Assembly (NCBI RefSeq): GCF_026210795.1
Contig: NC_089444.1
Span: forward strand, 2,532,501-2,596,500
Source of the DNA: Rhizophagus irregularis
Taxonomy: Eukaryota; Glomeromycota; Glomeromycetes; Glomerales; Glomeraceae
Length of the DNA: 64,000 nt
Reading direction: 5' to 3'
Of the stretch, positions 1-64,000 are shown in pieces. The translations under genes were made by a program, and so were the position numbers. Under the pieces are notes generated by a model. That model saw nothing but the letters and a program-made list of their open reading frames with translations. It was not told where the DNA came from and did not search any database. Position 1 is the stretch's first letter; each line of letters begins with the position of its first letter.

Positions 1-1473
1 AAACATATTATACAAGATCCTTTTCTATTATTATTAAAAAAGATGAACGGCCGGGAAAACTTGAATTCTCTTACACTAATAGTTATATTGATAAGAAATT
101 AAAAATAAATTTTTTTTTTAACAATTTTAGTCTATTCGACCAATCAAAATACCCAAATAATACATTTCCATTTTTTTTTTTGCCATTTTGAAATCGATCT
201 CGATCAGCGATCATGAGACCGTTCGATCAACCATTTTTTTTTTATCAAATTCACGCTCGGTTTACCATTTTTATAAAAATTAATAAGTTATGTACATAGT
301 AAATAATAAACCAAGTTGATAAAGGATTCAAAAATATTGTTTTAAGTTAAATTATATACATTTTTTTAATTCCTTACATTAAATTTCAATTAATAGTGAC
401 CGAATCTAAAAAATGTAAGTTAATTAGATAAATTTCATAAAATCAGTCACATAATATTATAAAATAATAAATTACATATAAATATGATGTATTGACTTAA
501 GTTAAAGACTCTAGATAGTGTGGTTTTAATTAATGTTGTGACTTTGTTATTCAAATATTTCAATGTAATTTCAAAGTTAGAGGATTTTTTAACTCGTAAA
601 CACATATTATTACATGATGTAAAATGAGTATTTATTGTCTAAATATTAAAAAAGAATTTACATATAGATATAAAAAATTTAGCCAGAAAAAATTTTCGTT
701 TCGAATAATTTTTTATTGATATGGTCGACATCAAAATATTTACAAGAAGTTCATTACACGATGTTAATTTATCAAAATAACTTTTGGTTATGCAAGCTTC
801 GGAATTTGAAAAAATAAATGGATGCCGAAACTATATTTCGCCTAAATAGGTTTCGTTATCCATATAAACAAAACCATCGAAACGCGAAAAAAACATTTTC
901 AGCACGTAAACTTGGATCAACTAAATCTGGTTTTTTCTAATATAGTAGACTCGGAGATCTTAATCTTTGTAGATCTTCAGTGAATTTTTAGTGATGATCT
1001 TTGTAGATCTTTAGTGATGCTAATCTGTTAAGAGAATCTGACCTTACGAAAGATGATGATAGAACGGTACCGGTAGAGAAAAAAAAATATTTATCAAATG
1101 ATCGTGCTGACACCAAAACTAAGTAGTTAAGTAAAACCAAAACGAAGCGATTTCATTGAAAAAACTTTACCGTTTACTAAGCTATTTCTGACATAATGTC
1201 TCGGCCATCTCGTACGCTCATCTCATATTAATTGATAATCATTTTTATTCTGAGATAATACATCGGAAGTTCATCTATTTTTCGTAATAATGATTTAATA
1301 AATCTGTTAACCACATGTGAATGATCAAAAGTCAAACACATATGACACATTTACGTAATTAGTATTCCATCTTCATAATAATATAAACCTACGCGATCCA
1401 TCCTTTTAAAAGTCTCAGTGTTTACTTATCAAAGACTACTAACTTAAAAATTCTCTTCTCGTATTAATCTAAT
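1..1473. other. Intergenic AT-rich spacer
   Basis: I see no gene here. Positions about 172-435 hold an inverted copy of a dispersed repeat found upstream of kinase genes A and C (listed separately). Around 950-1020 the phrase 'gatctttgtagatctt' recurs as a short local repeat. The last 100 bases precede the small split gene that starts at 1474 and would hold its promoter; no convincing TATA box stands out. Confidence 0.6.
172..435 (-). repeat. Dispersed repeat copy 1 (inverted)
   Basis: In reverse complement this stretch matches the blocks at about 10420-10935, 30233-30575 and 48970-49335. Shared landmarks are 'atcaacttggttta', 'acgagcgtgaa' and 'ttggtcaaatgtc'-like words, in the same order. 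This copy is the most diverged. Its orientation is opposite to the three others. No terminal inverted repeat or coding content was recognised, so its class is unknown. Confidence 0.6.
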
Positions 1474-2283
1474 ATGGATAAACCTGAGTTATATAATGGT
1501 TATGATGGTGGGTCTTGTTTTCAACAATCTTATATTTTTATCTTGAAGTTTAATCAATCTATTTGACTTTCCAGAACTTAGCTCTTACCTTAAAGAGCAG
1601 AAGAATTTGTCTTATCGCGGTTTTCTGCTTCTCCACCAAGATGTAATTGTCCATTCATCACCAATATTGGACAATTGGAATCGTATGGATGCTGTATGGG
1701 CCAAACGATATTTGAAAGAAGCAAAAGAGTTATATCCAAATGATTTTGCAGATATAAGGGAAAAGGTGTGTTTTTATTTTGCAAAATTGATGGCAACTCC
1801 CGGTTACCTATAATGCTGATCGGGAGAATTACTGGGTTTTGATACTGGTACGGTCCTACTCCAGGTGTTCTTAATTTAGGCGCCATAACTTTGCTAATGA
1901 TAAGGTTCTTTTTGATTTTTTATTTTGCAAAGTGATGGTAACTCCCGGTTACCTATAATGCTGATCGGGAGAATTACTGGGTTTTGATACTGGTACGGTC
2001 CTACTCCAGGCGTTCTTAATTTGGGCGTCATAACTTTGTAGTTAATAAGGGTCTGTTGATTCTGGGGGAGGGATCGACTATGCACTTTTCCTTATTACTA
2101 AATAAAGTCACACTATTAACATTATTCTTTATTCTTCTTACAACAGGTAAAATTTGAGCGAGATGGCAATGGTTTGAGTGCATACTGGAAGAAAGTGATT
2201 AATGAGCGTAAGAAGGTGAGTATTATATATCATGCAATCTCTGATAATAGTTAAATAATTTCCAGATTTACTTACTATTGTAG
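1474..2283 (+). CDS. Small split gene, function unknown (about 103 aa)
   Basis: I do not recognise this protein. Four exons fit good splice sites: 1474-1507, 1575-1765, 2147-2215 and 2266-2283. Joined, they read in frame from ATG to TAG. The product begins MDKPELYNGYDELSSYLKEQ and is rich in Lys, Glu and aromatic residues (WNRMDAVWAKRYLKEAKELYP), with no signal peptide, membrane segment or known motif. Acceptors are tttccag, caacag and tttccag; donors are gtgggt, gtgtgt and gtgagt. The second intron (381 bp) contains a tandem duplication. The start is chosen because it opens the only frame that splices cleanly into the longest exon. The final exon is only 18 bp, so the true 3' end could differ. 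Confidence 0.5.
1772..2061 (+). repeat. Two-copy tandem duplication inside an intron
   Basis: Two near-identical copies with a period of about 145 bp (roughly 1772-1916 and 1917-2061) lie in the second intron of the small split gene. Each contains 'aactcccggttacctataat' and the short hairpin CTCCCG...CGGGAG. Only a few substitutions separate the copies, so the duplication looks recent. Confidence 0.85.
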
Positions 2284-3257
2284 AATTCTGTAAAACGAAT
2301 TCAATACTATCTTTTCCATTGCTGTAGTGCATTTTCGTTTCCTTTTAAAAAATTTAAGTAGTAAGTGATAATATTAATTTCAAAATTAAATATTATTAAT
2401 CTATACGCTAAAGTTTAAATATGAAAATAAAAAATCGAGTAAATTATGTGGCACAGATTTGAATTTCAAATATTGTATTGTACGTCTTGCAAGAGAAATA
2501 TCAAAACGAAAAATCTGTCTTTTATCCATACTTTTTTTTTTAAATAAAACGAGTATTGCTAAATATAACCACTAATGATTGCAATCTTACCAGAATTAGG
2601 GTAAAATTTTAGGCAGAATTAAACATGGCATGATACCCGCCAATATTTGCTAGTGCTGGTGCGGTAGTGATGAGTGATTTTTTAACATTTTCTTGGGAAA
2701 ATATGAAAATTTGTAATTTGAAATTTACATAAATAATAATTAACTTATTATAAAAGATTTGCAATATCTTATACATTTTAGAAGCCTTTAATGGAAGCTA
2801 CAAATGATATTTATTAATAGAAATTTAATTTTAAGCTGATTTATTTTTTATTATTACTTATCCTGCTTGAGTTTCAAACCTTTTAGTTGCTTAAGCCAGC
2901 CAATTTGATAATAAAATTATACCAAAAAAGCTCAGTTTACATAAAGTACTATTGTAATATTTTAAAATATTGTATTATTTTTGTACAACATTTTTATAAA
3001 TGTGGTGGAAAGTTTTATTTGAAGAATATTTTATCAAAGTGTCAAAATTACCAGAATTTGTTTACTACATCAGAAAAAATAATATCATATTTAATGTCCA
3101 ATTACAAACTGATTTTATTCATGTAAAAAAATATTACATATCCATATACAGTGTTGGACAAAGCTATATATAATTGTAAATTCCTATAAAATAGCAGTTA
3201 TACATATAGTATATTAAATGTTAAACAAAGTTTTATTCTCCTATACTCCATTGTATA
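2284..3257. other. 3' flank of kinase gene A, duplicated elsewhere
   Basis: No gene is seen; the Ile/Lys/Tyr-rich open frame at 2887-3126 looks like AT-rich noise. The block lies just past the stop of kinase gene A on the minus strand. It matches about 19680-21480 (3' of gene B) and in part 55850-56470 (3' of gene D). Shared words include 'gaagcctttaatggaagcta', 'cttatcctgcttgagttt' and 'acgtcttgcaagagaaa'. A minus-strand AATAAA at 3232-3237 could serve as the polyadenylation signal of gene A. Confidence 0.6.
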
Positions 3258-6200
3258 TCATTTGAAACTAATTGGGAGTGCACAATCATCCAAAGATTGA
3301 GAATTAAGATCCTTTGTAATAGGATTAAGTAATCGAGATGTATAAATAGCTTGTGGATGGGTAACTATTTGGTAATTTTCAGTGGATAAAAGATTTGCTC
3401 TTCTATATTCTTCTGCTTGCCTAAATTGTATTTCAATTTCTTCATTTTCTACAATATATAATTCCCCAAAATATGACTCATGAAATAATGTGATTAATTT
3501 ATCAATCTCAGAAATATTTGGTCTATCATTTTTGTCTAAATTCCAACACTTTTTCATTAAATCAATATAATAATTTGGTGCTTCTGACTCACTTATTTCA
3601 GGTCTAACTCCTTTTTCACAAATATCTAATGCCAAATCAAAATCATGTGCACGATGACCAAAAGGTTGTCTTCCAGTTGCTACAAAATACATTATCATAC
3701 CAAAACTATAGATATCTGCTGCTTGTTTATAAGACTTTCCTCTTAATACTTCAGGAGCCACATAAGGCATAACTCCATAAATTTTTGTTTCATCTATATT
3801 ATCAACTTCTCCACATAATCCCATATCTGAAATTAATACACAATTACTAAAATTATTTATGAAATTTAAAAATAATATATTTCCTGTATGAAAATCACGA
3901 TGAACTAAATTTCTTTGATGAATTTCTTTAAGACCCTTAATAATATTAAGTAATGCAGATAGTTTATCACCCCAATTAAAATATTTATAGTTTTTATTTA
4001 TCCAATGATTAAAATTTCCATCTTTTGCATATTGGAGAACCATAATATATTCTTTTGTATCTGGATTTTGAGATATTCCATATATATTAAGAATATTACT
4101 ACTTTTGTTTATTGAGTATTCTTTAACCTATTAAAATACATTGATATTAAAAAATAATTATTACATTTATGCTTAAATAAAATGATTATTATATTATAGT
4201 GATTCTTTTAAAAAAGTTTCATACCTCATTTAAAAATTTATCAGTAATACTTTGGGAATTATACAAACATTTCAAAGCAATTATTCTATTTGGATTCCTT
4301 TTGTAGATTTGTTTATCCACATCAAATTCTAATGGACCATTCTTCCATTCTGCTGAATATACTGTAGAAAAACCACCTTTACCTATTTCCTTAATATCAT
4401 TAAACTGACTGTATAGTATCCATTCAAATACTATCATATCATTATAGTCATTTATTTTTAATTGCCTTTCTAGAATGAAATCATCAACTATTTCATTTCC
4501 ACTTGACCAGATAAGAACCAAAATATAATCTTCTGTATCTGGATTTTTGGATATTCCATATAATACTTGAAAAGCTTTATACTTTGTTGGATACTTTTTA
4601 GCCTAATGTAAATATAAGAATATATATATTAATTTAAGGGTTTTGTTTTTTATTACACCTGCGTTATGTCGCACCCCTATAATATGTCACATATAAAAGT
4701 CAAAAATGGCATTCTGATTCCTTTTTGATATATTAAAAAAAACTTGCAGAGCGGTCAAAAATACGCATAGTATAAGGTTTCTTATAGTATATAGTAAGTG
4801 CATAAGGTCTCATGCCAGGTTTTTTTAAAAATGGGAAATCTTAACGAAGTCACGTGATAAAAATGATCAACATAATTAATATATAAAAATTACCAAAAAA
4901 GGAAGATGCGACATATCGCAGGTGCGAAAAAAACATATCCTTAATTTAAAAAAAGTATTTAAATATTTAAAGAAATGTCATACCTCATTTATTAAAGAAT
5001 CAATGGATTCTTGTGAATTATGAAAACATTTTAAAGCAACTTCTTTATTTGAATCTCTTGTATAATTACTCTTTTTATTCTTTTTGTATAATGGACCAGC
5101 CTTCCATATTGCTGAATATACAGTTATAAGACCATTTTTGCCTGTCTCTTTAATTTCATTAAACTGATTGTATGGTATCCATTCAAGCACTATATCATCA
5201 TAGATAATATCATTATCAGAGTCATATATATCAACATCATGGTCATTTATTTTTAATTGCCTTTCTTGAATGAACTCGTCAATTTTTTTATTTCCACTTG
5301 TCCATATACAATTATTTTGAATAAAAATAAAATCTCCTGAATCTGGATTTTGAGATATTCCATACAATACTTGAAATGCATATGTTTTTGTTGAATATTT
5401 TTTAGCCTAAATATAAAATAAAAGAGATTGTAAATATTAATTAAAAAAAATATTTAAATATTTTAAAGAAATTCCATACCTCATTTATTAAAGAATCAAT
5501 GGATTCTTGTGAATTATGTAAAAATTTTAAAGCAACTTCTTTATTTGAATCTCTAGTATAATTTTCATACTGCTTATTATAAAATAATGGACCATCCTTC
5601 CATATTGCTGAATATACTGTTATAAGACCATTTTTGCCTGTCTCTTTAATTTCATTAAACTGATTGTATGGTATCCATTCAAGCACTGTATTATCATAGA
5701 TAATATTATTATCAGAGTCATATATATCACCATCATGGTCATCTATTTTTAATTGCCTTTCTTGAATGAAGTCATCAATTTTTTCATTTCCACTAATCCA
5801 ATTTGTCAAGTTTATAGTATTACTTAGAACAAAAATAAAATCTCCTGTATCTGGATTTTGAGATATTCCATATAATACTTGAAATACTTCATGTTTTATT
5901 AGATATTTTTTAGCCTAAATATAAATAAAAGAGATTGTAAATATATTAACTAAAAAGTATTTAAATATTTGAAGAAATTTCATACCTTATTTATTAAAGA
6001 ATCAATGGATTTTTGTGAATTATGTAAACATTTTAAAGCAACTTCTTTGTTTGGATCTCTTGAATAACTATCATAACTATATTTCTTGTATAATGGACCA
6101 TCCTTCCATATTGCTGAATATACTGTTATATGGTCATTTTTGCCTGTCTTTTTAATTTCTTTAAACTGATTATATGGTATCCATTCAAGTATTATATCAT

Positions 6201-9200
6201 TATAGTTATTTATTTTTAATTGCCTTCTTTGAATAAAGTCATCAATTTTTTTATTTTCACTTATCCATATATAATTATTTTGAACTAAAATATAATCTTC
6301 AGTATTTGGATTTTGAGATATTCCATACAATACTTGAAATGAATTATGATTTGTTAGATATTTTTTAGCCTAGATATAAATGAAATTGTAAATATATTAA
6401 CTAAAAAGTATTTAAATATTTGAAGAAATTTCATACCTCATTTATTAAAATATCAATGGATTCTTGTGAATTATGTAAACATTTTAAAGAAACCACTTTG
6501 TTATGATCTCTTGTATAATTACTATAACTATATTTCTTATATAATGGACCATCTTTCCATATTGCTGAATATACTGTTATAACACTATTTTTGTCTATTT
6601 CTTTGATTTTATTAAATTGATTGTATGGTATCCATTCAAGAACTATATCATCATAGTCATTTATTTTAAATTGCCTTTCTTAGATGAATTCATCAATGTT
6701 TTCATTTCCACTTTCCCATATATAATTATTTTGAACAAAAATATAATTTCTTGTATTTGGATCTTGAGATATTCCATATAATGCTTGAAATGCTTTATGA
6801 TTTGATGGATATTTTTTAGTCTAAATATAAATAAGAGATTGTAAATATATTGACTAAAACGTATTTAAATATTTGAAAGAATTTTATACCTCATTTATTA
6901 AAGAATCAATGGATTCTTGTGAACTATGTAAACATTTTAAAGCAACTTCTTTATTTGAATCTCTTGTATAATTACTCAAGCTATTCTCCTTGTATAATGG
7001 ACCATCCTTCCATATTGCTGAATATACTGTTATAAGACCATTTTTGCCTGTCTCTTTAATTTCATTAAACTGGTTGTATGGTATCCATTCAAGCACTATA
7101 TCATTATAGTTATTTATTTTTAATTGCCTTCTTTGAATAAAGTCATCAATTTTTTTATTTTCACTTATCCATATATAATTATTTTGAATTAAAATATAAT
7201 CTCCAGTATCTGGATTTTGAGATATTCCATACAATACTTGAAATGAATTATGATTTGTTGGATATTTTTTAGCCTAGATATAAATAAAAGAGATTGAAAA
7301 TATATTAATTAAAAAAGTATAAGTATTTGAAGAAATTTCATACCTCATTTATTAAAGAATCAATGGATTTTTGTGTATTATGTAAACATTTTAAAGAAAC
7401 TTTTGTATTTGAATCTCTTGTATATTCATTATTATACTGACAATATAATGGACCATTCCTCCATATTGCTGAATGTACTGTTACAATATTATTTTTGCCT
7501 ATCTCTTTAATTTCATTAAATTGATTGTATGGTATCCATTCAAGCACTATATCATCATAGTCATCTATTTTTAATTGCCTTCCTTGAATGAAGTCATCAA
7601 TTTTTTCATTTCCACTAATCCATTTTACTAAATTTATAGAATTATTTTGAACTAAAATATAATCTCCTGTAACTGGATTTTGAGATATTCCATACAATGC
7701 TTGAAATGCTTTATGATTTGATGGATATTTTTTAGCCTAAATATAAATAAGAGATTGTAAATATATTAATTAATAAAAACAGTTAGATATTTGAAGAAAT
7801 TTCATACATCATTTATTAAAGAATCAATGGATTCTTGTGAATTATATAAACATTTTAAAGCAACTTCTTTATTTGAATCTCTTGTATAATTATTACTCTG
7901 GTTATATTTTTTATATAATGGACCATCCTTCCATATTGCAGAGTATACTATTATAAAACCATTTTTACTTGTCTCTTTAATTTCATTAAACTGGTTGTAT
8001 GGTATCCATTCAAATACTATATCATCATAGTTATTTATTTTTAATTGCCTTTCTTGAATGAAGTCATCAATTTTTTCATTTTCACTTGTCCATATATAAT
8101 TATTTTGAACCAAAATATAATCTCCTGTATCTGGATTTTGAGATATTCCATACAATACTTGAAATGCATTATGATTTATTGAATATTTTTTAGCCTAAAT
8201 ATAAATACAAGAGATTGTGAATATATTAATTAAAAAGTATTTAAATACTTGAAGAAATCTCATACCTCATTTATTAAAGAATCAATGGATTCTTGTGAAT
8301 TATGTAAACATTTTAAAGCAACTTCTTTAGTTGAATCTCTTGTATAACTTTCATCCTGCCAATACTTCTTATATAGTGGACCATCCTTCCATATTGCTGA
8401 ATATACCGTTATAAGACTATTTTTGCCTAATTCTTTAATTTCATCAAACTGGTTGTATGGTATCCATTCAAGTATTATATCATTATAGCCATTTATTTTT
8501 AATTGCCTTCCTTGAATGAAGTCATCAATTTTTTCATTTCCACTGATCCATTTTACTAAATTTATAGAATTATTTTGAACTAAAATATAATCTCCTGTAT
8601 CTGGATTTTGGGATATTCCATACAATAATTGAAATGCTCTAATTCTTGTTGGATATTTTTTAGCCTAATTATAAATAAAAGAGATTGTAAATATATTATC
8701 TAAAAAAGTATTTAAATATTTGAAGAAATTTAATACCTCATTTATTAAAGAATCAATGGATTCTTGTGAATTATGTAAACATTTTAAAACAACTTCTTTA
8801 GTTGAATCTCTTGTATAATTTTTATCCTGCCAATGCTTCTTATATAATGGACCATCCTTCCATATTGCTGAATATACTGTTATAAGATCATTTTTGCCTA
8901 ACTCTTCAATTTCATTAAACTGGTTATATGGTATCCATTCAAGTACTATATCATTATAGTCATTTATTTTTAATTGCCTTTTTTGGATGAAATTATCAAT
9001 TTTTTCATTTCCACTAATCCGATTTGTCAAGTTTACTATATAATTTTGAACAAAAATATAATCTCCTGTATCTGGATTTTGGGATATTCCATACAACACT
9101 TGAAATGCTCTATAGCTTGTTGAATATTTTTTAGCCTAAATATAAATAAAAGAGATTGTAAATATATTAATTAAAAAAAATACTTAAGAAATTTCATACC

Positions 9201-10021
9201 TCATTTATTAAAGAATCAATGGATTCTTGTGAATTATGTAAACATTTTAAAGCAACTTCTTTATTTGAGTCTCTTGTATAACTACTATTACTATACTTAT
9301 AGAATGGACCATCCTTCCATATTGCTGAATATATTGTTTTAAGACCATTTTTGCCTGTCTCTTTAATTTCATTAAACTGATTATATGATATCCATTCAAG
9401 CACTATAGTATCATCATGGTCATTTATTTTTAATTGCCTTTCTTGAATGAAATCATCAATTTTTTCATTTCCACTAATCCAATTTGTCAAATTTATAGTA
9501 TAGCTTTGAACAAAAATAAAATCTCCTGTATCTGGATTTTGAGATATTCCATACAATACTTGAATTGCTCTATGGTTTGTTGAATATTTTTTAGCCTAAA
9601 TATAAATAAAGGATATGTAAATATATTAAAATAAACATTTTTAAATAATTAAAGAATTTCATACCTCATTTATTAAAAAATCAATAGATTCTTGTGAATT
9701 ATGTAAGCATTTTAAAGCAACTTTTTTATTTGAATCTCTTGTGTAATCATTACCATTCAACAACTTGTATAATGGACCATCCTTCCATATTGCTGAATAT
9801 ACTGTTGTAAGACCATTTTTACCTTTCTCTTCAATTCCATTAAGCTGATTGTATGGTATCCATTCAAGCACTATATCATTATAGTCATAGACATTTATTT
9901 TTAATTGTCTTCCTTTAATGAAACTATTAATTTTTTCATTTCCGCTGGTCCAATTTGTAAAATTGGTTTCTAAATATTCCAGAATATTATCTTCTGTTAA
10001 AGGTATATTTTGAGGAAACAT
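3258..10021 (-). CDS. Kinase gene A: 11 degenerate N-lobe exons plus one complete TKL kinase
   Basis: Predicted 13 exons: 10021-9665, 9595-9200, 9135-8737, 8664-8266, 8194-7808, 7736-7344, 7273-6890, 6820-6437, 6369-5986, 5914-5480, 5406-4984, 4602-4225, 4127-3258. All junctions are phase 0. Exons 1-11 each encode an N-lobe with GKNGLITVYSAIW in the glycine loop. Exon 12 has an intact GKGGFSTVYSAEW and the VAIK-type lysine (IALK). Exon 13 has HRDFHTGN, DMG in place of DFG, APE, and a tail of about 80 residues ending ISFK. Full length would be 1862 codons with the kinase near residues 1515-1770. However, exon 8 carries an in-frame TAA (6680-6682); skipping it leaves 1734 aa in frame. The start at 10021 gives MFPQNIPLT, conserved in genes B and C. 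Likely a cytosolic Ser/Thr or dual-specificity kinase; substrate unknown. An annotation pipeline could wrongly split this into many small genes. Confidence 0.82.
4638..4940. mobile_element. MULE-like MITE in intron 11 of kinase gene A
   Basis: A 303-bp insertion swells this intron to 381 bp. It is flanked by the 9-bp direct repeat ttaatttaa (4629-4637 and 4941-4949). Its ends are inverted repeats of about 35 bp; the best core is 18 bp (4656-4673 against 4907-4924) with one mismatch, 'cacctgcgttatgtcgca'. It has no coding capacity. A 9-bp target duplication and terminal G-rich ends fit a Mutator-like (MULE) non-autonomous element; the superfamily is inferred. It carries a TCACGTGA palindrome at 4850-4857. 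Confidence 0.85.
4984..10021 (-). repeat. Tandem array of 11 kinase N-lobe exons (gene A)
   Basis: The unit is about 455-470 bp: an exon of 384-435 bp plus an intron of 64-73 bp. Each unit begins after the acceptor 'tttag' with A/T-K-K-Y, continues AFQVLYGISQNPDTGDYI (beta4-beta5), then SGNEKIDDFIQERQLKIN, EWIPYNQFNEIKE, the degenerate glycine loop, and VALKCLHNSQESIDSLINE, and ends at the donor GTATG. Units differ mainly in a short variable segment after KDGPLY. The unit boundary falls inside helix C, just after its conserved Glu. Confidence 0.9.
6437..6820 (-). pseudogene. Array exon 8 of gene A with an in-frame stop
   Basis: This exon has normal splice sites and normal length (384 bp, phase 0), but the Gln codon of the FIQERQ motif is TAA (6680-6682, codon 47 of the exon; CAA in its sisters). 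It also has other uncommon changes, such as DKNSVITVYS in the loop. Because it is symmetric, skipping it restores a full product ending in the kinase. If it is included, the protein stops after about 951 residues, before the kinase domain. Confidence 0.85.
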
Positions 10022-10134
10022 TGTTTTCAAAAGCTCAAAAATTTTTTCAAAAAAAAAATCTTTATTTATAATAAACTATGTAACGTACAAGTAATAGGTA
10101 ACACAACAATTGGCAAAAAATTACTTATGTAAGT

Positions 10135-10144
10135 ATTACGTAAT
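10135..10144. promoter_or_regulatory. ATTACGTAAT palindrome upstream of gene A
   Basis: A 10-bp perfect palindrome lies about 115 bp before the ATG of gene A, within an upstream block conserved in genes B and C. TTACGTAA is a typical half-site pair for bZIP transcription factors of the C/EBP or PAR type. Function is inferred from conservation and position only. Confidence 0.45.
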
Positions 10145-10419
10145 GAAGCTTTCTTGGTAATATTCGATGTCGATCATAGTCACAATTATTTGAAAAAAAT
10201 TTTTTTTCTTATTAAATTTTTTTCATAACATTATACAAATTCCTTTAATATTAATAACAAAATCACGCTTCGCATCATGTATTGTATAATAAATTAAGAA
10301 AAAACTTCTTTAACTTTGAATCATACTTGAATCATATTTTAATGTTAATATATAGTTAATATATAAAATTTGCCTATTTTATTATTTTATGATATTACGG
10401 TGTGGATTATGATATGAAA

Positions 10420-10935
10420 TTTATCTAATTAACTTACATTTTTTAGACCTTGGGCATTATTATTAAAATTTAGTGATTTAGTATAAAGAACTAAAAAATA
10501 TAATTAAAATTTAAACCAATATTTTCGATTCCTTTATCAACTTGGTTTATTTTATTATGTTACATACCTTATTAAAAATTTTATAATAACGAGCGTGAAA
10601 AAATGAAAAAATAATGGTGTAGTTAGCCGAAAAATAATTAGCCGCAACGGCGCAACGTGATCCGGACCCGGCTCAGGCGTAGATCGTCATGGAATTCCAG
10701 GGGATTTTCTGCGATTAAACCGGTCCGGATGATCGGCAATCAGGAATTTGTTCTCCGTTTTTCGGCCATTATCGTGAAAAATATAAAAAAAAAAATGACT
10801 GGTCGAATGTCTTATGAACGCTGATCATTTGATCGACATTTCATATTTAACAACGAAAAGAATTTCATTATTTTTGGCATTTCGATATTGGTCCTCTGAT
10901 TGTTCGAAATGACCAAAATTGAGAAAAGAAAAACT
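10420..10935 (+). repeat. Dispersed repeat copy 2 (upstream of gene A)
   Basis: It matches 30233-30575 and 48970-49335 in direct orientation and 172-435 inverted. Ordered landmarks are 'atctaattaacttaca', 'tttatcaacttggttta', 'ttataataacgagcgtg', 'aaatgtcttatgaacgctga' and 'ttggtcctctgatt'. The copy is split by an inserted element at 10603-10772. Its position just upstream of genes A and C suggests it travelled with the kinase duplications, although the copy at 30 kb has no kinase beside it. Confidence 0.7.
10603..10772. mobile_element. Short GTTAGCCGAAAA-type element inserted in a dispersed repeat
   Basis: The sister copies at 30.4 and 49.1 kb run straight from 'acgagc(g/t)tgaa' to 'aaaaaatgg'. 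Here about 170 bp of much GC-richer sequence interrupts that phrase, and CGTGAAAAA stands on both sides (10594-10602 and 10773-10781). The ends include ATAATGG (10611) and CCATTAT (10772). The word 'gtgtagttagccgaaaa' is shared, inverted, with the right end of an element near 36.6 kb. No coding capacity. Exact ends are uncertain. Confidence 0.6.
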
Positions 10936-11887
10936 CTTTGTCTATGCTACGAATTTCGTCAGTATCATTTTGTGAAACAAAATTATGAAATGTAATCCTT
11001 TTATTAGTATGGTTGTATTAATAACAAATAATTTTAGACGTAATTTCAATGATCTATGTGCTATATCTCATTTTATTGGTTATTTTTTACGGATTAAAGT
11101 TAGAAGAATTTTATTTGATTATGCTATCACTTTAATCACCAATATATAAAGTTGGTCAGAATTTTCATGGTGTACTAAAAATCTACATATGATATGATTC
11201 AATACTAGTTAATTTTATTAAACGACTTTTCAGTTTGATTCAATACTATATTACGAAAATAGAAATTGTAGGATGAATTTGTTTGTTTTTTGGTATGATA
11301 ATTTGCTCGGTTAAGTCCATTTACTATTTGTGCCGCTAATAATATAACTCAATAAGTATAACTTGATAGTATTAATACGAAAGGCGTGCTGATTTAGCCA
11401 ATAAATATTTGGCGAATAATACAGTTAGCTATACAGTATTTCTCAACTGTTGATATGGGTTCAAAAGAAATGATAACAACATAAAACTATTCTGATTTTC
11501 TGATAGATAGAATGGATTATTATTTAATCGACTCTTTAACGTTAGTATGTTAATAGTCACAATCTTGTAAATATGATTCGTTGTGTTGCAATCACCGCAG
11601 TTGATTAACATAATCGAGTAACATAAATCCGGGTACTACCTGCGCTTCATAATAATAAATTGGTTAAATTGTGCGTTATACAACTTGACCAATATGATTG
11701 GCATGATTGGATAAATAAATTTTACACTACCCAAATATGTAAAACAAGGGTAATTAAAATTACACTAACCAAATATGTAAAACAAGGGCAATTAAAATAG
11801 ATAAATTCGTAACAGTTTTATACGCCGAGTAAAAAAATTATTATTTTTTTTTTTTTCCTCGAAAAATATCAAGTATATCACAATACA

Positions 11888-13381
11888 ATGTCTAGTCAAC
11901 TTCCCACAGAATGTCTTAATAATATATTTGAATATTTAGAAGATGATAAAACTACTTTATATTCATGTTTGTTAGTTAATCGACTTTATTGTAAAGTTGC
12001 AGTTGAAATTTTATGGAAGGATGTTTGGAATTTTCAAAATAATAATTATGAACCTAAAACGAGATTATCAATTTTTAATATGTTAATTACTTTTCTTACT
12101 AAAGAATCAATGGAACGTTTACGTAATAGTGGAATTAATTTTATTAATTTTACAGAAAAACATGCATTATTTAATTATCCATCATTTTGTAAAGTCATTT
12201 CATATGTTAAAATCAAGGAATTGATTAATTGGGCAATTGTATTTAAACAAATAAATATTTTAGGAGTATTTAATCATGGATACCATTTATTAATACAAGA
12301 AATATTAAAAATGTTTATGAATCAAGTTACATCATTAAAATCATTGGATTATTCTTTTTGCATTGATAGTAATGTTGAATTTATTTATTCACCTGGAACA
12401 AAAATCTGTTTAAAGGATCTTGTAGAATTAAGATGTGATACAAATATTTCTCCTGAATTTTTTAGTCAATTATCACAAATATGTCATCACATACAATCAT
12501 TAATTATATTCTTTCTTTATTCGAATAAGTATCATAAGATTAATATTCCAGATGGGTTAACAGATTTAATTTCTTCACAAAATAATTTAAAAAGTTTAGA
12601 ATTAAAAAATGATTGTAATGAAAAGATAATAAGAGTATTAACTCCATCATTAGTTAAATCATCTTTAACAATTACAAATATAGGATTATATACGTGTAAC
12701 GAATCATTATCATTCATATCTATGTTCAAAAATTTACAAGAAATTAATTTATGGATTGATTATACAAATAATGGAGATATTTTTGGTTTTGAAAATCTTC
12801 AATTTATTAATTTTCCAAAATTAAAAATTTTAAGATTTAAATGTGAATTTCCAAAAATTGAATTTTTAACCAATTTTTTGGAAATTAATGGAAAAAATTT
12901 AACAGAATTTTATATAAATGATGGTAATAAATCAATAAATTTAGCAATATCAAAATATTGTCCAAATATTAAAAATTTATATTTAAATTTTATTGAAGAT
13001 AATGATGATGAATTAATTATATTAAAAAAGGTTTTAAATAATTGTCAATTTTTAGAAAGTATTTTAGTTCAAATTCATCAAATAACTTGTAGTAAAAAAT
13101 TATTTGGTATTTTGGGAGAATATTCATCAAAAAATTTTCATGAATTAAAAATAAAATTAGAATTGAAATCAACTTGTAAAGTATTAATAGGATTAGAAGA
13201 ATATTTTATTAATTGGAAAAAATTTAATAATAATCCACAAAATTTACTTTCATTAAATATTATGGGACATTATAGTGAAATTTATGATCCAAAAGTAATA
13301 ATGATAATTGAAAAATATATGAAAATGGGTTTATTAAAGAATATAATTTTCAATGGGATTCAATATATGTGTAATAAATAA
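11888..13381 (+). CDS. F-box protein with leucine-rich-like C-terminal region
   Basis: Single-exon gene of 497 aa. Residues about 1-45 form an F-box: LPTECLNNIFEYLEDDKTTL, then YSCLLVNRLYCKVAVEILWK, the usual pattern of the fungal F-box that binds Skp1 in SCF ubiquitin ligases. The rest is a series of irregular segments with regular Leu, Ile and Asn (NLKSLELKND, NLQEINLWID, KLKILRFKCE, NIKNLYLNF), consistent with degenerate leucine-rich repeats that would recruit a substrate. No membrane segment or signal peptide. The start is the first ATG, preceded by a poly-T tract and 'atcacaataca'. The gene is intact, has no close neighbour on its strand, and belongs to a family that is highly expanded in Rhizophagus. 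The substrate cannot be inferred. Confidence 0.88.
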   Translation: MSSQLPTECLNNIFEYLEDDKTTLYSCLLVNRLYCKVAVEILWKDVWNFQNNNYEPKTRLSIFNMLITFLTKESMERLRNSGINFINFTEKHALFNYPSFCKVISYVKIKELINWAIVFKQINILGVFNHGYHLLIQEILKMFMNQVTSLKSLDYSFCIDSNVEFIYSPGTKICLKDLVELRCDTNISPEFFSQLSQICHHIQSLIIFFLYSNKYHKINIPDGLTDLISSQNNLKSLELKNDCNEKIIRVLTPSLVKSSLTITNIGLYTCNESLSFISMFKNLQEINLWIDYTNNGDIFGFENLQFINFPKLKILRFKCEFPKIEFLTNFLEINGKNLTEFYINDGNKSINLAISKYCPNIKNLYLNFIEDNDDELIILKKVLNNCQFLESILVQIHQITCSKKLFGILGEYSSKNFHELKIKLELKSTCKVLIGLEEYFINWKKFNNNPQNLLSLNIMGHYSEIYDPKVIMIIEKYMKMGLLKNIIFNGIQYMCNK

Positions 13382-16315
13382 AAATAGTAAAAATAATAAA
13401 ATGTGTAATGACATATTTGAATTTTGATGTTATTAAAAATATGATGTTAGGCGGGTTATGGTATGTTCTTGTGTATTTGTTACGATATTGTACCTTATTG
13501 CTTTTTAGGTATGAAGTTATGCTTTCTCCATTTGCTGATCTTTAACGTATATAAATATAGGTACGGTACGAAATCACCTAATAAAATGTAATACCTATAT
13601 CAACGTCCTTTAAATTACGCTTTTATATCTTAAAAAAAAAATTTACATTAAAGATTTATTTAATTGTTTCAAAATATTTAAAATTCAGCCAGCTAAGCGG
13701 TTTTCAGTAAATTTTACCTGAATTCTTAATCCTGTGTTTCTTTTTTTGAAAAAATCACTTTTTAAAACAAGATTCATTCTGTAATTCGGAATTTTCACTA
13801 TAATGTGATTAATCATATCAAAAGGTTATTTATGTGATATTATAATTCCTATGGTAGTATTTCGGTACGATTGGCAATAATACCTTACTTATTATATCAT
13901 ATCGTACCATACTACTTCACTATATACTCCTTGTAATGCTTAATTTACTGTGAACTTCAAATCTAGTGATATTGACGTCAGCTTTTTGATTACAAATTTT
14001 ATTCAAGATGATGTTAGTAATGATTCATTGATAACTTGCACATCATCTTAAAATGGCTTTATTTCATTTATATTTTAAGCCTTTGTTTAAATAATACTTA
14101 TATCGCTAGTAAATGAAAAATTCTTTAAATAATGATCTCTAAAACTTTGTGAAATAAGATGTTTAAATATTTTATTTTAAAAATTAAGTGAAGATTTTAT
14201 AATTTAAAAAAGAAGTGACACCTAGAAATCATTGCGTGGCACGTGGCCAAGTACGTTTCGGTTGTTTTACTCCGATAATAATTAAATAATTTATTAATAA
14301 ATTTACTTTGTATTAGCGAAATTAAATTAATTAAAAGTCGTTTACAGTAAGTTTACGATATGTATAGATAAACATTTTGCAATTAATCTTAAAAAGAACA
14401 ATTTTGCATAAAAGTTTATTATTTGGAAGTAACAAAAAGTTAAAACTTTGATTCAATTTGATGTACCGGACATTACCGGTTATACAAATAAAAACAATCC
14501 TAAATTTGTTATTATTAATTTTTAAATGTTATACTCAAATAATCTTTTACTGGAATTAAAGAAGAAACCTGTAGAAAAATAAGTCATTATAATTTACAAT
14601 ATATCGGCTTCTCGCCATTCAGTAATTTTATTTCGCGTTAGATAATTTCGGTGGTCTAACGAATATTCCTTTTAAACTGTAGTATCAATTATTCCAGTAA
14701 TTATATCTTTATATATTTTAAGCCATAATAATATATTATTTAAATATATTCTCCATAAAATTGACATATAAAGTATCGCAAATTCACAATGAATTTTTTA
14801 AACAGAGTATATTACGTAAGAAATGAATTACGTATTAAAAAAAAAATTTAAATAGCAAAGAAATTCCTCAATTATATTCAAGTGTTTCAAGTGTTACACA
14901 TCAATTATATTAATTATTAATCAAGAATTTTTGAATTCGCTGTTACAACAGGTCACCAACTAGGAATACCAAAAAAAAAAATGTGGGGAAATGTAAGGTA
15001 AATTATAAAATAAACAAATATGCTTTAACTAAATTTTTAAAAATTTTTGTACGACAAAATTATAAAAATCAAATGTTGTCATCATGTCACATGATAATAA
15101 ACAAATAATATATGGTATTAAATATTACATAAAAAAAAATTAAATGTTCGTCAAAAGTTTTTCATCAAAATGTTAAATCATTTGATTTGTTTGTATTTAA
15201 ATTCTTAATTTAAAAAAAACTATTTACGAATTTATTCGAATAATAATTAATAAATAATATATCACGAGCTATATACATCTTCCTAGTTATCGATTTTAAG
15301 ATTAAATGTTTGGTTTGTTATGAAAAACTATTTACGTTATTATGTTATTTGTTGGTTTGCGTTGACTAAACTATGCTCATCAAATCATTATTTGACGCCG
15401 TACGACTTTCTTATATAAATCAATTCAAAGTTTTTCTTTGTTTAATACCTCTTTTGCTTTCTTCAAAACACATTTTGAAAATCATTTAGAAAGAATAATA
15501 ATCGCGCACAAACATTAAATACAATGAAGGAAATAATTTTAACTAAATTATTACGATTAAAAGTTATTCCAAGTTTCCAACGAAATAAGATCACGTGATC
15601 AAAATCCACCCAATAACTGGGCAACAATAACTAAACTATTTTCTCTTTTTTAATACAATCTGGTTTTTAAAGTAAATCATTAAGTTCATCAAGTGATAAT
15701 AATGGGTATATCATCGCAAGATATGATCTAAATACCTTTGTTATTAATTAACGCTTGATTTTATCAATTTTTACAAAAAGTTTAAAAGGGATGATAAAAA
15801 AATTCTAAGAACAAATACGATCCAACAATAAACAAAAAAAATATTTGGTATATTAATGTAGTATTTTTTACAATAAAATAACTATATATAGTATTTTAAA
15901 AGACAAGCATGAAACGTCTAGAAAATATTTGTACGACGTTGTCGATGATCTCATAGGGACGTTTTTAAATCATGATATACTTGTACATGCAGGTTTAATT
16001 TGTTACCCAAATAAAGTATGGTTTCACTGTTAATTCATCTTGCATAAAAAATCATGTTTCTCTTTTGTGTTTTTTCTTTTTATGATCTTTCTAATAATAA
16101 CAATGCTTGGTACAACATTCGGTTTCATGATAATCCAAACAAAGAAAACTTTTAAAAATAGGATCATTCTTATACTTTAATGATTAATTACAATATTTAA
16201 ATGAAACATAATTTCCTTTAACACCCCCTTTTTTTTTAAAAAAAAAAATAATAATAATAAACGTTATAAACGTTATTTTTTTTATTTTCTTCGCGTATTA
16301 AAAAAAATCGAGAAA
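13382..16315. other. Intergenic spacer between F-box and ubiquitin-ART genes
   Basis: No gene is supported. Possible sites are a TGACGTCA palindrome (13973-13980), a CACGTG inside 'ggcacgtggcc' near 14235, and a GATCACGTGATC palindrome (15589-15600). 'cttatataaatcaa' near 15410 looks like a TATA box and is followed by an ATG at 15524 that opens only 19 codons, so I do not call a gene. Around 13480-13920, 'ggtacgat'/'atcgtacc' words face each other and may be an old MITE. Confidence 0.55.
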
Positions 16316-17497
16316 ATGTCAAACCAAGTTTTATTATCCGCAGCATTAAGTGCTATTACGAATAGCACAATTGTTCCTTATGATGATTATTCTGGAAATA
16401 ATCCATTTATTCCTCATTACAATAATCCTGGAAATAATCAGTTAGTTTCTAATAACAGTTTTTCTGGAAATAATCAATTGGATGAAATATCTCTTCATCA
16501 ATCTCATTTAATTGGCGGTAAAGTTCCAACTAACAACGTAAATGATAATGACTATAAACCAAGAATACTGCCCCGAAGATTTTTAGTTAATCGTAGAACA
16601 CCCATCAGATTATCTAAACAAAACTGTGTATTCGTTAAAACATTAACGGGTAAAACTATAACTGTAGTTGTTGATCTTGATGAAACAATTGATCAGTTAA
16701 AAACGAAAATTCATACTATTGATGGCATACCTCCAAATCAACAAAAATTAATTTTTGCCGGTAGATTACTAGTTAAAGGCGATTCCACTTTAGCTGAATG
16801 TAATATACAATGCGAATCTACTATATATATATTGAGATTAAAATGTGCTGATTCTCCTAGTAATACATTATTTATTCATCCGGATCAACTTGACCCAAAA
16901 TATGATTATGATTTTACAAATATAAATGATAATGGATTAACTTTTATGAGAGGGAATTTTGAATATAAACGTCCTTGCGGTTGGAAAAGAATTGCTCTTA
17001 ACGTTCTTAATAAATATGAAGACAATGCTTGGCTTGGCGTTGGTAAAAGAAAATATTCAACATGTTCGGTACAAAATGAATGGCCTGGTAAGTTCAGTTA
17101 TTTAAAATATTTTTCTATTAATATATTTCAATTTAATTAATTTTTTCATCATCATTTTTTTATATATTGTACCTTTTTTTAAATAGTTTCTTATCACGGA
17201 ACTGCAAAAAATAATTGCAAATCAATCGCTGAAGATGGTTATCTCTTGTGTAAAGGTAAACGATTCTTATTTGGCCATGGAATTTATTCCACTCCAGATA
17301 TTGATGTTGCGTATCAATATGCTACTAAATTCAATCATGATGGTGATGATTATAGAGTCGTATTTCAAAATAGAGTTAATCCAAATAATTTAATTAGAAT
17401 TTCAAAAGGCGAAACTGGAGTTGGTGAATATTGGATTTCGCCTGATGGTGCAGATTTACGTCCTTATGGTATCTGTATCAAGAAAGTAATTAATTAA
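16316..17497 (+). CDS. Ubiquitin-like domain fused to a PARP-type ADP-ribosyltransferase-like domain
   Basis: Two exons, 16316-17087 and 17187-17497, with donor GTAAGT and acceptor 'aaatag'; 360 aa. Residues 1-100 are low-complexity with NPGNN/FSGNN repeats. Residues about 104-176 are a clear ubiquitin fold ([34 protein letters not shown]), but the tail is LRLKC rather than LRLRGG, so it is not a processable ubiquitin; the K48 and K63 positions read Arg and Cys. The C-terminal part has YHGT (His261), GHGIYSTPD (Tyr291) and GEYWISP (Glu338), spaced like the H-Y-E triad of PARP-type ADP-ribosyltransferases. I infer a cytosolic or nuclear ADP-ribosyltransferase whose ubiquitin-like domain may present or mimic ubiquitin. 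Activity and target are not shown. The C-terminal block ([13 protein letters not shown]) resembles a family I know from Rhizophagus and amoebae. Confidence 0.82.
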
Positions 17498-17703
17498 TGT
17501 TCATAATAAGAACAATCGTTTGTATATTATTCGAATAAATTTATATTGACAATTCATAGTAAACCTTTAGTCAAATTTAATTCCTAGTTTAATTATTTAT
17601 AATAATAAAAAGTTCACAAAACATAGTTGTACTAGTAAGTTGTAATTTACAATCTCGTGTATTTTGTGATAAAACCATTTTTTATCCGGTTCATATTTTC
17701 AAC

Positions 17704-18217
17704 TAGGGATGGCAACGGTCACGGTCATTAACCGATTATGACCGGTCATGACCGTGACCGATATCGGTCGGTCAAGACTTCTGACCGACCGTTTAACTGA
17801 CCGTTTGACCGACCGTTTGACCGACCAAATTTTTTTATGAAAAATTTAATAAAAAACGTCGCGAAAACGTTTTTTATTAATAATTTAATTTTAAAAAACG
17901 TTTTTCGCAAACGGTTTTAATTATTTTAACAAAAAACGTTGCGAAAACGTTTTTATTAGTAATTTAATTAAAATAAAACGTTTTCGCAACGTTTTTTTAA
18001 TTATTTTAATAGAAACGTTGCGAAAACGTTTTTTATTAATAATTTAATAAAAAAAACGTTTTCGCACGTTTTTTCAATTTCCTTAATAAAAACGCTGAGA
18101 AAATATAAAAAAAATGATCGGTCAAACGGTCGGTCAAACGGTCGGTCGGTCGGTCAAAGGTTCTTGACCGGTTATGACCGACCGATGACCGACCATGACC
18201 GACCGTTGCCATCCCTA
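17704..18217. mobile_element. hAT-like non-autonomous element with 8-bp target duplication
   Basis: The 514-bp element starts TAGGGATGGCAACGG and ends with its inverse, CGTTGCCATCCCTA. The 8-bp repeat TTTTCAAC flanks it exactly (17696-17703 and 18218-18225). The outer arms are packed with GGTCGGTCAA/TTGACCGACC repeats. The core (about 17848-18090) alternates units of 'aacgttgcgaaaacgtttt' with their inversions, so it could fold into long hairpins. It has no transposase. The TIR and 8-bp duplication are the hAT signature. Confidence 0.92.
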
Positions 18218-19119
18218 TTTTCAACCTACATTAAAACATTTCCGTTAACCATTTGTATTTGCGTTATTGAAAGCCAAGGGATTATGTTTTCGATTAATTT
18301 GAAGAAAATAAATTTGTCATTTTTATTTCTTTGTATTTTAAAAGAGAAATTTTCTTTATAATGTCTATTCACGGAGTTACATTTTGTTAATTTTCGGTAA
18401 TATAAAATAATTAAATAATTTATTGATTGAAATTTTCGTTATTAAGTTTCCTATCCTAATACATTTGATCAATTTGATGCCATTTAATAATACTGTAAAT
18501 AAAATAAATAATAATTTATATTTAATAATTGAAAAAAAAATAACTATTAAATTACAACTAGGAAATTATTAAAATAATTAACTGCTTTAATCTTGGTACA
18601 AATAAAATAAAGTGAGAGAGTCTTGAAAATCACAAGAAGGTTTTATATGAACATCATTAAGTTCGATAATAATCTATACGACATACATAATTTTTTGATT
18701 CCAACTATAGTATTTATAACTATTTTGTTAACATCTTTTTAAATTACCTTTTTTCGCATAATCCATAAATTCTGGGTATCTTAAATCCATATAACTAAAT
18801 AATTGGGTTTGAATTAACATTACAGTATACTAGCAAATCAGGCCTGAAAATTCGTTAACGTGATATGAAAATCTGGTATATTGTGGACTTGTGGTAAATT
18901 GTATAATACTTGTACTATGGTTAAGGCATGTCACATCACAAAATATCTTAAATAAAAATTCGTTATGAACAAAAATTCGCTATAATAAGAGTTATTTTAT
19001 ATATATATTATATACACTGGTCATAGACTTACTTCGTTAAACGGTATACAGCATTTTACTAGTAATCTTCGGTATAGTAAGATTTTTTTTATATGATAAT
19101 ATTGGTACAACGCCGAAGG

Positions 19120-19343
19120 AGGACCCCGAAATATACATAAAAAGGTCAGATCCGAGTTTGCGTACAACCAGCCAAAAAAAACATGAAAATCTTTCCTTTT
19201 TTAGATAATTCCCGGTGAAAAGATATTTCCTTTTTTGGTCACTCGCCAAAATTATCATAATTCCGGCCCTGAAAGAATGCGTACAGCTATTAGTAAAAAT
19301 TTTTTGGCTGCCTCTGACCTTTCTATATATATTTCGGGGTCCT
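19120..19343. mobile_element. 224-bp MITE with 8-bp target duplication, nested
   Basis: Ends are AGGACCCCGAAATATA and its inverse, with similarity continuing through 'aaaaggtcag' and 'cagccaaaaaa'. The 8-bp repeat GCCGAAGG flanks it (19112-19119 and 19344-19351). It sits inside older sequence with 'ttcgctatattaagaaattc' words typical of pogo/Tc1-like termini, so it is a nested insertion. The 8-bp duplication suggests hAT or a similar superfamily. No coding capacity. Confidence 0.85.
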
Positions 19344-20992
19344 GCCGAAGGTTCGCTATATTAAGAAATTCGTTAAATCAAAATTCGTTGTAAAGCGAGT
19401 GGACTAAATTTATACAGTAATAAAATTCTTAATAAATACAAATTATAATTAAAATTAAAAAATAAATAAAAACTTATTAATCATATTTCATTTGAAACTT
19501 TTGTATAAATTTTCAATTCAAAAATTTTAAATGATTAAGACATTAATTATAATTTAAGAACAGCTTCTTTTTATTTATAAATAGCTTTTTGCGTATAATA
19601 TTGAATTCTCCTTTATCAAGATATCCGGCATTTTAAATTCATAATTAGAATCCATTCTAAAGATGGAGTTAAACATAAAAATAGTAGCTTAAAATATCAT
19701 TTCCATTACTGTAGAATGTAGTACATTTTCGTTTCTTTAAAAAATTTAAATAGTGAGTGTTAATTTTAATTATTATGAAAAAAAATTTGTGAGCATGTAT
19801 CTCACAGACATGTAATTCCAAAATTAAATATTATTAATACTTACGCTAAAATTTAATAAAAAAAAATTTAATCTAACCGTCCTGCTGTAATAAACTCGTA
19901 CTTGTAGTTAACTAGTAAATTATGTGGCGCAGATTTGAATTCAGATTTCAGATACTATACTGTACGACTGTACGTCTTGCAAGAGAAAAATCAATACGAA
20001 AATACGTCTTAAAATATGTGCAAATTTTATTATTCATATTTTTTTTTTCTTTAAAAAAAAAAAAAAAAATTTATTGTAAATTAAATCCACAAGAATTGGG
20101 AAAATTAAGATTTAAAATTTTACATAGATAATAATTGAATACATATTAATTTATTATAAAAAAATACTCAATATAAAAATAGTGTAAAATTACTCTTCAT
20201 TTTCAAATTTTTAGTAAATTTCTTGAGTTCGTTCCTGAAATTTAACTTGCATCCAAATTTTTATCTCTCTTAAAACCTTTTTACAAAAATTATTCTTAAA
20301 TTGAAACATGTATTATTGTATTATGTTAGAACATGTTATTTATACTAGATCTGGGCAAAAATTAATTATTAAATCAATCGTCTAGAAATTAGCATAGCTA
20401 AATATTATAATCTTTTTCTATTCTCGGACAGCAAGTCAATTTTTTAATTTGATATTGAATGAAAGAAAATTCATAGTCCTTTATTGAATTATTTCTTTAA
20501 ACAAATTTATTTGCATTATTCATTTAAAGCGATAGCTTAAAGATAGTATTTATTATTTACAACAATTGATTATGCTACGATAAATCCTTGTAAGTTGATG
20601 TAATGTTAAAAATTTTTATAGCTATTGGCTTAAAAATATTATTTGTCAGTCTGAAGATGAATTTTTGGCATTATATCTAAGTCCTTACTATATTAGATAA
20701 CTGAGAAATACCAAAACTTGTTGATTACACTTACAATATTGTATGCATGTCTAGAAGCCTTTAATGGAAGCTATAAAATAAATTTCTAATAAAAATTATC
20801 ATTTGATTTATTTTTATTATTACTTATCCTGCTTGAGTTTTAAACCTTTTAGTTAATCAAGCCAGTCAGCTCAATTTGATTCCTAAATTCAGTTTACATG
20901 AAACATTTTAATATTGTGAATATTGTGTTAACATTTTTATGAATGTAAGGAATGAAAAGTTTTATTTTGCTGAATACATCAACAAATTTACA

Positions 20993-21228
20993 CTTCTTAT
21001 AAAAAAAGAATGCTTGGAAATTGTCATCAAAAATGTCCAGAAAATGTCCAAGAGTTTAAAAAATGTCTAGAAAATTGCAATATTCCAGATATTGAGATAT
21101 TATAAATTTCCAGAAAATATCCAGGAAATGGTACCCAGAAAGTGTTTAGGATATTGCAATTTTCTGGGCATTTTTCACTTTCCAGGCATTTTCAATGCCA
21201 ATTTCTGGACATTCTTTTTTTATAGAAG
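20993..21228. mobile_element. 236-bp MITE in the 3' flank of kinase gene B
   Basis: Inverted ends are 'cttcttataaaaaaagaatg' (20993-21012) and 'attctttttttatagaag' (21211-21228). The interior repeats 'tgtccagaaaatg' words. The 3' flank of gene D holds the matching empty site near 56200-56220 ('caacaatttatgcattgaag'), so the insertion came after, or was absent from, the other copy. Target duplication is at most 2-4 bp. It shares a CTATAAAAAA-type terminus with several other elements in this window. Confidence 0.75.
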
Positions 21229-21482
21229 CATTGAAGAATTATTTTATTAAAGTGCTAATGATACTGACATTTGTCTATTACATCAGAAAATACAATAGAT
21301 TTAATATGTCCAATTACAAACTGTCAAACTGATTTATTCGTGCAAAAAAAAAATTTACATATCCATACATAGTCTTGAACAAAACTATATATAATTATAA
21401 ATTTCTATAAAATAGTAGTTATTCATACAATATATGTCAAATATTAATCAGAATTTATTATTCTACTATACTTTATTATATA

Positions 21483-24400
21483 TCATTTGAAACTAATTGG
21501 AAGTGCACAATAATCCAAAGATTGAGAATTATAATCATCATTATTTTTTGGAAGATCTTTTGTAATAGGATTAAGTAATCGAGATGTATAAATAGCTTGC
21601 GGATGGGTAACTATTTGGTAATTTTCAGTGGATGAAAGATTTGCTTTTCTATATTCTTCTGCTTTCTTAAACTGTATTTCAATTTCTTCATTTTCTACAA
21701 TAAAAAAATCCTCCCCATATAACTCATGAAATGATGTAATTAATTTATTTACCTCAAAAACATCAGGTCTATTATTTTTGTCTAAATCCCAACACTTTTT
21801 CATTAAATCAATATAATTACTTGGTGCTTCTGGCTCACTTATTTCAGGGTTAGCTCCTTTGCAAATATCTAATGCCAAATCATAATCATGTGCACGATTG
21901 CCAAAGGGTTGTTTTCCAGTTGCTACAAAATACATTATCATCCCAAAACTATAGATATCTGCTGCTTGAGTATAAGGATTTCCTCTTAATACTTCAGGAG
22001 CCATATAAGGCATAACTCCATAAATTTTTGTTTCATCTATATTATCAACTTCACCACATAATCCCATATCTGAAATTAATACACAGTTACTAAAATTGTT
22101 TATGAAATTTGAAAATAATATATTTCCTGTATGAAAATCACGATGAACTAAATTTCTTTGATGAATTTCTTTAAGACCCTTAATAATATTAAGTAATACA
22201 GATAGTTTATCGCCCCAATTAAAATATTTATAGTTTTTATTTATCCAATTATTAAAATTTCCATTTTTTGCATATTGAAGAACTATAATATATTCTTTTG
22301 TATCTGGATTTTGAGATATTCCATATATATTAAGAATATTACTACTTTTGTTTATTGAGTATTCTTTAACCTTTAAAATATAAATTGATATCAAAATTAA
22401 TTATTACACTTATGTTTAAATAAAAGATTATTCTATTATAGTGATTCTTTTAAAAAAGTTTCATACCTCATTTAAAAATTTATCAGTAATACTTTGGGAA
22501 TTATGCAAACATTTCAAAGCAATTACTCTATTTGGATTCCTATTGTAGATTTCTATATTTGCATCATATTCTAGTGGACCATTTTTCCATTCTGCTGAAT
22601 ATACTGTAGAAAAACCACCTTTACCTATTTCCTTAATATCATTAAACTGACTGTATGGTATCCATTCAAATACTATATCATTATAGTCATTTATTTTTAG
22701 TTGCCTTTCTAAAATGAAATCATCAATTATTTCATTTCCACTTGACCAGATAAGAACCAAAATATAATCCTCTGTATCTGGATTTTTGGATATTCCATAT
22801 AATACTTGAAATGCTTTATACTTTGTTGGATATTTTTTAACCTAATATACAGTAAATATAAGAATATATGGGTGTTACGATAACATGTAGTGTATGGATA
22901 CCTATGTATGTAGGGTATGCAAAATTTCACATGCATTCCATACAGACCTACATTGTTTATTACCAAATAAGGAAAGGCCTAGACCGTTCTATTCTGTATC
23001 ACTTATGTCACGTGACACTTTTATATGTGATGTTTAACCATACCTTACATACAAAGCCAACCATACACTACATGTTTACTATGCTCTCAGAATATATTAA
23101 TTAAAAAAAAGTATTTAAATATTTAAAGAAATTTCATACCTCATTTATTAAAGTATCAATGGATTCTTGTAAATTATATAAATATTTCAAAGCAACTTTT
23201 TTATTTGAATCTCTAGTATATTCCTTATATTGTTTATTCCAATATAATGGACCATCATTCCATATTGCTGAATACACTGTTATAAGACCATTTTTACCTG
23301 TCTCTTTAATTTCATTAAACTGATTGTATGGAATCCATTCAAGCACTATATCATCATAGTCATTTATTTTTAATTGCCTTTCTTTAATGTAGTCATCAAT
23401 TTTTTCATTTCCACTTGACCAGATAAGAACCAAAATATAACCTCCCGTATCTGGATTTTGAGATATTCCATATAATGCTTGAAATGCTTTATATTTTGTT
23501 GGATATTTTTTAGCCTAATCATAAATAAAAGAAATTGTAAATATAGTATATTAATTAAAAAAGGATTAAATATTGAAGAAATTAATTTCATACCTCATTT
23601 ATTAAAGAATCTATAGATTTTTGTGAATTATGAAAACATTTTAAAGCAACTTTTTTATTTGAATGTCTTGTAAAATTATCATTCCTCATCATATATAATG
23701 GACCATCATTCCATATTGCTGAATATACTGTTATAAGGCCATTTTTACCTGTCTCTTTAATTTCATTGAACTGATTGTATGGTACCCATACAAGCACTAT
23801 ATTGCCTATATCATCATCATCAATTATTTTTAATTGCCTTTCTTGAATGAAATCATCAATTTTTTCATTTCCACTAATCCAATTTGTCAAGTTTATAATA
23901 TAGTAGTTTTGAACAAAAATATAATCTCCTGTATCTGGATTTTGAGATATTCCATACAATACTTGAAATGCTTTATATCTTGTTGGATATTTTTTAACCT
24001 AATATACAGTAAATATAAGAATATATTAATTAAAAAAAAGTATTTAAATATTTAAAGAAATTTCATACCTCATTTATTAAAGTATCAATGGATTCTTGTA
24101 AATTATGTAAATATTTCAAAGCAACTTTTTTATTTGAATCTCTAGTATATTCCTTATATTGTTTATTCCAATATAATGGACCATCCTTCCATATTGCTGA
24201 ATATATTGTTATAAGACCATTTTTGCCTGTTTCTTTAATTTCATTAAACTGATTGTATGGTATCCATTCAAGCACTATATCATCATAGTCATTTATTTTT
24301 AATTGCCTTTCTTGAATGAAATCATCAATTATTTCATTTCCACTAATCCAATTTGTCAAGTTTATAATATAGTAGTTTTGAACAAAAATATAATCTCCTG

Positions 24401-25829
24401 TATCTGGATTTTGAGATATTCCATACAATACTTGAAATTCTTTATGCTTTGTTGGATATTTCTTTGCCTAAATATAAATAAATAGATTGTAAATATATTA
24501 ATAAAAAATACTTAAGAAGAAATTATTTCATACCTCATTAATTATAGAATCAATGGATTCTTGTGAATTATGTAAACATTTTAAAGCAACTTCTTTATTT
24601 GAATCTCTTGTATAATTTTCATCCTGCCAATACTTCTTATATAATGGACCATCCTTCCATATTGCTGAATATACTGTTATAAGACCATTTTTGCCTGTCT
24701 CTTTAATTTCATTAAACTGATTGTATGGTATCCATTCAAGCACTATATCATCATAGTAATTTATTTTTAATTGCCTTTCTTGAATGAAATCATCAATTTT
24801 TTCATTTCCACTAATCCAATTTGTCAAGTTTATAATATAGTAGGTTTGAACAAAAATATAATCTCCTGTATCTGGATTTTGAGATATTCCATACAATACT
24901 TGAAATTCTTTATGTTTTGTTGGATATTTCTTTGCCTAAATATAAATAAAGAGATTGTAAATATATTAATTAAAAAAAATACTTAGGAAGAAATTTCACA
25001 CCTCATTTATTATAGAATCAATAGATTCTTGTGAATTATGTAAACATTTTAAAGCAACTTTTTTATTTGAATCTCTTGTATAATTTTCATCCTGCCAATA
25101 CTTCTTATATAATGGACCATCCTTCCATATTGCTGAATATACTGTTATAAGATCATTTTTGCCTGTCTCTTTAATTTCATTAAACTGATTGTATGGTATC
25201 CATTCAAGCACTATATCATCATAGTAATTTATTTTTAATTGCCTTTCTTGAATGAAATCATCAATTTTTTCATTTCCACTAATACAATTTGTCAAGTTTA
25301 TAAAATAATAGTTTTGAACAAAAATATAATCTCCTGTATCTGGATTTTGAGATATTCCATACAATACTTGAAATTCTTCACGTTTTGTTGGATATTTCTT
25401 TGCCTGAATATAAATAAAAGAGGTTGTAAATATATTAATTAAAAAAATATTTAAATATTTAAAGAAATTTCATACCTCATTTATTATAGAATCAATGGAT
25501 TCTTGTGAATTATGTAAACATTTTAAAGCAACTTCTTTATTTGAATCTCTTGTATAATTTTCATATGAATAATGCATCTTATATAATGGACCATCCTTCC
25601 ATATTGCTGAATATACTGTTATAAGACCATTTTTGCCTGTCTCTTTAATTTCATTAAACTGATTGTATGGTATCCATTCAAGCACAATGTCATTATGGTC
25701 ATTAATTTTTAATTGCCTTTCTTGGATGAAGTCGTCAATTTTTTTATTTCCGCTGGTCCAACTTGTAAAATTGGTTTCTAAATACTCCAGAATATTATCT
25801 TTTGTTAAAGGTATATTTTGAGAAAACAT
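21483..25829 (-). CDS. Kinase gene B: 6 degenerate N-lobe exons plus one complete TKL kinase
   Basis: Predicted 8 exons: 25829-25476, 25403-25002, 24935-24534, 24467-24069, 23998-23594, 23514-23140, 22841-22467, 22370-21483. All junctions are phase 0; joined length is 1200 codons (1199 aa). Exons 1-6 encode N-lobes with GKNGLITVYS or close variants. Exon 7 (residues 780-904) has an intact GKGGFSTVYSAEW loop. Exon 8 gives the rest: YGISQNPDT, LVHRDFHTGN, SDMGLC, APEVLRGNPY, DIYSFGMIMYFVATGKQPFG, and a tail ending ALPISFK. The kinase spans about residues 850-1110. The start MFSQNIPLTKDNILEYLETN matches genes A and C; the TTG three codons upstream is rejected because ATG is conserved. Closest to gene A in its last two exons. 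Exons 4 and 6 are near-copies although not adjacent. Intron 6 holds a MITE. Likely an active kinase; partners unknown. Confidence 0.85.
22870..23088. mobile_element. MULE-like MITE in intron 6 of kinase gene B
   Basis: The sister intron at 23999-24068 reads straight through 'ataagaatatattaatta'. Here the same phrase is opened by 219 bp, with agaatatat repeated on both sides (22861-22869 and 23089-23097), a 9-bp target duplication. Inverted repeats include a perfect 16-bp core, AACATGTAGTGTATGG (22882-22897 and 23061-23076), and extend imperfectly to about 38 bp. The 9-bp duplication suggests a Mutator-like element. It carries TCACGTGA at 23008-23015. The open frames across it are not genes. 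Confidence 0.92.
23140..25829 (-). repeat. Tandem array of 6 kinase N-lobe exons (gene B)
   Basis: Six units with introns of 66-79 bp. Exons 2 and 3 are almost identical. Exons 4 and 6 share the variable segment WNKQYKEYTRDSNKK and the phrase QESIDTLINE, together with their downstream introns, which begin 'ctaatatacagtaaatataa' on the plus strand. This means a block running from an exon into the next exon's 5' end was duplicated as one piece. Confidence 0.88.
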
Positions 25830-25950
25830 CGTTTTCAAAAGCTCAAAAATTTTTTCAAAAAAATATCTTTATTTATAATAAACTTTGTACCGACTGTAAC
25901 ATACAAAGTAATAGGTAACACAACAATTGACACAAATTACTTATGTAAGT

Positions 25951-25960
25951 ATTACGTAAT
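25951..25960. promoter_or_regulatory. ATTACGTAAT palindrome upstream of gene B
   Basis: Same 10-bp palindrome as upstream of genes A and C, here about 122 bp before the ATG, followed by the shared phrase 'gatgtcgatcatagtcacaa'. Candidate bZIP site, inferred. Confidence 0.45.
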
Positions 25961-26259
25961 GGGGCTTGGTAATATTTGATGTCGATCATAGTCACAATTA
26001 TTTGAAAAAAAATTTTCTTGTAAATTTTTTCATAACTTTATACGAAACCTTTTAATATTATTAACAAAAGTACGCTTTTACATTATATATTGTATAATAT
26101 GTGTTTTGGAATTAAAAAAAACCTCTTTTAACCTTGAAATCACACTGAATCGAAAATAGTAAAGCCACTATATTAAAACCACATTAACTGGAGTGTTCTC
26201 CGACTTCTTTTACTCCAGCAGTTGAATCAATACATTATATTTTATATGAGAATAATCAA

Positions 26260-27290
26260 TCTATATAATTAAAAAATTTTGTTTGTGCGACTAACATTTA
26301 GATTAGCTAGTTTGTATAAATTAATTTTGAATTGTTGAACTGTATTCTTTATAGTTAAGTCCTGCTTGATCGGCAAGTCATGTTGTTCATCTAATTCAAT
26401 TCCAGTTAATGAAATCTATATAACTAAAAAAATACATAAAAAAATTGTAACATTTAGACTAGCATGTATAAATAGTTTTGAATTGTGTAATATATTTTCT
26501 TTTTGCGCCTAATCTATTCCATGTTAGCGTAAGTTATTTGCTCTTTATTATCTAGATTATTTAGGTTAATATCGGTAAGTTCATGAATTTAGATCATTTG
26601 TTGATTATTAATTTTAATTATATAATTAATAGAGAATTATATTCTTTTTGGTTAGATCATCGATCCTAAGAAGGTCAGATCGGTTATATTTTTTTTTATA
26701 GACTAAAACCCATTTTTTTACGTATATAAATATTTTTTCCCCGTTATGACTTTTTTTTGTTATTTGATTTTTTTATGATATACTGAAATACAACCAATAA
26801 AATATTTATTATGGATATATGCAAAAAATATAGCATAATTATGGCTGTTACATTTGTTTGTATTTCTTAATTATATATTTTGCAATTCTTAGTATTTTGA
26901 AATGTATATAAATTTGGTTATGTGGAATTTATGGTTTATTGCAATAAATCTATATAACTAAAAAATTTCTCTGACGTTTGGATTAGTCTCTGTATAAATA
27001 ATTTGAATTGTGTAACTTGAAACTCCATGCCATATAATTAAAACCCCGCTTGATCTATTTATATTCGATCTAATCAGAATTTTTTTTTTGGTTATTAATT
27101 TTTTTTGTCCGATTTTTTTTCTCCCTTTTCTTCTTTCAGTTTAATTTTTTTTTCAACCGAAAAATTTATTTTTCTCATTCTTTTCCCGTTTAGGTTCAAT
27201 TTATTCCCAAACTGAAAATTTTTTTTTTTATTATATACTAAAAAAATTGGTGTGTAACCGTTACGTTTAGATTAACTTGTTTCCGATCTA
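26260..27290 (+). repeat. Cluster of a diverged ~85-bp repeat (four copies)
   Basis: Copies start near 26260, 26412, 26946 and 27236. The pattern is 'ctatataactaaaaaa', a few bases, 'acatttagattag', 'tgtataaat' and 'ttgaattgtgtaa'. A fifth, inverted copy lies near 53615-53670 ('gttacacaatctaaattatt', 'ttggttatatagatt'). No coding content. It may be a solo terminal repeat or a short dispersed element. Confidence 0.6.
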
Positions 27291-28174
27291 AATTTTTTTG
27301 GTTCCCCCTTTCTTAAACCGAATGATTCTTATTTTTTCAAATTTTCTCTTTTCTCTTTCGAAGCATCCTTTTCTTTTCCTTTTTTTTTAAAAAAAAAAAT
27401 TTTCATTTTTTTCTCTTCTATTTTTTGTTTTTTTCATTCTTTTCCCGGATTCAGTTTTTTTTTCCAAAACCGAAAAATTATTATTATTTTTTTTTATTTT
27501 TTTTTTTATTAAATAATCTTTTAAAGTCTTTTTTAAATCATGTTATTAAAAATATTCTTTTTTTGAATTTTTTTTTTCGGTCTTTTTGGACCGAATTATT
27601 GTCCTTTTTTTTTCAAATTTTTTTCGGTACTTATTTTCTTTTTAAACCCGATTCCTTTCTTCATCCTTTTTTTTCCCAAGTTTTTTTTTTCTTTTTCTTT
27701 CGAATTTTTCTTTATTTTTTCTTTCTTTTTCCTTTTTGATTTCTTTTTTCAACCCGATTTTTCTTTTGTTCCTCCCCACTTATTTTTTCAAATTTTTTTT
27801 GTTTGTTTTTGGTTGGCTTTTTCAATCCGAAAAATTTTTTCCCCTTTCCTTTTTCTTATCATTAATAATAATAATATTGTTTTGTATCAAGCTCAATAAT
27901 AAATAGACTGACATAATTATTTATTTTTTGTAACAATAGATCGTTATAATTAATTTTTCTGGGAAATTTTTTTTCATATTAATTAATGAGACGATAGGCC
28001 GATCATGTTCTGATTCTAAAGTAAAATTTTACTATTCCAATTAGCCAGGATATAATTGATTTATCCCCTGTCATTTACGTAATCAAAGCTTACTAATAGT
28101 CTAATAGTCTAATATTGTATAAAAAGCCCCAAATTTAATTTTAAAAGCTTATTTCTCCTTTTCTCTATATTAAC

Positions 28175-29863
28175 ATGGCTAGTTTTATGAAAGCTTCCGA
28201 ATTATTGATTTCAAAAATAATACTGTTATTTTAGACGAACTAAAAGAAAAGTCAAGTCATATAAAAAATGCACAACTTTCTGAAATATACAAAAACCTTC
28301 AAAATCATCCACTTTTAAAGAAACATATAACCATCCTTGTATAGAAACTTTACAAAGTATGCTACAGTTGCAAAACCTAAAAATACTCAACAAAATACAT
28401 GTTTATGGTTTTCTAGATTTGACGAATTTGTAAAAAATACACAACCTGCTATAGATTTACTTACTCTTTATGATAAAAATGTTATTGCACTACTTTTATG
28501 TGAATTTATAATAGTTATAAAAACAAGGGAGAATAAAGAATACAAAGCAAACTCTTTATACAATGGGATATGTGCTATAAATAGGTTCTATCAGGAAATA
28601 TTTAAAACTAATGAATCATTTAATATACATGAAGATCATGAGTTTAGATCTGTACATGATACTTTACATGCTAGAATGATTGAATTAGAAGAAATTAATA
28701 ATGGCGATTATAATGGAGCTGATCCTCTTACTAATGAAGAAATGATCCAAATATTTGAACATCCTGATATGTCAAATAATATGCCAGATGGACTATTAAG
28801 AAGGGTTCTTTTTATGGGTTGGATGTTGTACAGCACGGAGAGGTGGATCTTACCATAATATTATGGCTGAACATTTTAAAGAACGAGATGATGGTGGATT
28901 TAATGTTATAACAATTCACGATAAAACTCATCAAGGTGGGTATTACCATAAAACAAATTCTAATCAACATCCTATACATATTATTCCATCAGATGAAATA
29001 GGGGTACATGGCGCATGCTGTGATATCAAGAAATATTTAAAATTGCGTCCAAGAAATGCTGAAGCAAATTTTTTTCTTCGCATAAATAAAGATCCTAAAG
29101 ATATTAATTTATTTCCTAAATTACACATTTAATAAAACTAGTAATCATTGATTAAAAATTATATTTATTGTTTAGAAATTGAAAATGGAAACTGGTATAC
29201 TACTTCTCATATGGGTCGAGACAAATTATCTGGAATGTTAAAAGAAATCTGCAATATTACAGGAATTGATTGTACAAATAAAAGAATTGTAAATCATTCA
29301 TTACGAAAATATACTGCTCAGAAATTAAATGACGAGGGATTAGATTCACAAGCAATAATGAACGTAACATTACATCGATCTTTAGCAGGATTAAATGTGT
29401 AAGTAACTATTAATTTATTAATTTTATGTTGCTACCAAATTATTAATTTGTCTTGCTTATTAGATATCGAAAACAGAATGAAAAACAAAAGCTAACTATC
29501 GCTAAGTTAACCCTCCCAAGTGTTTCTAAGGTATATTGACTATATTGTTATTAACCATTGAAATAATTTTATTTAAATATTATTAATTATTTTGTATATT
29601 TTATTTACAAGTATGTGCCAGAAAATTTTAATACAACAGAAAATTCAAATGCGAAAAAATCCAATGCAAAAGAAAACCTTAATGAAGCAGCAATTTCTAA
29701 TGCTGAGGAAATTGATATATCATCTGAAACAGAAAGGGAACCACTATCTGAAATCCAAAATACAGTTCCTTCAAAACGTAAAAATGACTTAGTTTTTAAC
29801 AATAGTAAACTTAATTTATTAAATGTAAAAACATTACTATTAATATCACAAAATAAATTATAG
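28175..29863 (+). pseudogene. Broken crypton/DUF3504-like tyrosine recombinase
   Basis: The reading frame breaks at least three times: a shift near the start (28175 frame to the 28337 frame), a one-base shift near 28830 (…GWMLY then ARRGGSYH), and stops from 29130. Read across the breaks, the motifs of tyrosine recombinases appear in order: the first catalytic Arg in RRGGSYH, HSLRK (H-x-x-R), LHRSLAGL (second His) and NVYRKQ (Tyr, just past an intron). Two introns look intact: 29399-29463 (GTAAGT…TTAG) and 29531-29611 (GTATAT…CAAG). The last exon, from 29612, encodes an acidic, Asn/Glu-rich tail ending at 29863. The style matches DUF3504 proteins, thought to derive from Crypton elements and common in Glomeromycotina. 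The shifts suggest a dead copy; sequencing error cannot be excluded. Confidence 0.75.
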
Positions 29864-30232
29864 TTATTATATGTACTGGAAATGCATAAATAAATATATA
29901 TGAATTGATCGTCTAGTAGGCATAAATCACTTGCATAACCACGTAAATGATGTCGATCAGGGGATAATAATAGTACAAAACTAGACCTATTCACACTGCA
30001 TGGCAAATAAAATATAAGTGTGTTATTATTAGTCTCTTATTTGATGGGCAAGTATCATCTCCGGCGCAACGTGACGGGTTTACGCCTAGTTTATATTGAT
30101 TTTTTTTTATCAATAATAAATTTTAACTTTAGAAAATTAAATAAAGTGGGAACTATTTTCATAGTTATTATGTTAATATACAGTTAATATAGCTTATTCT
30201 TATTATTTTATAATACTACGTGGTGGATTTTA

Positions 30233-30575
30233 TGAAATTTATCTAATTAACTTACACTAAATTTCAATTTAATAGTGCTCAAGATCTAAAAAATGTAAGG
30301 AACTAAAAATTATAATTAAAATTTAACTTAAACCAATATTCTCGAATACTTTATCAACTTGGTTTATTTTATTATGTAAATACCTTATTAAAAATTTTAT
30401 AATAACGAGCTTGAAAAATATAAAAAAAAAATGGTTGGTCAAATGTCTTATGAACGCTGATCATCAGCATTTGATATTTAACAACGGAAATAAATTTTCA
30501 TTATTTTTGGCATTTCGATAATGGTCCTCTGATTGGTCGAAATTACTAAAATTGAGAAAACTCCTTGTTAAATAA
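30233..30575 (+). repeat. Dispersed repeat copy 3
   Basis: Direct-orientation match to 10420-10935 and 48970-49335, and it holds the uninterrupted form of the site that is split by an insertion at 10603-10772. No kinase gene adjoins it, which shows that the repeat can exist apart from the kinase module. Confidence 0.7.
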
Positions 30576-30754
30576 TACTTAAATTATTATAAATACAACT
30601 ATTAATGTAAGAGAATTCCTAGCTATTTTTTTTTTAATGACATAAAAGAGTCTTACATAATCTGTTTATGTAATTATGAAATATTAGCAAATTCTTATTA
30701 TTTTCTATATTACTTATTACAAGTCTTTATATAAATTTTGAATTTTATAGTATC

Positions 30755-31003
30755 ATGGCCGTGGCCCGCATTGGATACTGTATCATACAAGCAAATAAGT
30801 CAATATCGGCTTTAAACGATGATCTATGTGCTATATCTCATTTTATTGGTTCTATTTTACAATCCATCTATCCTTTTTGCTATTTAATTATATTTAATAC
30901 CATTTATAATTTATCCGTTATAAGAACAAGTCGCACAATTTGGTCATCCGAGTTGATATTTTTACTTAGATTAAAAGATGTCCTTGAAGTCTTGAACTTC
31001 TAG
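30755..31003 (+). other. 82-codon open frame within a repeat, doubtful gene
   Basis: It starts MAVARIGYCIIQANKSISAL and has hydrophobic stretches (SIYPFCYLIIFNTIYNL), but nothing I recognise. The same DNA appears near 11030-11090 and 49500-49650 with the frame destroyed ('gatctatgtgctatatctca'). It is either a remnant of a repeat-encoded protein or chance. Confidence 0.2.
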
Positions 31004-31736
31004 CCATTTATGCTGTTAAACTTTTCTTAACGCTCTAAAACTTTTTATACTTATATTATAAATAATTTCTATTTATAGCTTTATCAAAACTATCAAAACT
31101 TTCATCAATCATAATAACTGGCTAAAATAAAACGATAAATGTTAAATAAGATAAAGTTTAAATTATAAAACCTACGTTTTAAAATTACAATATGTAATAC
31201 AAAATTGTCTTCATTACAGAATAACAATAAAATAGAGAATTTTAAATAAAAATTTCTCTATATTGTGAAGTTAAATTTTTATATAAGCAATATAAAAATA
31301 AGGTAATCAGCACTCGTTTACCATTAGTTCTACGCGGCCAGAATTACATAATTCCGCCTGGAATTATTCAAAAAGGGAAGGATCAACACGTTATTTTGGC
31401 TATTAACAACTTACAACCAGTTTAAAGTCACGAAAGTTAATTTTTTTAAATCTGCCTCATGAGTTTATAATATTAAAATAATTATGATTAACTCAATTTT
31501 GTTGCATTAATTTATCAAGTATTTTAACTTCTAATGATAAAATAAATAAAAAAAAATTGACATAAGAAAAGAACAATAATTACAATAATTTCAAGATTTT
31601 TAGATAATCATATTTAAAACTTTACTATTTTACTATTACATTTACATATATTTTGTTAATTGATAATTAAGAAAACTATAAATTCTGATACAATTAACTT
31701 CATTGGAAAATTATTGATCAAATTTTTTTATTAACA

Positions 31737-32655
31737 GATAGACTATTGTACTACAGTGTATCTGATCTTAGTATAGTATGATTTTGTAAAATAGTGTGTA
31801 GTTTGCGTTTTTTGCTAGTACGTATGATTTATAAATCGTACATACTACTTTGAAAATTGTACGTATGTAGTGAAAAAAAAATCATACATACGTATATAAA
31901 TCATATTTTTTTACCAGCCTCGTCATACACTTTTTCGATGGCGCTCGCTTTTTTTTAGAATATGAAAATAAAAATTAAATAAATATTTTTATTTGTTATA
32001 CACTTATACTAGCATGTCATTATTTATGTGCATTTAATATCTTTAAATAAATAAATTATAAACACAACCATATTTAAGCTTTTTCAAGTTCTTTATTAAA
32101 TTTTAAATTTTTTTTAATTTTTTTAATTTTCTTGCAGAACTTAAATGAAAAAAATTGAAGCTGCAAAATACTAAATTACCTATAATTCTAATCTTTTTCT
32201 TTACTAAATTAGCCAATTATAAAGCTTCGATAATTTCTTTTACATCTGGGAAAACTATTTCTATTTTATTAATTATTTAATATTTTAATTGATATAATTA
32301 TTTTAATTAATTTATTTATATTTATGTAATAAATTTTTTTATAAAATAAATCTCGAATTGATAAAAAAAATTAGGGAAAGAATAATTACATAATTATATT
32401 TTTCGTATTTAATATATCGTGTAATCGTCTTCGTTGATCAAAACTTCGAATTATCATAATTATGTGTTATTTGTATGTAATAAAAAATTTATATCATACT
32501 ATCATACATACATATTATTATATATGATAAAGTATATATGTACCATAAAAAATCAATACATACAAAGTAAAAATTCCACAAACATACTAACTTACAAAAT
32601 CATACTATACTAATATTATATATACTCATTGTACTATTGTACTACTTACTACCTG
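31737..32655. mobile_element. Inverted-repeat element of about 0.9 kb
   Basis: The left arm (from CAGATAG…, through 'tagtatagtatgattttgta') is mirrored by the right arm (to …CTACCTG, 'tacaaaatcatactatacta' near 32595). The arms match imperfectly over roughly 80-100 bp and are filled with 'catac/gtatg' words. The interior has no coding capacity. I could not find a clear target duplication, so the ends are approximate. Confidence 0.6.
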
Positions 32656-33716
32656 TGAAAAATAATTACGATACAATGAAAAAAATTTTTATTGGTTTGA
32701 AATCAAAGGTACAATGTTTTTATTAAATAATTAAGAAATATGACTTATTTTACGTTGGAAATCGTGAAGTTAATCAATTTACAATGAAAAAAATTTATAT
32801 ATTAAATAGAGAGAAAGTTTCTTTTCTTTCGTTCCTATCATTAAATTCTTTTTATGTTTTACACGTACAATTGTCATTCAAAAGTCAATACTTACTTTCT
32901 ATTATGATTAAAAATGTAGTGTTTTTATTTATAAATATAATATCCTATACACATTTTTTATTGGATGGGAACGAAACTTCTATGCTACAAATTTCGTGAT
33001 TTTCTTCAAGAAACAAAATTATGAAACGCAATAAATTGTGAAACTAAAATCCTTTTATTAGTATAGTTGCAATAACTAGTTACTGAAGAAACTACAGTAA
33101 TTAAGAAATTTTATACAATATTTATCCGTAACATGAAAACTCTGACTAACTTTATATATTGGTGATTAAAGTTATACAGCATAATCAATTATAATTCTTT
33201 AACTTTAATCCGAAAAAGAAAATGAAGAGTCTATTTAAAAATAAACCATTTATTGTTATTCTGAATTAGTATCAAGTATAAAAAAATAGTGCGATATATA
33301 AGAAATAATACGATATAAAATTAACTTTTATTAAGCTGCATGTCCTAGAGTACTTAAATATTTTTTTTCTGTATTTCACTCAAATGATTTCTAAGCGATT
33401 CTAATATTATGGAAATTTTATTTTGAGTCTTTGGTGTTATGAAATACATCTTTTTGATAAATTTATATTCTATATAATATCTAGTAATTTTAACTTCAAT
33501 AAGGTTTTTTTAATTAATTTAGTGTTTAAAGAAAGTTTATTTCATTTTTAAAGGAAGATTTTACTCTTAACGAAAAATTGATATATAATTTACTTAGTAT
33601 ACTTCCATAATAAATTCATTTTGTAATTGTCCAGAGCGAAGTGAAGGACTATATACTGTATGTTTATGAATGTTAATCATATTGTATTACGTGACGAAGT
33701 CCGTTTGTCCGCACGC

Positions 33717-34393
33717 GTCACGCTGGGGTGCGCGGTCAACCATGTAAATCAAAAGTATGTCAAGTTATATAAAAAAAATTATTAATAATGACAATATATA
33801 TAAGTTAAAATTTTAATATTACAATAATTCAAATATATACAAATTAATATAATGATGATAATATCAATTAATTTCTATAATGTAATAATGATAATGCAAT
33901 TTATTTTAATTTAGTAAAGCATTAATATGACATTATTTTGACTACTCATTATATATATTTATATTTCATGTTCAATTCGATGTGCAGCTTTAACGATTCT
34001 GCATTTTGAGAAAAAAAGCATATAAAGATTAAGGATATGATTTTATTAACAAAGTTACGAGGCCATTTCTTGTATTAATAATAAAATTCCTAAAAAAATT
34101 AGGCCTCAAGATAGACAAACTACTTAAAGTTCAAATTGCAAAATAACTTACTAGTTAATGTAAAAAAAAGGCTTCGTAACTTTTGTAAATATGGTTTGGA
34201 GAAACTAATAAGTGTCAAAATATTTGAGAAAGAAGTTGTTCGATCTGTGCAAAAAAAATGGGCCATTTTTTATAGTAATTTATTATGAAAATTTCGTTTA
34301 TCAAACTTAAACTCTAAAAATATTAACTATGTAAAATATTAGGTAACTTATATACTTTTGATTTACATAGTTGACCGCGCACTCCAGCGTCAC
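33717..34393. mobile_element. 677-bp element with 42-bp terminal inverted repeats
   Basis: The left end, 'gtcacgctggggtgcgcggt' and onwards (33717-33758), is the inverse of 34352-34393 with about three mismatches. The GC-rich ends stand out in this AT-rich region. The interior has no coding capacity. No target duplication was recognised. The superfamily is unassigned. Confidence 0.8.
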
Positions 34394-34728
34394 GTCACTG
34401 AAATTTTGTGATAAAAATAGAATAATAGATGGTACAAATTTTATCGCACCGGAACCATAACAGTTATTATTATTTGAGACATATTTACATATAACTTATT
34501 GATTTTTGTATTTTTATCGGTATTTCTTTAAATTATTTGATCGAAACGCCAATGCGAAAGATCACAAATCACATTAATAATCACGTGTTGTACGGTTAAC
34601 CTCTCTTTATTACTGTATTAGTATTGTAATAAATTTGATACAAATCTAATTTAATATAATATAGACGCAAAACATCTGATCAATAAAGTAACCTATATAC
34701 TAAAATAATCTCTTTAACTAGACTACAA

Positions 34729-34906
34729 CCCTATAAAAAATTTTTATCCGAATATTTCCATTATTTATCCGTGTCTTCCGTAAAAATTCCGTGAAAATGG
34801 TACATTCACGGATATCCGTGTTAGCGAGATGAAAATTTCCATGAAAATGATACATTTACGGAAAAAGCATGGAAAGATAAAACACGGATCAGATTTTTTA
34901 CAGGGG
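34729..34906. mobile_element. CCCTATAAAAA-type MITE (178 bp)
   Basis: Ends are 'ccctataaaaaatttttatc' on the left and, read inverted from the right, 'cccctgtaaaaaatctgatc'. Inside are facing 'cacggatatccgtg' and 'ccgtgaaaatg' words. It shares its terminus with elements at 37707, 55493 and, more loosely, 20993 and 46989. Target duplication is unclear. Confidence 0.65.
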
Positions 34907-36570
34907 CAAATCATTCAAAGAAAAATTCCTAGAATAATTAGTTTCTCTAAATACAGAAATATTATTATAATTCCATAGATCTGACAACTCTACTGATGTC
35001 CAAACATTAATTACACGTTTGTTCTGAGCCTCACTATATCCTAACCATCGTTACATGGTATCAAATACAAAACGATCTTTGACACGTTGACTAATACGAG
35101 ATGGAATCAAAGTACGATCTATTTTACTCGATCGTTTCATTTGTTGTGTAATACCTTTACTTCTTCCCAAATATTCATTTCTTCACATCGTAATATCCAA
35201 ATATATGGTCTACTCAGAATTTTTTATTTAATTTATAACGTATTTTATTTTACCTCTATTTTTATTTTTTTAGTTAAAATTATTTTTGTTAATTTTATAT
35301 TTACTTTTGCATCTTACCAATCATCTAGTTAATTTTTCATTTCTTTTTAATTGGTTGAAAATTACCAATCAAAATAATTTGATAGGAATAATTTTGAAAG
35401 TTTGAATTTGATGGTACTCAAATTTTCTTGCGGAGGATAATATAGCACATATTAGTATGATGAAATCTATTTAGCTATTTATATTTTAATTTTTTATAAT
35501 TGTTACATTTATAGTTTATATATTGATATAGTTACATTTAGATAGTTATTTTATTAATCATGTGGTATGATAAGTGCGGTAGTTTGAAGAATATATGGCT
35601 TTTCATTGTCTTTAGTTATGAGTAATTATTATTCATAGTTTGTCATTACAAATATTATATCATAAAGGAATTGTAGATAAAAAGGATTTAGGAATAGTTA
35701 TTATTTCGAAATACATAAATACAAGGGCTTTTAACCTTTGTCCAGCAAATAAAAATATTAATTATTAAAAGTTACATAAAGTATGCTCATAGTTTGTCTG
35801 AGATTTAATAAATGTTATTAAAATGATAAATAAATGAAAGTATGAACTGAATACATGTCTTGGATTTTGTTTGTAAAGTTTAAGTTTAATAAAGATAATA
35901 AAATCATAAGTTAATAAAAGAAATTAAGAGATATTTAAAGCAATGTAATGAGTTACTTCGTGTTATTGTTGTTCCACCAGGTGGCAGACAGTGTGAAACT
36001 TGTCACGGTTCGGTATGGGGACTTTTTACTATTAAATGATTGATATATTTTGTGTAACAGTAAATTTTACTTTGTTTGAAGCATTCTACATAATAGTATG
36101 TAATGAAATTTTACACATAAATTCAAAATACTTTGAAGCTTTTATGCATTAATTTTTATTAAAATTGGACAAATATTGAATAATTTTTATTAGAGACAAC
36201 TTTTGCAAAAATACTTTATTTATTATTTGATTATAGTGTTGTAATTTACATCAAATTAAACTTATACTTGTGATTTTTGCAGTGTTAATATAGACAAACT
36301 AAGTGAAAAAACAAAAATCATGGATTTATTAAAAATTTTACTATCTAGACAGCTTTTTCACCACTAATTAATTCGATTCCTTGTAAAAAATTACATATAT
36401 TAATTGCCGATCTGTCTAAGAATGGCACTATCGTATATATAAAATACATATAGCGAGTGAAATCTGACGCACGTACAATGTAAAGTCATTTTTTCATAGT
36501 AAAGTTACAATTATTTTAACATGTAATTTTTCCTTGAGTTTTTTTTACATACACTATTATTTAAAAAAAG

Positions 36571-36700
36571 TGTATTTAGCCGAAAATATTCAGCCGACCA
36601 ATAAAATATTCAAGATCAACATGAATTTTTTTCGGCTGGGTGTTGTTAGCCGAAAATTTACTGCGCCTTCGGCTGAATTTTTCGGCTAACTACACCATTA
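36571..36700. mobile_element. GTTAGCCGAAAA inverted-repeat element
   Basis: The left arm 'tgtatttagccgaaaatatt' followed by cagccga is mirrored by the right arm, 'tcggctgaatttttcggcta' then actacacc. The inner part also has 'ttcggctgggtgttgttagc'. The same terminus, 'aatggtgtagttagccgaaa', opens the insertion near 10.61 kb. The ends are approximate. Confidence 0.6.
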
Positions 36701-37706
36701 TGTATGAATAAACAAAATCAATAAACAATCACATGATCACGTGTTATGATGAATAAAATAAGTTTAAAAATTCCGTACATTCCGTATACATTAATTTTTT
36801 TGAATTGTGTATTAAATATAATGGGTTATTCCCTTGTTTCCCTTCTCTAGTATTATGTAGTTTTCTCAATTTTTGCTTAAATTTAACCGTTTATTAACCC
36901 CAGTGCCGATTTTAGACGGTTCGGCAATTAAGTATTAAAATAAAATTTAGCTTTCATACAAATTTGCATCTCTGGGTTGAAGTCAAAAAAAAAATAGGAA
37001 GAGTTACCCTAATAGAAACTTTTCAAATAAGTATTGTTTTATCAAATAAAAGGTTGAAACAAAGTAGTTAGAAACCTAAAGAATAAAAAGCTTACTAAGA
37101 GAAAACTTTAAAACATTTGTGCAGCCATATAATTTTTTAACATGTTATATGACATAACCGGTGTTTGCTATATATTTATTCTTGTATTTAAAATATTTTT
37201 ATTTTTTATTATTACTACATATATTTCTTAAATATTTTTTTTTAAATTAGTACCATATTTCACTGTTATTAAACTTAATTTCAAATATGATAATTTTAAT
37301 GTCGGTATGATTTCTCATGATCTAATAGGTATGGTAAGATAAAATTTAATTCATTGGATGAGATGAATCCAATGATATGATTTCATAATTTTGAATGAAT
37401 ATTGACTGAGATATTATCAAAAGATGCTTATTTTTGGCTATAATACTAAACGTGGGTGCTTAATTTTGAGGAGAGGGTGCTTAATAATGGTTAAATATAG
37501 TATTTGTTATATAATTGTTTAATGTATTATAAAATTTTTGCCATAATACTTGAAATTAATTACTATCATCATGTATTATGCAAATATAAACACTAAAACT
37601 ATCTGAGCTAAAGTATTACTATGTAATTTATTACTTTTTATTTTTTTTTTTTAACTCTCACTCATCATGCATCTTCTTTACAACTTCTTTCTCTTCTTTA
37701 TGTAAT

Positions 37707-37810
37707 CCCTATAAAAAATTTTTCAGAAAAAAGATCATGTGTTTGAGTTTTTTCGGAATAAAAAATAAAAAAATGATCATTTATTGGCAGAATTTTTTTT
37801 ATAGTAGGGA
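37707..37810. mobile_element. CCCTATAAAAA-type MITE (about 104 bp)
   Basis: The left end 'ccctataaaaaatttttcag' and the right end, inverted 'tccctactataaaaaaaatt', converge on inner words 'gatcatg'/'atgatcat'. It is short enough to be a near-perfect foldback. Flanking duplication is not clear. Confidence 0.6.
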
Positions 37811-38213
37811 ATGCATTTCTTGCCCTCTTTATGCCGTATTTTTGTGGCAGCTGCACAAATATACAATAATTTAGATAATTTGGATTGATAATTTTATTAA
37901 TAAAATAATGTAATTAGATAAAATATACTCATAAAAGATTTAATCTATTTTTAAAATAAATGTTACATAAATAAACTGGAATATTATTCATCACTAATTA
38001 GCAAAGATTCAAATATGATCAAGAGTTAATAAATCAATTATAAATTATTAAACCAAAGGGTTACTTATTACAAAAGTTACATAATAATAATTTGTTTTTG
38101 ATAAATTAAATATTTTCAAACCAAAATTAGCAAAATTTCAGCAGATATTAACTAATGTGATAGGACCATAAAATAATTTGCAAATGTAAATAAGAAACTT
38201 CACTATGCTGGAA

Positions 38214-41200
38214 TTAGATTGCATGATCTAAACATTGAGAATTATCATCATCATTATCATATTTTGGAAGATTTTCTGTAAAAGGGTTAAGTAATCGAGA
38301 TGTGTAAATAGCTTGTGGATGGGTAACTATTTGGTAATTTTCAATTGATGAAAGATTTGCTCTTCTATATTCTTCTGCTTTCTTGAATTGCATTTCAATT
38401 TCTTTATTTTTTACTATGAAGAAATTCCCTCCACATGACTTATAAAATGTCAGGACCAATTCATTTATTTCAAGAATATTTGGTCTATTGTTTAGGTTTA
38501 AATCCCAACACTTTTTCATTAAGTCAATATAACATCTTGGTGCTTCTGGCTCATTTATTTCAGGTCTAATTCCCTTGCAAATATCTAATGCTAAACTACA
38601 ATCATGTGCACGATTGTCAAAAGGTTGTCTTCCAGTTGCTACAAAATACATTATCATACCAAAACTATAGATATCTGATGTTTGAGTATAAGGCTTCCTT
38701 CTTAATACTTCAGGAGCCACATATGGCATGACTCCATAAATTTTAGTTTCATCTATATTACCAACCTCTCCACATAATCCCATGTCTGAAATTGATACAC
38801 AATTACTAAAATCATTTATAATGCTTAAAAATAATATATTTCCTGTGTGAAAATCACGATGAACTAGATTTTTCTGATGAATTTCATTAAGACCATTAAT
38901 AATATTAAGCAATGTGGATAACTTATCTTCCCAACTAAAATACTTATAATTTTCATTTATCCAATGGTTAAAATTACCATCTCTTGCATATTGGAGTACC
39001 ATAATATATTCTTTTGTATCTGGGTTTTGGGATATTCCATATATATTAAGAACATTACTTCTCTTGTTTATTGAGTATTCTTTAACCTATTAATATAGAT
39101 AATGTTTAATATATTATATTTGACTACTTGTCATATTTATAAAATTCTCTATTACAAATGGAATTTCATACCTCATTTAAAAATTTATCAGTTATATTTT
39201 GGAAATTTTTTAAACATTTCAGGGCAATTATTCTATTTGGATCCCTACTGTATAAATTTTTATCCAAATTATATACTAGTGGACCATTCTTCCATTCTGC
39301 TGAATATACTGTAGAAAAGCCACCTTTACCTATTTCTTTAATGTTATTAAATTGACTGTATGATATCCACTCAAATATTATATCATTATAATTATTTACT
39401 TTTAATTGCATTTTATGAATGAAATTATCAATTTTTTCATTTCCACTAATCCAATTTACCAAGTTTATAGAATTATTTTGAACCAAAATATATTCTCCTG
39501 TATCAAGTTTTTGAGTTATTCCATATAATACTTGAAATGCTTTATGCTTTGTTGGGTATTTTTTAACCTAAATATAAATAAAAGAAATTGTTAATAATAA
39601 TAATTTAAAAAAGGTACCTAATAATATTGATAAAAATTTCATACCTCATTTATTAAAGAATCAATGGATTTTTGAGAATTATGTAAACATTTTAATACAA
39701 CTTCTTTATTTGAATTTCTTGTATAATCTTCAAGACTATATTTTTTGTAAAATGGACCATCCTTCCATATTGCTGAATATACTGTTATAAGACCATTTTT
39801 GTCTGTCTCTTTAATTTCATTAAACTGATTATATGGTATCCACTCAAACACTCTATCATCATGCTCACTAATTTTTAATTGCCTTTCTTGAATAAAATTT
39901 TCAATTTTTTCATTTCCACTAATCCAATTTGCCAAGTTTATAGAATTATTTTGGACCAAAATATAATCTCTTGTATCTGGATTTTGAGATATTCCAAACA
40001 ATATATGAAATGCTTTAAGTTTTGTTGAATATTTTTTAGTCTGAATATAAATAAAAATTGTTATAAATGTATTTGTCAAAAAAATATTTTTAAAAAAATT
40101 TCATACCTCATTTATTAAAGAATCAATGGATTTTTGTGAATTATGTAAACATTTTAAAGCAACTTCTTTATTAAAATCTCTTGCATAATTTTTATCCCAT
40201 ATACTCATTTTACATAATGGACCATCCATCCATATTGCTGAATATACTGTTATAAGGCCATTTTGGCCTGTTTTTTTTATTTCATTAAACTGATTGTATG
40301 GTATCCATTCAAATACAATATCATCATGATCATTAATTTTTGATTGCATTTCTTGAATGAAATTATCAATTTTTTCATTTCCACTTGTCCAGATAAGAAC
40401 TAAAAAATAATCTCCTGTATCTGGATTTTGAGATATCCCATATAATGCTTGAAATGCATTATGTTTTGTAGGATATTTTTTAGCCTAAATATAAATAAGG
40501 AAATAAGTGGAATTGTAAATATATTATTTAAGAAAAATATTTAAATATTTAAAATAATTTCATACCTCAGTAATTAAAGAATAAATAGATTCTTGTGAAT
40601 AGTGTAAACATTTCAAATTAACCTTTTTATTTGAGTTTCTAGTGTATTCACCATACTGGTTATGCAATGGACCATCCTTCCATATTGCTGAATAAACTGT
40701 TATAAGTTCATTTTTGCTTGTTTCTATAATTTCATTAAACTGACTGTATGGTATCCATTCAAGAACTATATCATCATGATCATTAATTTTTAATTGCCTT
40801 TCTTGAATGAAATCATCAATTTTTTCATTTCTACTGATTTGACATGATAATAAATTTGTATTATCATTTTGAACCAAAATATAATCTCCTGTATCTGGAT
40901 TTTGAGATATTCCATACAATACTTGAAATGCATTTTTGTCTGCTAAATATCTTTCAGCCTAAATATAAATAAAAGAAATTATAAATGTACTAACTAAAAA
41001 AAGTTACTTTAACGTACATTTATAGAATTTACTTACCTTTTTTATTAAAGTATTAATGGATTCTTGTGAGTTATGCAAACATTTTAATGTAACTTTTTTA
41101 TTTAAATTTCTTTTATATTCACCATAATGATAATGTAAAGGACCGTCCTTCCATATTGCTGAACATATTGTTATAAATTCATTTTTACCTGTTTCTATAA

Positions 41201-44200
41201 TTTCATTAAACTGATTGTATGGTATCCATTCTAGTACTATATCATAATCATCATTAATTTTCAATTGCCTTTCAAGAATGAAATCATAAATTTTCACATT
41301 TTTACTGATTTGATTTGCCAAGTTTATAGAATTATTTTGTACCAAAATATAATCTCCTGTATCCGAATTTTGGGATATTCCATACAATACCTGAAATGCT
41401 TCATATTTTATTGGATATTTTTTAGCCTAATTATATTAAAGAGATTGTATATAATAAATTTTAAAAAAGTGTTTAAACATTTAAAGAAATTTATACCTCA
41501 TTTATTAAACATTCAATAGATTCTTGTGAATTATGTAAACATTTTAAAGTAACTTCTTTATTTGAATTTCTTGTGTATTCACCATACTGGTAATGCAATG
41601 GACCATCCTTCCATATTGCTGAATATACTGTTATAAGTTCATTTTTTCCCGTTTCTTTAACTTCATTAAACTGATTGTATGGTATCCACTCAAGCACTAC
41701 TATACCATCGTAATCATCAATTTTTAGTTGCCATTCTTGAATAAAATCATCAATTTTTTCATTTTTACTTATCCATATATAATTACTTAGAACCAAAATA
41801 AAATCTTCTGTATCCGGGTTTTGAGATATTCCATACAATACTTGAAATACATCTTTATCTGTCAGATACCTTGTGGCCTAAGTATTGATTAAAGTGATTG
41901 TAAATATACTCATTAAAAAAAAAAATACTTAATATTTATAGAAATATCATACCTCATTTATTAAAGAATTAATAGATTTTTGTGAATTATTTAAATGCTT
42001 TAAAGCTACTTTTTTATTTAAGTTCCTAGTATAATTTTTACATAGTTCATTATAAAATAATGGACCATCCTTCCATATTGATGAATATACTGTTATGAGG
42101 CCATTTCTACCTATCTCTTTAATTTCAATAAACTGATTATATGGTATCCATTCAAGCACTTTATCTTCATAGTCATTAGTTTTTAATTGCACTTCTTGAA
42201 TGAAATTATCAATTGTTTCATTTTTACTGATCTGATTTGCCAAATTTGTAGAATTATTTTGAACTAAGATATAATCTCCTGTGTCTGGATTTTGAGATAT
42301 TCCATACAATACTTGAAATGCTTTATATTTTGATGGATATTTTCTAGCCTAATAAGTATAATAGAAGAAATTGTAAATATATTAATAGAAGAAAGCAGTT
42401 ATTTAAAAAAATTTTGTACCTCATTTATCAAAGAAACAACAGAATTTTTTATATTATATAAGCATTTTAAAGCAACTTCCTTATCTGAATCTCTTGCATG
42501 AATTTTATCCCATATGCTCTTTTTATATAATGGGCCATCATTCCATATTGCTATGAGGTCATTTTTCCCTATTTCTCTAACTATATTAAACTGATTGTAT
42601 GGTATCCATTCTAGTACTATATCATCATATTTATTAATATTTAATTGCCTTTCTTGAATGTAATTATCAATTTCTTCATTTCCACTCGTCCAGATGAGAA
42701 CTAAAATATAATCTCCTGAATCTGGATGTTGAGACATACCATATAATAATTGAAATGCTTTATATTTTGTTGGGTAATTTTTAGCCTAAACAAAATATAT
42801 TGTAAGCATACTAATTAAAAATAATATTGAAATATTTGAATAAATTTCATACCTCATTTATTAAACATTCAATAGATTCTTGTGAATTATGTAAACATTT
42901 TAAAGAAACTTCTTTATTTGAATTTCTTTTATAATTACCATATTGATAATACAATGGACCATCCTTCCATATTGCTGAATATACTGTTATAAGATCATTT
43001 TTGCCTGTTTCTTTAACTTCATTAAACTGATTGTATGGTATCCATTCTAGCACTACATCATCATGGTAATTAATTTTTAATTGCCTTTCTTGGATGAAAC
43101 TATAAATTTTTTCATTTTTACTGATCTGATTTGTCAAGTTTACAGAATTATTTTGAACCAAGATATAATCTCCTGTATCCGGATTTTGAGATATCCCGTA
43201 TAGTACATGATATGCATCTTTGTCTGTTGAATATTTTTTAGCCTAAGTATAAATTGAAGAAATTGTAAATCTATCTAATTAGAAAACAATACTTAATATT
43301 TAAAGAAATTTCATACCTCATTTATTAAAGAATCAATGGATTCTTGTGAATTATTTAAGCATTTTAAAGCAATTTCTTTATTTGGATCTCTAGAATCTTC
43401 ATACTGTTCATTATGGCATAATGGACCATCCTTCCATATTGCAGAATATATTGTTATAAGTTCATTTTTGCTTGTCTCATTAATTTCATTAAACTGATTA
43501 AATGGTATCCATTCAAGTTGTATGTCATCATAATCATTTATTTTTAATTTTCTTTCTTGAATGAAATCATTAATTTTATCATTTTTGCTAATCTGATTTA
43601 CCAAGTTTGTAGAATTATTTTGAACAAAAATATAATCTCCTGTATCTGGATATTGTGATATTCCATATAATACTTGAAATTCATCTTTGTTTGTTAAATA
43701 AATTTTAGCCTAAGTAGAAATAATAGAGATAGTAAATATATTAATTAAAAGAAAAATTATTTAAATATTTGAAAAATTAAATACCTCATTTATTAAAGTA
43801 TTAATTGATTTTCGTAAATTATGTAAACACTTTAAAGCTACTTTTTTATTTGAATCTCTTATATAATTTTCATCCCACCAATGCTTTTTATGTAATGGAC
43901 CATCCTTCCATATTGCCGAATATACTGTTATAAGGCCATTTTTGCCTGATTTCTCAATTTCATCAAACTGATTATATGGTATCCATTCAAGCACTATATC
44001 ATCATGGTGAATAATTTTTAATTGTCTTTCTTGAATGAAATCATCAATTTTTTCATTTCCGCTAATCTGATTTGCCAAGATAATAGAACTATTTTGAACT
44101 AGAATATAATCTTTTGTATCTGGATTTTGAGATATTCCATATAATACTTGAAATGCTTCATAATTTATTGGATATTTTTTAGCCTATATAGAAGAAATTG

Positions 44201-47200
44201 TAAGTATACTAATTAAAAAAAGTACTTAATTAAAGAAATCTTATACCTCATTTATTAAAGAATCAATGGATTTTTGTGAATTTTGTAAACATATTAAAGC
44301 AATTTCTTTATTTGGATTTCTTTTATATTCACTATATTGACAATTCAATGGACCATCCTTCCATATTGCTGAATATACTGTTTTAAAGCCATTTTTACTT
44401 GTCTCTTTAATTTCACTAAACTGATTGTATGATATCCATTCAAGTACTATATCTTTATATTCATTAATTTCTAATTGTTTTTTTTGAATAAAACTATCAA
44501 TTTTTTCATTTCCACTATTCCAATTTACCAAGTTTATAGAATTATTTTGAACCAAAATATAATCTCCTGTATCTGAATTTTGAGATATTCCATATAATAT
44601 GTGAAATGCTTTATATTTTGTTAGATATTTTTTAGCCTAATAAATATAATAAAAGAGATTGTAAATATATTAATTAAAAAAAATACTTAAGAAATTTCAT
44701 ACCTCATTTATTAAATAATCAATGGATTTTTGTGAATTATGTAAACATTTTAAAGCAACTTCTTTATTTGAATCTCTAGTATAATTTTCATACTGTTCAC
44801 TATAGTGTAATGGACCATCCTTCCATATTGCTGAATATACTGTTGTAAGACCATTTTTGCCTGTCTCTTTAATTTCATTAAACTGATTATATGGTATCCA
44901 TTCAAGCACTATATCATTATAGTCATTAATTTTTAATTGACTTTCTTGAATAAAATTATCAATTATTTTATTTCCACTTGCCCAGATAAGAACAAAAATA
45001 TAATCTCCTGTATCTGGATTTTGGGATATCCCATACAATACTTGAAATTTATTATACTTTGTTGGATATTTTTTAGCCTATATCAATATATAAATAAAAA
45101 AAATTGTAAATGTATTATTTAAGAAAATATTTAAGTAGTTGAAAAAATTTCGTACCTCATTTATTAAAAAATCAATGGATTCTTTTGAATCATGCAAGCA
45201 TTTTAAAGCTACCTTTTTATTTGAATTTCTTGTATATTTTTTTTTCCGCTTATTCCAATACAATGGACCATCCTTCCATACTGCTGAATATACCGTTATA
45301 AGGTTAATTTTGCCTGTCTCACTAATTTCATTAAACTGACTGTATGGTATCCATTCAAGCACTATATCATTATGATCATTAATTTTCAATTGCCTTTCTT
45401 GAATAAAATTATCTATTTTTTCATTCTTGCTAATCCAATTTGTCAAGTTTATAGACTTATTTTGAATTAAAATATAATCTCCTGTATCTGAATTTTGAGA
45501 TATTCCATACAATACTTGAAATGCATCATTGTCTGTTAAATACCTTTTAGCCTTAATATAAGTAAAAGAGATTATAAATGTAATAATTAAAAAAAGGTGT
45601 TTAATATTTAAAAAAATTCCATACCTCATTTATTAAAAAATCAATGGATTCTTGTGAACTATGTAAGCATTTTAAAGCAACTTCTTTATTAGGATCTCTT
45701 GTATAATTACTCCATTCATACTTTTTGTGTAATGGACCATCTTTCCATATTGCTGAATACACTATTATAAGGTCATTTTTGCCTGTCTCTTCAACCTCAT
45801 TAAACTGATTGTATGGTATCCATTCAAGCACTATATCATCATAGTTAATAATTTTTAATTGTCTTTCTTGAATGAAATCATCAATTTTTCCATTTCCACT
45901 GATCCAATTTGTCAAGTTTATCGAATCATTTTGAACAAGAATATAATCTCCTGTATCTGGATTTTGAGATATTCCATATAATACTTGAAATCCTTCATAT
46001 TTTGTTTGGCATTTTTTAGCCTATATAGAATAAATTGTGAATATATTAATTGAATGTAAAGTAATTAAATATCAAAGAAATTTTATACCTCATTTATTAA
46101 AAAATCAATGGATTTTTGTGAATTATGTAAACATTTTAAAGCAACTTCTTTATTTGGTTCTCTTGTATAATTTTTATCCAATATACTCTTTTTACATAAT
46201 AACCCATCTTTCCATATTGCTGAATATACTGAAATAAGATCATTTTTCCCTGTCTCTTTAACTTCATTAAACTGATTGTATGGTATCCATTCAAGCACTA
46301 TATCATCATATTCATTAATATTAAATTGCCTTTTTTGAATAAAATTATCAATTTTTTCATTTTCACTGATCCAATTTGTCAAGTTCCTTTGAACAAGAAT
46401 ATAATCTCTTGTATCTGGACTTTGAGATATTCCATATAATACTTGAAATGCATCTTTGTCTGTTGAATACCTTTTAGCCTAAGTATAAATAAAAGAGATT
46501 GTAAACATAATAATTAAAAAAAGGTGCTTAATACTTAAAGAAATTCCATACCTCATTTATTAAAGTATCAATGGATTCTTGTGAATTATTTAAACATTTT
46601 AAAGCAACTTCTTTATTCGATTCTCTAGTATAATTTTCATACTGTTCATTATAAAATAATGGACCATCCTTCCATACTGCGGAATATACTGTTATAAGTT
46701 CATTTTTGCCTGTCTCTTTGATTTTACTAAACTGATTATATGGTATCCATTCAACCACTGCTTCATCATATTCATTAATTTTTAATTGCCTTTTTTGGAT
46801 AAAATTGTCGATTTTTTCATTTCCGCTGATCTGATTTGCCAAGTTTATAGAATTATTTTGAATCAAAATATAATCTCCTGTATCTGGATTTTGAGTTATT
46901 CCATATAATACTTGAAATGCATCTTTGTCTGTTAAATATCCTTTAGCCTAAGTATAATAAAAGAGATTGTAAATATACTAAGTTGCTACCCTACGAAAAA
47001 AGAATATCCGGAATTTGTCACCAAAATTGTTCAGAAATTGTCCAGTATACCTATAAATGTCTGGAAAATATTTGAAATTATGAAAAAATATGGCGTCCAG
47101 AATTTTTCAAGTCTGGAATTTGTACAGATATGAAAAATTCAGTACAAATTTCGGATAGACAAAACTGGACTAATTCTGGATACAAAAAATCCTGGACGAT

Positions 47201-48425
47201 CTCTGCACAAAAAAAGCCAGACAAATTCTGGTAGTTGGATAAGATAAAATTCCACAATAAAAAATCAAAAAAATGTAAAAAGTATTTAAAACTTCTGTGT
47301 GTGTACTAAGTAAACTTAAAGAGTAAGCAAAATACTATCAATGATGTTACTTTAAACTGCTATAAACAGTTATCAGTTATTTGTATAAAGGAATATATCA
47401 TTGATATTATGACTTGCTGATCATTTTAGAGAAAAACATTTTTCCGGACAAATTCCAAATCTGGACATCCGGAAAATATTCCAAATCTTGCTGTTTTCAG
47501 GACATTCATTTTGTCCGGAATTCGTACAATTATATTCTGACAATTTCAGAATATTTTCCGGACACATTTTTTTCGTAGAGTTAATTAAAAAAAAAAACAA
47601 ATATAAAAATTTCATACCTCATCTATTAATAAATCAATGGATCCTTGTGAATTATTTAAACATTTTAGAGCAACTACTATATTTGAATCTCTTGTATAAT
47701 TTTCATACTGTTCATTATAGCGTAATGGACCATCCTTCCATATTGCAAAATATACTGTTATAAGGCCATTTTTGCTCGTTTCTTTAATTTCATTAAACTG
47801 ATTGTATGGTATCCATTCAAGTACTATATCATTATAATCATTAGTTTTCAATTGCTTTTCTTGAATAAAGTTATCAATTTTTTCATTTCCACTTGCCCAG
47901 ATAAGAACTAAAATATAATCTCCTGTATCTGGATTTTGAGTTATTCCATACAATACTTGAAATACATCTTTGTTTATGATTAAATATCTTTTAGCCTAAG
48001 TATAAATAGAAGTGATTGTAAATATACTAATATAAAAAAATACTTAATATTCAAAAAAAATATCATACTTCATTTATTAAAAAATCGATGGATACTTGTG
48101 AATTATGCAAACATTTTAAAGCAACTTCTTTATTTGAATCTCGTGTATAATTTTTATCCCACTTACTCTTTTTACATAATGGACCATCCTCCCATATTGC
48201 TGAATATATTGTTACAAGGCCATTTTTACCTGTTTCTTTAACTTCATTAAACTGATTATATGGTATCCATTCAAGCACAATATTGTCATCATGGTCATTA
48301 ATTTTTAATTGCCTTTCTTGAATAAAATCATTGATTTTTTCATTTCCACTGGTCCAATTTGTGAAGTTAGTCTCTAAAAATTCTAGAATATTATTTCCTG
48401 TCAAAGGTATATTCTGAGAAAACAT
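38214..48425 (-). CDS. Kinase gene C: 18 degenerate N-lobe exons plus one complete TKL kinase
   Basis: Predicted 20 exons: 48425-48069, 47995-47618, 46947-46552, 46478-46089, 46020-45625, 45551-45156, 45077-44703, 44636-44247, 44183-43785, 43709-43317, 43242-42853, 42785-42420, 42348-41953, 41877-41497, 41426-41037, 40958-40566, 40484-40107, 40040-39645, 39567-39172, 39086-38214. Every exon is a multiple of three and every junction phase 0; no internal stop was found. The product would be 2742 aa. Exons 1-18 are degenerate N-lobes (mostly GKNGLITVYS or GKNELITVYS). Exon 19 has an intact GKGGFSTVYSAEW, and exon 20 has LVHRDFHTGN, SDMGLC and APEVLRRKPY, ending near residue 2742 with CLDHAI. Exon 12 lacks four residues of the loop (GKNDLIAIW). 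Intron 2 (670 bp) holds a transposon. The start MFSQNIPLT is an ATG. Probably a kinase with a very long regulatory or scaffold arm; ligand unknown. Confidence 0.82.
39645..48425 (-). repeat. Tandem array of 18 kinase N-lobe exons (gene C)
   Basis: This is the longest array: 18 units, mostly about 460 bp apart, with introns of 63-81 bp apart from one interrupted intron. Units are more diverged from one another than in gene B, and recurring subtypes occur: ISKNEKI versus ISGNEKI, variable segments such as HYQYGEYTRNSNKE (exons 11, 14, 15, 16) versus YNEQYENYTRDSN (exons 2, 3, 7). Similar subtypes lie near each other, as expected from local duplication. Confidence 0.88.
46989..47579. mobile_element. 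Transposon-like insertion in intron 2 of kinase gene C
   Basis: The intron is 670 bp rather than about 70. Near its ends stand 'cctacgaaaaaa' (46990-47001) and its inverse 'ttttttcgtag' (47569-47579). The inner sequence on both sides has facing 'gtccggaa' and 'aattgt' words. The intron's normal ending, 'ttaattaaaaa', resumes right after. No coding capacity. A target duplication is not obvious. It resembles the element at 20993-21228 in inner words. Confidence 0.7.
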
Positions 48426-48521
48426 TTTTTCAAAAGCTCGAAATTTTTTTCAAGTAAAACCTTATTTATAATACGTACATACGTACAAGTAACAGGTAGC
48501 ACAAAAATTTTCATAAATAAG

Positions 48522-48531
48522 TATTACGTAA
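48522..48531. promoter_or_regulatory. ATTACGTAAT palindrome upstream of gene C
   Basis: Same palindrome as before genes A and B, here about 97 bp before the ATG, followed by 'gatgtcgatcat'. Candidate bZIP site, inferred from conservation between paralogues. Confidence 0.45.
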
Positions 48532-48969
48532 TGAGGCTTCTTTAGACTTTAGTATGTAAAGTATTTTGATGTCGATCATGTCACAAAAATTATTCGAAAC
48601 AAAAAATTTTTTTTGGTTAAATTTTTTATGGCTTTATTCAATTTTTTTTTTGATAAATACGCACTTTGCATCATGTATAATGTGTATTATGAGTTAAAAA
48701 AAAAAAATCTCCAACTTTGAAATTACACTTGGATCATATTAAAATATTAAATAACAAAGTCACAATAAAACCACATTAATTGAAGTTTTCTCTGATCTCT
48801 TTGACTTGTACAGCAGTATCAGTACATTTATATAAAATATTCAATATATATTGATTTTTTTTATTAATATTTAAATATTGGTATTATTTTTATAGTTGTT
48901 AATATAAAATAAATATATATATAAATTTTTCTTATTTATTACAGTATTTTATAATATTATATGGTTGTT

Positions 48970-49335
48970 TATCTAATTAATTTACATTTTTCGAGTCTTG
49001 GAAACTATCACATTGGTAAGAAGTTAAAAAATAAAAATATAGTTAAATTTTAACTTAAACCTGATATTTTCAAATCATTTATCAACTTGGTTTATTATTT
49101 AGTGCGTAACTTATTATTAAAAATTTTTATAAAATAATTAAAAACGAGCGTGAATTTGATATTAAACATCTTGAACATAAAAAAAAATGGAGCATTGATT
49201 GGTCAAATGTCTTATGACGCATGATTGACATCGATTTCAACCAATCTAAAAACGTTAATTATTTTGTCGTTTCGACATCGGTCTTCTGATTGGTCGAAAT
49301 GGCTGAAATTTAAAAAAGAAATACACTTTGTTAAA
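48970..49335 (+). repeat. Dispersed repeat copy 4 (upstream of gene C)
   Basis: Matches 10420-10935 and 30233-30575 in order and orientation, with 'tttatcaacttggttta', 'acgagcgtgaa', 'tggtcaaatgtcttatg' and 'ggtcttctgattggtcgaaa'. Its distance from the start of gene C resembles that at gene A, which supports duplication of gene plus upstream DNA. Confidence 0.7.
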
Positions 49336-52127
49336 TAATTAAATTCGTACCAGACATAAAAGAATTCAACTGTACTTATATTTAGTAATAGAAAAGAGTT
49401 TTGCGTAATATGCTTTATACGTTATTATGAAAATAATATTATTATTTATTATACTACTTGTTATAAATCTGTACATAAATATTTTGATTATTTATGATAT
49501 AATGGCTCGTATTGCTGGAATATTGATAGCAAGAGTGTAATATGATAATACTTCACAACAAGCAAATCTTTTGCAAATTCGTCAATATCAACTAATTTCA
49601 AGGATCTATGTATTATAATACATTTTATTGGTTCTTTTTTCACGGATTAAAGTTACAAGATTATAAGTTAGAGTTTTCATGTATGAATGAATAAATGTTG
49701 TGTAACGTTACTTTTAATTAATTTTTGGGCGTTTTATTTATTGTAACCATATTAGTAAAAGATTTTTGTTTCACAAAATGATATCCAAAAAAATCATGAA
49801 ATTCGTAACGCAGAAGTTTCATAGTAGAAGTAGATGACTTTAATTATTTTATAATGATTTTTTGAAGGAGAAATGAAAGAAAGAAACTTTCTCCCTAATT
49901 AATATATTATATATATATACATTTTCATTGGAAATTTGATTAAAAATTAGAATAAAAAATAGACTCGTTGTTTCGCACCAGGATTAATGTTTTTTAATCA
50001 ATATATATATGATAAATTATATGCAAAAAAAAAAATTATATAGAGAAAAAATCTATAGGCTATTTTATTAAATTTATTTTACCTTATTTTAATAAAAAAT
50101 TGGCACAAACACGGTTTCCAAAAAGGTAAATTTTACGCCGATCACTTAATGTTGACCGGAATTAAATCTTTAAACGAAAAAAAAAGAAAAAAAAAAATTT
50201 AACCAAGTCAAAAATGACATTCAAATAATCTTTGACACTTTAAGTAAACTTGCCGAACAGGCAAAAATACACTTACTGTACATTTTTTTAAGGTATATTT
50301 ATCAAGTTTTTTTTGCATTATTTTTTCGTTATAAGGTCACATGATACGTGTTTGAAGCACCCGTGTATATTAAGAAATTTTCTATAATATTGGCTATTTA
50401 ATTTATATAATAAATTTTTATCTTCTTATATAGAACGCTTTATGCTTTTTAATCGTGTATTTGTAAAAACAGCAATAGGATATCGTATAGCTTACTCTGC
50501 TTCAACGTAATATATTATGATATTATGTTATATTCATCATGCAGTATAGCTCATTATGCTTATAATAAAAAAAAATTTTGATATTTATATTATATAAAAG
50601 TCATCATTTTTTTCGTTTTTAAACTTTTATATATAGTATGCTTGCAAAAATATCCTCCCGTTTTGTATTTCGTTACTTTTCCAGATGTATCATTTTTTTT
50701 ATGTATTTAAATTTTTAAAATAAATAACGATTAAGTATCGTAAAATTTAAAGGATTTTATGCTATTATTTTCAATTTATTAAGTATTATTATAAATATCG
50801 ATTATATATAATAAACTAGCTGAAACTAAAACGATAAATATTAAAACAATTTTAAACATTTGGTTTCAATTCATTAGTGTTAAAAGTGAGAAGTTAAGAT
50901 GAAGCTAGGAATAAAAATTAATTTATAATATAAATGTAAAAAAGTCTTAGAGCGATAAAAAAAAAGTTTAACAATTAATTGGTTAGAAGTTCAAGATTTT
51001 AAGGACATCTTTTAATCTAAGAAAAATACCAACTCGACCAAGTTGTACGACTATCTATGTAAGGATGGACGTTCAATAAAGAAATTATTTAAAAAAAGAA
51101 GAGTAATGAGTAAAATAAAAGGTAGGGGTAAGTAAATATAATTAAATAACAAAAAGGATTGATTGAAAATGAAAGGTTTATTTAAAAATAAAGCATTTTT
51201 TGCTATTTTCGAATTAATATCAATTATAAAAGAAATAGTGCGATATAAAAGTGTAAAAATTTTCAGTCATTTTCTTACAACTTTTAACTTTTATTAAGCG
51301 GAATACTTGAATATTTTCTTTTAGTGTTTTCCAAATGATTCCTAAGCTATTCTAAATGATTCCGAATAAACGATTCTAATGAGAGTTTATTAAAGAAGTT
51401 TATTTTTGTGTTTATGGTATATCTTTTTTTTTTATAAATTTGTGATCTATATAATGTCTAATAAAGTGTTTAAATATTAGAAGGGAAGTTTCATGATTTA
51501 TTAAAGGAATATTTTTACTAGAACATAATCATATTATAATTTTTGTATTTTTGTTGGTATTTCTTTAAATAAATATCACATTAATAATAACGTGTAGGCG
51601 GAATAGCTTAGTTAATTTATTTCTTTTATCTCAATTTTAATTCAGTTAAATTAATTTTCGTTAATTTTGTATCTTAAATTTTAATGGATCCTTTTATTTT
51701 TGCAACTTGCCAATCATCTCGTTTTTTTTGGTTATTAATTGATTGATTGAAAATTACCAATCAAAATATTTTACAAAGTCACATGGTGTATCATATTAAG
51801 AGAAGTTTTAATTCTTGTAGCCAATATGAACTATGAGATCGAAATTCTTTTTCAATAATCACTAAGATTTTCAAAATGAGATTTATTATGATTTTATTAA
51901 GCTCGTTAATAAAATGTATAAGTATTTTTAAACCCACACAGTTCTACATGGAAATTTTGTATTAAAATTCGCAAATATAATTAGTATATAAAATACTTGC
52001 ATAGTATTAAAATAGTTTTTACATAAACTTTGAGTGATTTAAAAATATTTATTTATGTAATTACTTTAAATTGAGAACCTATTTCTTTCAATCATATGAT
52101 TATTTCGTAAAAGTTCAGCAAAATCAA

Positions 52128-52248
52128 TCTTTAATTTTATTAAACTAATTTTATGGTATCCATTCAATCACAAAATAATTATATATGGATTAGTGAAAAT
52201 AAAAAAATTGATGATTTCATTAATCTCCTGCCATACAATGCTTTATGT
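52128..52248. pseudogene. Scrambled relic of a kinase N-lobe exon
   Basis: Three adjoining pieces match the array exons, but in mixed orientation. Positions 52128-52170 read, on the minus strand, EWIPYN…FN ('atggtatccattcaa'). Positions 52171-52221 read on the plus strand as NNYIWISENKKIDDFI, the linker of exon 9 of gene A. Positions 52224-52248 return to the minus orientation ('ccatacaatgctttatg'). No splice sites or longer frame remain. It lies between genes C and D. Confidence 0.75.
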
Positions 52249-55200
52249 CGTGTTGTTACACAAAATGATATCCGAAAAAATCATGAAATCCGTAACGTCA
52301 TTTTTGTTATAGTAGGTTAGTAGAAGTAGGGAACTATATTCAAGGTTTTTTGACGATTTTTTTTTTTTAAAAAAAAATAGATGACTTTGACGACTTTTGA
52401 ATGATTTATTAAGAAAATTATATAAAAAGGATAAAATGTAATTAGTTATTTTCGTTTTTAGAGACTGTGATTTTTAGAATTATATTCGCTCATTATGCTT
52501 ATAGTTAAAAAAAAATTGATTTTTTATAGTATGCTTGCAAATATATTCTCCTATTTTATATTTGAAATTTTAAAGGATTTATGTTATTATTTTCAATTTA
52601 TTCAGTTATATGATAATAATTTACTATTTAAATAAAAATGTTTCTGTTTTATTAAACATTTTGTAATATAAATACGTATATTGATTATTATCTAGTTTAA
52701 AAAGAATATATTAACATAAAAGTAGTATTGCTATTTTAATTACACATAATATATGAATCATGTAAAAAATATACAGTATATTATTTTACACATAATCATT
52801 TTTCTTTCTTTTTTGAATCTCTTCCACTTTTTTTTTTTTGAGCGAGCCATTTTCTTTAACAACATTTTGAATATCATTCACTATTATTGCTTTTTTTTGT
52901 TTTTTTTTTAATTTCATTATTTCAGATTTTGCCAAATTTTTCGATCACTGCTTGTGTTATGACGTCTATCTTTTTCATGAAATCGAAATTTTATCTTATT
53001 ATACTGTATTTAGATTTTTTTTAATAGGTATTTCTTGATGGTAAACTATAATTTTGTGTAAAAAGTCTTCATTTTTTTTAAAAAACTTTTTTGTCATATT
53101 TATTTGTTAATTATTTCACATTTTTTCCCTTCAAAAAAATTCGTCATGTGATTAAACTATGTGAGTTAAATTAAAAAAAAATCTCATTTAAGAGTTTAAA
53201 TATAAAAAGAACGGAAAGAATAGTTATTTATTTAATGACTGAACTAAATTTTTAGCATTGTATAAAAAAAACTAATTAAAGAATTTTTTTTAGTTTAAAA
53301 AAAAGATAAATAAAGAACGTTTAAAAAAAAATTATTATTTCGGTATTGAATAAAAAACCGAAAATAAAAAAATTTTTTGGTATTGAAAAAAAAACTGAAA
53401 ATAAAATACTAATTAAAAAAAATTTGGTTTGAAAAAGAAAGGTCGAAATGGAAAAAAAAAATTTCGATATCAAAAAAAAATAAATTTAATTTCATATTTT
53501 CATTCTATAAATCCAATTCCAGTTAAGGGACTATTAATTTTTTTTTTTTGCTAACGAAAAAAAGTTTAGTTTTTTATTAATCATGAAGCTACCCATATCA
53601 GAAATACCACACGTTTCATGTTACACAATCTAAATTATTATGATCAAATTTTTTGGTTATATAGATTATAGAGGATAAAATATGGAATGTAAATATAAGT
53701 GAAATAAAATAAAAAAATATGAATTCTAAAAATCATGATATGTATGATAAATTTGTCTGTCAAGACTTATTTTATTAAAGTAACAGATTCTCATAAGTTT
53801 TAAACCAATAATTTTAAGGAAAAGATGGGAGAAAAAAAACCTAAAGGCAAAAAAAATAAAAAAAAAATCGAAGTATGTTTCACCTCTAATACAATTTATT
53901 TTCACTCGTTTTAAAAAGGTAATTATTTAAATTTAAAATCAGGAAAATAATACATAGAATCTTTCAGAGGATTCATCATCCAAGAACTTTTCTCTATCAA
54001 TTAATATCGCTCATGCATACTACTAGCCTTTTAAATGTTAATTTTATCAGAACATCACGATTTTTAACGTAAAATTAGTCATATTTCAACAGTAAAAATA
54101 TTGTATCATAAATTTTATTTGATTTATTCTTTTTTTTTAGCACAATTCATTCATTATTCGATCAATGATTTCTAATCAAGTTAATTGTACCGGAATTTAT
54201 ATGTTTCTTAATTATCCATTAATCTAAAGAGAAAGCTATGTAATAATCAAGTCTTAAATACGATTATTCCCAAGTCTTGAAACTATTGTATTTATTGTAA
54301 TTATTATTATTCTTTTTTATATCAAAATTTATTTTATTTAATTTTGTCATTCTAAGTTACAATACTTGGTAAATTAATGTAACTTAATTTTCAAATTCCT
54401 AGTAGGCATCCAAATTTTTACCTATAAATAAACTGCCCTAAAACCGTTTTAACAAAATTTTTTTAGTGTTTATTTATTAACACTATAACCTGCTGGCAAT
54501 GTGAGCAAAAAATTATTATTAAATCAGTCAATTAACTTTAGAAATTAGCTAAATCTTTTTCTTTTAGTTTTTTCCAAGACAGCCAGTCAATTTAATAAAA
54601 GAATTCATTGTTATTTATTGTTAAACAAATTTATATTTCTTAAAGATAACATTTATTATTTACAAGAGCTGATTATGCAGTCACAGATGTAAAATTTTTT
54701 ATCTTTATTAGATATTTACATATATACAGCTGGTTGTTTGGATTAGAAAATGGAAAATATTTGGTTGTCAGTTTAAAGTTGAGAATCAATTAGAAAATTA
54801 GAAAGTTAATAAAAAGAATGAAAATAATAAGATTAATAAGAATGAAATTTTAGATTATTAACTGAAAAAAGAAGGAAAACTTAAAGAGAATTAAATAAAT
54901 ATTTAAAAGTGAGATTATAAAGGAAAAGACAAGAAACAAACAAGGAAAGATAATTTAAAAAGGTAAACTAAGGCACTGGTTATTATCATTATCTAATTCA
55001 GAAAAGTAATCCATAAATTGGATCTCTTATGTTGCCATGGATTTATCATTAAACTATTAAAGAAATTATGTCTTACTATGATGGTAATGTTCAAAAGTAG
55101 GTTTAATTGAAAATCAAATATTGTATCAAGGGACCTCTCACCTATCTTAAAAGGCAGATATATTAAGTTTTGAGTGAAGTCTTATAATGTACTTTAGCTT

Positions 55201-55492
55201 GCCTATCTACAATATATTGAATGATAAATTTAAGTATTTTTAAAATAAAAATATAAGGTTTTTAGAATGAAGAATTAATAATACAGCGTTGGCTAAAAAA
55301 AAATTGCATTTATATTATTAGATTTGACATTATTGTCGGTCAATTTTTTTTCTTTTAATTCTGGTAAAACCCAAAACATTAATTTGTTCTTAGAAATTTA
55401 TCATAAAATATATGAATAGTGAGATAGGGAGTACCAAAAAATGCAAGGTTTAATGCCAGCGATATTATTGAAACTGGCGTATGGAAAGATAA

Positions 55493-55674
55493 CCCTATAA
55501 AAACGAAATGAGTTAAATTTGTTTAATATTTGTACTCATGTTAATAAATGTCTAAAAAAGTACCATTTGTTTAATTTTTGTTTTTTTGAATAAGACATAA
55601 ATCGGACAAAATGGTTGCTTTTTGAACATTTTTTATACATGAACATAAATTTAACACATTTCATTTTTATATTG
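55493..55674. mobile_element. CCCTATAAAAA-type MITE in the 3' flank of gene D
   Basis: A 25-bp inverted pair, beginning 'tataaaaacgaaatgagtta' (55496-55520) and mirrored at 55647-55671 with two mismatches, bounds about 180 bp. The left end extends to CCCTA. It lies in a stretch absent from the homologous 3' flank of gene B. No coding capacity. Confidence 0.7.
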
Positions 55675-56476
55675 CAATATAACTCCACATATCGATATAT
55701 CCAACAATAATAATTTAAAAACGTGTTTATCCATGAAATTTGGATTACACAGTCATATAGTCAATATGGATTATATAAATTGCTATTTTAGGGTAGTACT
55801 TATGATTAGGTAAGGTTAAACTTCCTCTACTGACCTATGTCATCTTCTTTTTAGCATTATATCTAAATCCTTATTATATTATTACATATTAGGAAATTTC
55901 ATAATTTTGTTGTTATACTATAATATTGTAGTATCCGTCATGGCTAGTAACATATCTAGAAGCCTTTGATAGAAGTTATAAAAATAAATTTCTATTAGAA
56001 TATGTTATTTCAGTTAGATACATTATTCATTAAATAAATATTATTGCTTATCTAAACCTTTACTTACTTAAGCCAGTCGGTCTTAATTTGATAGCTAATA
56101 AAACTCAGCTTGTTCCTAAACTCAGTGCAAATGAAATATTTAATATTTTCACTTTTTGTTATTTATAAATATAAAACAAAATATATCAACAAATATATCA
56201 ACAATTTATGCATTGAAGAATAATTTCATTGAAGTGTTAATACTACCAACATTTATTTATCATATCAGAAAAATAACAATATATTTAATATGTCCAATTA
56301 CAAACTGATTTTATTCATGAATAAATATTACATATCCATACACAGTGTTGGACAATATTGTATGTTAATTGCAAATTACTATAAAATAATAGCTATATAA
56401 ATATATATCAAGTGAATAATCTTTAGCACATAAAATATTATTATAATATAGTACTTTGTTTTGATTTCGTCTGGAG

Positions 56477-59400
56477 TCAGATTACTTGATCTAAACATTG
56501 AGAATTATAATCATCATCATTTTTTAGAAGATCTTTTGTAATAGGATTAAGTAATCGAGATATGTAAATAGCTTGTGGATGAGTAGCTGTTTGGTAATTT
56601 TCAATGGAAACAAGATATGCTCTTCTATATTCTTCTGCTTCCTTAAATTGTATTTCAATTTCTTCATTTTCTACAATAACAATATTCTCCACATATAACT
56701 CATAAAATGATTTTATTAATTTATATATCTCAAAAATATCTGGTCTATTATTTTTATCTAAATCCCAACACTTTTTCATTAAATCAATATAATATTTTGG
56801 TGCTTTTGGCTCACTTATTTTAGGTCTAACTCCTTTGCAAATATCTAATGCTAATTCATAATCATGTGCATGATTTCCAAAAGGTTGTCTTCCAGTTGCT
56901 ACAAAGTACATTATCATACCAAAACTATAGATATCTGCTGCTTGAGTATAAGGCTTTCCTCTTAATACTTCAGGAGCCACATAAGGCATAACTCCATAAA
57001 TTTTTGTTTCATCTAAATTATCAACTTCTCCACATAATCCCATATCTGAAATTAATACATAGTTACTAAAATTACTTATGAAATCTAAAAATAATATATT
57101 TCCTGTATGAAAATCATGATGAACTAAATTTCTTTGATGAATTTCTTTAAGACCAATAACAATATTAAGTAATACAGATATTTTATCCCTCCAATTAAAA
57201 AATTTATAGTTTTCATTTATCCATTTATTAAAATTGCCTTCTTTTGCATATTGGAGAACCATAATATATTCTTTTGTATCTGGATTTTGGGATATTCCAT
57301 ATATATTAAGAATATTACTACTTTTACTTATTGAGTACTCTTTAACCTATTAAAATACATTGATATCAAAAAATCATTATTACATCATGCTTAAATAAAG
57401 ATTATTATAGTGTTTTTTTTAAAAAGTTTCATACCTCATTCAAAAATTTATCAGTAATACTTTTGGAATTATGCAAACATTTCAAAGCAATTGCTCTATT
57501 TGGACTCCTATTGTAAATGTCTTTATCCACACCATATTCTAATGGACCATTCTTCCACTTTGCTGAATATACTGTAGAAAAACCACCCTTATCTATTTCA
57601 TTAATCTCATCAAACTGACTGTATGGTATCCATTCAAGCACTATATCATCATAGCCATAGTCATCTATTTTTAATTGCATTTCTTGAATGAAATAATCAA
57701 TTTTTTCATTTCCACTTGTCCACATAAGAACTAAAATATAATCTTCTGTATCTGGATTTTGAGATATTCCATACAATGCTTGGAATGATTTATATTTTGT
57801 TGGATATTTTCTAGCCTAATTATAAATAAAAGAGATGTAAATATATTAATTAAAAAAGGTATTTAAATATTTGAAGAAATTTCATACCTCGTTTATTAGA
57901 GATTCAATGGAATTTTGTGAGTGATTTAAATATTTTAGAGCAACTTTTTTATTTAAATCTCTTGTATAATTGCTCTGACTATTCTTTTTGAATAACGGAC
58001 CATCCTTCCATATTGCTGAATATACTGTTATAAGGTCATATTTGCCTGTCTCTTTAATTTCATTAAACTGATTGTATGGTATCCATTCAAACACTATATC
58101 ATTATAATTATTAACTTTTAACTGCATTTCTTGGATGAAATCATCGATTTTTTCATTTCCACTTGTCCAGGTAAAAACAAAAATATAATCCCCTGTATCT
58201 GGATTTTGAGATATCCCATATAATACTTGAAATGCTTTATGTTTTGTTGGATATTTTTTAGCCTAATGTAAATAAAAGAGATTGTAAATATATTAATTAA
58301 AAGGCATTTATATATTTAAAAAAATTTCATACTTCATTTATTAAAGAATCAATGGATTCTTGTGTATTATGCAAACATTTTAAAGCAACTTTTTTATTTG
58401 AATCTCTTGTATAACTACTATAACTATATCCCTTATATAATGGACCATCCCTCCATATTGCTGAATATAATGTTATAAGACTATTTTTGCCTAATTCTTT
58501 AGTTTCATTAAACTGGTTATATGGTATCCATTCAAGCACTATATCATCATAGTCATTTATTTTTAGTTGCCTTTCTTGAATGAAGTTATCAATTTTTTCA
58601 TTTCCACTAATCAATATATAGCTATTTTGGACCAAAATATAATCTCTTGTATCTGGATTTTGAGATATTCCATATAATACTAGAAATGCACCTTTGTCTG
58701 TTGAATATCTTTTAGCCTAAATATAAATACAAGGGATTGTAAATATATTAATTAAAAAAAATACTTAAGAAATTTCATACCTCATTTATTAAATAATCAA
58801 TGGATTTTTGTGAATTATTTAAACATTTTAAAGCAACTTTTTTATTTGAATCTCTATCATAATCATCAAAATACTTGTATAATGGACCATCTTTCCATAC
58901 TGCTGAATATACTGTTATAAAATCATTTTTGCCCGCTTCTTTAATTATATTGAATTGATTATAGGGTATCCATTCAAACACTATATTCTTATAGTAATTA
59001 ATTGTTAATTGTCTTTCTTGAATTAAATCATCAATTTTTTCATTTCCACTGTTCCAATTTACTAAGTTAATAAAACTATTTTGAACAAAAATATAATATC
59101 CTGTATCTGGATTTTGAGATATTCCATACAATACTTGAAATGCATCTTTATCTGTTGAATATCTTTTAGCCTAAATATGAATAAAAGAGATTGTAAATAT
59201 ATTAATTAAAAAGGTATTTAAATATTTAAAGAATTTCATACCTCATTTATTAAAGAATCAATAGATTTTTGTGAATTATGTAAATATTTTAAAGCAACTT
59301 CTTTGTTTGAATCTCTATTATAATGTTTATAATGTTTATACTGTTCATTATAGCATAATGGACCATCCTTCCATATTGCTGAATATACTGTTATAAGACC

Positions 59401-60069
59401 ATTTTTGCCTGTTTCTCTAACTTCATTAAACTGATTATATGGTATCCATTCAAGCAATATATCATCATAGTCATTTATTTTTAATTGCCTTTCTTGAATG
59501 AAATCATCAATTTTTTCATTTCCACTTGTCCATATATAATTATTTTGAACAAAAATATAATCTCCTGTATCTGGATTTTGAGATATTCCATACAATACTT
59601 GAAATGCTTTATACTTTGTTGGATATTTTTTAGCCTAATAAATATAATAAAAGAGATTGTAAATATATTAATTTAAAAAAATACTTAAGAAGAAATTTCA
59701 TACCTCATTTATTAAAGAATCAATGGATTCTTGTGAATTATGTAAATATTTTAAAGCAACTTTTTTATTTGAATCTCTATTATAATGTTTATACTGTTCA
59801 TTATAGTATAATGGACCATCCTTCCATATTGCTGAATATACTGTTATAAGACCATTTTTACCTGTCTCACTAATTTCATTAAATTGATTGTATGGTATCC
59901 ATTCAAATACTACATCATCTTCATTATCTTCATTATTGATTTTCAATTGCATTTCCTGAATGAAGTTATCAATTTTTTCATTTTCACTGGTCCAATTTGT
60001 AAAATTGTTTTTTAAATATTCCAGAATGTCAGGTATCTCTAAAGGTTCTTCAAAATCTTCAAAATCCAT
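56477..60069 (-). CDS. Kinase gene D: 5 degenerate N-lobe exons plus one TKL kinase with altered motifs
   Basis: Predicted 7 exons: 60069-59704, 59634-59242, 59170-58781, 58716-58333, 58262-57888, 57815-57435, 57346-56477; all phase 0, 1053 codons (1052 aa). The N-terminus differs from A-C: MDFEDFEEPLEIPDILEYLK, acidic. Exons 1-5 are degenerate N-lobes. Exon 6 has the kinase-type loop but with the first Gly replaced (DKGGFSTVYSAKW). Exon 7 has HHD in place of HRD (codon 57116-57118, CGT to CAT in comparison with gene A), then DMG and APE, ending CLDQVI. Loss of the loop Gly and the HRD Arg may weaken or abolish activity, although HRD-Arg loss alone does not always do so. It shares its 3' flank with gene B but not the promoter palindrome of A-C. 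ATG at 60069 is chosen over an upstream TTG. Confidence 0.83.
57888..60069 (-). repeat. Tandem array of 5 kinase N-lobe exons (gene D)
   Basis: The shortest array of the four: five units, introns 64-71 bp. Exons 1 and 2 share the variable segment YNEQYKHYNRDSNK, with a small internal repeat (KHYKHY) in exon 2, which suggests a recent local duplication. Confidence 0.88.
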
Positions 60070-62094
60070 TTTGTAAATGCTCAAAAAATTTCTTAATAAT
60101 AAGAATGTAAGAAATTTGGGCGTTAATAAATTCCATGTTATGTAAATTTAGCTTAGTAATATTGTTACGCAGATCAGCATGTATGCAAAATTCGGCAAAA
60201 ATTCGGCATACCGCTGACATAATTGAAATGATCAACAATTTGTTGGTGTTTTGTATAACTGATACCTTACACTTAGTACTTAGTGCAAGTTATACTAAGT
60301 GTAAGTTATACGCGATAAAGGATTAATATATAAATTTTTGGTTTATTCATATTATTCATATTGTAATATTTCAGATCGCCAATAGTGAGGCGGCAATATT
60401 TTGTTATGATTTATTTGTGATTAGCATTTACTTTTCGTACTTATTGTTATATATTTATTATAAATTTAAATAAAGTATACGCTTTAATTTCCACACATAC
60501 ACTAAATTTTAAACTATTCGTTAAGTCACTATCACGTGACCTCGACGCAAACAATATCTTGAAATCATGTACTGTAGCACAAAAAAGTTACATATAAATA
60601 AATTCAAATCTTTATAGCTTTGTAGAATAATATTTTGATAAATACGCAATTTATATCATTTATAATGTGTTTATGAAGTTTTACTAAAAAATTGGTATTT
60701 TTTACTCTTAGAAATCATAGCCAGAAGTCTTATACTCGAAAATCACATGATTTTGTAAGCGATCTTATCACGTGATCCAGTCAGCCAGATTTGTAGATTT
60801 TCGTGCATAAATCTTTTCCTACTTTCTCAAAATCTTTCAAACCTTCTTTTATTTAATCATAAATCATTTCACTTCTAAGCCTCTATTCGATTTCAAACAA
60901 CTCCACCATTTGTCCATTCTTCAATAATTTATTATTCTTCCATTTTTCATCTTCAACAGCCTTAATCCGAACAGTGTCTGTAGCATTCTTTTTTTTTTAG
61001 GTATCTTACTAATCTGCTTTTTGGACATTTGAAAAAAATGGTTATTAGCTATCTAAATAAAGATTTTCATTTATTATAAATGTCAAAATTTTACTCATAA
61101 TCACTGTAAATTAATTTTGGAGCTCAAATTATAGAAAATTTCAGCCAATAAAATTTGAACGTTTATAACTTTTTGTGATAATTTTGCGCAAAGCGGTACA
61201 AATGTCCAGATGTCCTAACTTAGACAGTTTCTAATAACAAAGGATTCATTGTGATTATCCAAATATTTAAATCACTCATGAGGCAAATTAAAAAAAAGCC
61301 TTCCGCTTCTCTTTTCTCTTCTATATTTTGTCAAGCATGATGGACTGAGGGTGTAAGGTATAACCAACTCTTCACACTGTAAAACATACTTGAACGAATA
61401 TAAAAACTGAGGTTGGATAGGGAAACCTGTGTATAATCCTAAATGATAAATATGATCGTATGGATATAATGAGAAAGTTTATTTTAAAAACAATTTCTTT
61501 ATCGATTTTAATGTCATGTTGCATAGGCGACGGATTTGTAGAGAATTATACTTAGCAAGGTACATATAACTTATATTACCAATCACTGGTCATGTCACGG
61601 ATCGGCATATTGAACTAATTTTAAGGAAAAAAAAGACTGTATTACCTCATTTGAATTACTTGATCTTTCAAATTAATTTCTGTCGAATTAAAATTTTATC
61701 AATAGAAGATCGACATGCGTGTCGATCACTTTTTATAAAACCGTTTTTTAATGCAAAAAAAAATATTTTACATAATAATGTGTACTAAAATTTTACACAT
61801 AGTTTCACACCATGTTGAAGCCATTGTATATTAATTTTTTTCAAGATCGAATAATTATTGAGCTACTTTTACCATAAAAATGGGTTTTGTAGACGAAAAA
61901 TTGCCAAATTTGACCAATATATAAACATGTGAAAATCATGTTCCATTATAGTTTGTAATACTATGATAATCGAAACTTGAAGATAGAAAAAAGGTGTTTT
62001 ATCTTCGTACAATGAAGAAAAGTCGTCAAAAACTTGCATCTCGCGTTTTATTTTATCCTATTTTTGTGATTTTTTAAAAAACTGATTATTACAA
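60070..62094. other. Spacer upstream of gene D
   Basis: No gene is supported. There are facing 'attcggca' words near 60190-60210, a hairpin (60266-60305), and TCACGTGA palindromes at 60532-60539 and 60768-60775. Words near 60640-60670 ('gataaatacgca…atcat…ataatgtgt') echo the upstream modules of A-C. Positions 61770-61880 resemble 36050-36200 ('aattttacacata'). The short open frame at 60135-60326 crosses the hairpin and is rejected. Confidence 0.55.
60266..60305. repeat. 12-bp stem hairpin
   Basis: 'cttacacttagt' (60266-60277) is the exact inverse of 'actaagtgtaag' (60294-60305) around a 16-base loop that itself holds 'acttagtgcaagt'. It could be a small MITE core or a structured transcript. 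It lies about 200 bp upstream of the start of gene D. Confidence 0.6.
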
Positions 62095-63148
62095 ATGTCG
62101 CTGCATGAAAATAATAATCTTTTTGATTCACTTTTTGAAAACTTTACAGAAGGTTCAGAGGAGTCAGATAATTATGTAGACAGTGATAATGTAAGCAATG
62201 ACTATGAGTTTTTAGATCCTTGTATTGATTTGAAAGAATGTAATGTAAGTTTTTTACATAAAATATTTATAGATAATGATGAAATTAGTAGTTCTGACTC
62301 AGATAATTATGATTGATCTTGAAAGTGAAGGTGAAAGTGAAAATGAGAGTCAGAATGACATTTATAATAATAGTGCTGAATTTATGAAATTATAAATAAT
62401 ATAGAACAAAAAGAGTTAACGGCATGTGTAATAGTTGATTTTTTTGATGGAAAATTTCAACGATGTGGAAATAAAGAAGGAAATATAAGACAATTGCGTA
62501 ATCTTATTGGGACATGGCAAGTGGATCGAGATGTTATTAGAGAAGTAGATGGCAATTACAAAAATTGGTGTTTGTGATTTACATTTTCAATTTGACAATA
62601 AATACCTACATAATTCAAAAGAAAAACAATTAAAAAAGTTTGAGATGGGAATGATTCAATGGCGTAGAAGTATTTCTTGTAATAAGTATGTAACATTTTT
62701 TTCATGAGGTATAGGATGTACTCAACATTCTTGGCGTCTAAATGAACATAGTATTCAAGTACATGTATAGGACAATATAGTTGTAAAGCATTAAAAGTAT
62801 GCCATCCCTTATGTGTTCAAGCATTTGATAATATAAATATTAATCAAAAATCTCTTTGTTACTCATGTTATGAAGAATTTGGAGGACATATTTATCAACG
62901 TCCAGGAAGGGGAAAAAGGAAATACTTGTGAACAATTACATTAAGAAGATACTGGCAAAGGGCTTGAATTTTTGGGTAATTGGTTAATTCATTTTTCACA
63001 AACTCAAAATAAAGAAATAAAAAATGAGGCATTAATAGCGTTAGTTAATGCTCTTATTCCTTTTACATCTTTTCCAATTTCTAATAAACAAGCTTTAGCT
63101 AAATCAATTTCAAGTGATATAAATCAAATACACAGTGAAATTCGATAA
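62095..63148 (+). pseudogene. Frameshifted relic of a Cys-rich protein gene, family unnamed
   Basis: The frame opens at 62095 (MSLHENNNLFDSLFENFTEG, acidic Ser/Asp/Glu-rich) and breaks near 62310. It continues in other frames as NNIEQKELTACVIVDFFDGK, DGNYKNWC, then DLHFQFDNKYLHNSKEKQ, CHPLCVQAFDN, CYSCYEEFGGH, and a helical end (GKGLEFLGNWLIHFSQTQ, ALIPFTSFPISNKQALAKSI) stopping at 63146-63148. At least four shifts or stops. Paired Cys residues suggest zinc binding. The acidic start and Cys-rich middle resemble multicopy, possibly transposon-derived proteins of Rhizophagus, but I do not recognise the family. Confidence 0.6.
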
Positions 63149-63466
63149 ACTGGATCTATCAGTTCCACTAAAAATATCCGGTTTATCAGGATATCCGGTA
63201 TAGCGAATATATTAAAAATCTATTATACTGAATTTTTTTAAAAAATTCATGCTAATAAAATTAATATACATTATATTTTAATTTTTTATCTTAGTTTTAA
63301 GTCATAGAGGTCATGAAAATGAATATAAAATATTTTAATTGAATATAAAAGTAATATATAACTTCGGCCAGAATTAAGATTTTTATAATTCTGGCCAAAA
63401 TTAAGATTTACCGATCACGTTACTTAAATTTTATTGGTTAATGATCACGTGATCTGGTTTATCGAA
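63141..63466. mobile_element. Possible pogo/Tc1-style MITE
   Basis: Facing ends are 'ttcgataaactggatc' (63141) and 'gatctggtttatcgaa' (63451-63466). Near the left end are 'atccggtttatcaggatatc' and 'tatagcgaatata', words typical of pogo/Fot-like termini. No coding capacity; target duplication not resolved. Confidence 0.45.
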
Positions 63467-64000
63467 TCATTTTTACTATAGCTGGTTAGAAAATTGATCT
63501 GTTTTAGAAAAAAAAAAATAAAAAAAAAAATAAACTCTCTCCCCTTTCCGTTTTTTTTGTTAAAAAACCGCAGTAATATACCCTTTTTTTTCACAAACAC
63601 TTATAGTTTTTTCTAAGGAGCGAGGACCACTTGGTGGCCTCTACGGAAAGGTCTCCTTTTATTACCCTTGACCTGTGAGAGATATGGATACGGAAGATAT
63701 ACACCGTTCCACTTCAGTCTGTTCATAATAACCAGACTATTTTACCTTTACCTTTACCTTTTTTCTCAAATACGTTTGATAATATGTCCAACGCTCATGA
63801 AAATACTTTCCTTGTCTCTGTGAAAAAATTTCACGTGACAACAAAACGCTGAACCGGTTATAACAAGATTTACGAATTTAGACGCTCAAAAAGTTTCTTT
63901 TTTGAGCTTGCTGATCCTTTCTCGGACACCAATAATCTTCATTTATTTTTACACACCAATGATTATCACATGGATTCTACGCCTATTCGATACACATCCA
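63467..64000. other. Window end, no gene recognised
   Basis: After poly-A and T/C-rich runs there is an unusually GC-containing stretch at 63615-63740. Within it, 'aaggag' near 63616 pairs with 'ctcctt' near 63651 around 'ggaccacttggtggcc', a possible hairpin RNA or repeat end. I could not match it to tRNA boxes. A TCACGTGA lies at 63831-63838. A gene could start beyond the window. Confidence 0.45.

Follow-up and report, generated by a model that had tools for sequence, protein, structure and literature searches.

Strings of altered kinase N-lobes ahead of a single kinase in Rhizophagus irregularis: candidate multi-N-lobe kinases

What does a locus encode in which exon after exon carries pieces of the small lobe of a protein kinase and only the last one supplies a large lobe? 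Four such genes lie in the 64-kb stretch of Rhizophagus irregularis DNA analysed here (the window). Stop-to-stop reading of its minus strand gives four runs of open frames of ~130 codons, each run closing with a frame of ~290 codons, and the repeats are obvious at the DNA level too. They resolve into four minus-strand genes, A to D, with 12, 7, 19 and 6 N-lobe exons, respectively, each string being followed by one kinase C-lobe exon. The 44 N-lobe exons comprise 40 pseudo units (11, 6, 18 and 5 in genes A to D) and 4 kinase-type units; the kinase-type exon is the last N-lobe exon of each gene, with the glycine loop GKGGF in genes A–C and DKGGF in gene D. An earlier sequence-only reading had placed four genes on one strand, with 40 degenerate and 4 kinase-type N-lobes, between positions 3258 and 60069. 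Its counts were exact and its ends fit the gene models, 3258 being the final base of the gene A stop codon and 60069 the initial base of the first in-frame ATG of gene D. Its description of the units as small-lobe kinase pieces ahead of one complete kinase also held; the glycine loop of these pieces is changed.

All 44 introns in the window are of the GT-AG type and in phase 0, with donors and acceptors alternating along the genes; 39 of them measure 63–88 nt and the other five 96, 97, 298, 381 and 670 nt. They share one site, after the last residues of helix C (mostly N-E). Three splice candidates inside gene C exons (one donor and two acceptors) were set aside in these models. The length of every exon is divisible by three (48/48). 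Since all introns are in phase 0 at one shared place, any number of exons could be added or skipped with the frame kept. Three of the four coding sequences are intact, and the sole in-frame stop lies in exon 8 of gene A (Table 1).

Table 1. Positions of the four genes and their exons in the window.
Feature	Position	Strand	Remarks
Gene A	3258..10021	-	13 exons (12 N-lobe + C-lobe); CDS 5589 nt; one in-frame stop in exon 8 (6820-6437)
Terminal exon A	3258..4127	-	β4-β5 + C-lobe; HRD, SDMG, APE
Last N-lobe exon A	4225..4602	-	β4-β5 half pseudo-type, β1-αC half kinase-type (GKGGF)
Gene A internal pseudo-N-lobe exons (10)	4984..9595	-	
Gene A first exon	9665..10021	-	ATG at 10021; β1-αC part of pseudo-N-lobe
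Gene B	21483..25829	-	8 exons (7 N-lobe + C-lobe); CDS intact; 1199 aa
Terminal exon B	21483..22370	-	β4-β5 + C-lobe
Last N-lobe exon B	22467..22841	-	kinase-type
Gene B internal pseudo-N-lobe exons (5)	23140..25403	-	
Gene B first exon	25476..25829	-	
Gene C	38214..48425	-	20 exons (19 N-lobe + C-lobe); CDS intact; 2742 aa
Terminal exon C	38214..39086	-	β4-β5 + C-lobe
Last N-lobe exon C	39172..39567	-	kinase-type
Gene C internal pseudo-N-lobe exons (17)	39645..47995	-	exon 42785-42420 without four residues of strand β2
Gene C first exon	48069..48425	-	
Gene D	56477..60069	-	7 exons (6 N-lobe + C-lobe); CDS intact; 1052 aa
Terminal exon D	56477..57346	-	HHD in place of HRD; SDMG, APE
Last N-lobe exon D	57435..57815	-	DKGGF
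Gene D internal pseudo-N-lobe exons (4)	57888..59634	-	
Gene D first exon	59704..60069	-	

An internal exon starts with AKKYP..FQVLYGISQNPDTGDYILV (the end of helix C, β4 and β5), passes through the linker GNEKIDDFIQERQL and ends with NEIKETGKNGLITVYSAIW..VALKCL..SIDSLINE (β1, β2, β3 and helix C). One exon, that is, holds parts of two lobes, the last two strands of one and the first three strands and helix C of the next; the sequence-only reading, in which each exon encodes an N-lobe, was right about the material but not about the boundaries. Because exon n gives β1-β2-β3-αC and exon n+1 gives β4-β5, exons must be joined for a complete N-lobe. The linker has ~45 residues with a predicted helix, which occupies residues 37–50 in the model of a single exon. 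In that predicted fold β4-β5 is unplaced (pLDDT under 50 for residues 1–35), and the model is usable only for β1-β2-β3-αC. A two-exon model, read through an intron, reached a pLDDT of 49 and set intron-coded residues within a long helix C; it was kept out of the evidence. We also rejected a circularly permuted lobe, folded from a single exon, as the model leaves β4-β5 loose and the composition of the last N-lobe exon (see below) also argues against it. Nor is the pseudo unit a complete two-lobed pseudokinase domain: no C-lobe lies between units, and β5 runs straight into the next linker.

In kinases generally, the glycine loop holds the ATP phosphates, and the pair formed by the β3 Lys and the αC Glu marks the active position of helix C. 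The pseudo lobes of the window and of the further arrays described below carry a fixed alternative form of this loop, GKNGLI as opposed to GKGGF. At P-loop position 3, Gly is present in 20/20 last exons, whereas the internal exons have Asn in 187/198 and Gly in 1/198; at position 5, Phe is present in 20/20 last exons, and the internal exons have Leu in 135/198 and Phe in 27/198. The β3 Lys is kept in 186 and the αC Glu in 178 of the 198 internal exons. The lobes had been called degenerate, which is apt for the altered loop, but the alteration is itself conserved and the Lys–Glu pair has mostly been retained. Having neither a C-lobe nor the loop glycine, the pseudo lobes should not be enzymes.

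The two classes separate in a FastTree phylogeny computed with the loop masked, where a branch with a support of 100 sets 19 of the 20 last exons, together with one internal exon, apart from the rest. The difference lies mainly in one half of the exon. Between last and internal exons, the β1-αC half differs in 27/60 majority residues (divergence 0.368), whereas the β4-β5 half shows 0/29 majority differences and only a slight divergence (mean 0.082, against a null maximum of 0.061). The β4-β5 segment of the terminal exon (19 exons) in turn differs from the pseudo type at 12/26 positions. The kinase or pseudo class thus follows the spliced lobe and not the exon, and this mosaic, as evolutionary evidence from sequence comparison, supports the joining of neighbouring exons. 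It could also be purely historical, a product of unequal crossover in the linker.

When the last N-lobe exon and the terminal exon were joined, which was tested for gene D only, they gave a whole PF07714 match (132.3 bits, 2.5e-38, profile positions 5–256 of 258). The catalytic motifs HRD or HHD, SDMG and APE are present in the terminal parts of all four window genes, and the last N-lobe exons of the arrays have the β3 Lys, the αC Glu and GGF in 20/20, with the first loop Gly in 16/20. By these sequence features, the terminal part of the window genes classifies as a protein kinase of the PF07714/PF00069 type. The array units are far more remote from known families. Exons 1–6 of gene D joined together matched PF07714 at 9.4e-10, best across the exon 4/exon 5 junction, a sum to be read beside the fact that the same string also reaches the cut-off of the unrelated BCS1_N (28.2 bits vs 28.1). 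Pfam searches returned no family for three single array exons (two internal and one last), no kinase for one first exon, and no kinase family for 12/12 isolated joined pseudo-lobes. Against PDB sequences, the best kinase match of a joined pseudo-lobe was in register and ranked second (E = 0.52), behind an unrelated protein (0.41). Since the joined pseudo-lobes have, in isolation, diverged too far to score, we base their identity as N-lobes on their homology with the kinase-type lobe of their own genes, with which they are 60–63% identical over the exon and share 33/60 majority residues in the β1-αC half. The predicted single-exon fold and a structural search with it weakly back this identity: Foldseek gave no match at 1e-3 and the first three matches were polymerases, and protein kinases, which are over-represented in the PDB, made up 34 of the 50 matches listed (of 863).

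The arrays extend far beyond the window. In the genome searched (32 contigs, 146,748,485 bases), a protein search with one unit gave at least 152 matches on at least 12 contigs when 150 of 4511 candidates were scored. Twenty further stretches were examined and yielded 18 more arrays, making 22 with those of the window; a 23rd group proved to be a piece of a different kinase gene. The sequence-only reading had described one 57-kb cluster, which is correct for the four genes but understates the distribution. The longest array among the stretches examined has about 20 or more N-lobes. A C-lobe exon follows directly downstream in 20/22 arrays; four of the 20 are truncated where the stretch ends, among them L020, which is in two frames. 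In the remaining two, the C-lobe lies about 5 kb further on and has one stop (L007), or the array breaks off inside a unit and is followed by another gene (L006). First exons are in view in 19/22 arrays, each with one of two related leaders. We found 220 full-length units, with the expected AG in 219/220, the expected GT in 219/220 and a stop in 2; the 218 with both splice ends were used for the counts of loops and stops and for the analyses of turnover, pN/pS and the mosaic. A gapless pattern written for the pseudo loop matched the genome 140 times, and its reversed control 0 times; as the pattern catches 88/218 known units, which are its own tuning set, a rough figure of ~350 such exons or more follows for the genome. 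Pattern-based scans of viral contigs and of bacterial and archaeal genomes, which may miss records from this genome itself, found no relatives.

Units are slightly more similar to others of their own array than to those elsewhere. Nucleotide identity averages 85.7% within an array vs 83.4% with other arrays, and the nearest relative lies in the same array for 128/198 units, where 9.9 would be expected. Some units are identical and occur in blocks repeated at a fixed step, as in L010, where among three units two pairs are identical and one is at 98.4%. Arrays have therefore acquired units through duplication of multi-unit blocks, and array length should vary between strains.

Considering the window and the 18 further arrays together, the coding frame has a stop in 2/218 units and each of the other five frames has one in 218/218. 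A neutral simulation at the observed divergence left 94% of units with a stop, a contrast that is overstated because units were treated as independent. When the two halves were searched separately, one frame was found in 246/249 units, with 5 in-frame stops. Divisibility of unit length by three was not counted for the 218 units, as both ends had been placed in one frame and the property is true by construction. A search for retrocopies as fossil mRNA gave 4 matches to the junction pattern, equal to the control, none inside a unit and none at a spliced junction.

Constraint was estimated for 216 units (the two with stops being omitted; 197 are degenerate by the motif rule) in 19,306 pairs. The dN/dS ratio is 0.42 at dS 0.4–0.7, 0.56 at 0.2–0.4, 0.85 at 0.1–0.2 and 1.35 in the 150 closest pairs; positive selection was rejected as a reading of this last value because the choice of low-dS pairs biases the ratio. 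Average constraint is therefore moderate to weak, and it is uneven along the unit. Overall pN/pS is 0.66, with values below 0.15 at 20 sites and above 1.2 at 21 sites. Thirteen of the latter lie in the αC-β4 loop (unit positions 5 and 7–10) and the β2-β3 loop (99–107), and eight outside both. The top value (2.85) falls in a gap-rich part, and since the β2-β3 loop coincides with alignment gaps the values for this loop may be overestimates. Ratios exceeding 1 at single sites are only suggestive of positive selection.

The terminal exon has many relatives in the genome. We examined the upstream DNA of 29 of the 135 listed, selected by their rank and, for some, because of known units in the vicinity, and found two or more N-lobe matches within about 2–2.6 kb in 27/29; L028 has one match and L033 none. 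A 30th locus, L050, which was drawn from the general list, has one. Among distant relatives (L035–L049), two or three zinc-ribbon motifs of the form CxxC..WCxxC lie between units in 13/15. Twelve kinases were also sampled from the general PF07714 list: 10 have one N-lobe, L055 has four and L058 none, and the motif occurs in 7/12. It is absent from the window, and in L001–L034 there are three single matches only, in L004 (within a different gene), L017 (interrupted by a stop) and L027. In the ordinary PF07714 members sampled, the N- and C-lobe matches are separate, as if an intron lay near helix C. These sequences can be arranged in a series, from an ordinary kinase with a zinc ribbon and one N-lobe, through zinc-ribbon arrays, to stripped arrays like those of the window; the direction of the series is our inference.

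Taken together, the results are best accommodated by real multi-N-lobe kinases whose dead lobes would form a multivalent repeat arm acting on the terminal kinase, probably by binding, a reading to which we give about an even chance. Each locus would yield one long protein, in which a short leader is followed by a string of dead N-lobes, numbering 5 to 18 per window gene and about 20 or more in the longest array examined, and then by one complete PF07714-type kinase that combines the final N-lobe, which is kinase-type, with the sole C-lobe. Such a joined protein, which the sequence-only reading had proposed from the splice sites, is favoured by those sites, by the frame, by constraint at core positions and by the mosaic nature of the last exon. 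For the arrays, that reading had suggested a role as decoys, scaffolds or a ligand-binding arm. The GKNGLI loop should not hold ATP phosphates; the dead lobes can be expected to fold, since they mostly keep the Lys–Glu pair and core residues. On a constant fold, the variable β2-β3 and αC-β4 loops could bind partners, be they other lobes, kinases or ligands, and binding to the arm may recruit, cluster or restrain the terminal kinase. The combination of a core that stays constant, loops that vary and a high copy number favours a multivalent binding arm. More tentatively, and with somewhat less confidence than doubt, we propose that the kinase N-lobe has here become a building block of repeat proteins, that is, lineage-specific receptors or scaffolds of tandem pseudo-N-lobes finished across exon junctions, whose repeat number turns over and whose loops are diversified; linked to one active kinase, they would be kinase-based equivalents of the recognition proteins that bear repeats, fungal NLRs among them.

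Other explanations make different use of the same exons. In mutually exclusive exon arrays of the Dscam type, each transcript contains one array exon, and the exons here could likewise be a menu from which a transcript takes one or a few N-lobes ahead of the kinase, giving many isoforms. With all window introns in phase 0 at the same boundary any skip keeps the frame, and skipping would let gene A avoid its exon 8 stop; yet a menu for the C-lobe should offer many competent lobes, and the kinase type occurs only in the last N-lobe exon, so that we regard combinatorial splicing as possible but unlikely. That the pseudo lobes mostly keep the αC Glu and the β3 Lys would also suit an autoinhibitory stack, in which they would mainly take the place of the true N-lobe on the one C-lobe and switch the kinase off. 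Such competition leaves the many copies unexplained and has to contend with a β1-αC part that departs from the kinase type at 27/60 majority residues; it seems to us quite unlikely.

Two further explanations deny the arrays a joint function. A tolerated, functionless expansion of tandem exons in a repeat-rich genome would agree with the moderate to weak average constraint, with the block duplications and with the general expansion of kinases in R. irregularis (PMC8647823, PMC6123716, as far as their available text goes). It is hard to reconcile with one frame in 246/249 units and stops in only 2/218, with a fixed alternative loop, with twenty near-invariant sites and with the same architecture in 22 arrays, and we consider it very unlikely. 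That the units are separate small genes or untranscribed repeats, instead of exons of one gene, is barely credible: internal units in the window begin at an acceptor, an ATG leader is found only in first exons, and β4-β5 is left unplaced when an exon is modelled alone.

A multi-N-lobe kinase has partial likenesses among known proteins. In Janus kinases, the JH2 pseudokinase lies directly before the JH1 kinase; there too a regulatory pseudo-domain stands ahead of an active kinase, but it is one complete pseudokinase domain and no array. The KIND (kinase non-catalytic C-lobe) domain shows that half a kinase can serve alone as a binding module, but that half is the C-lobe, not the N-lobe, and we know of no long tandem arrays of it before a kinase. 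Plant tandem kinase-pseudokinase proteins such as wheat Yr15/WTK1, according to the available text of PMC6170490, in which Janus kinases are also named, combine a dead kinase copy and a kinase in one protein, with the glycine loop among the changed residues, and a decoy role has been proposed for them. Those proteins, from another kingdom, are defined by two whole kinase-like domains in tandem, whereas the window genes have N-lobes only, 6 to 19 per gene, and one C-lobe exon each. The WD, ANK and TPR repeats of high internal conservation in fungal NLRs (PMC4986451, available text) resemble the arrays in their tandem turnover, in a conserved core with variable positions and in an attached signalling domain; they differ in having other folds and an NLR partner in place of kinase N-lobes and a kinase. 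Identity over 85% across at least 100 residues is the measure for such repeats, and the array units average 85.7% within an array, counted in nucleotides, with some pairs at 96–100%. Repeat numbers that differ between strains and positive selection are further marks of those fungal repeats.

Within R. irregularis itself, an expansion of kinases that includes the tyrosine-kinase-like (PF07714) family has been described (PMC6123716, PMC8647823, PMC10234402, in their available text). The terminal kinase of the arrays belongs to this family, but one N-lobe is the rule in the general members sampled (10/12), and arrays go unmentioned in the available text of the three papers. For strain DAOM197198, PMC10234402 states that long RNA reads (Nanopore) were produced. 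We found no description of N-lobe arrays in the available text of the literature searched, a set without Kwon et al. 2019, which deals with pseudokinases and possibly with those of R. irregularis.

The lobes of a kinase are normally seen as inseparable halves of one fold. If our reading is true, a half-domain, copied up to about twenty times in frame and with its own conserved loop, can serve as a repeat module. This raises the question of whether strains differ in array length and loops and whether the kinase is under the control of the array, which existing kinds of data can answer. Multi-N-lobe kinases of this sort would also explain part of the large kinase expansion in arbuscular mycorrhizal fungi.

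Three introns that separate units, the array exons which join β4-β5 of one N-lobe through a linker to β1-αC of the next, exceed the remaining introns of the window by about 225-600 nt, as if sequence had been inserted with the splice sites left intact. Genes A and C, two of the minus-strand N-lobe-array kinase genes, each have a short repeat in their upstream DNA, at a distance of about 0.5-0.6 kb; for gene B the distance to a copy of this repeat, again on the upstream side, is about 4.5 kb. Also upstream of gene B, a group of plus-strand ORFs gives a Phage_integrase match at the cut-off and a QRICH1-domain match below its cut-off, and is perhaps a Crypton-like tyrosine-recombinase element.

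Elsewhere on the plus strand, a 522-codon ORF carries an N-terminal F-box-like domain. Of two successive ORFs, the first encodes a ubiquitin domain (3.6e-21) and the second matches the PARP catalytic domain at 6.8e-4, short of the cut-off for that family; the two are a possible ubiquitin-PARP gene.

Further observations concern loci elsewhere in the genome. In one array (L006), the series ends within a unit and is followed by a long ORF belonging to another gene. A 2077-codon open frame, exceptionally long for the PF07714 family, contains two matches to that family. Among the more distant relatives of the terminal exon, a second kind of array (L035, L037-L047 and L049) has a CxxC..WCxxC zinc-ribbon motif in its units, between β5 and the linker. 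At L058, from the general PF07714 list, three zinc-ribbon-like motifs precede a kinase C-lobe and an N-lobe match is absent; this locus is perhaps a further diverged array.

Coordinates of the features described, in the window unless a contig is named
Feature	Position	Strand
Long intron, gene A	4983-4603	-
Long intron, gene B	23139-22842	-
Long intron, gene C	47617-46948	-
Short repeat, gene A	10497	
Short repeat, gene B	30314	
Short repeat, gene C	49042	
F-box-like ORF	11813-13381	+
Ubiquitin and PARP ORFs	16205-17497	+
Phage_integrase and QRICH1 ORFs	28331-29402	+
L006	G000:C9:3337001-3346500	
Two PF07714 matches in the 2077-codon frame	G000:C4:750950-751588	
L058	G000:C19:3446600-3449499
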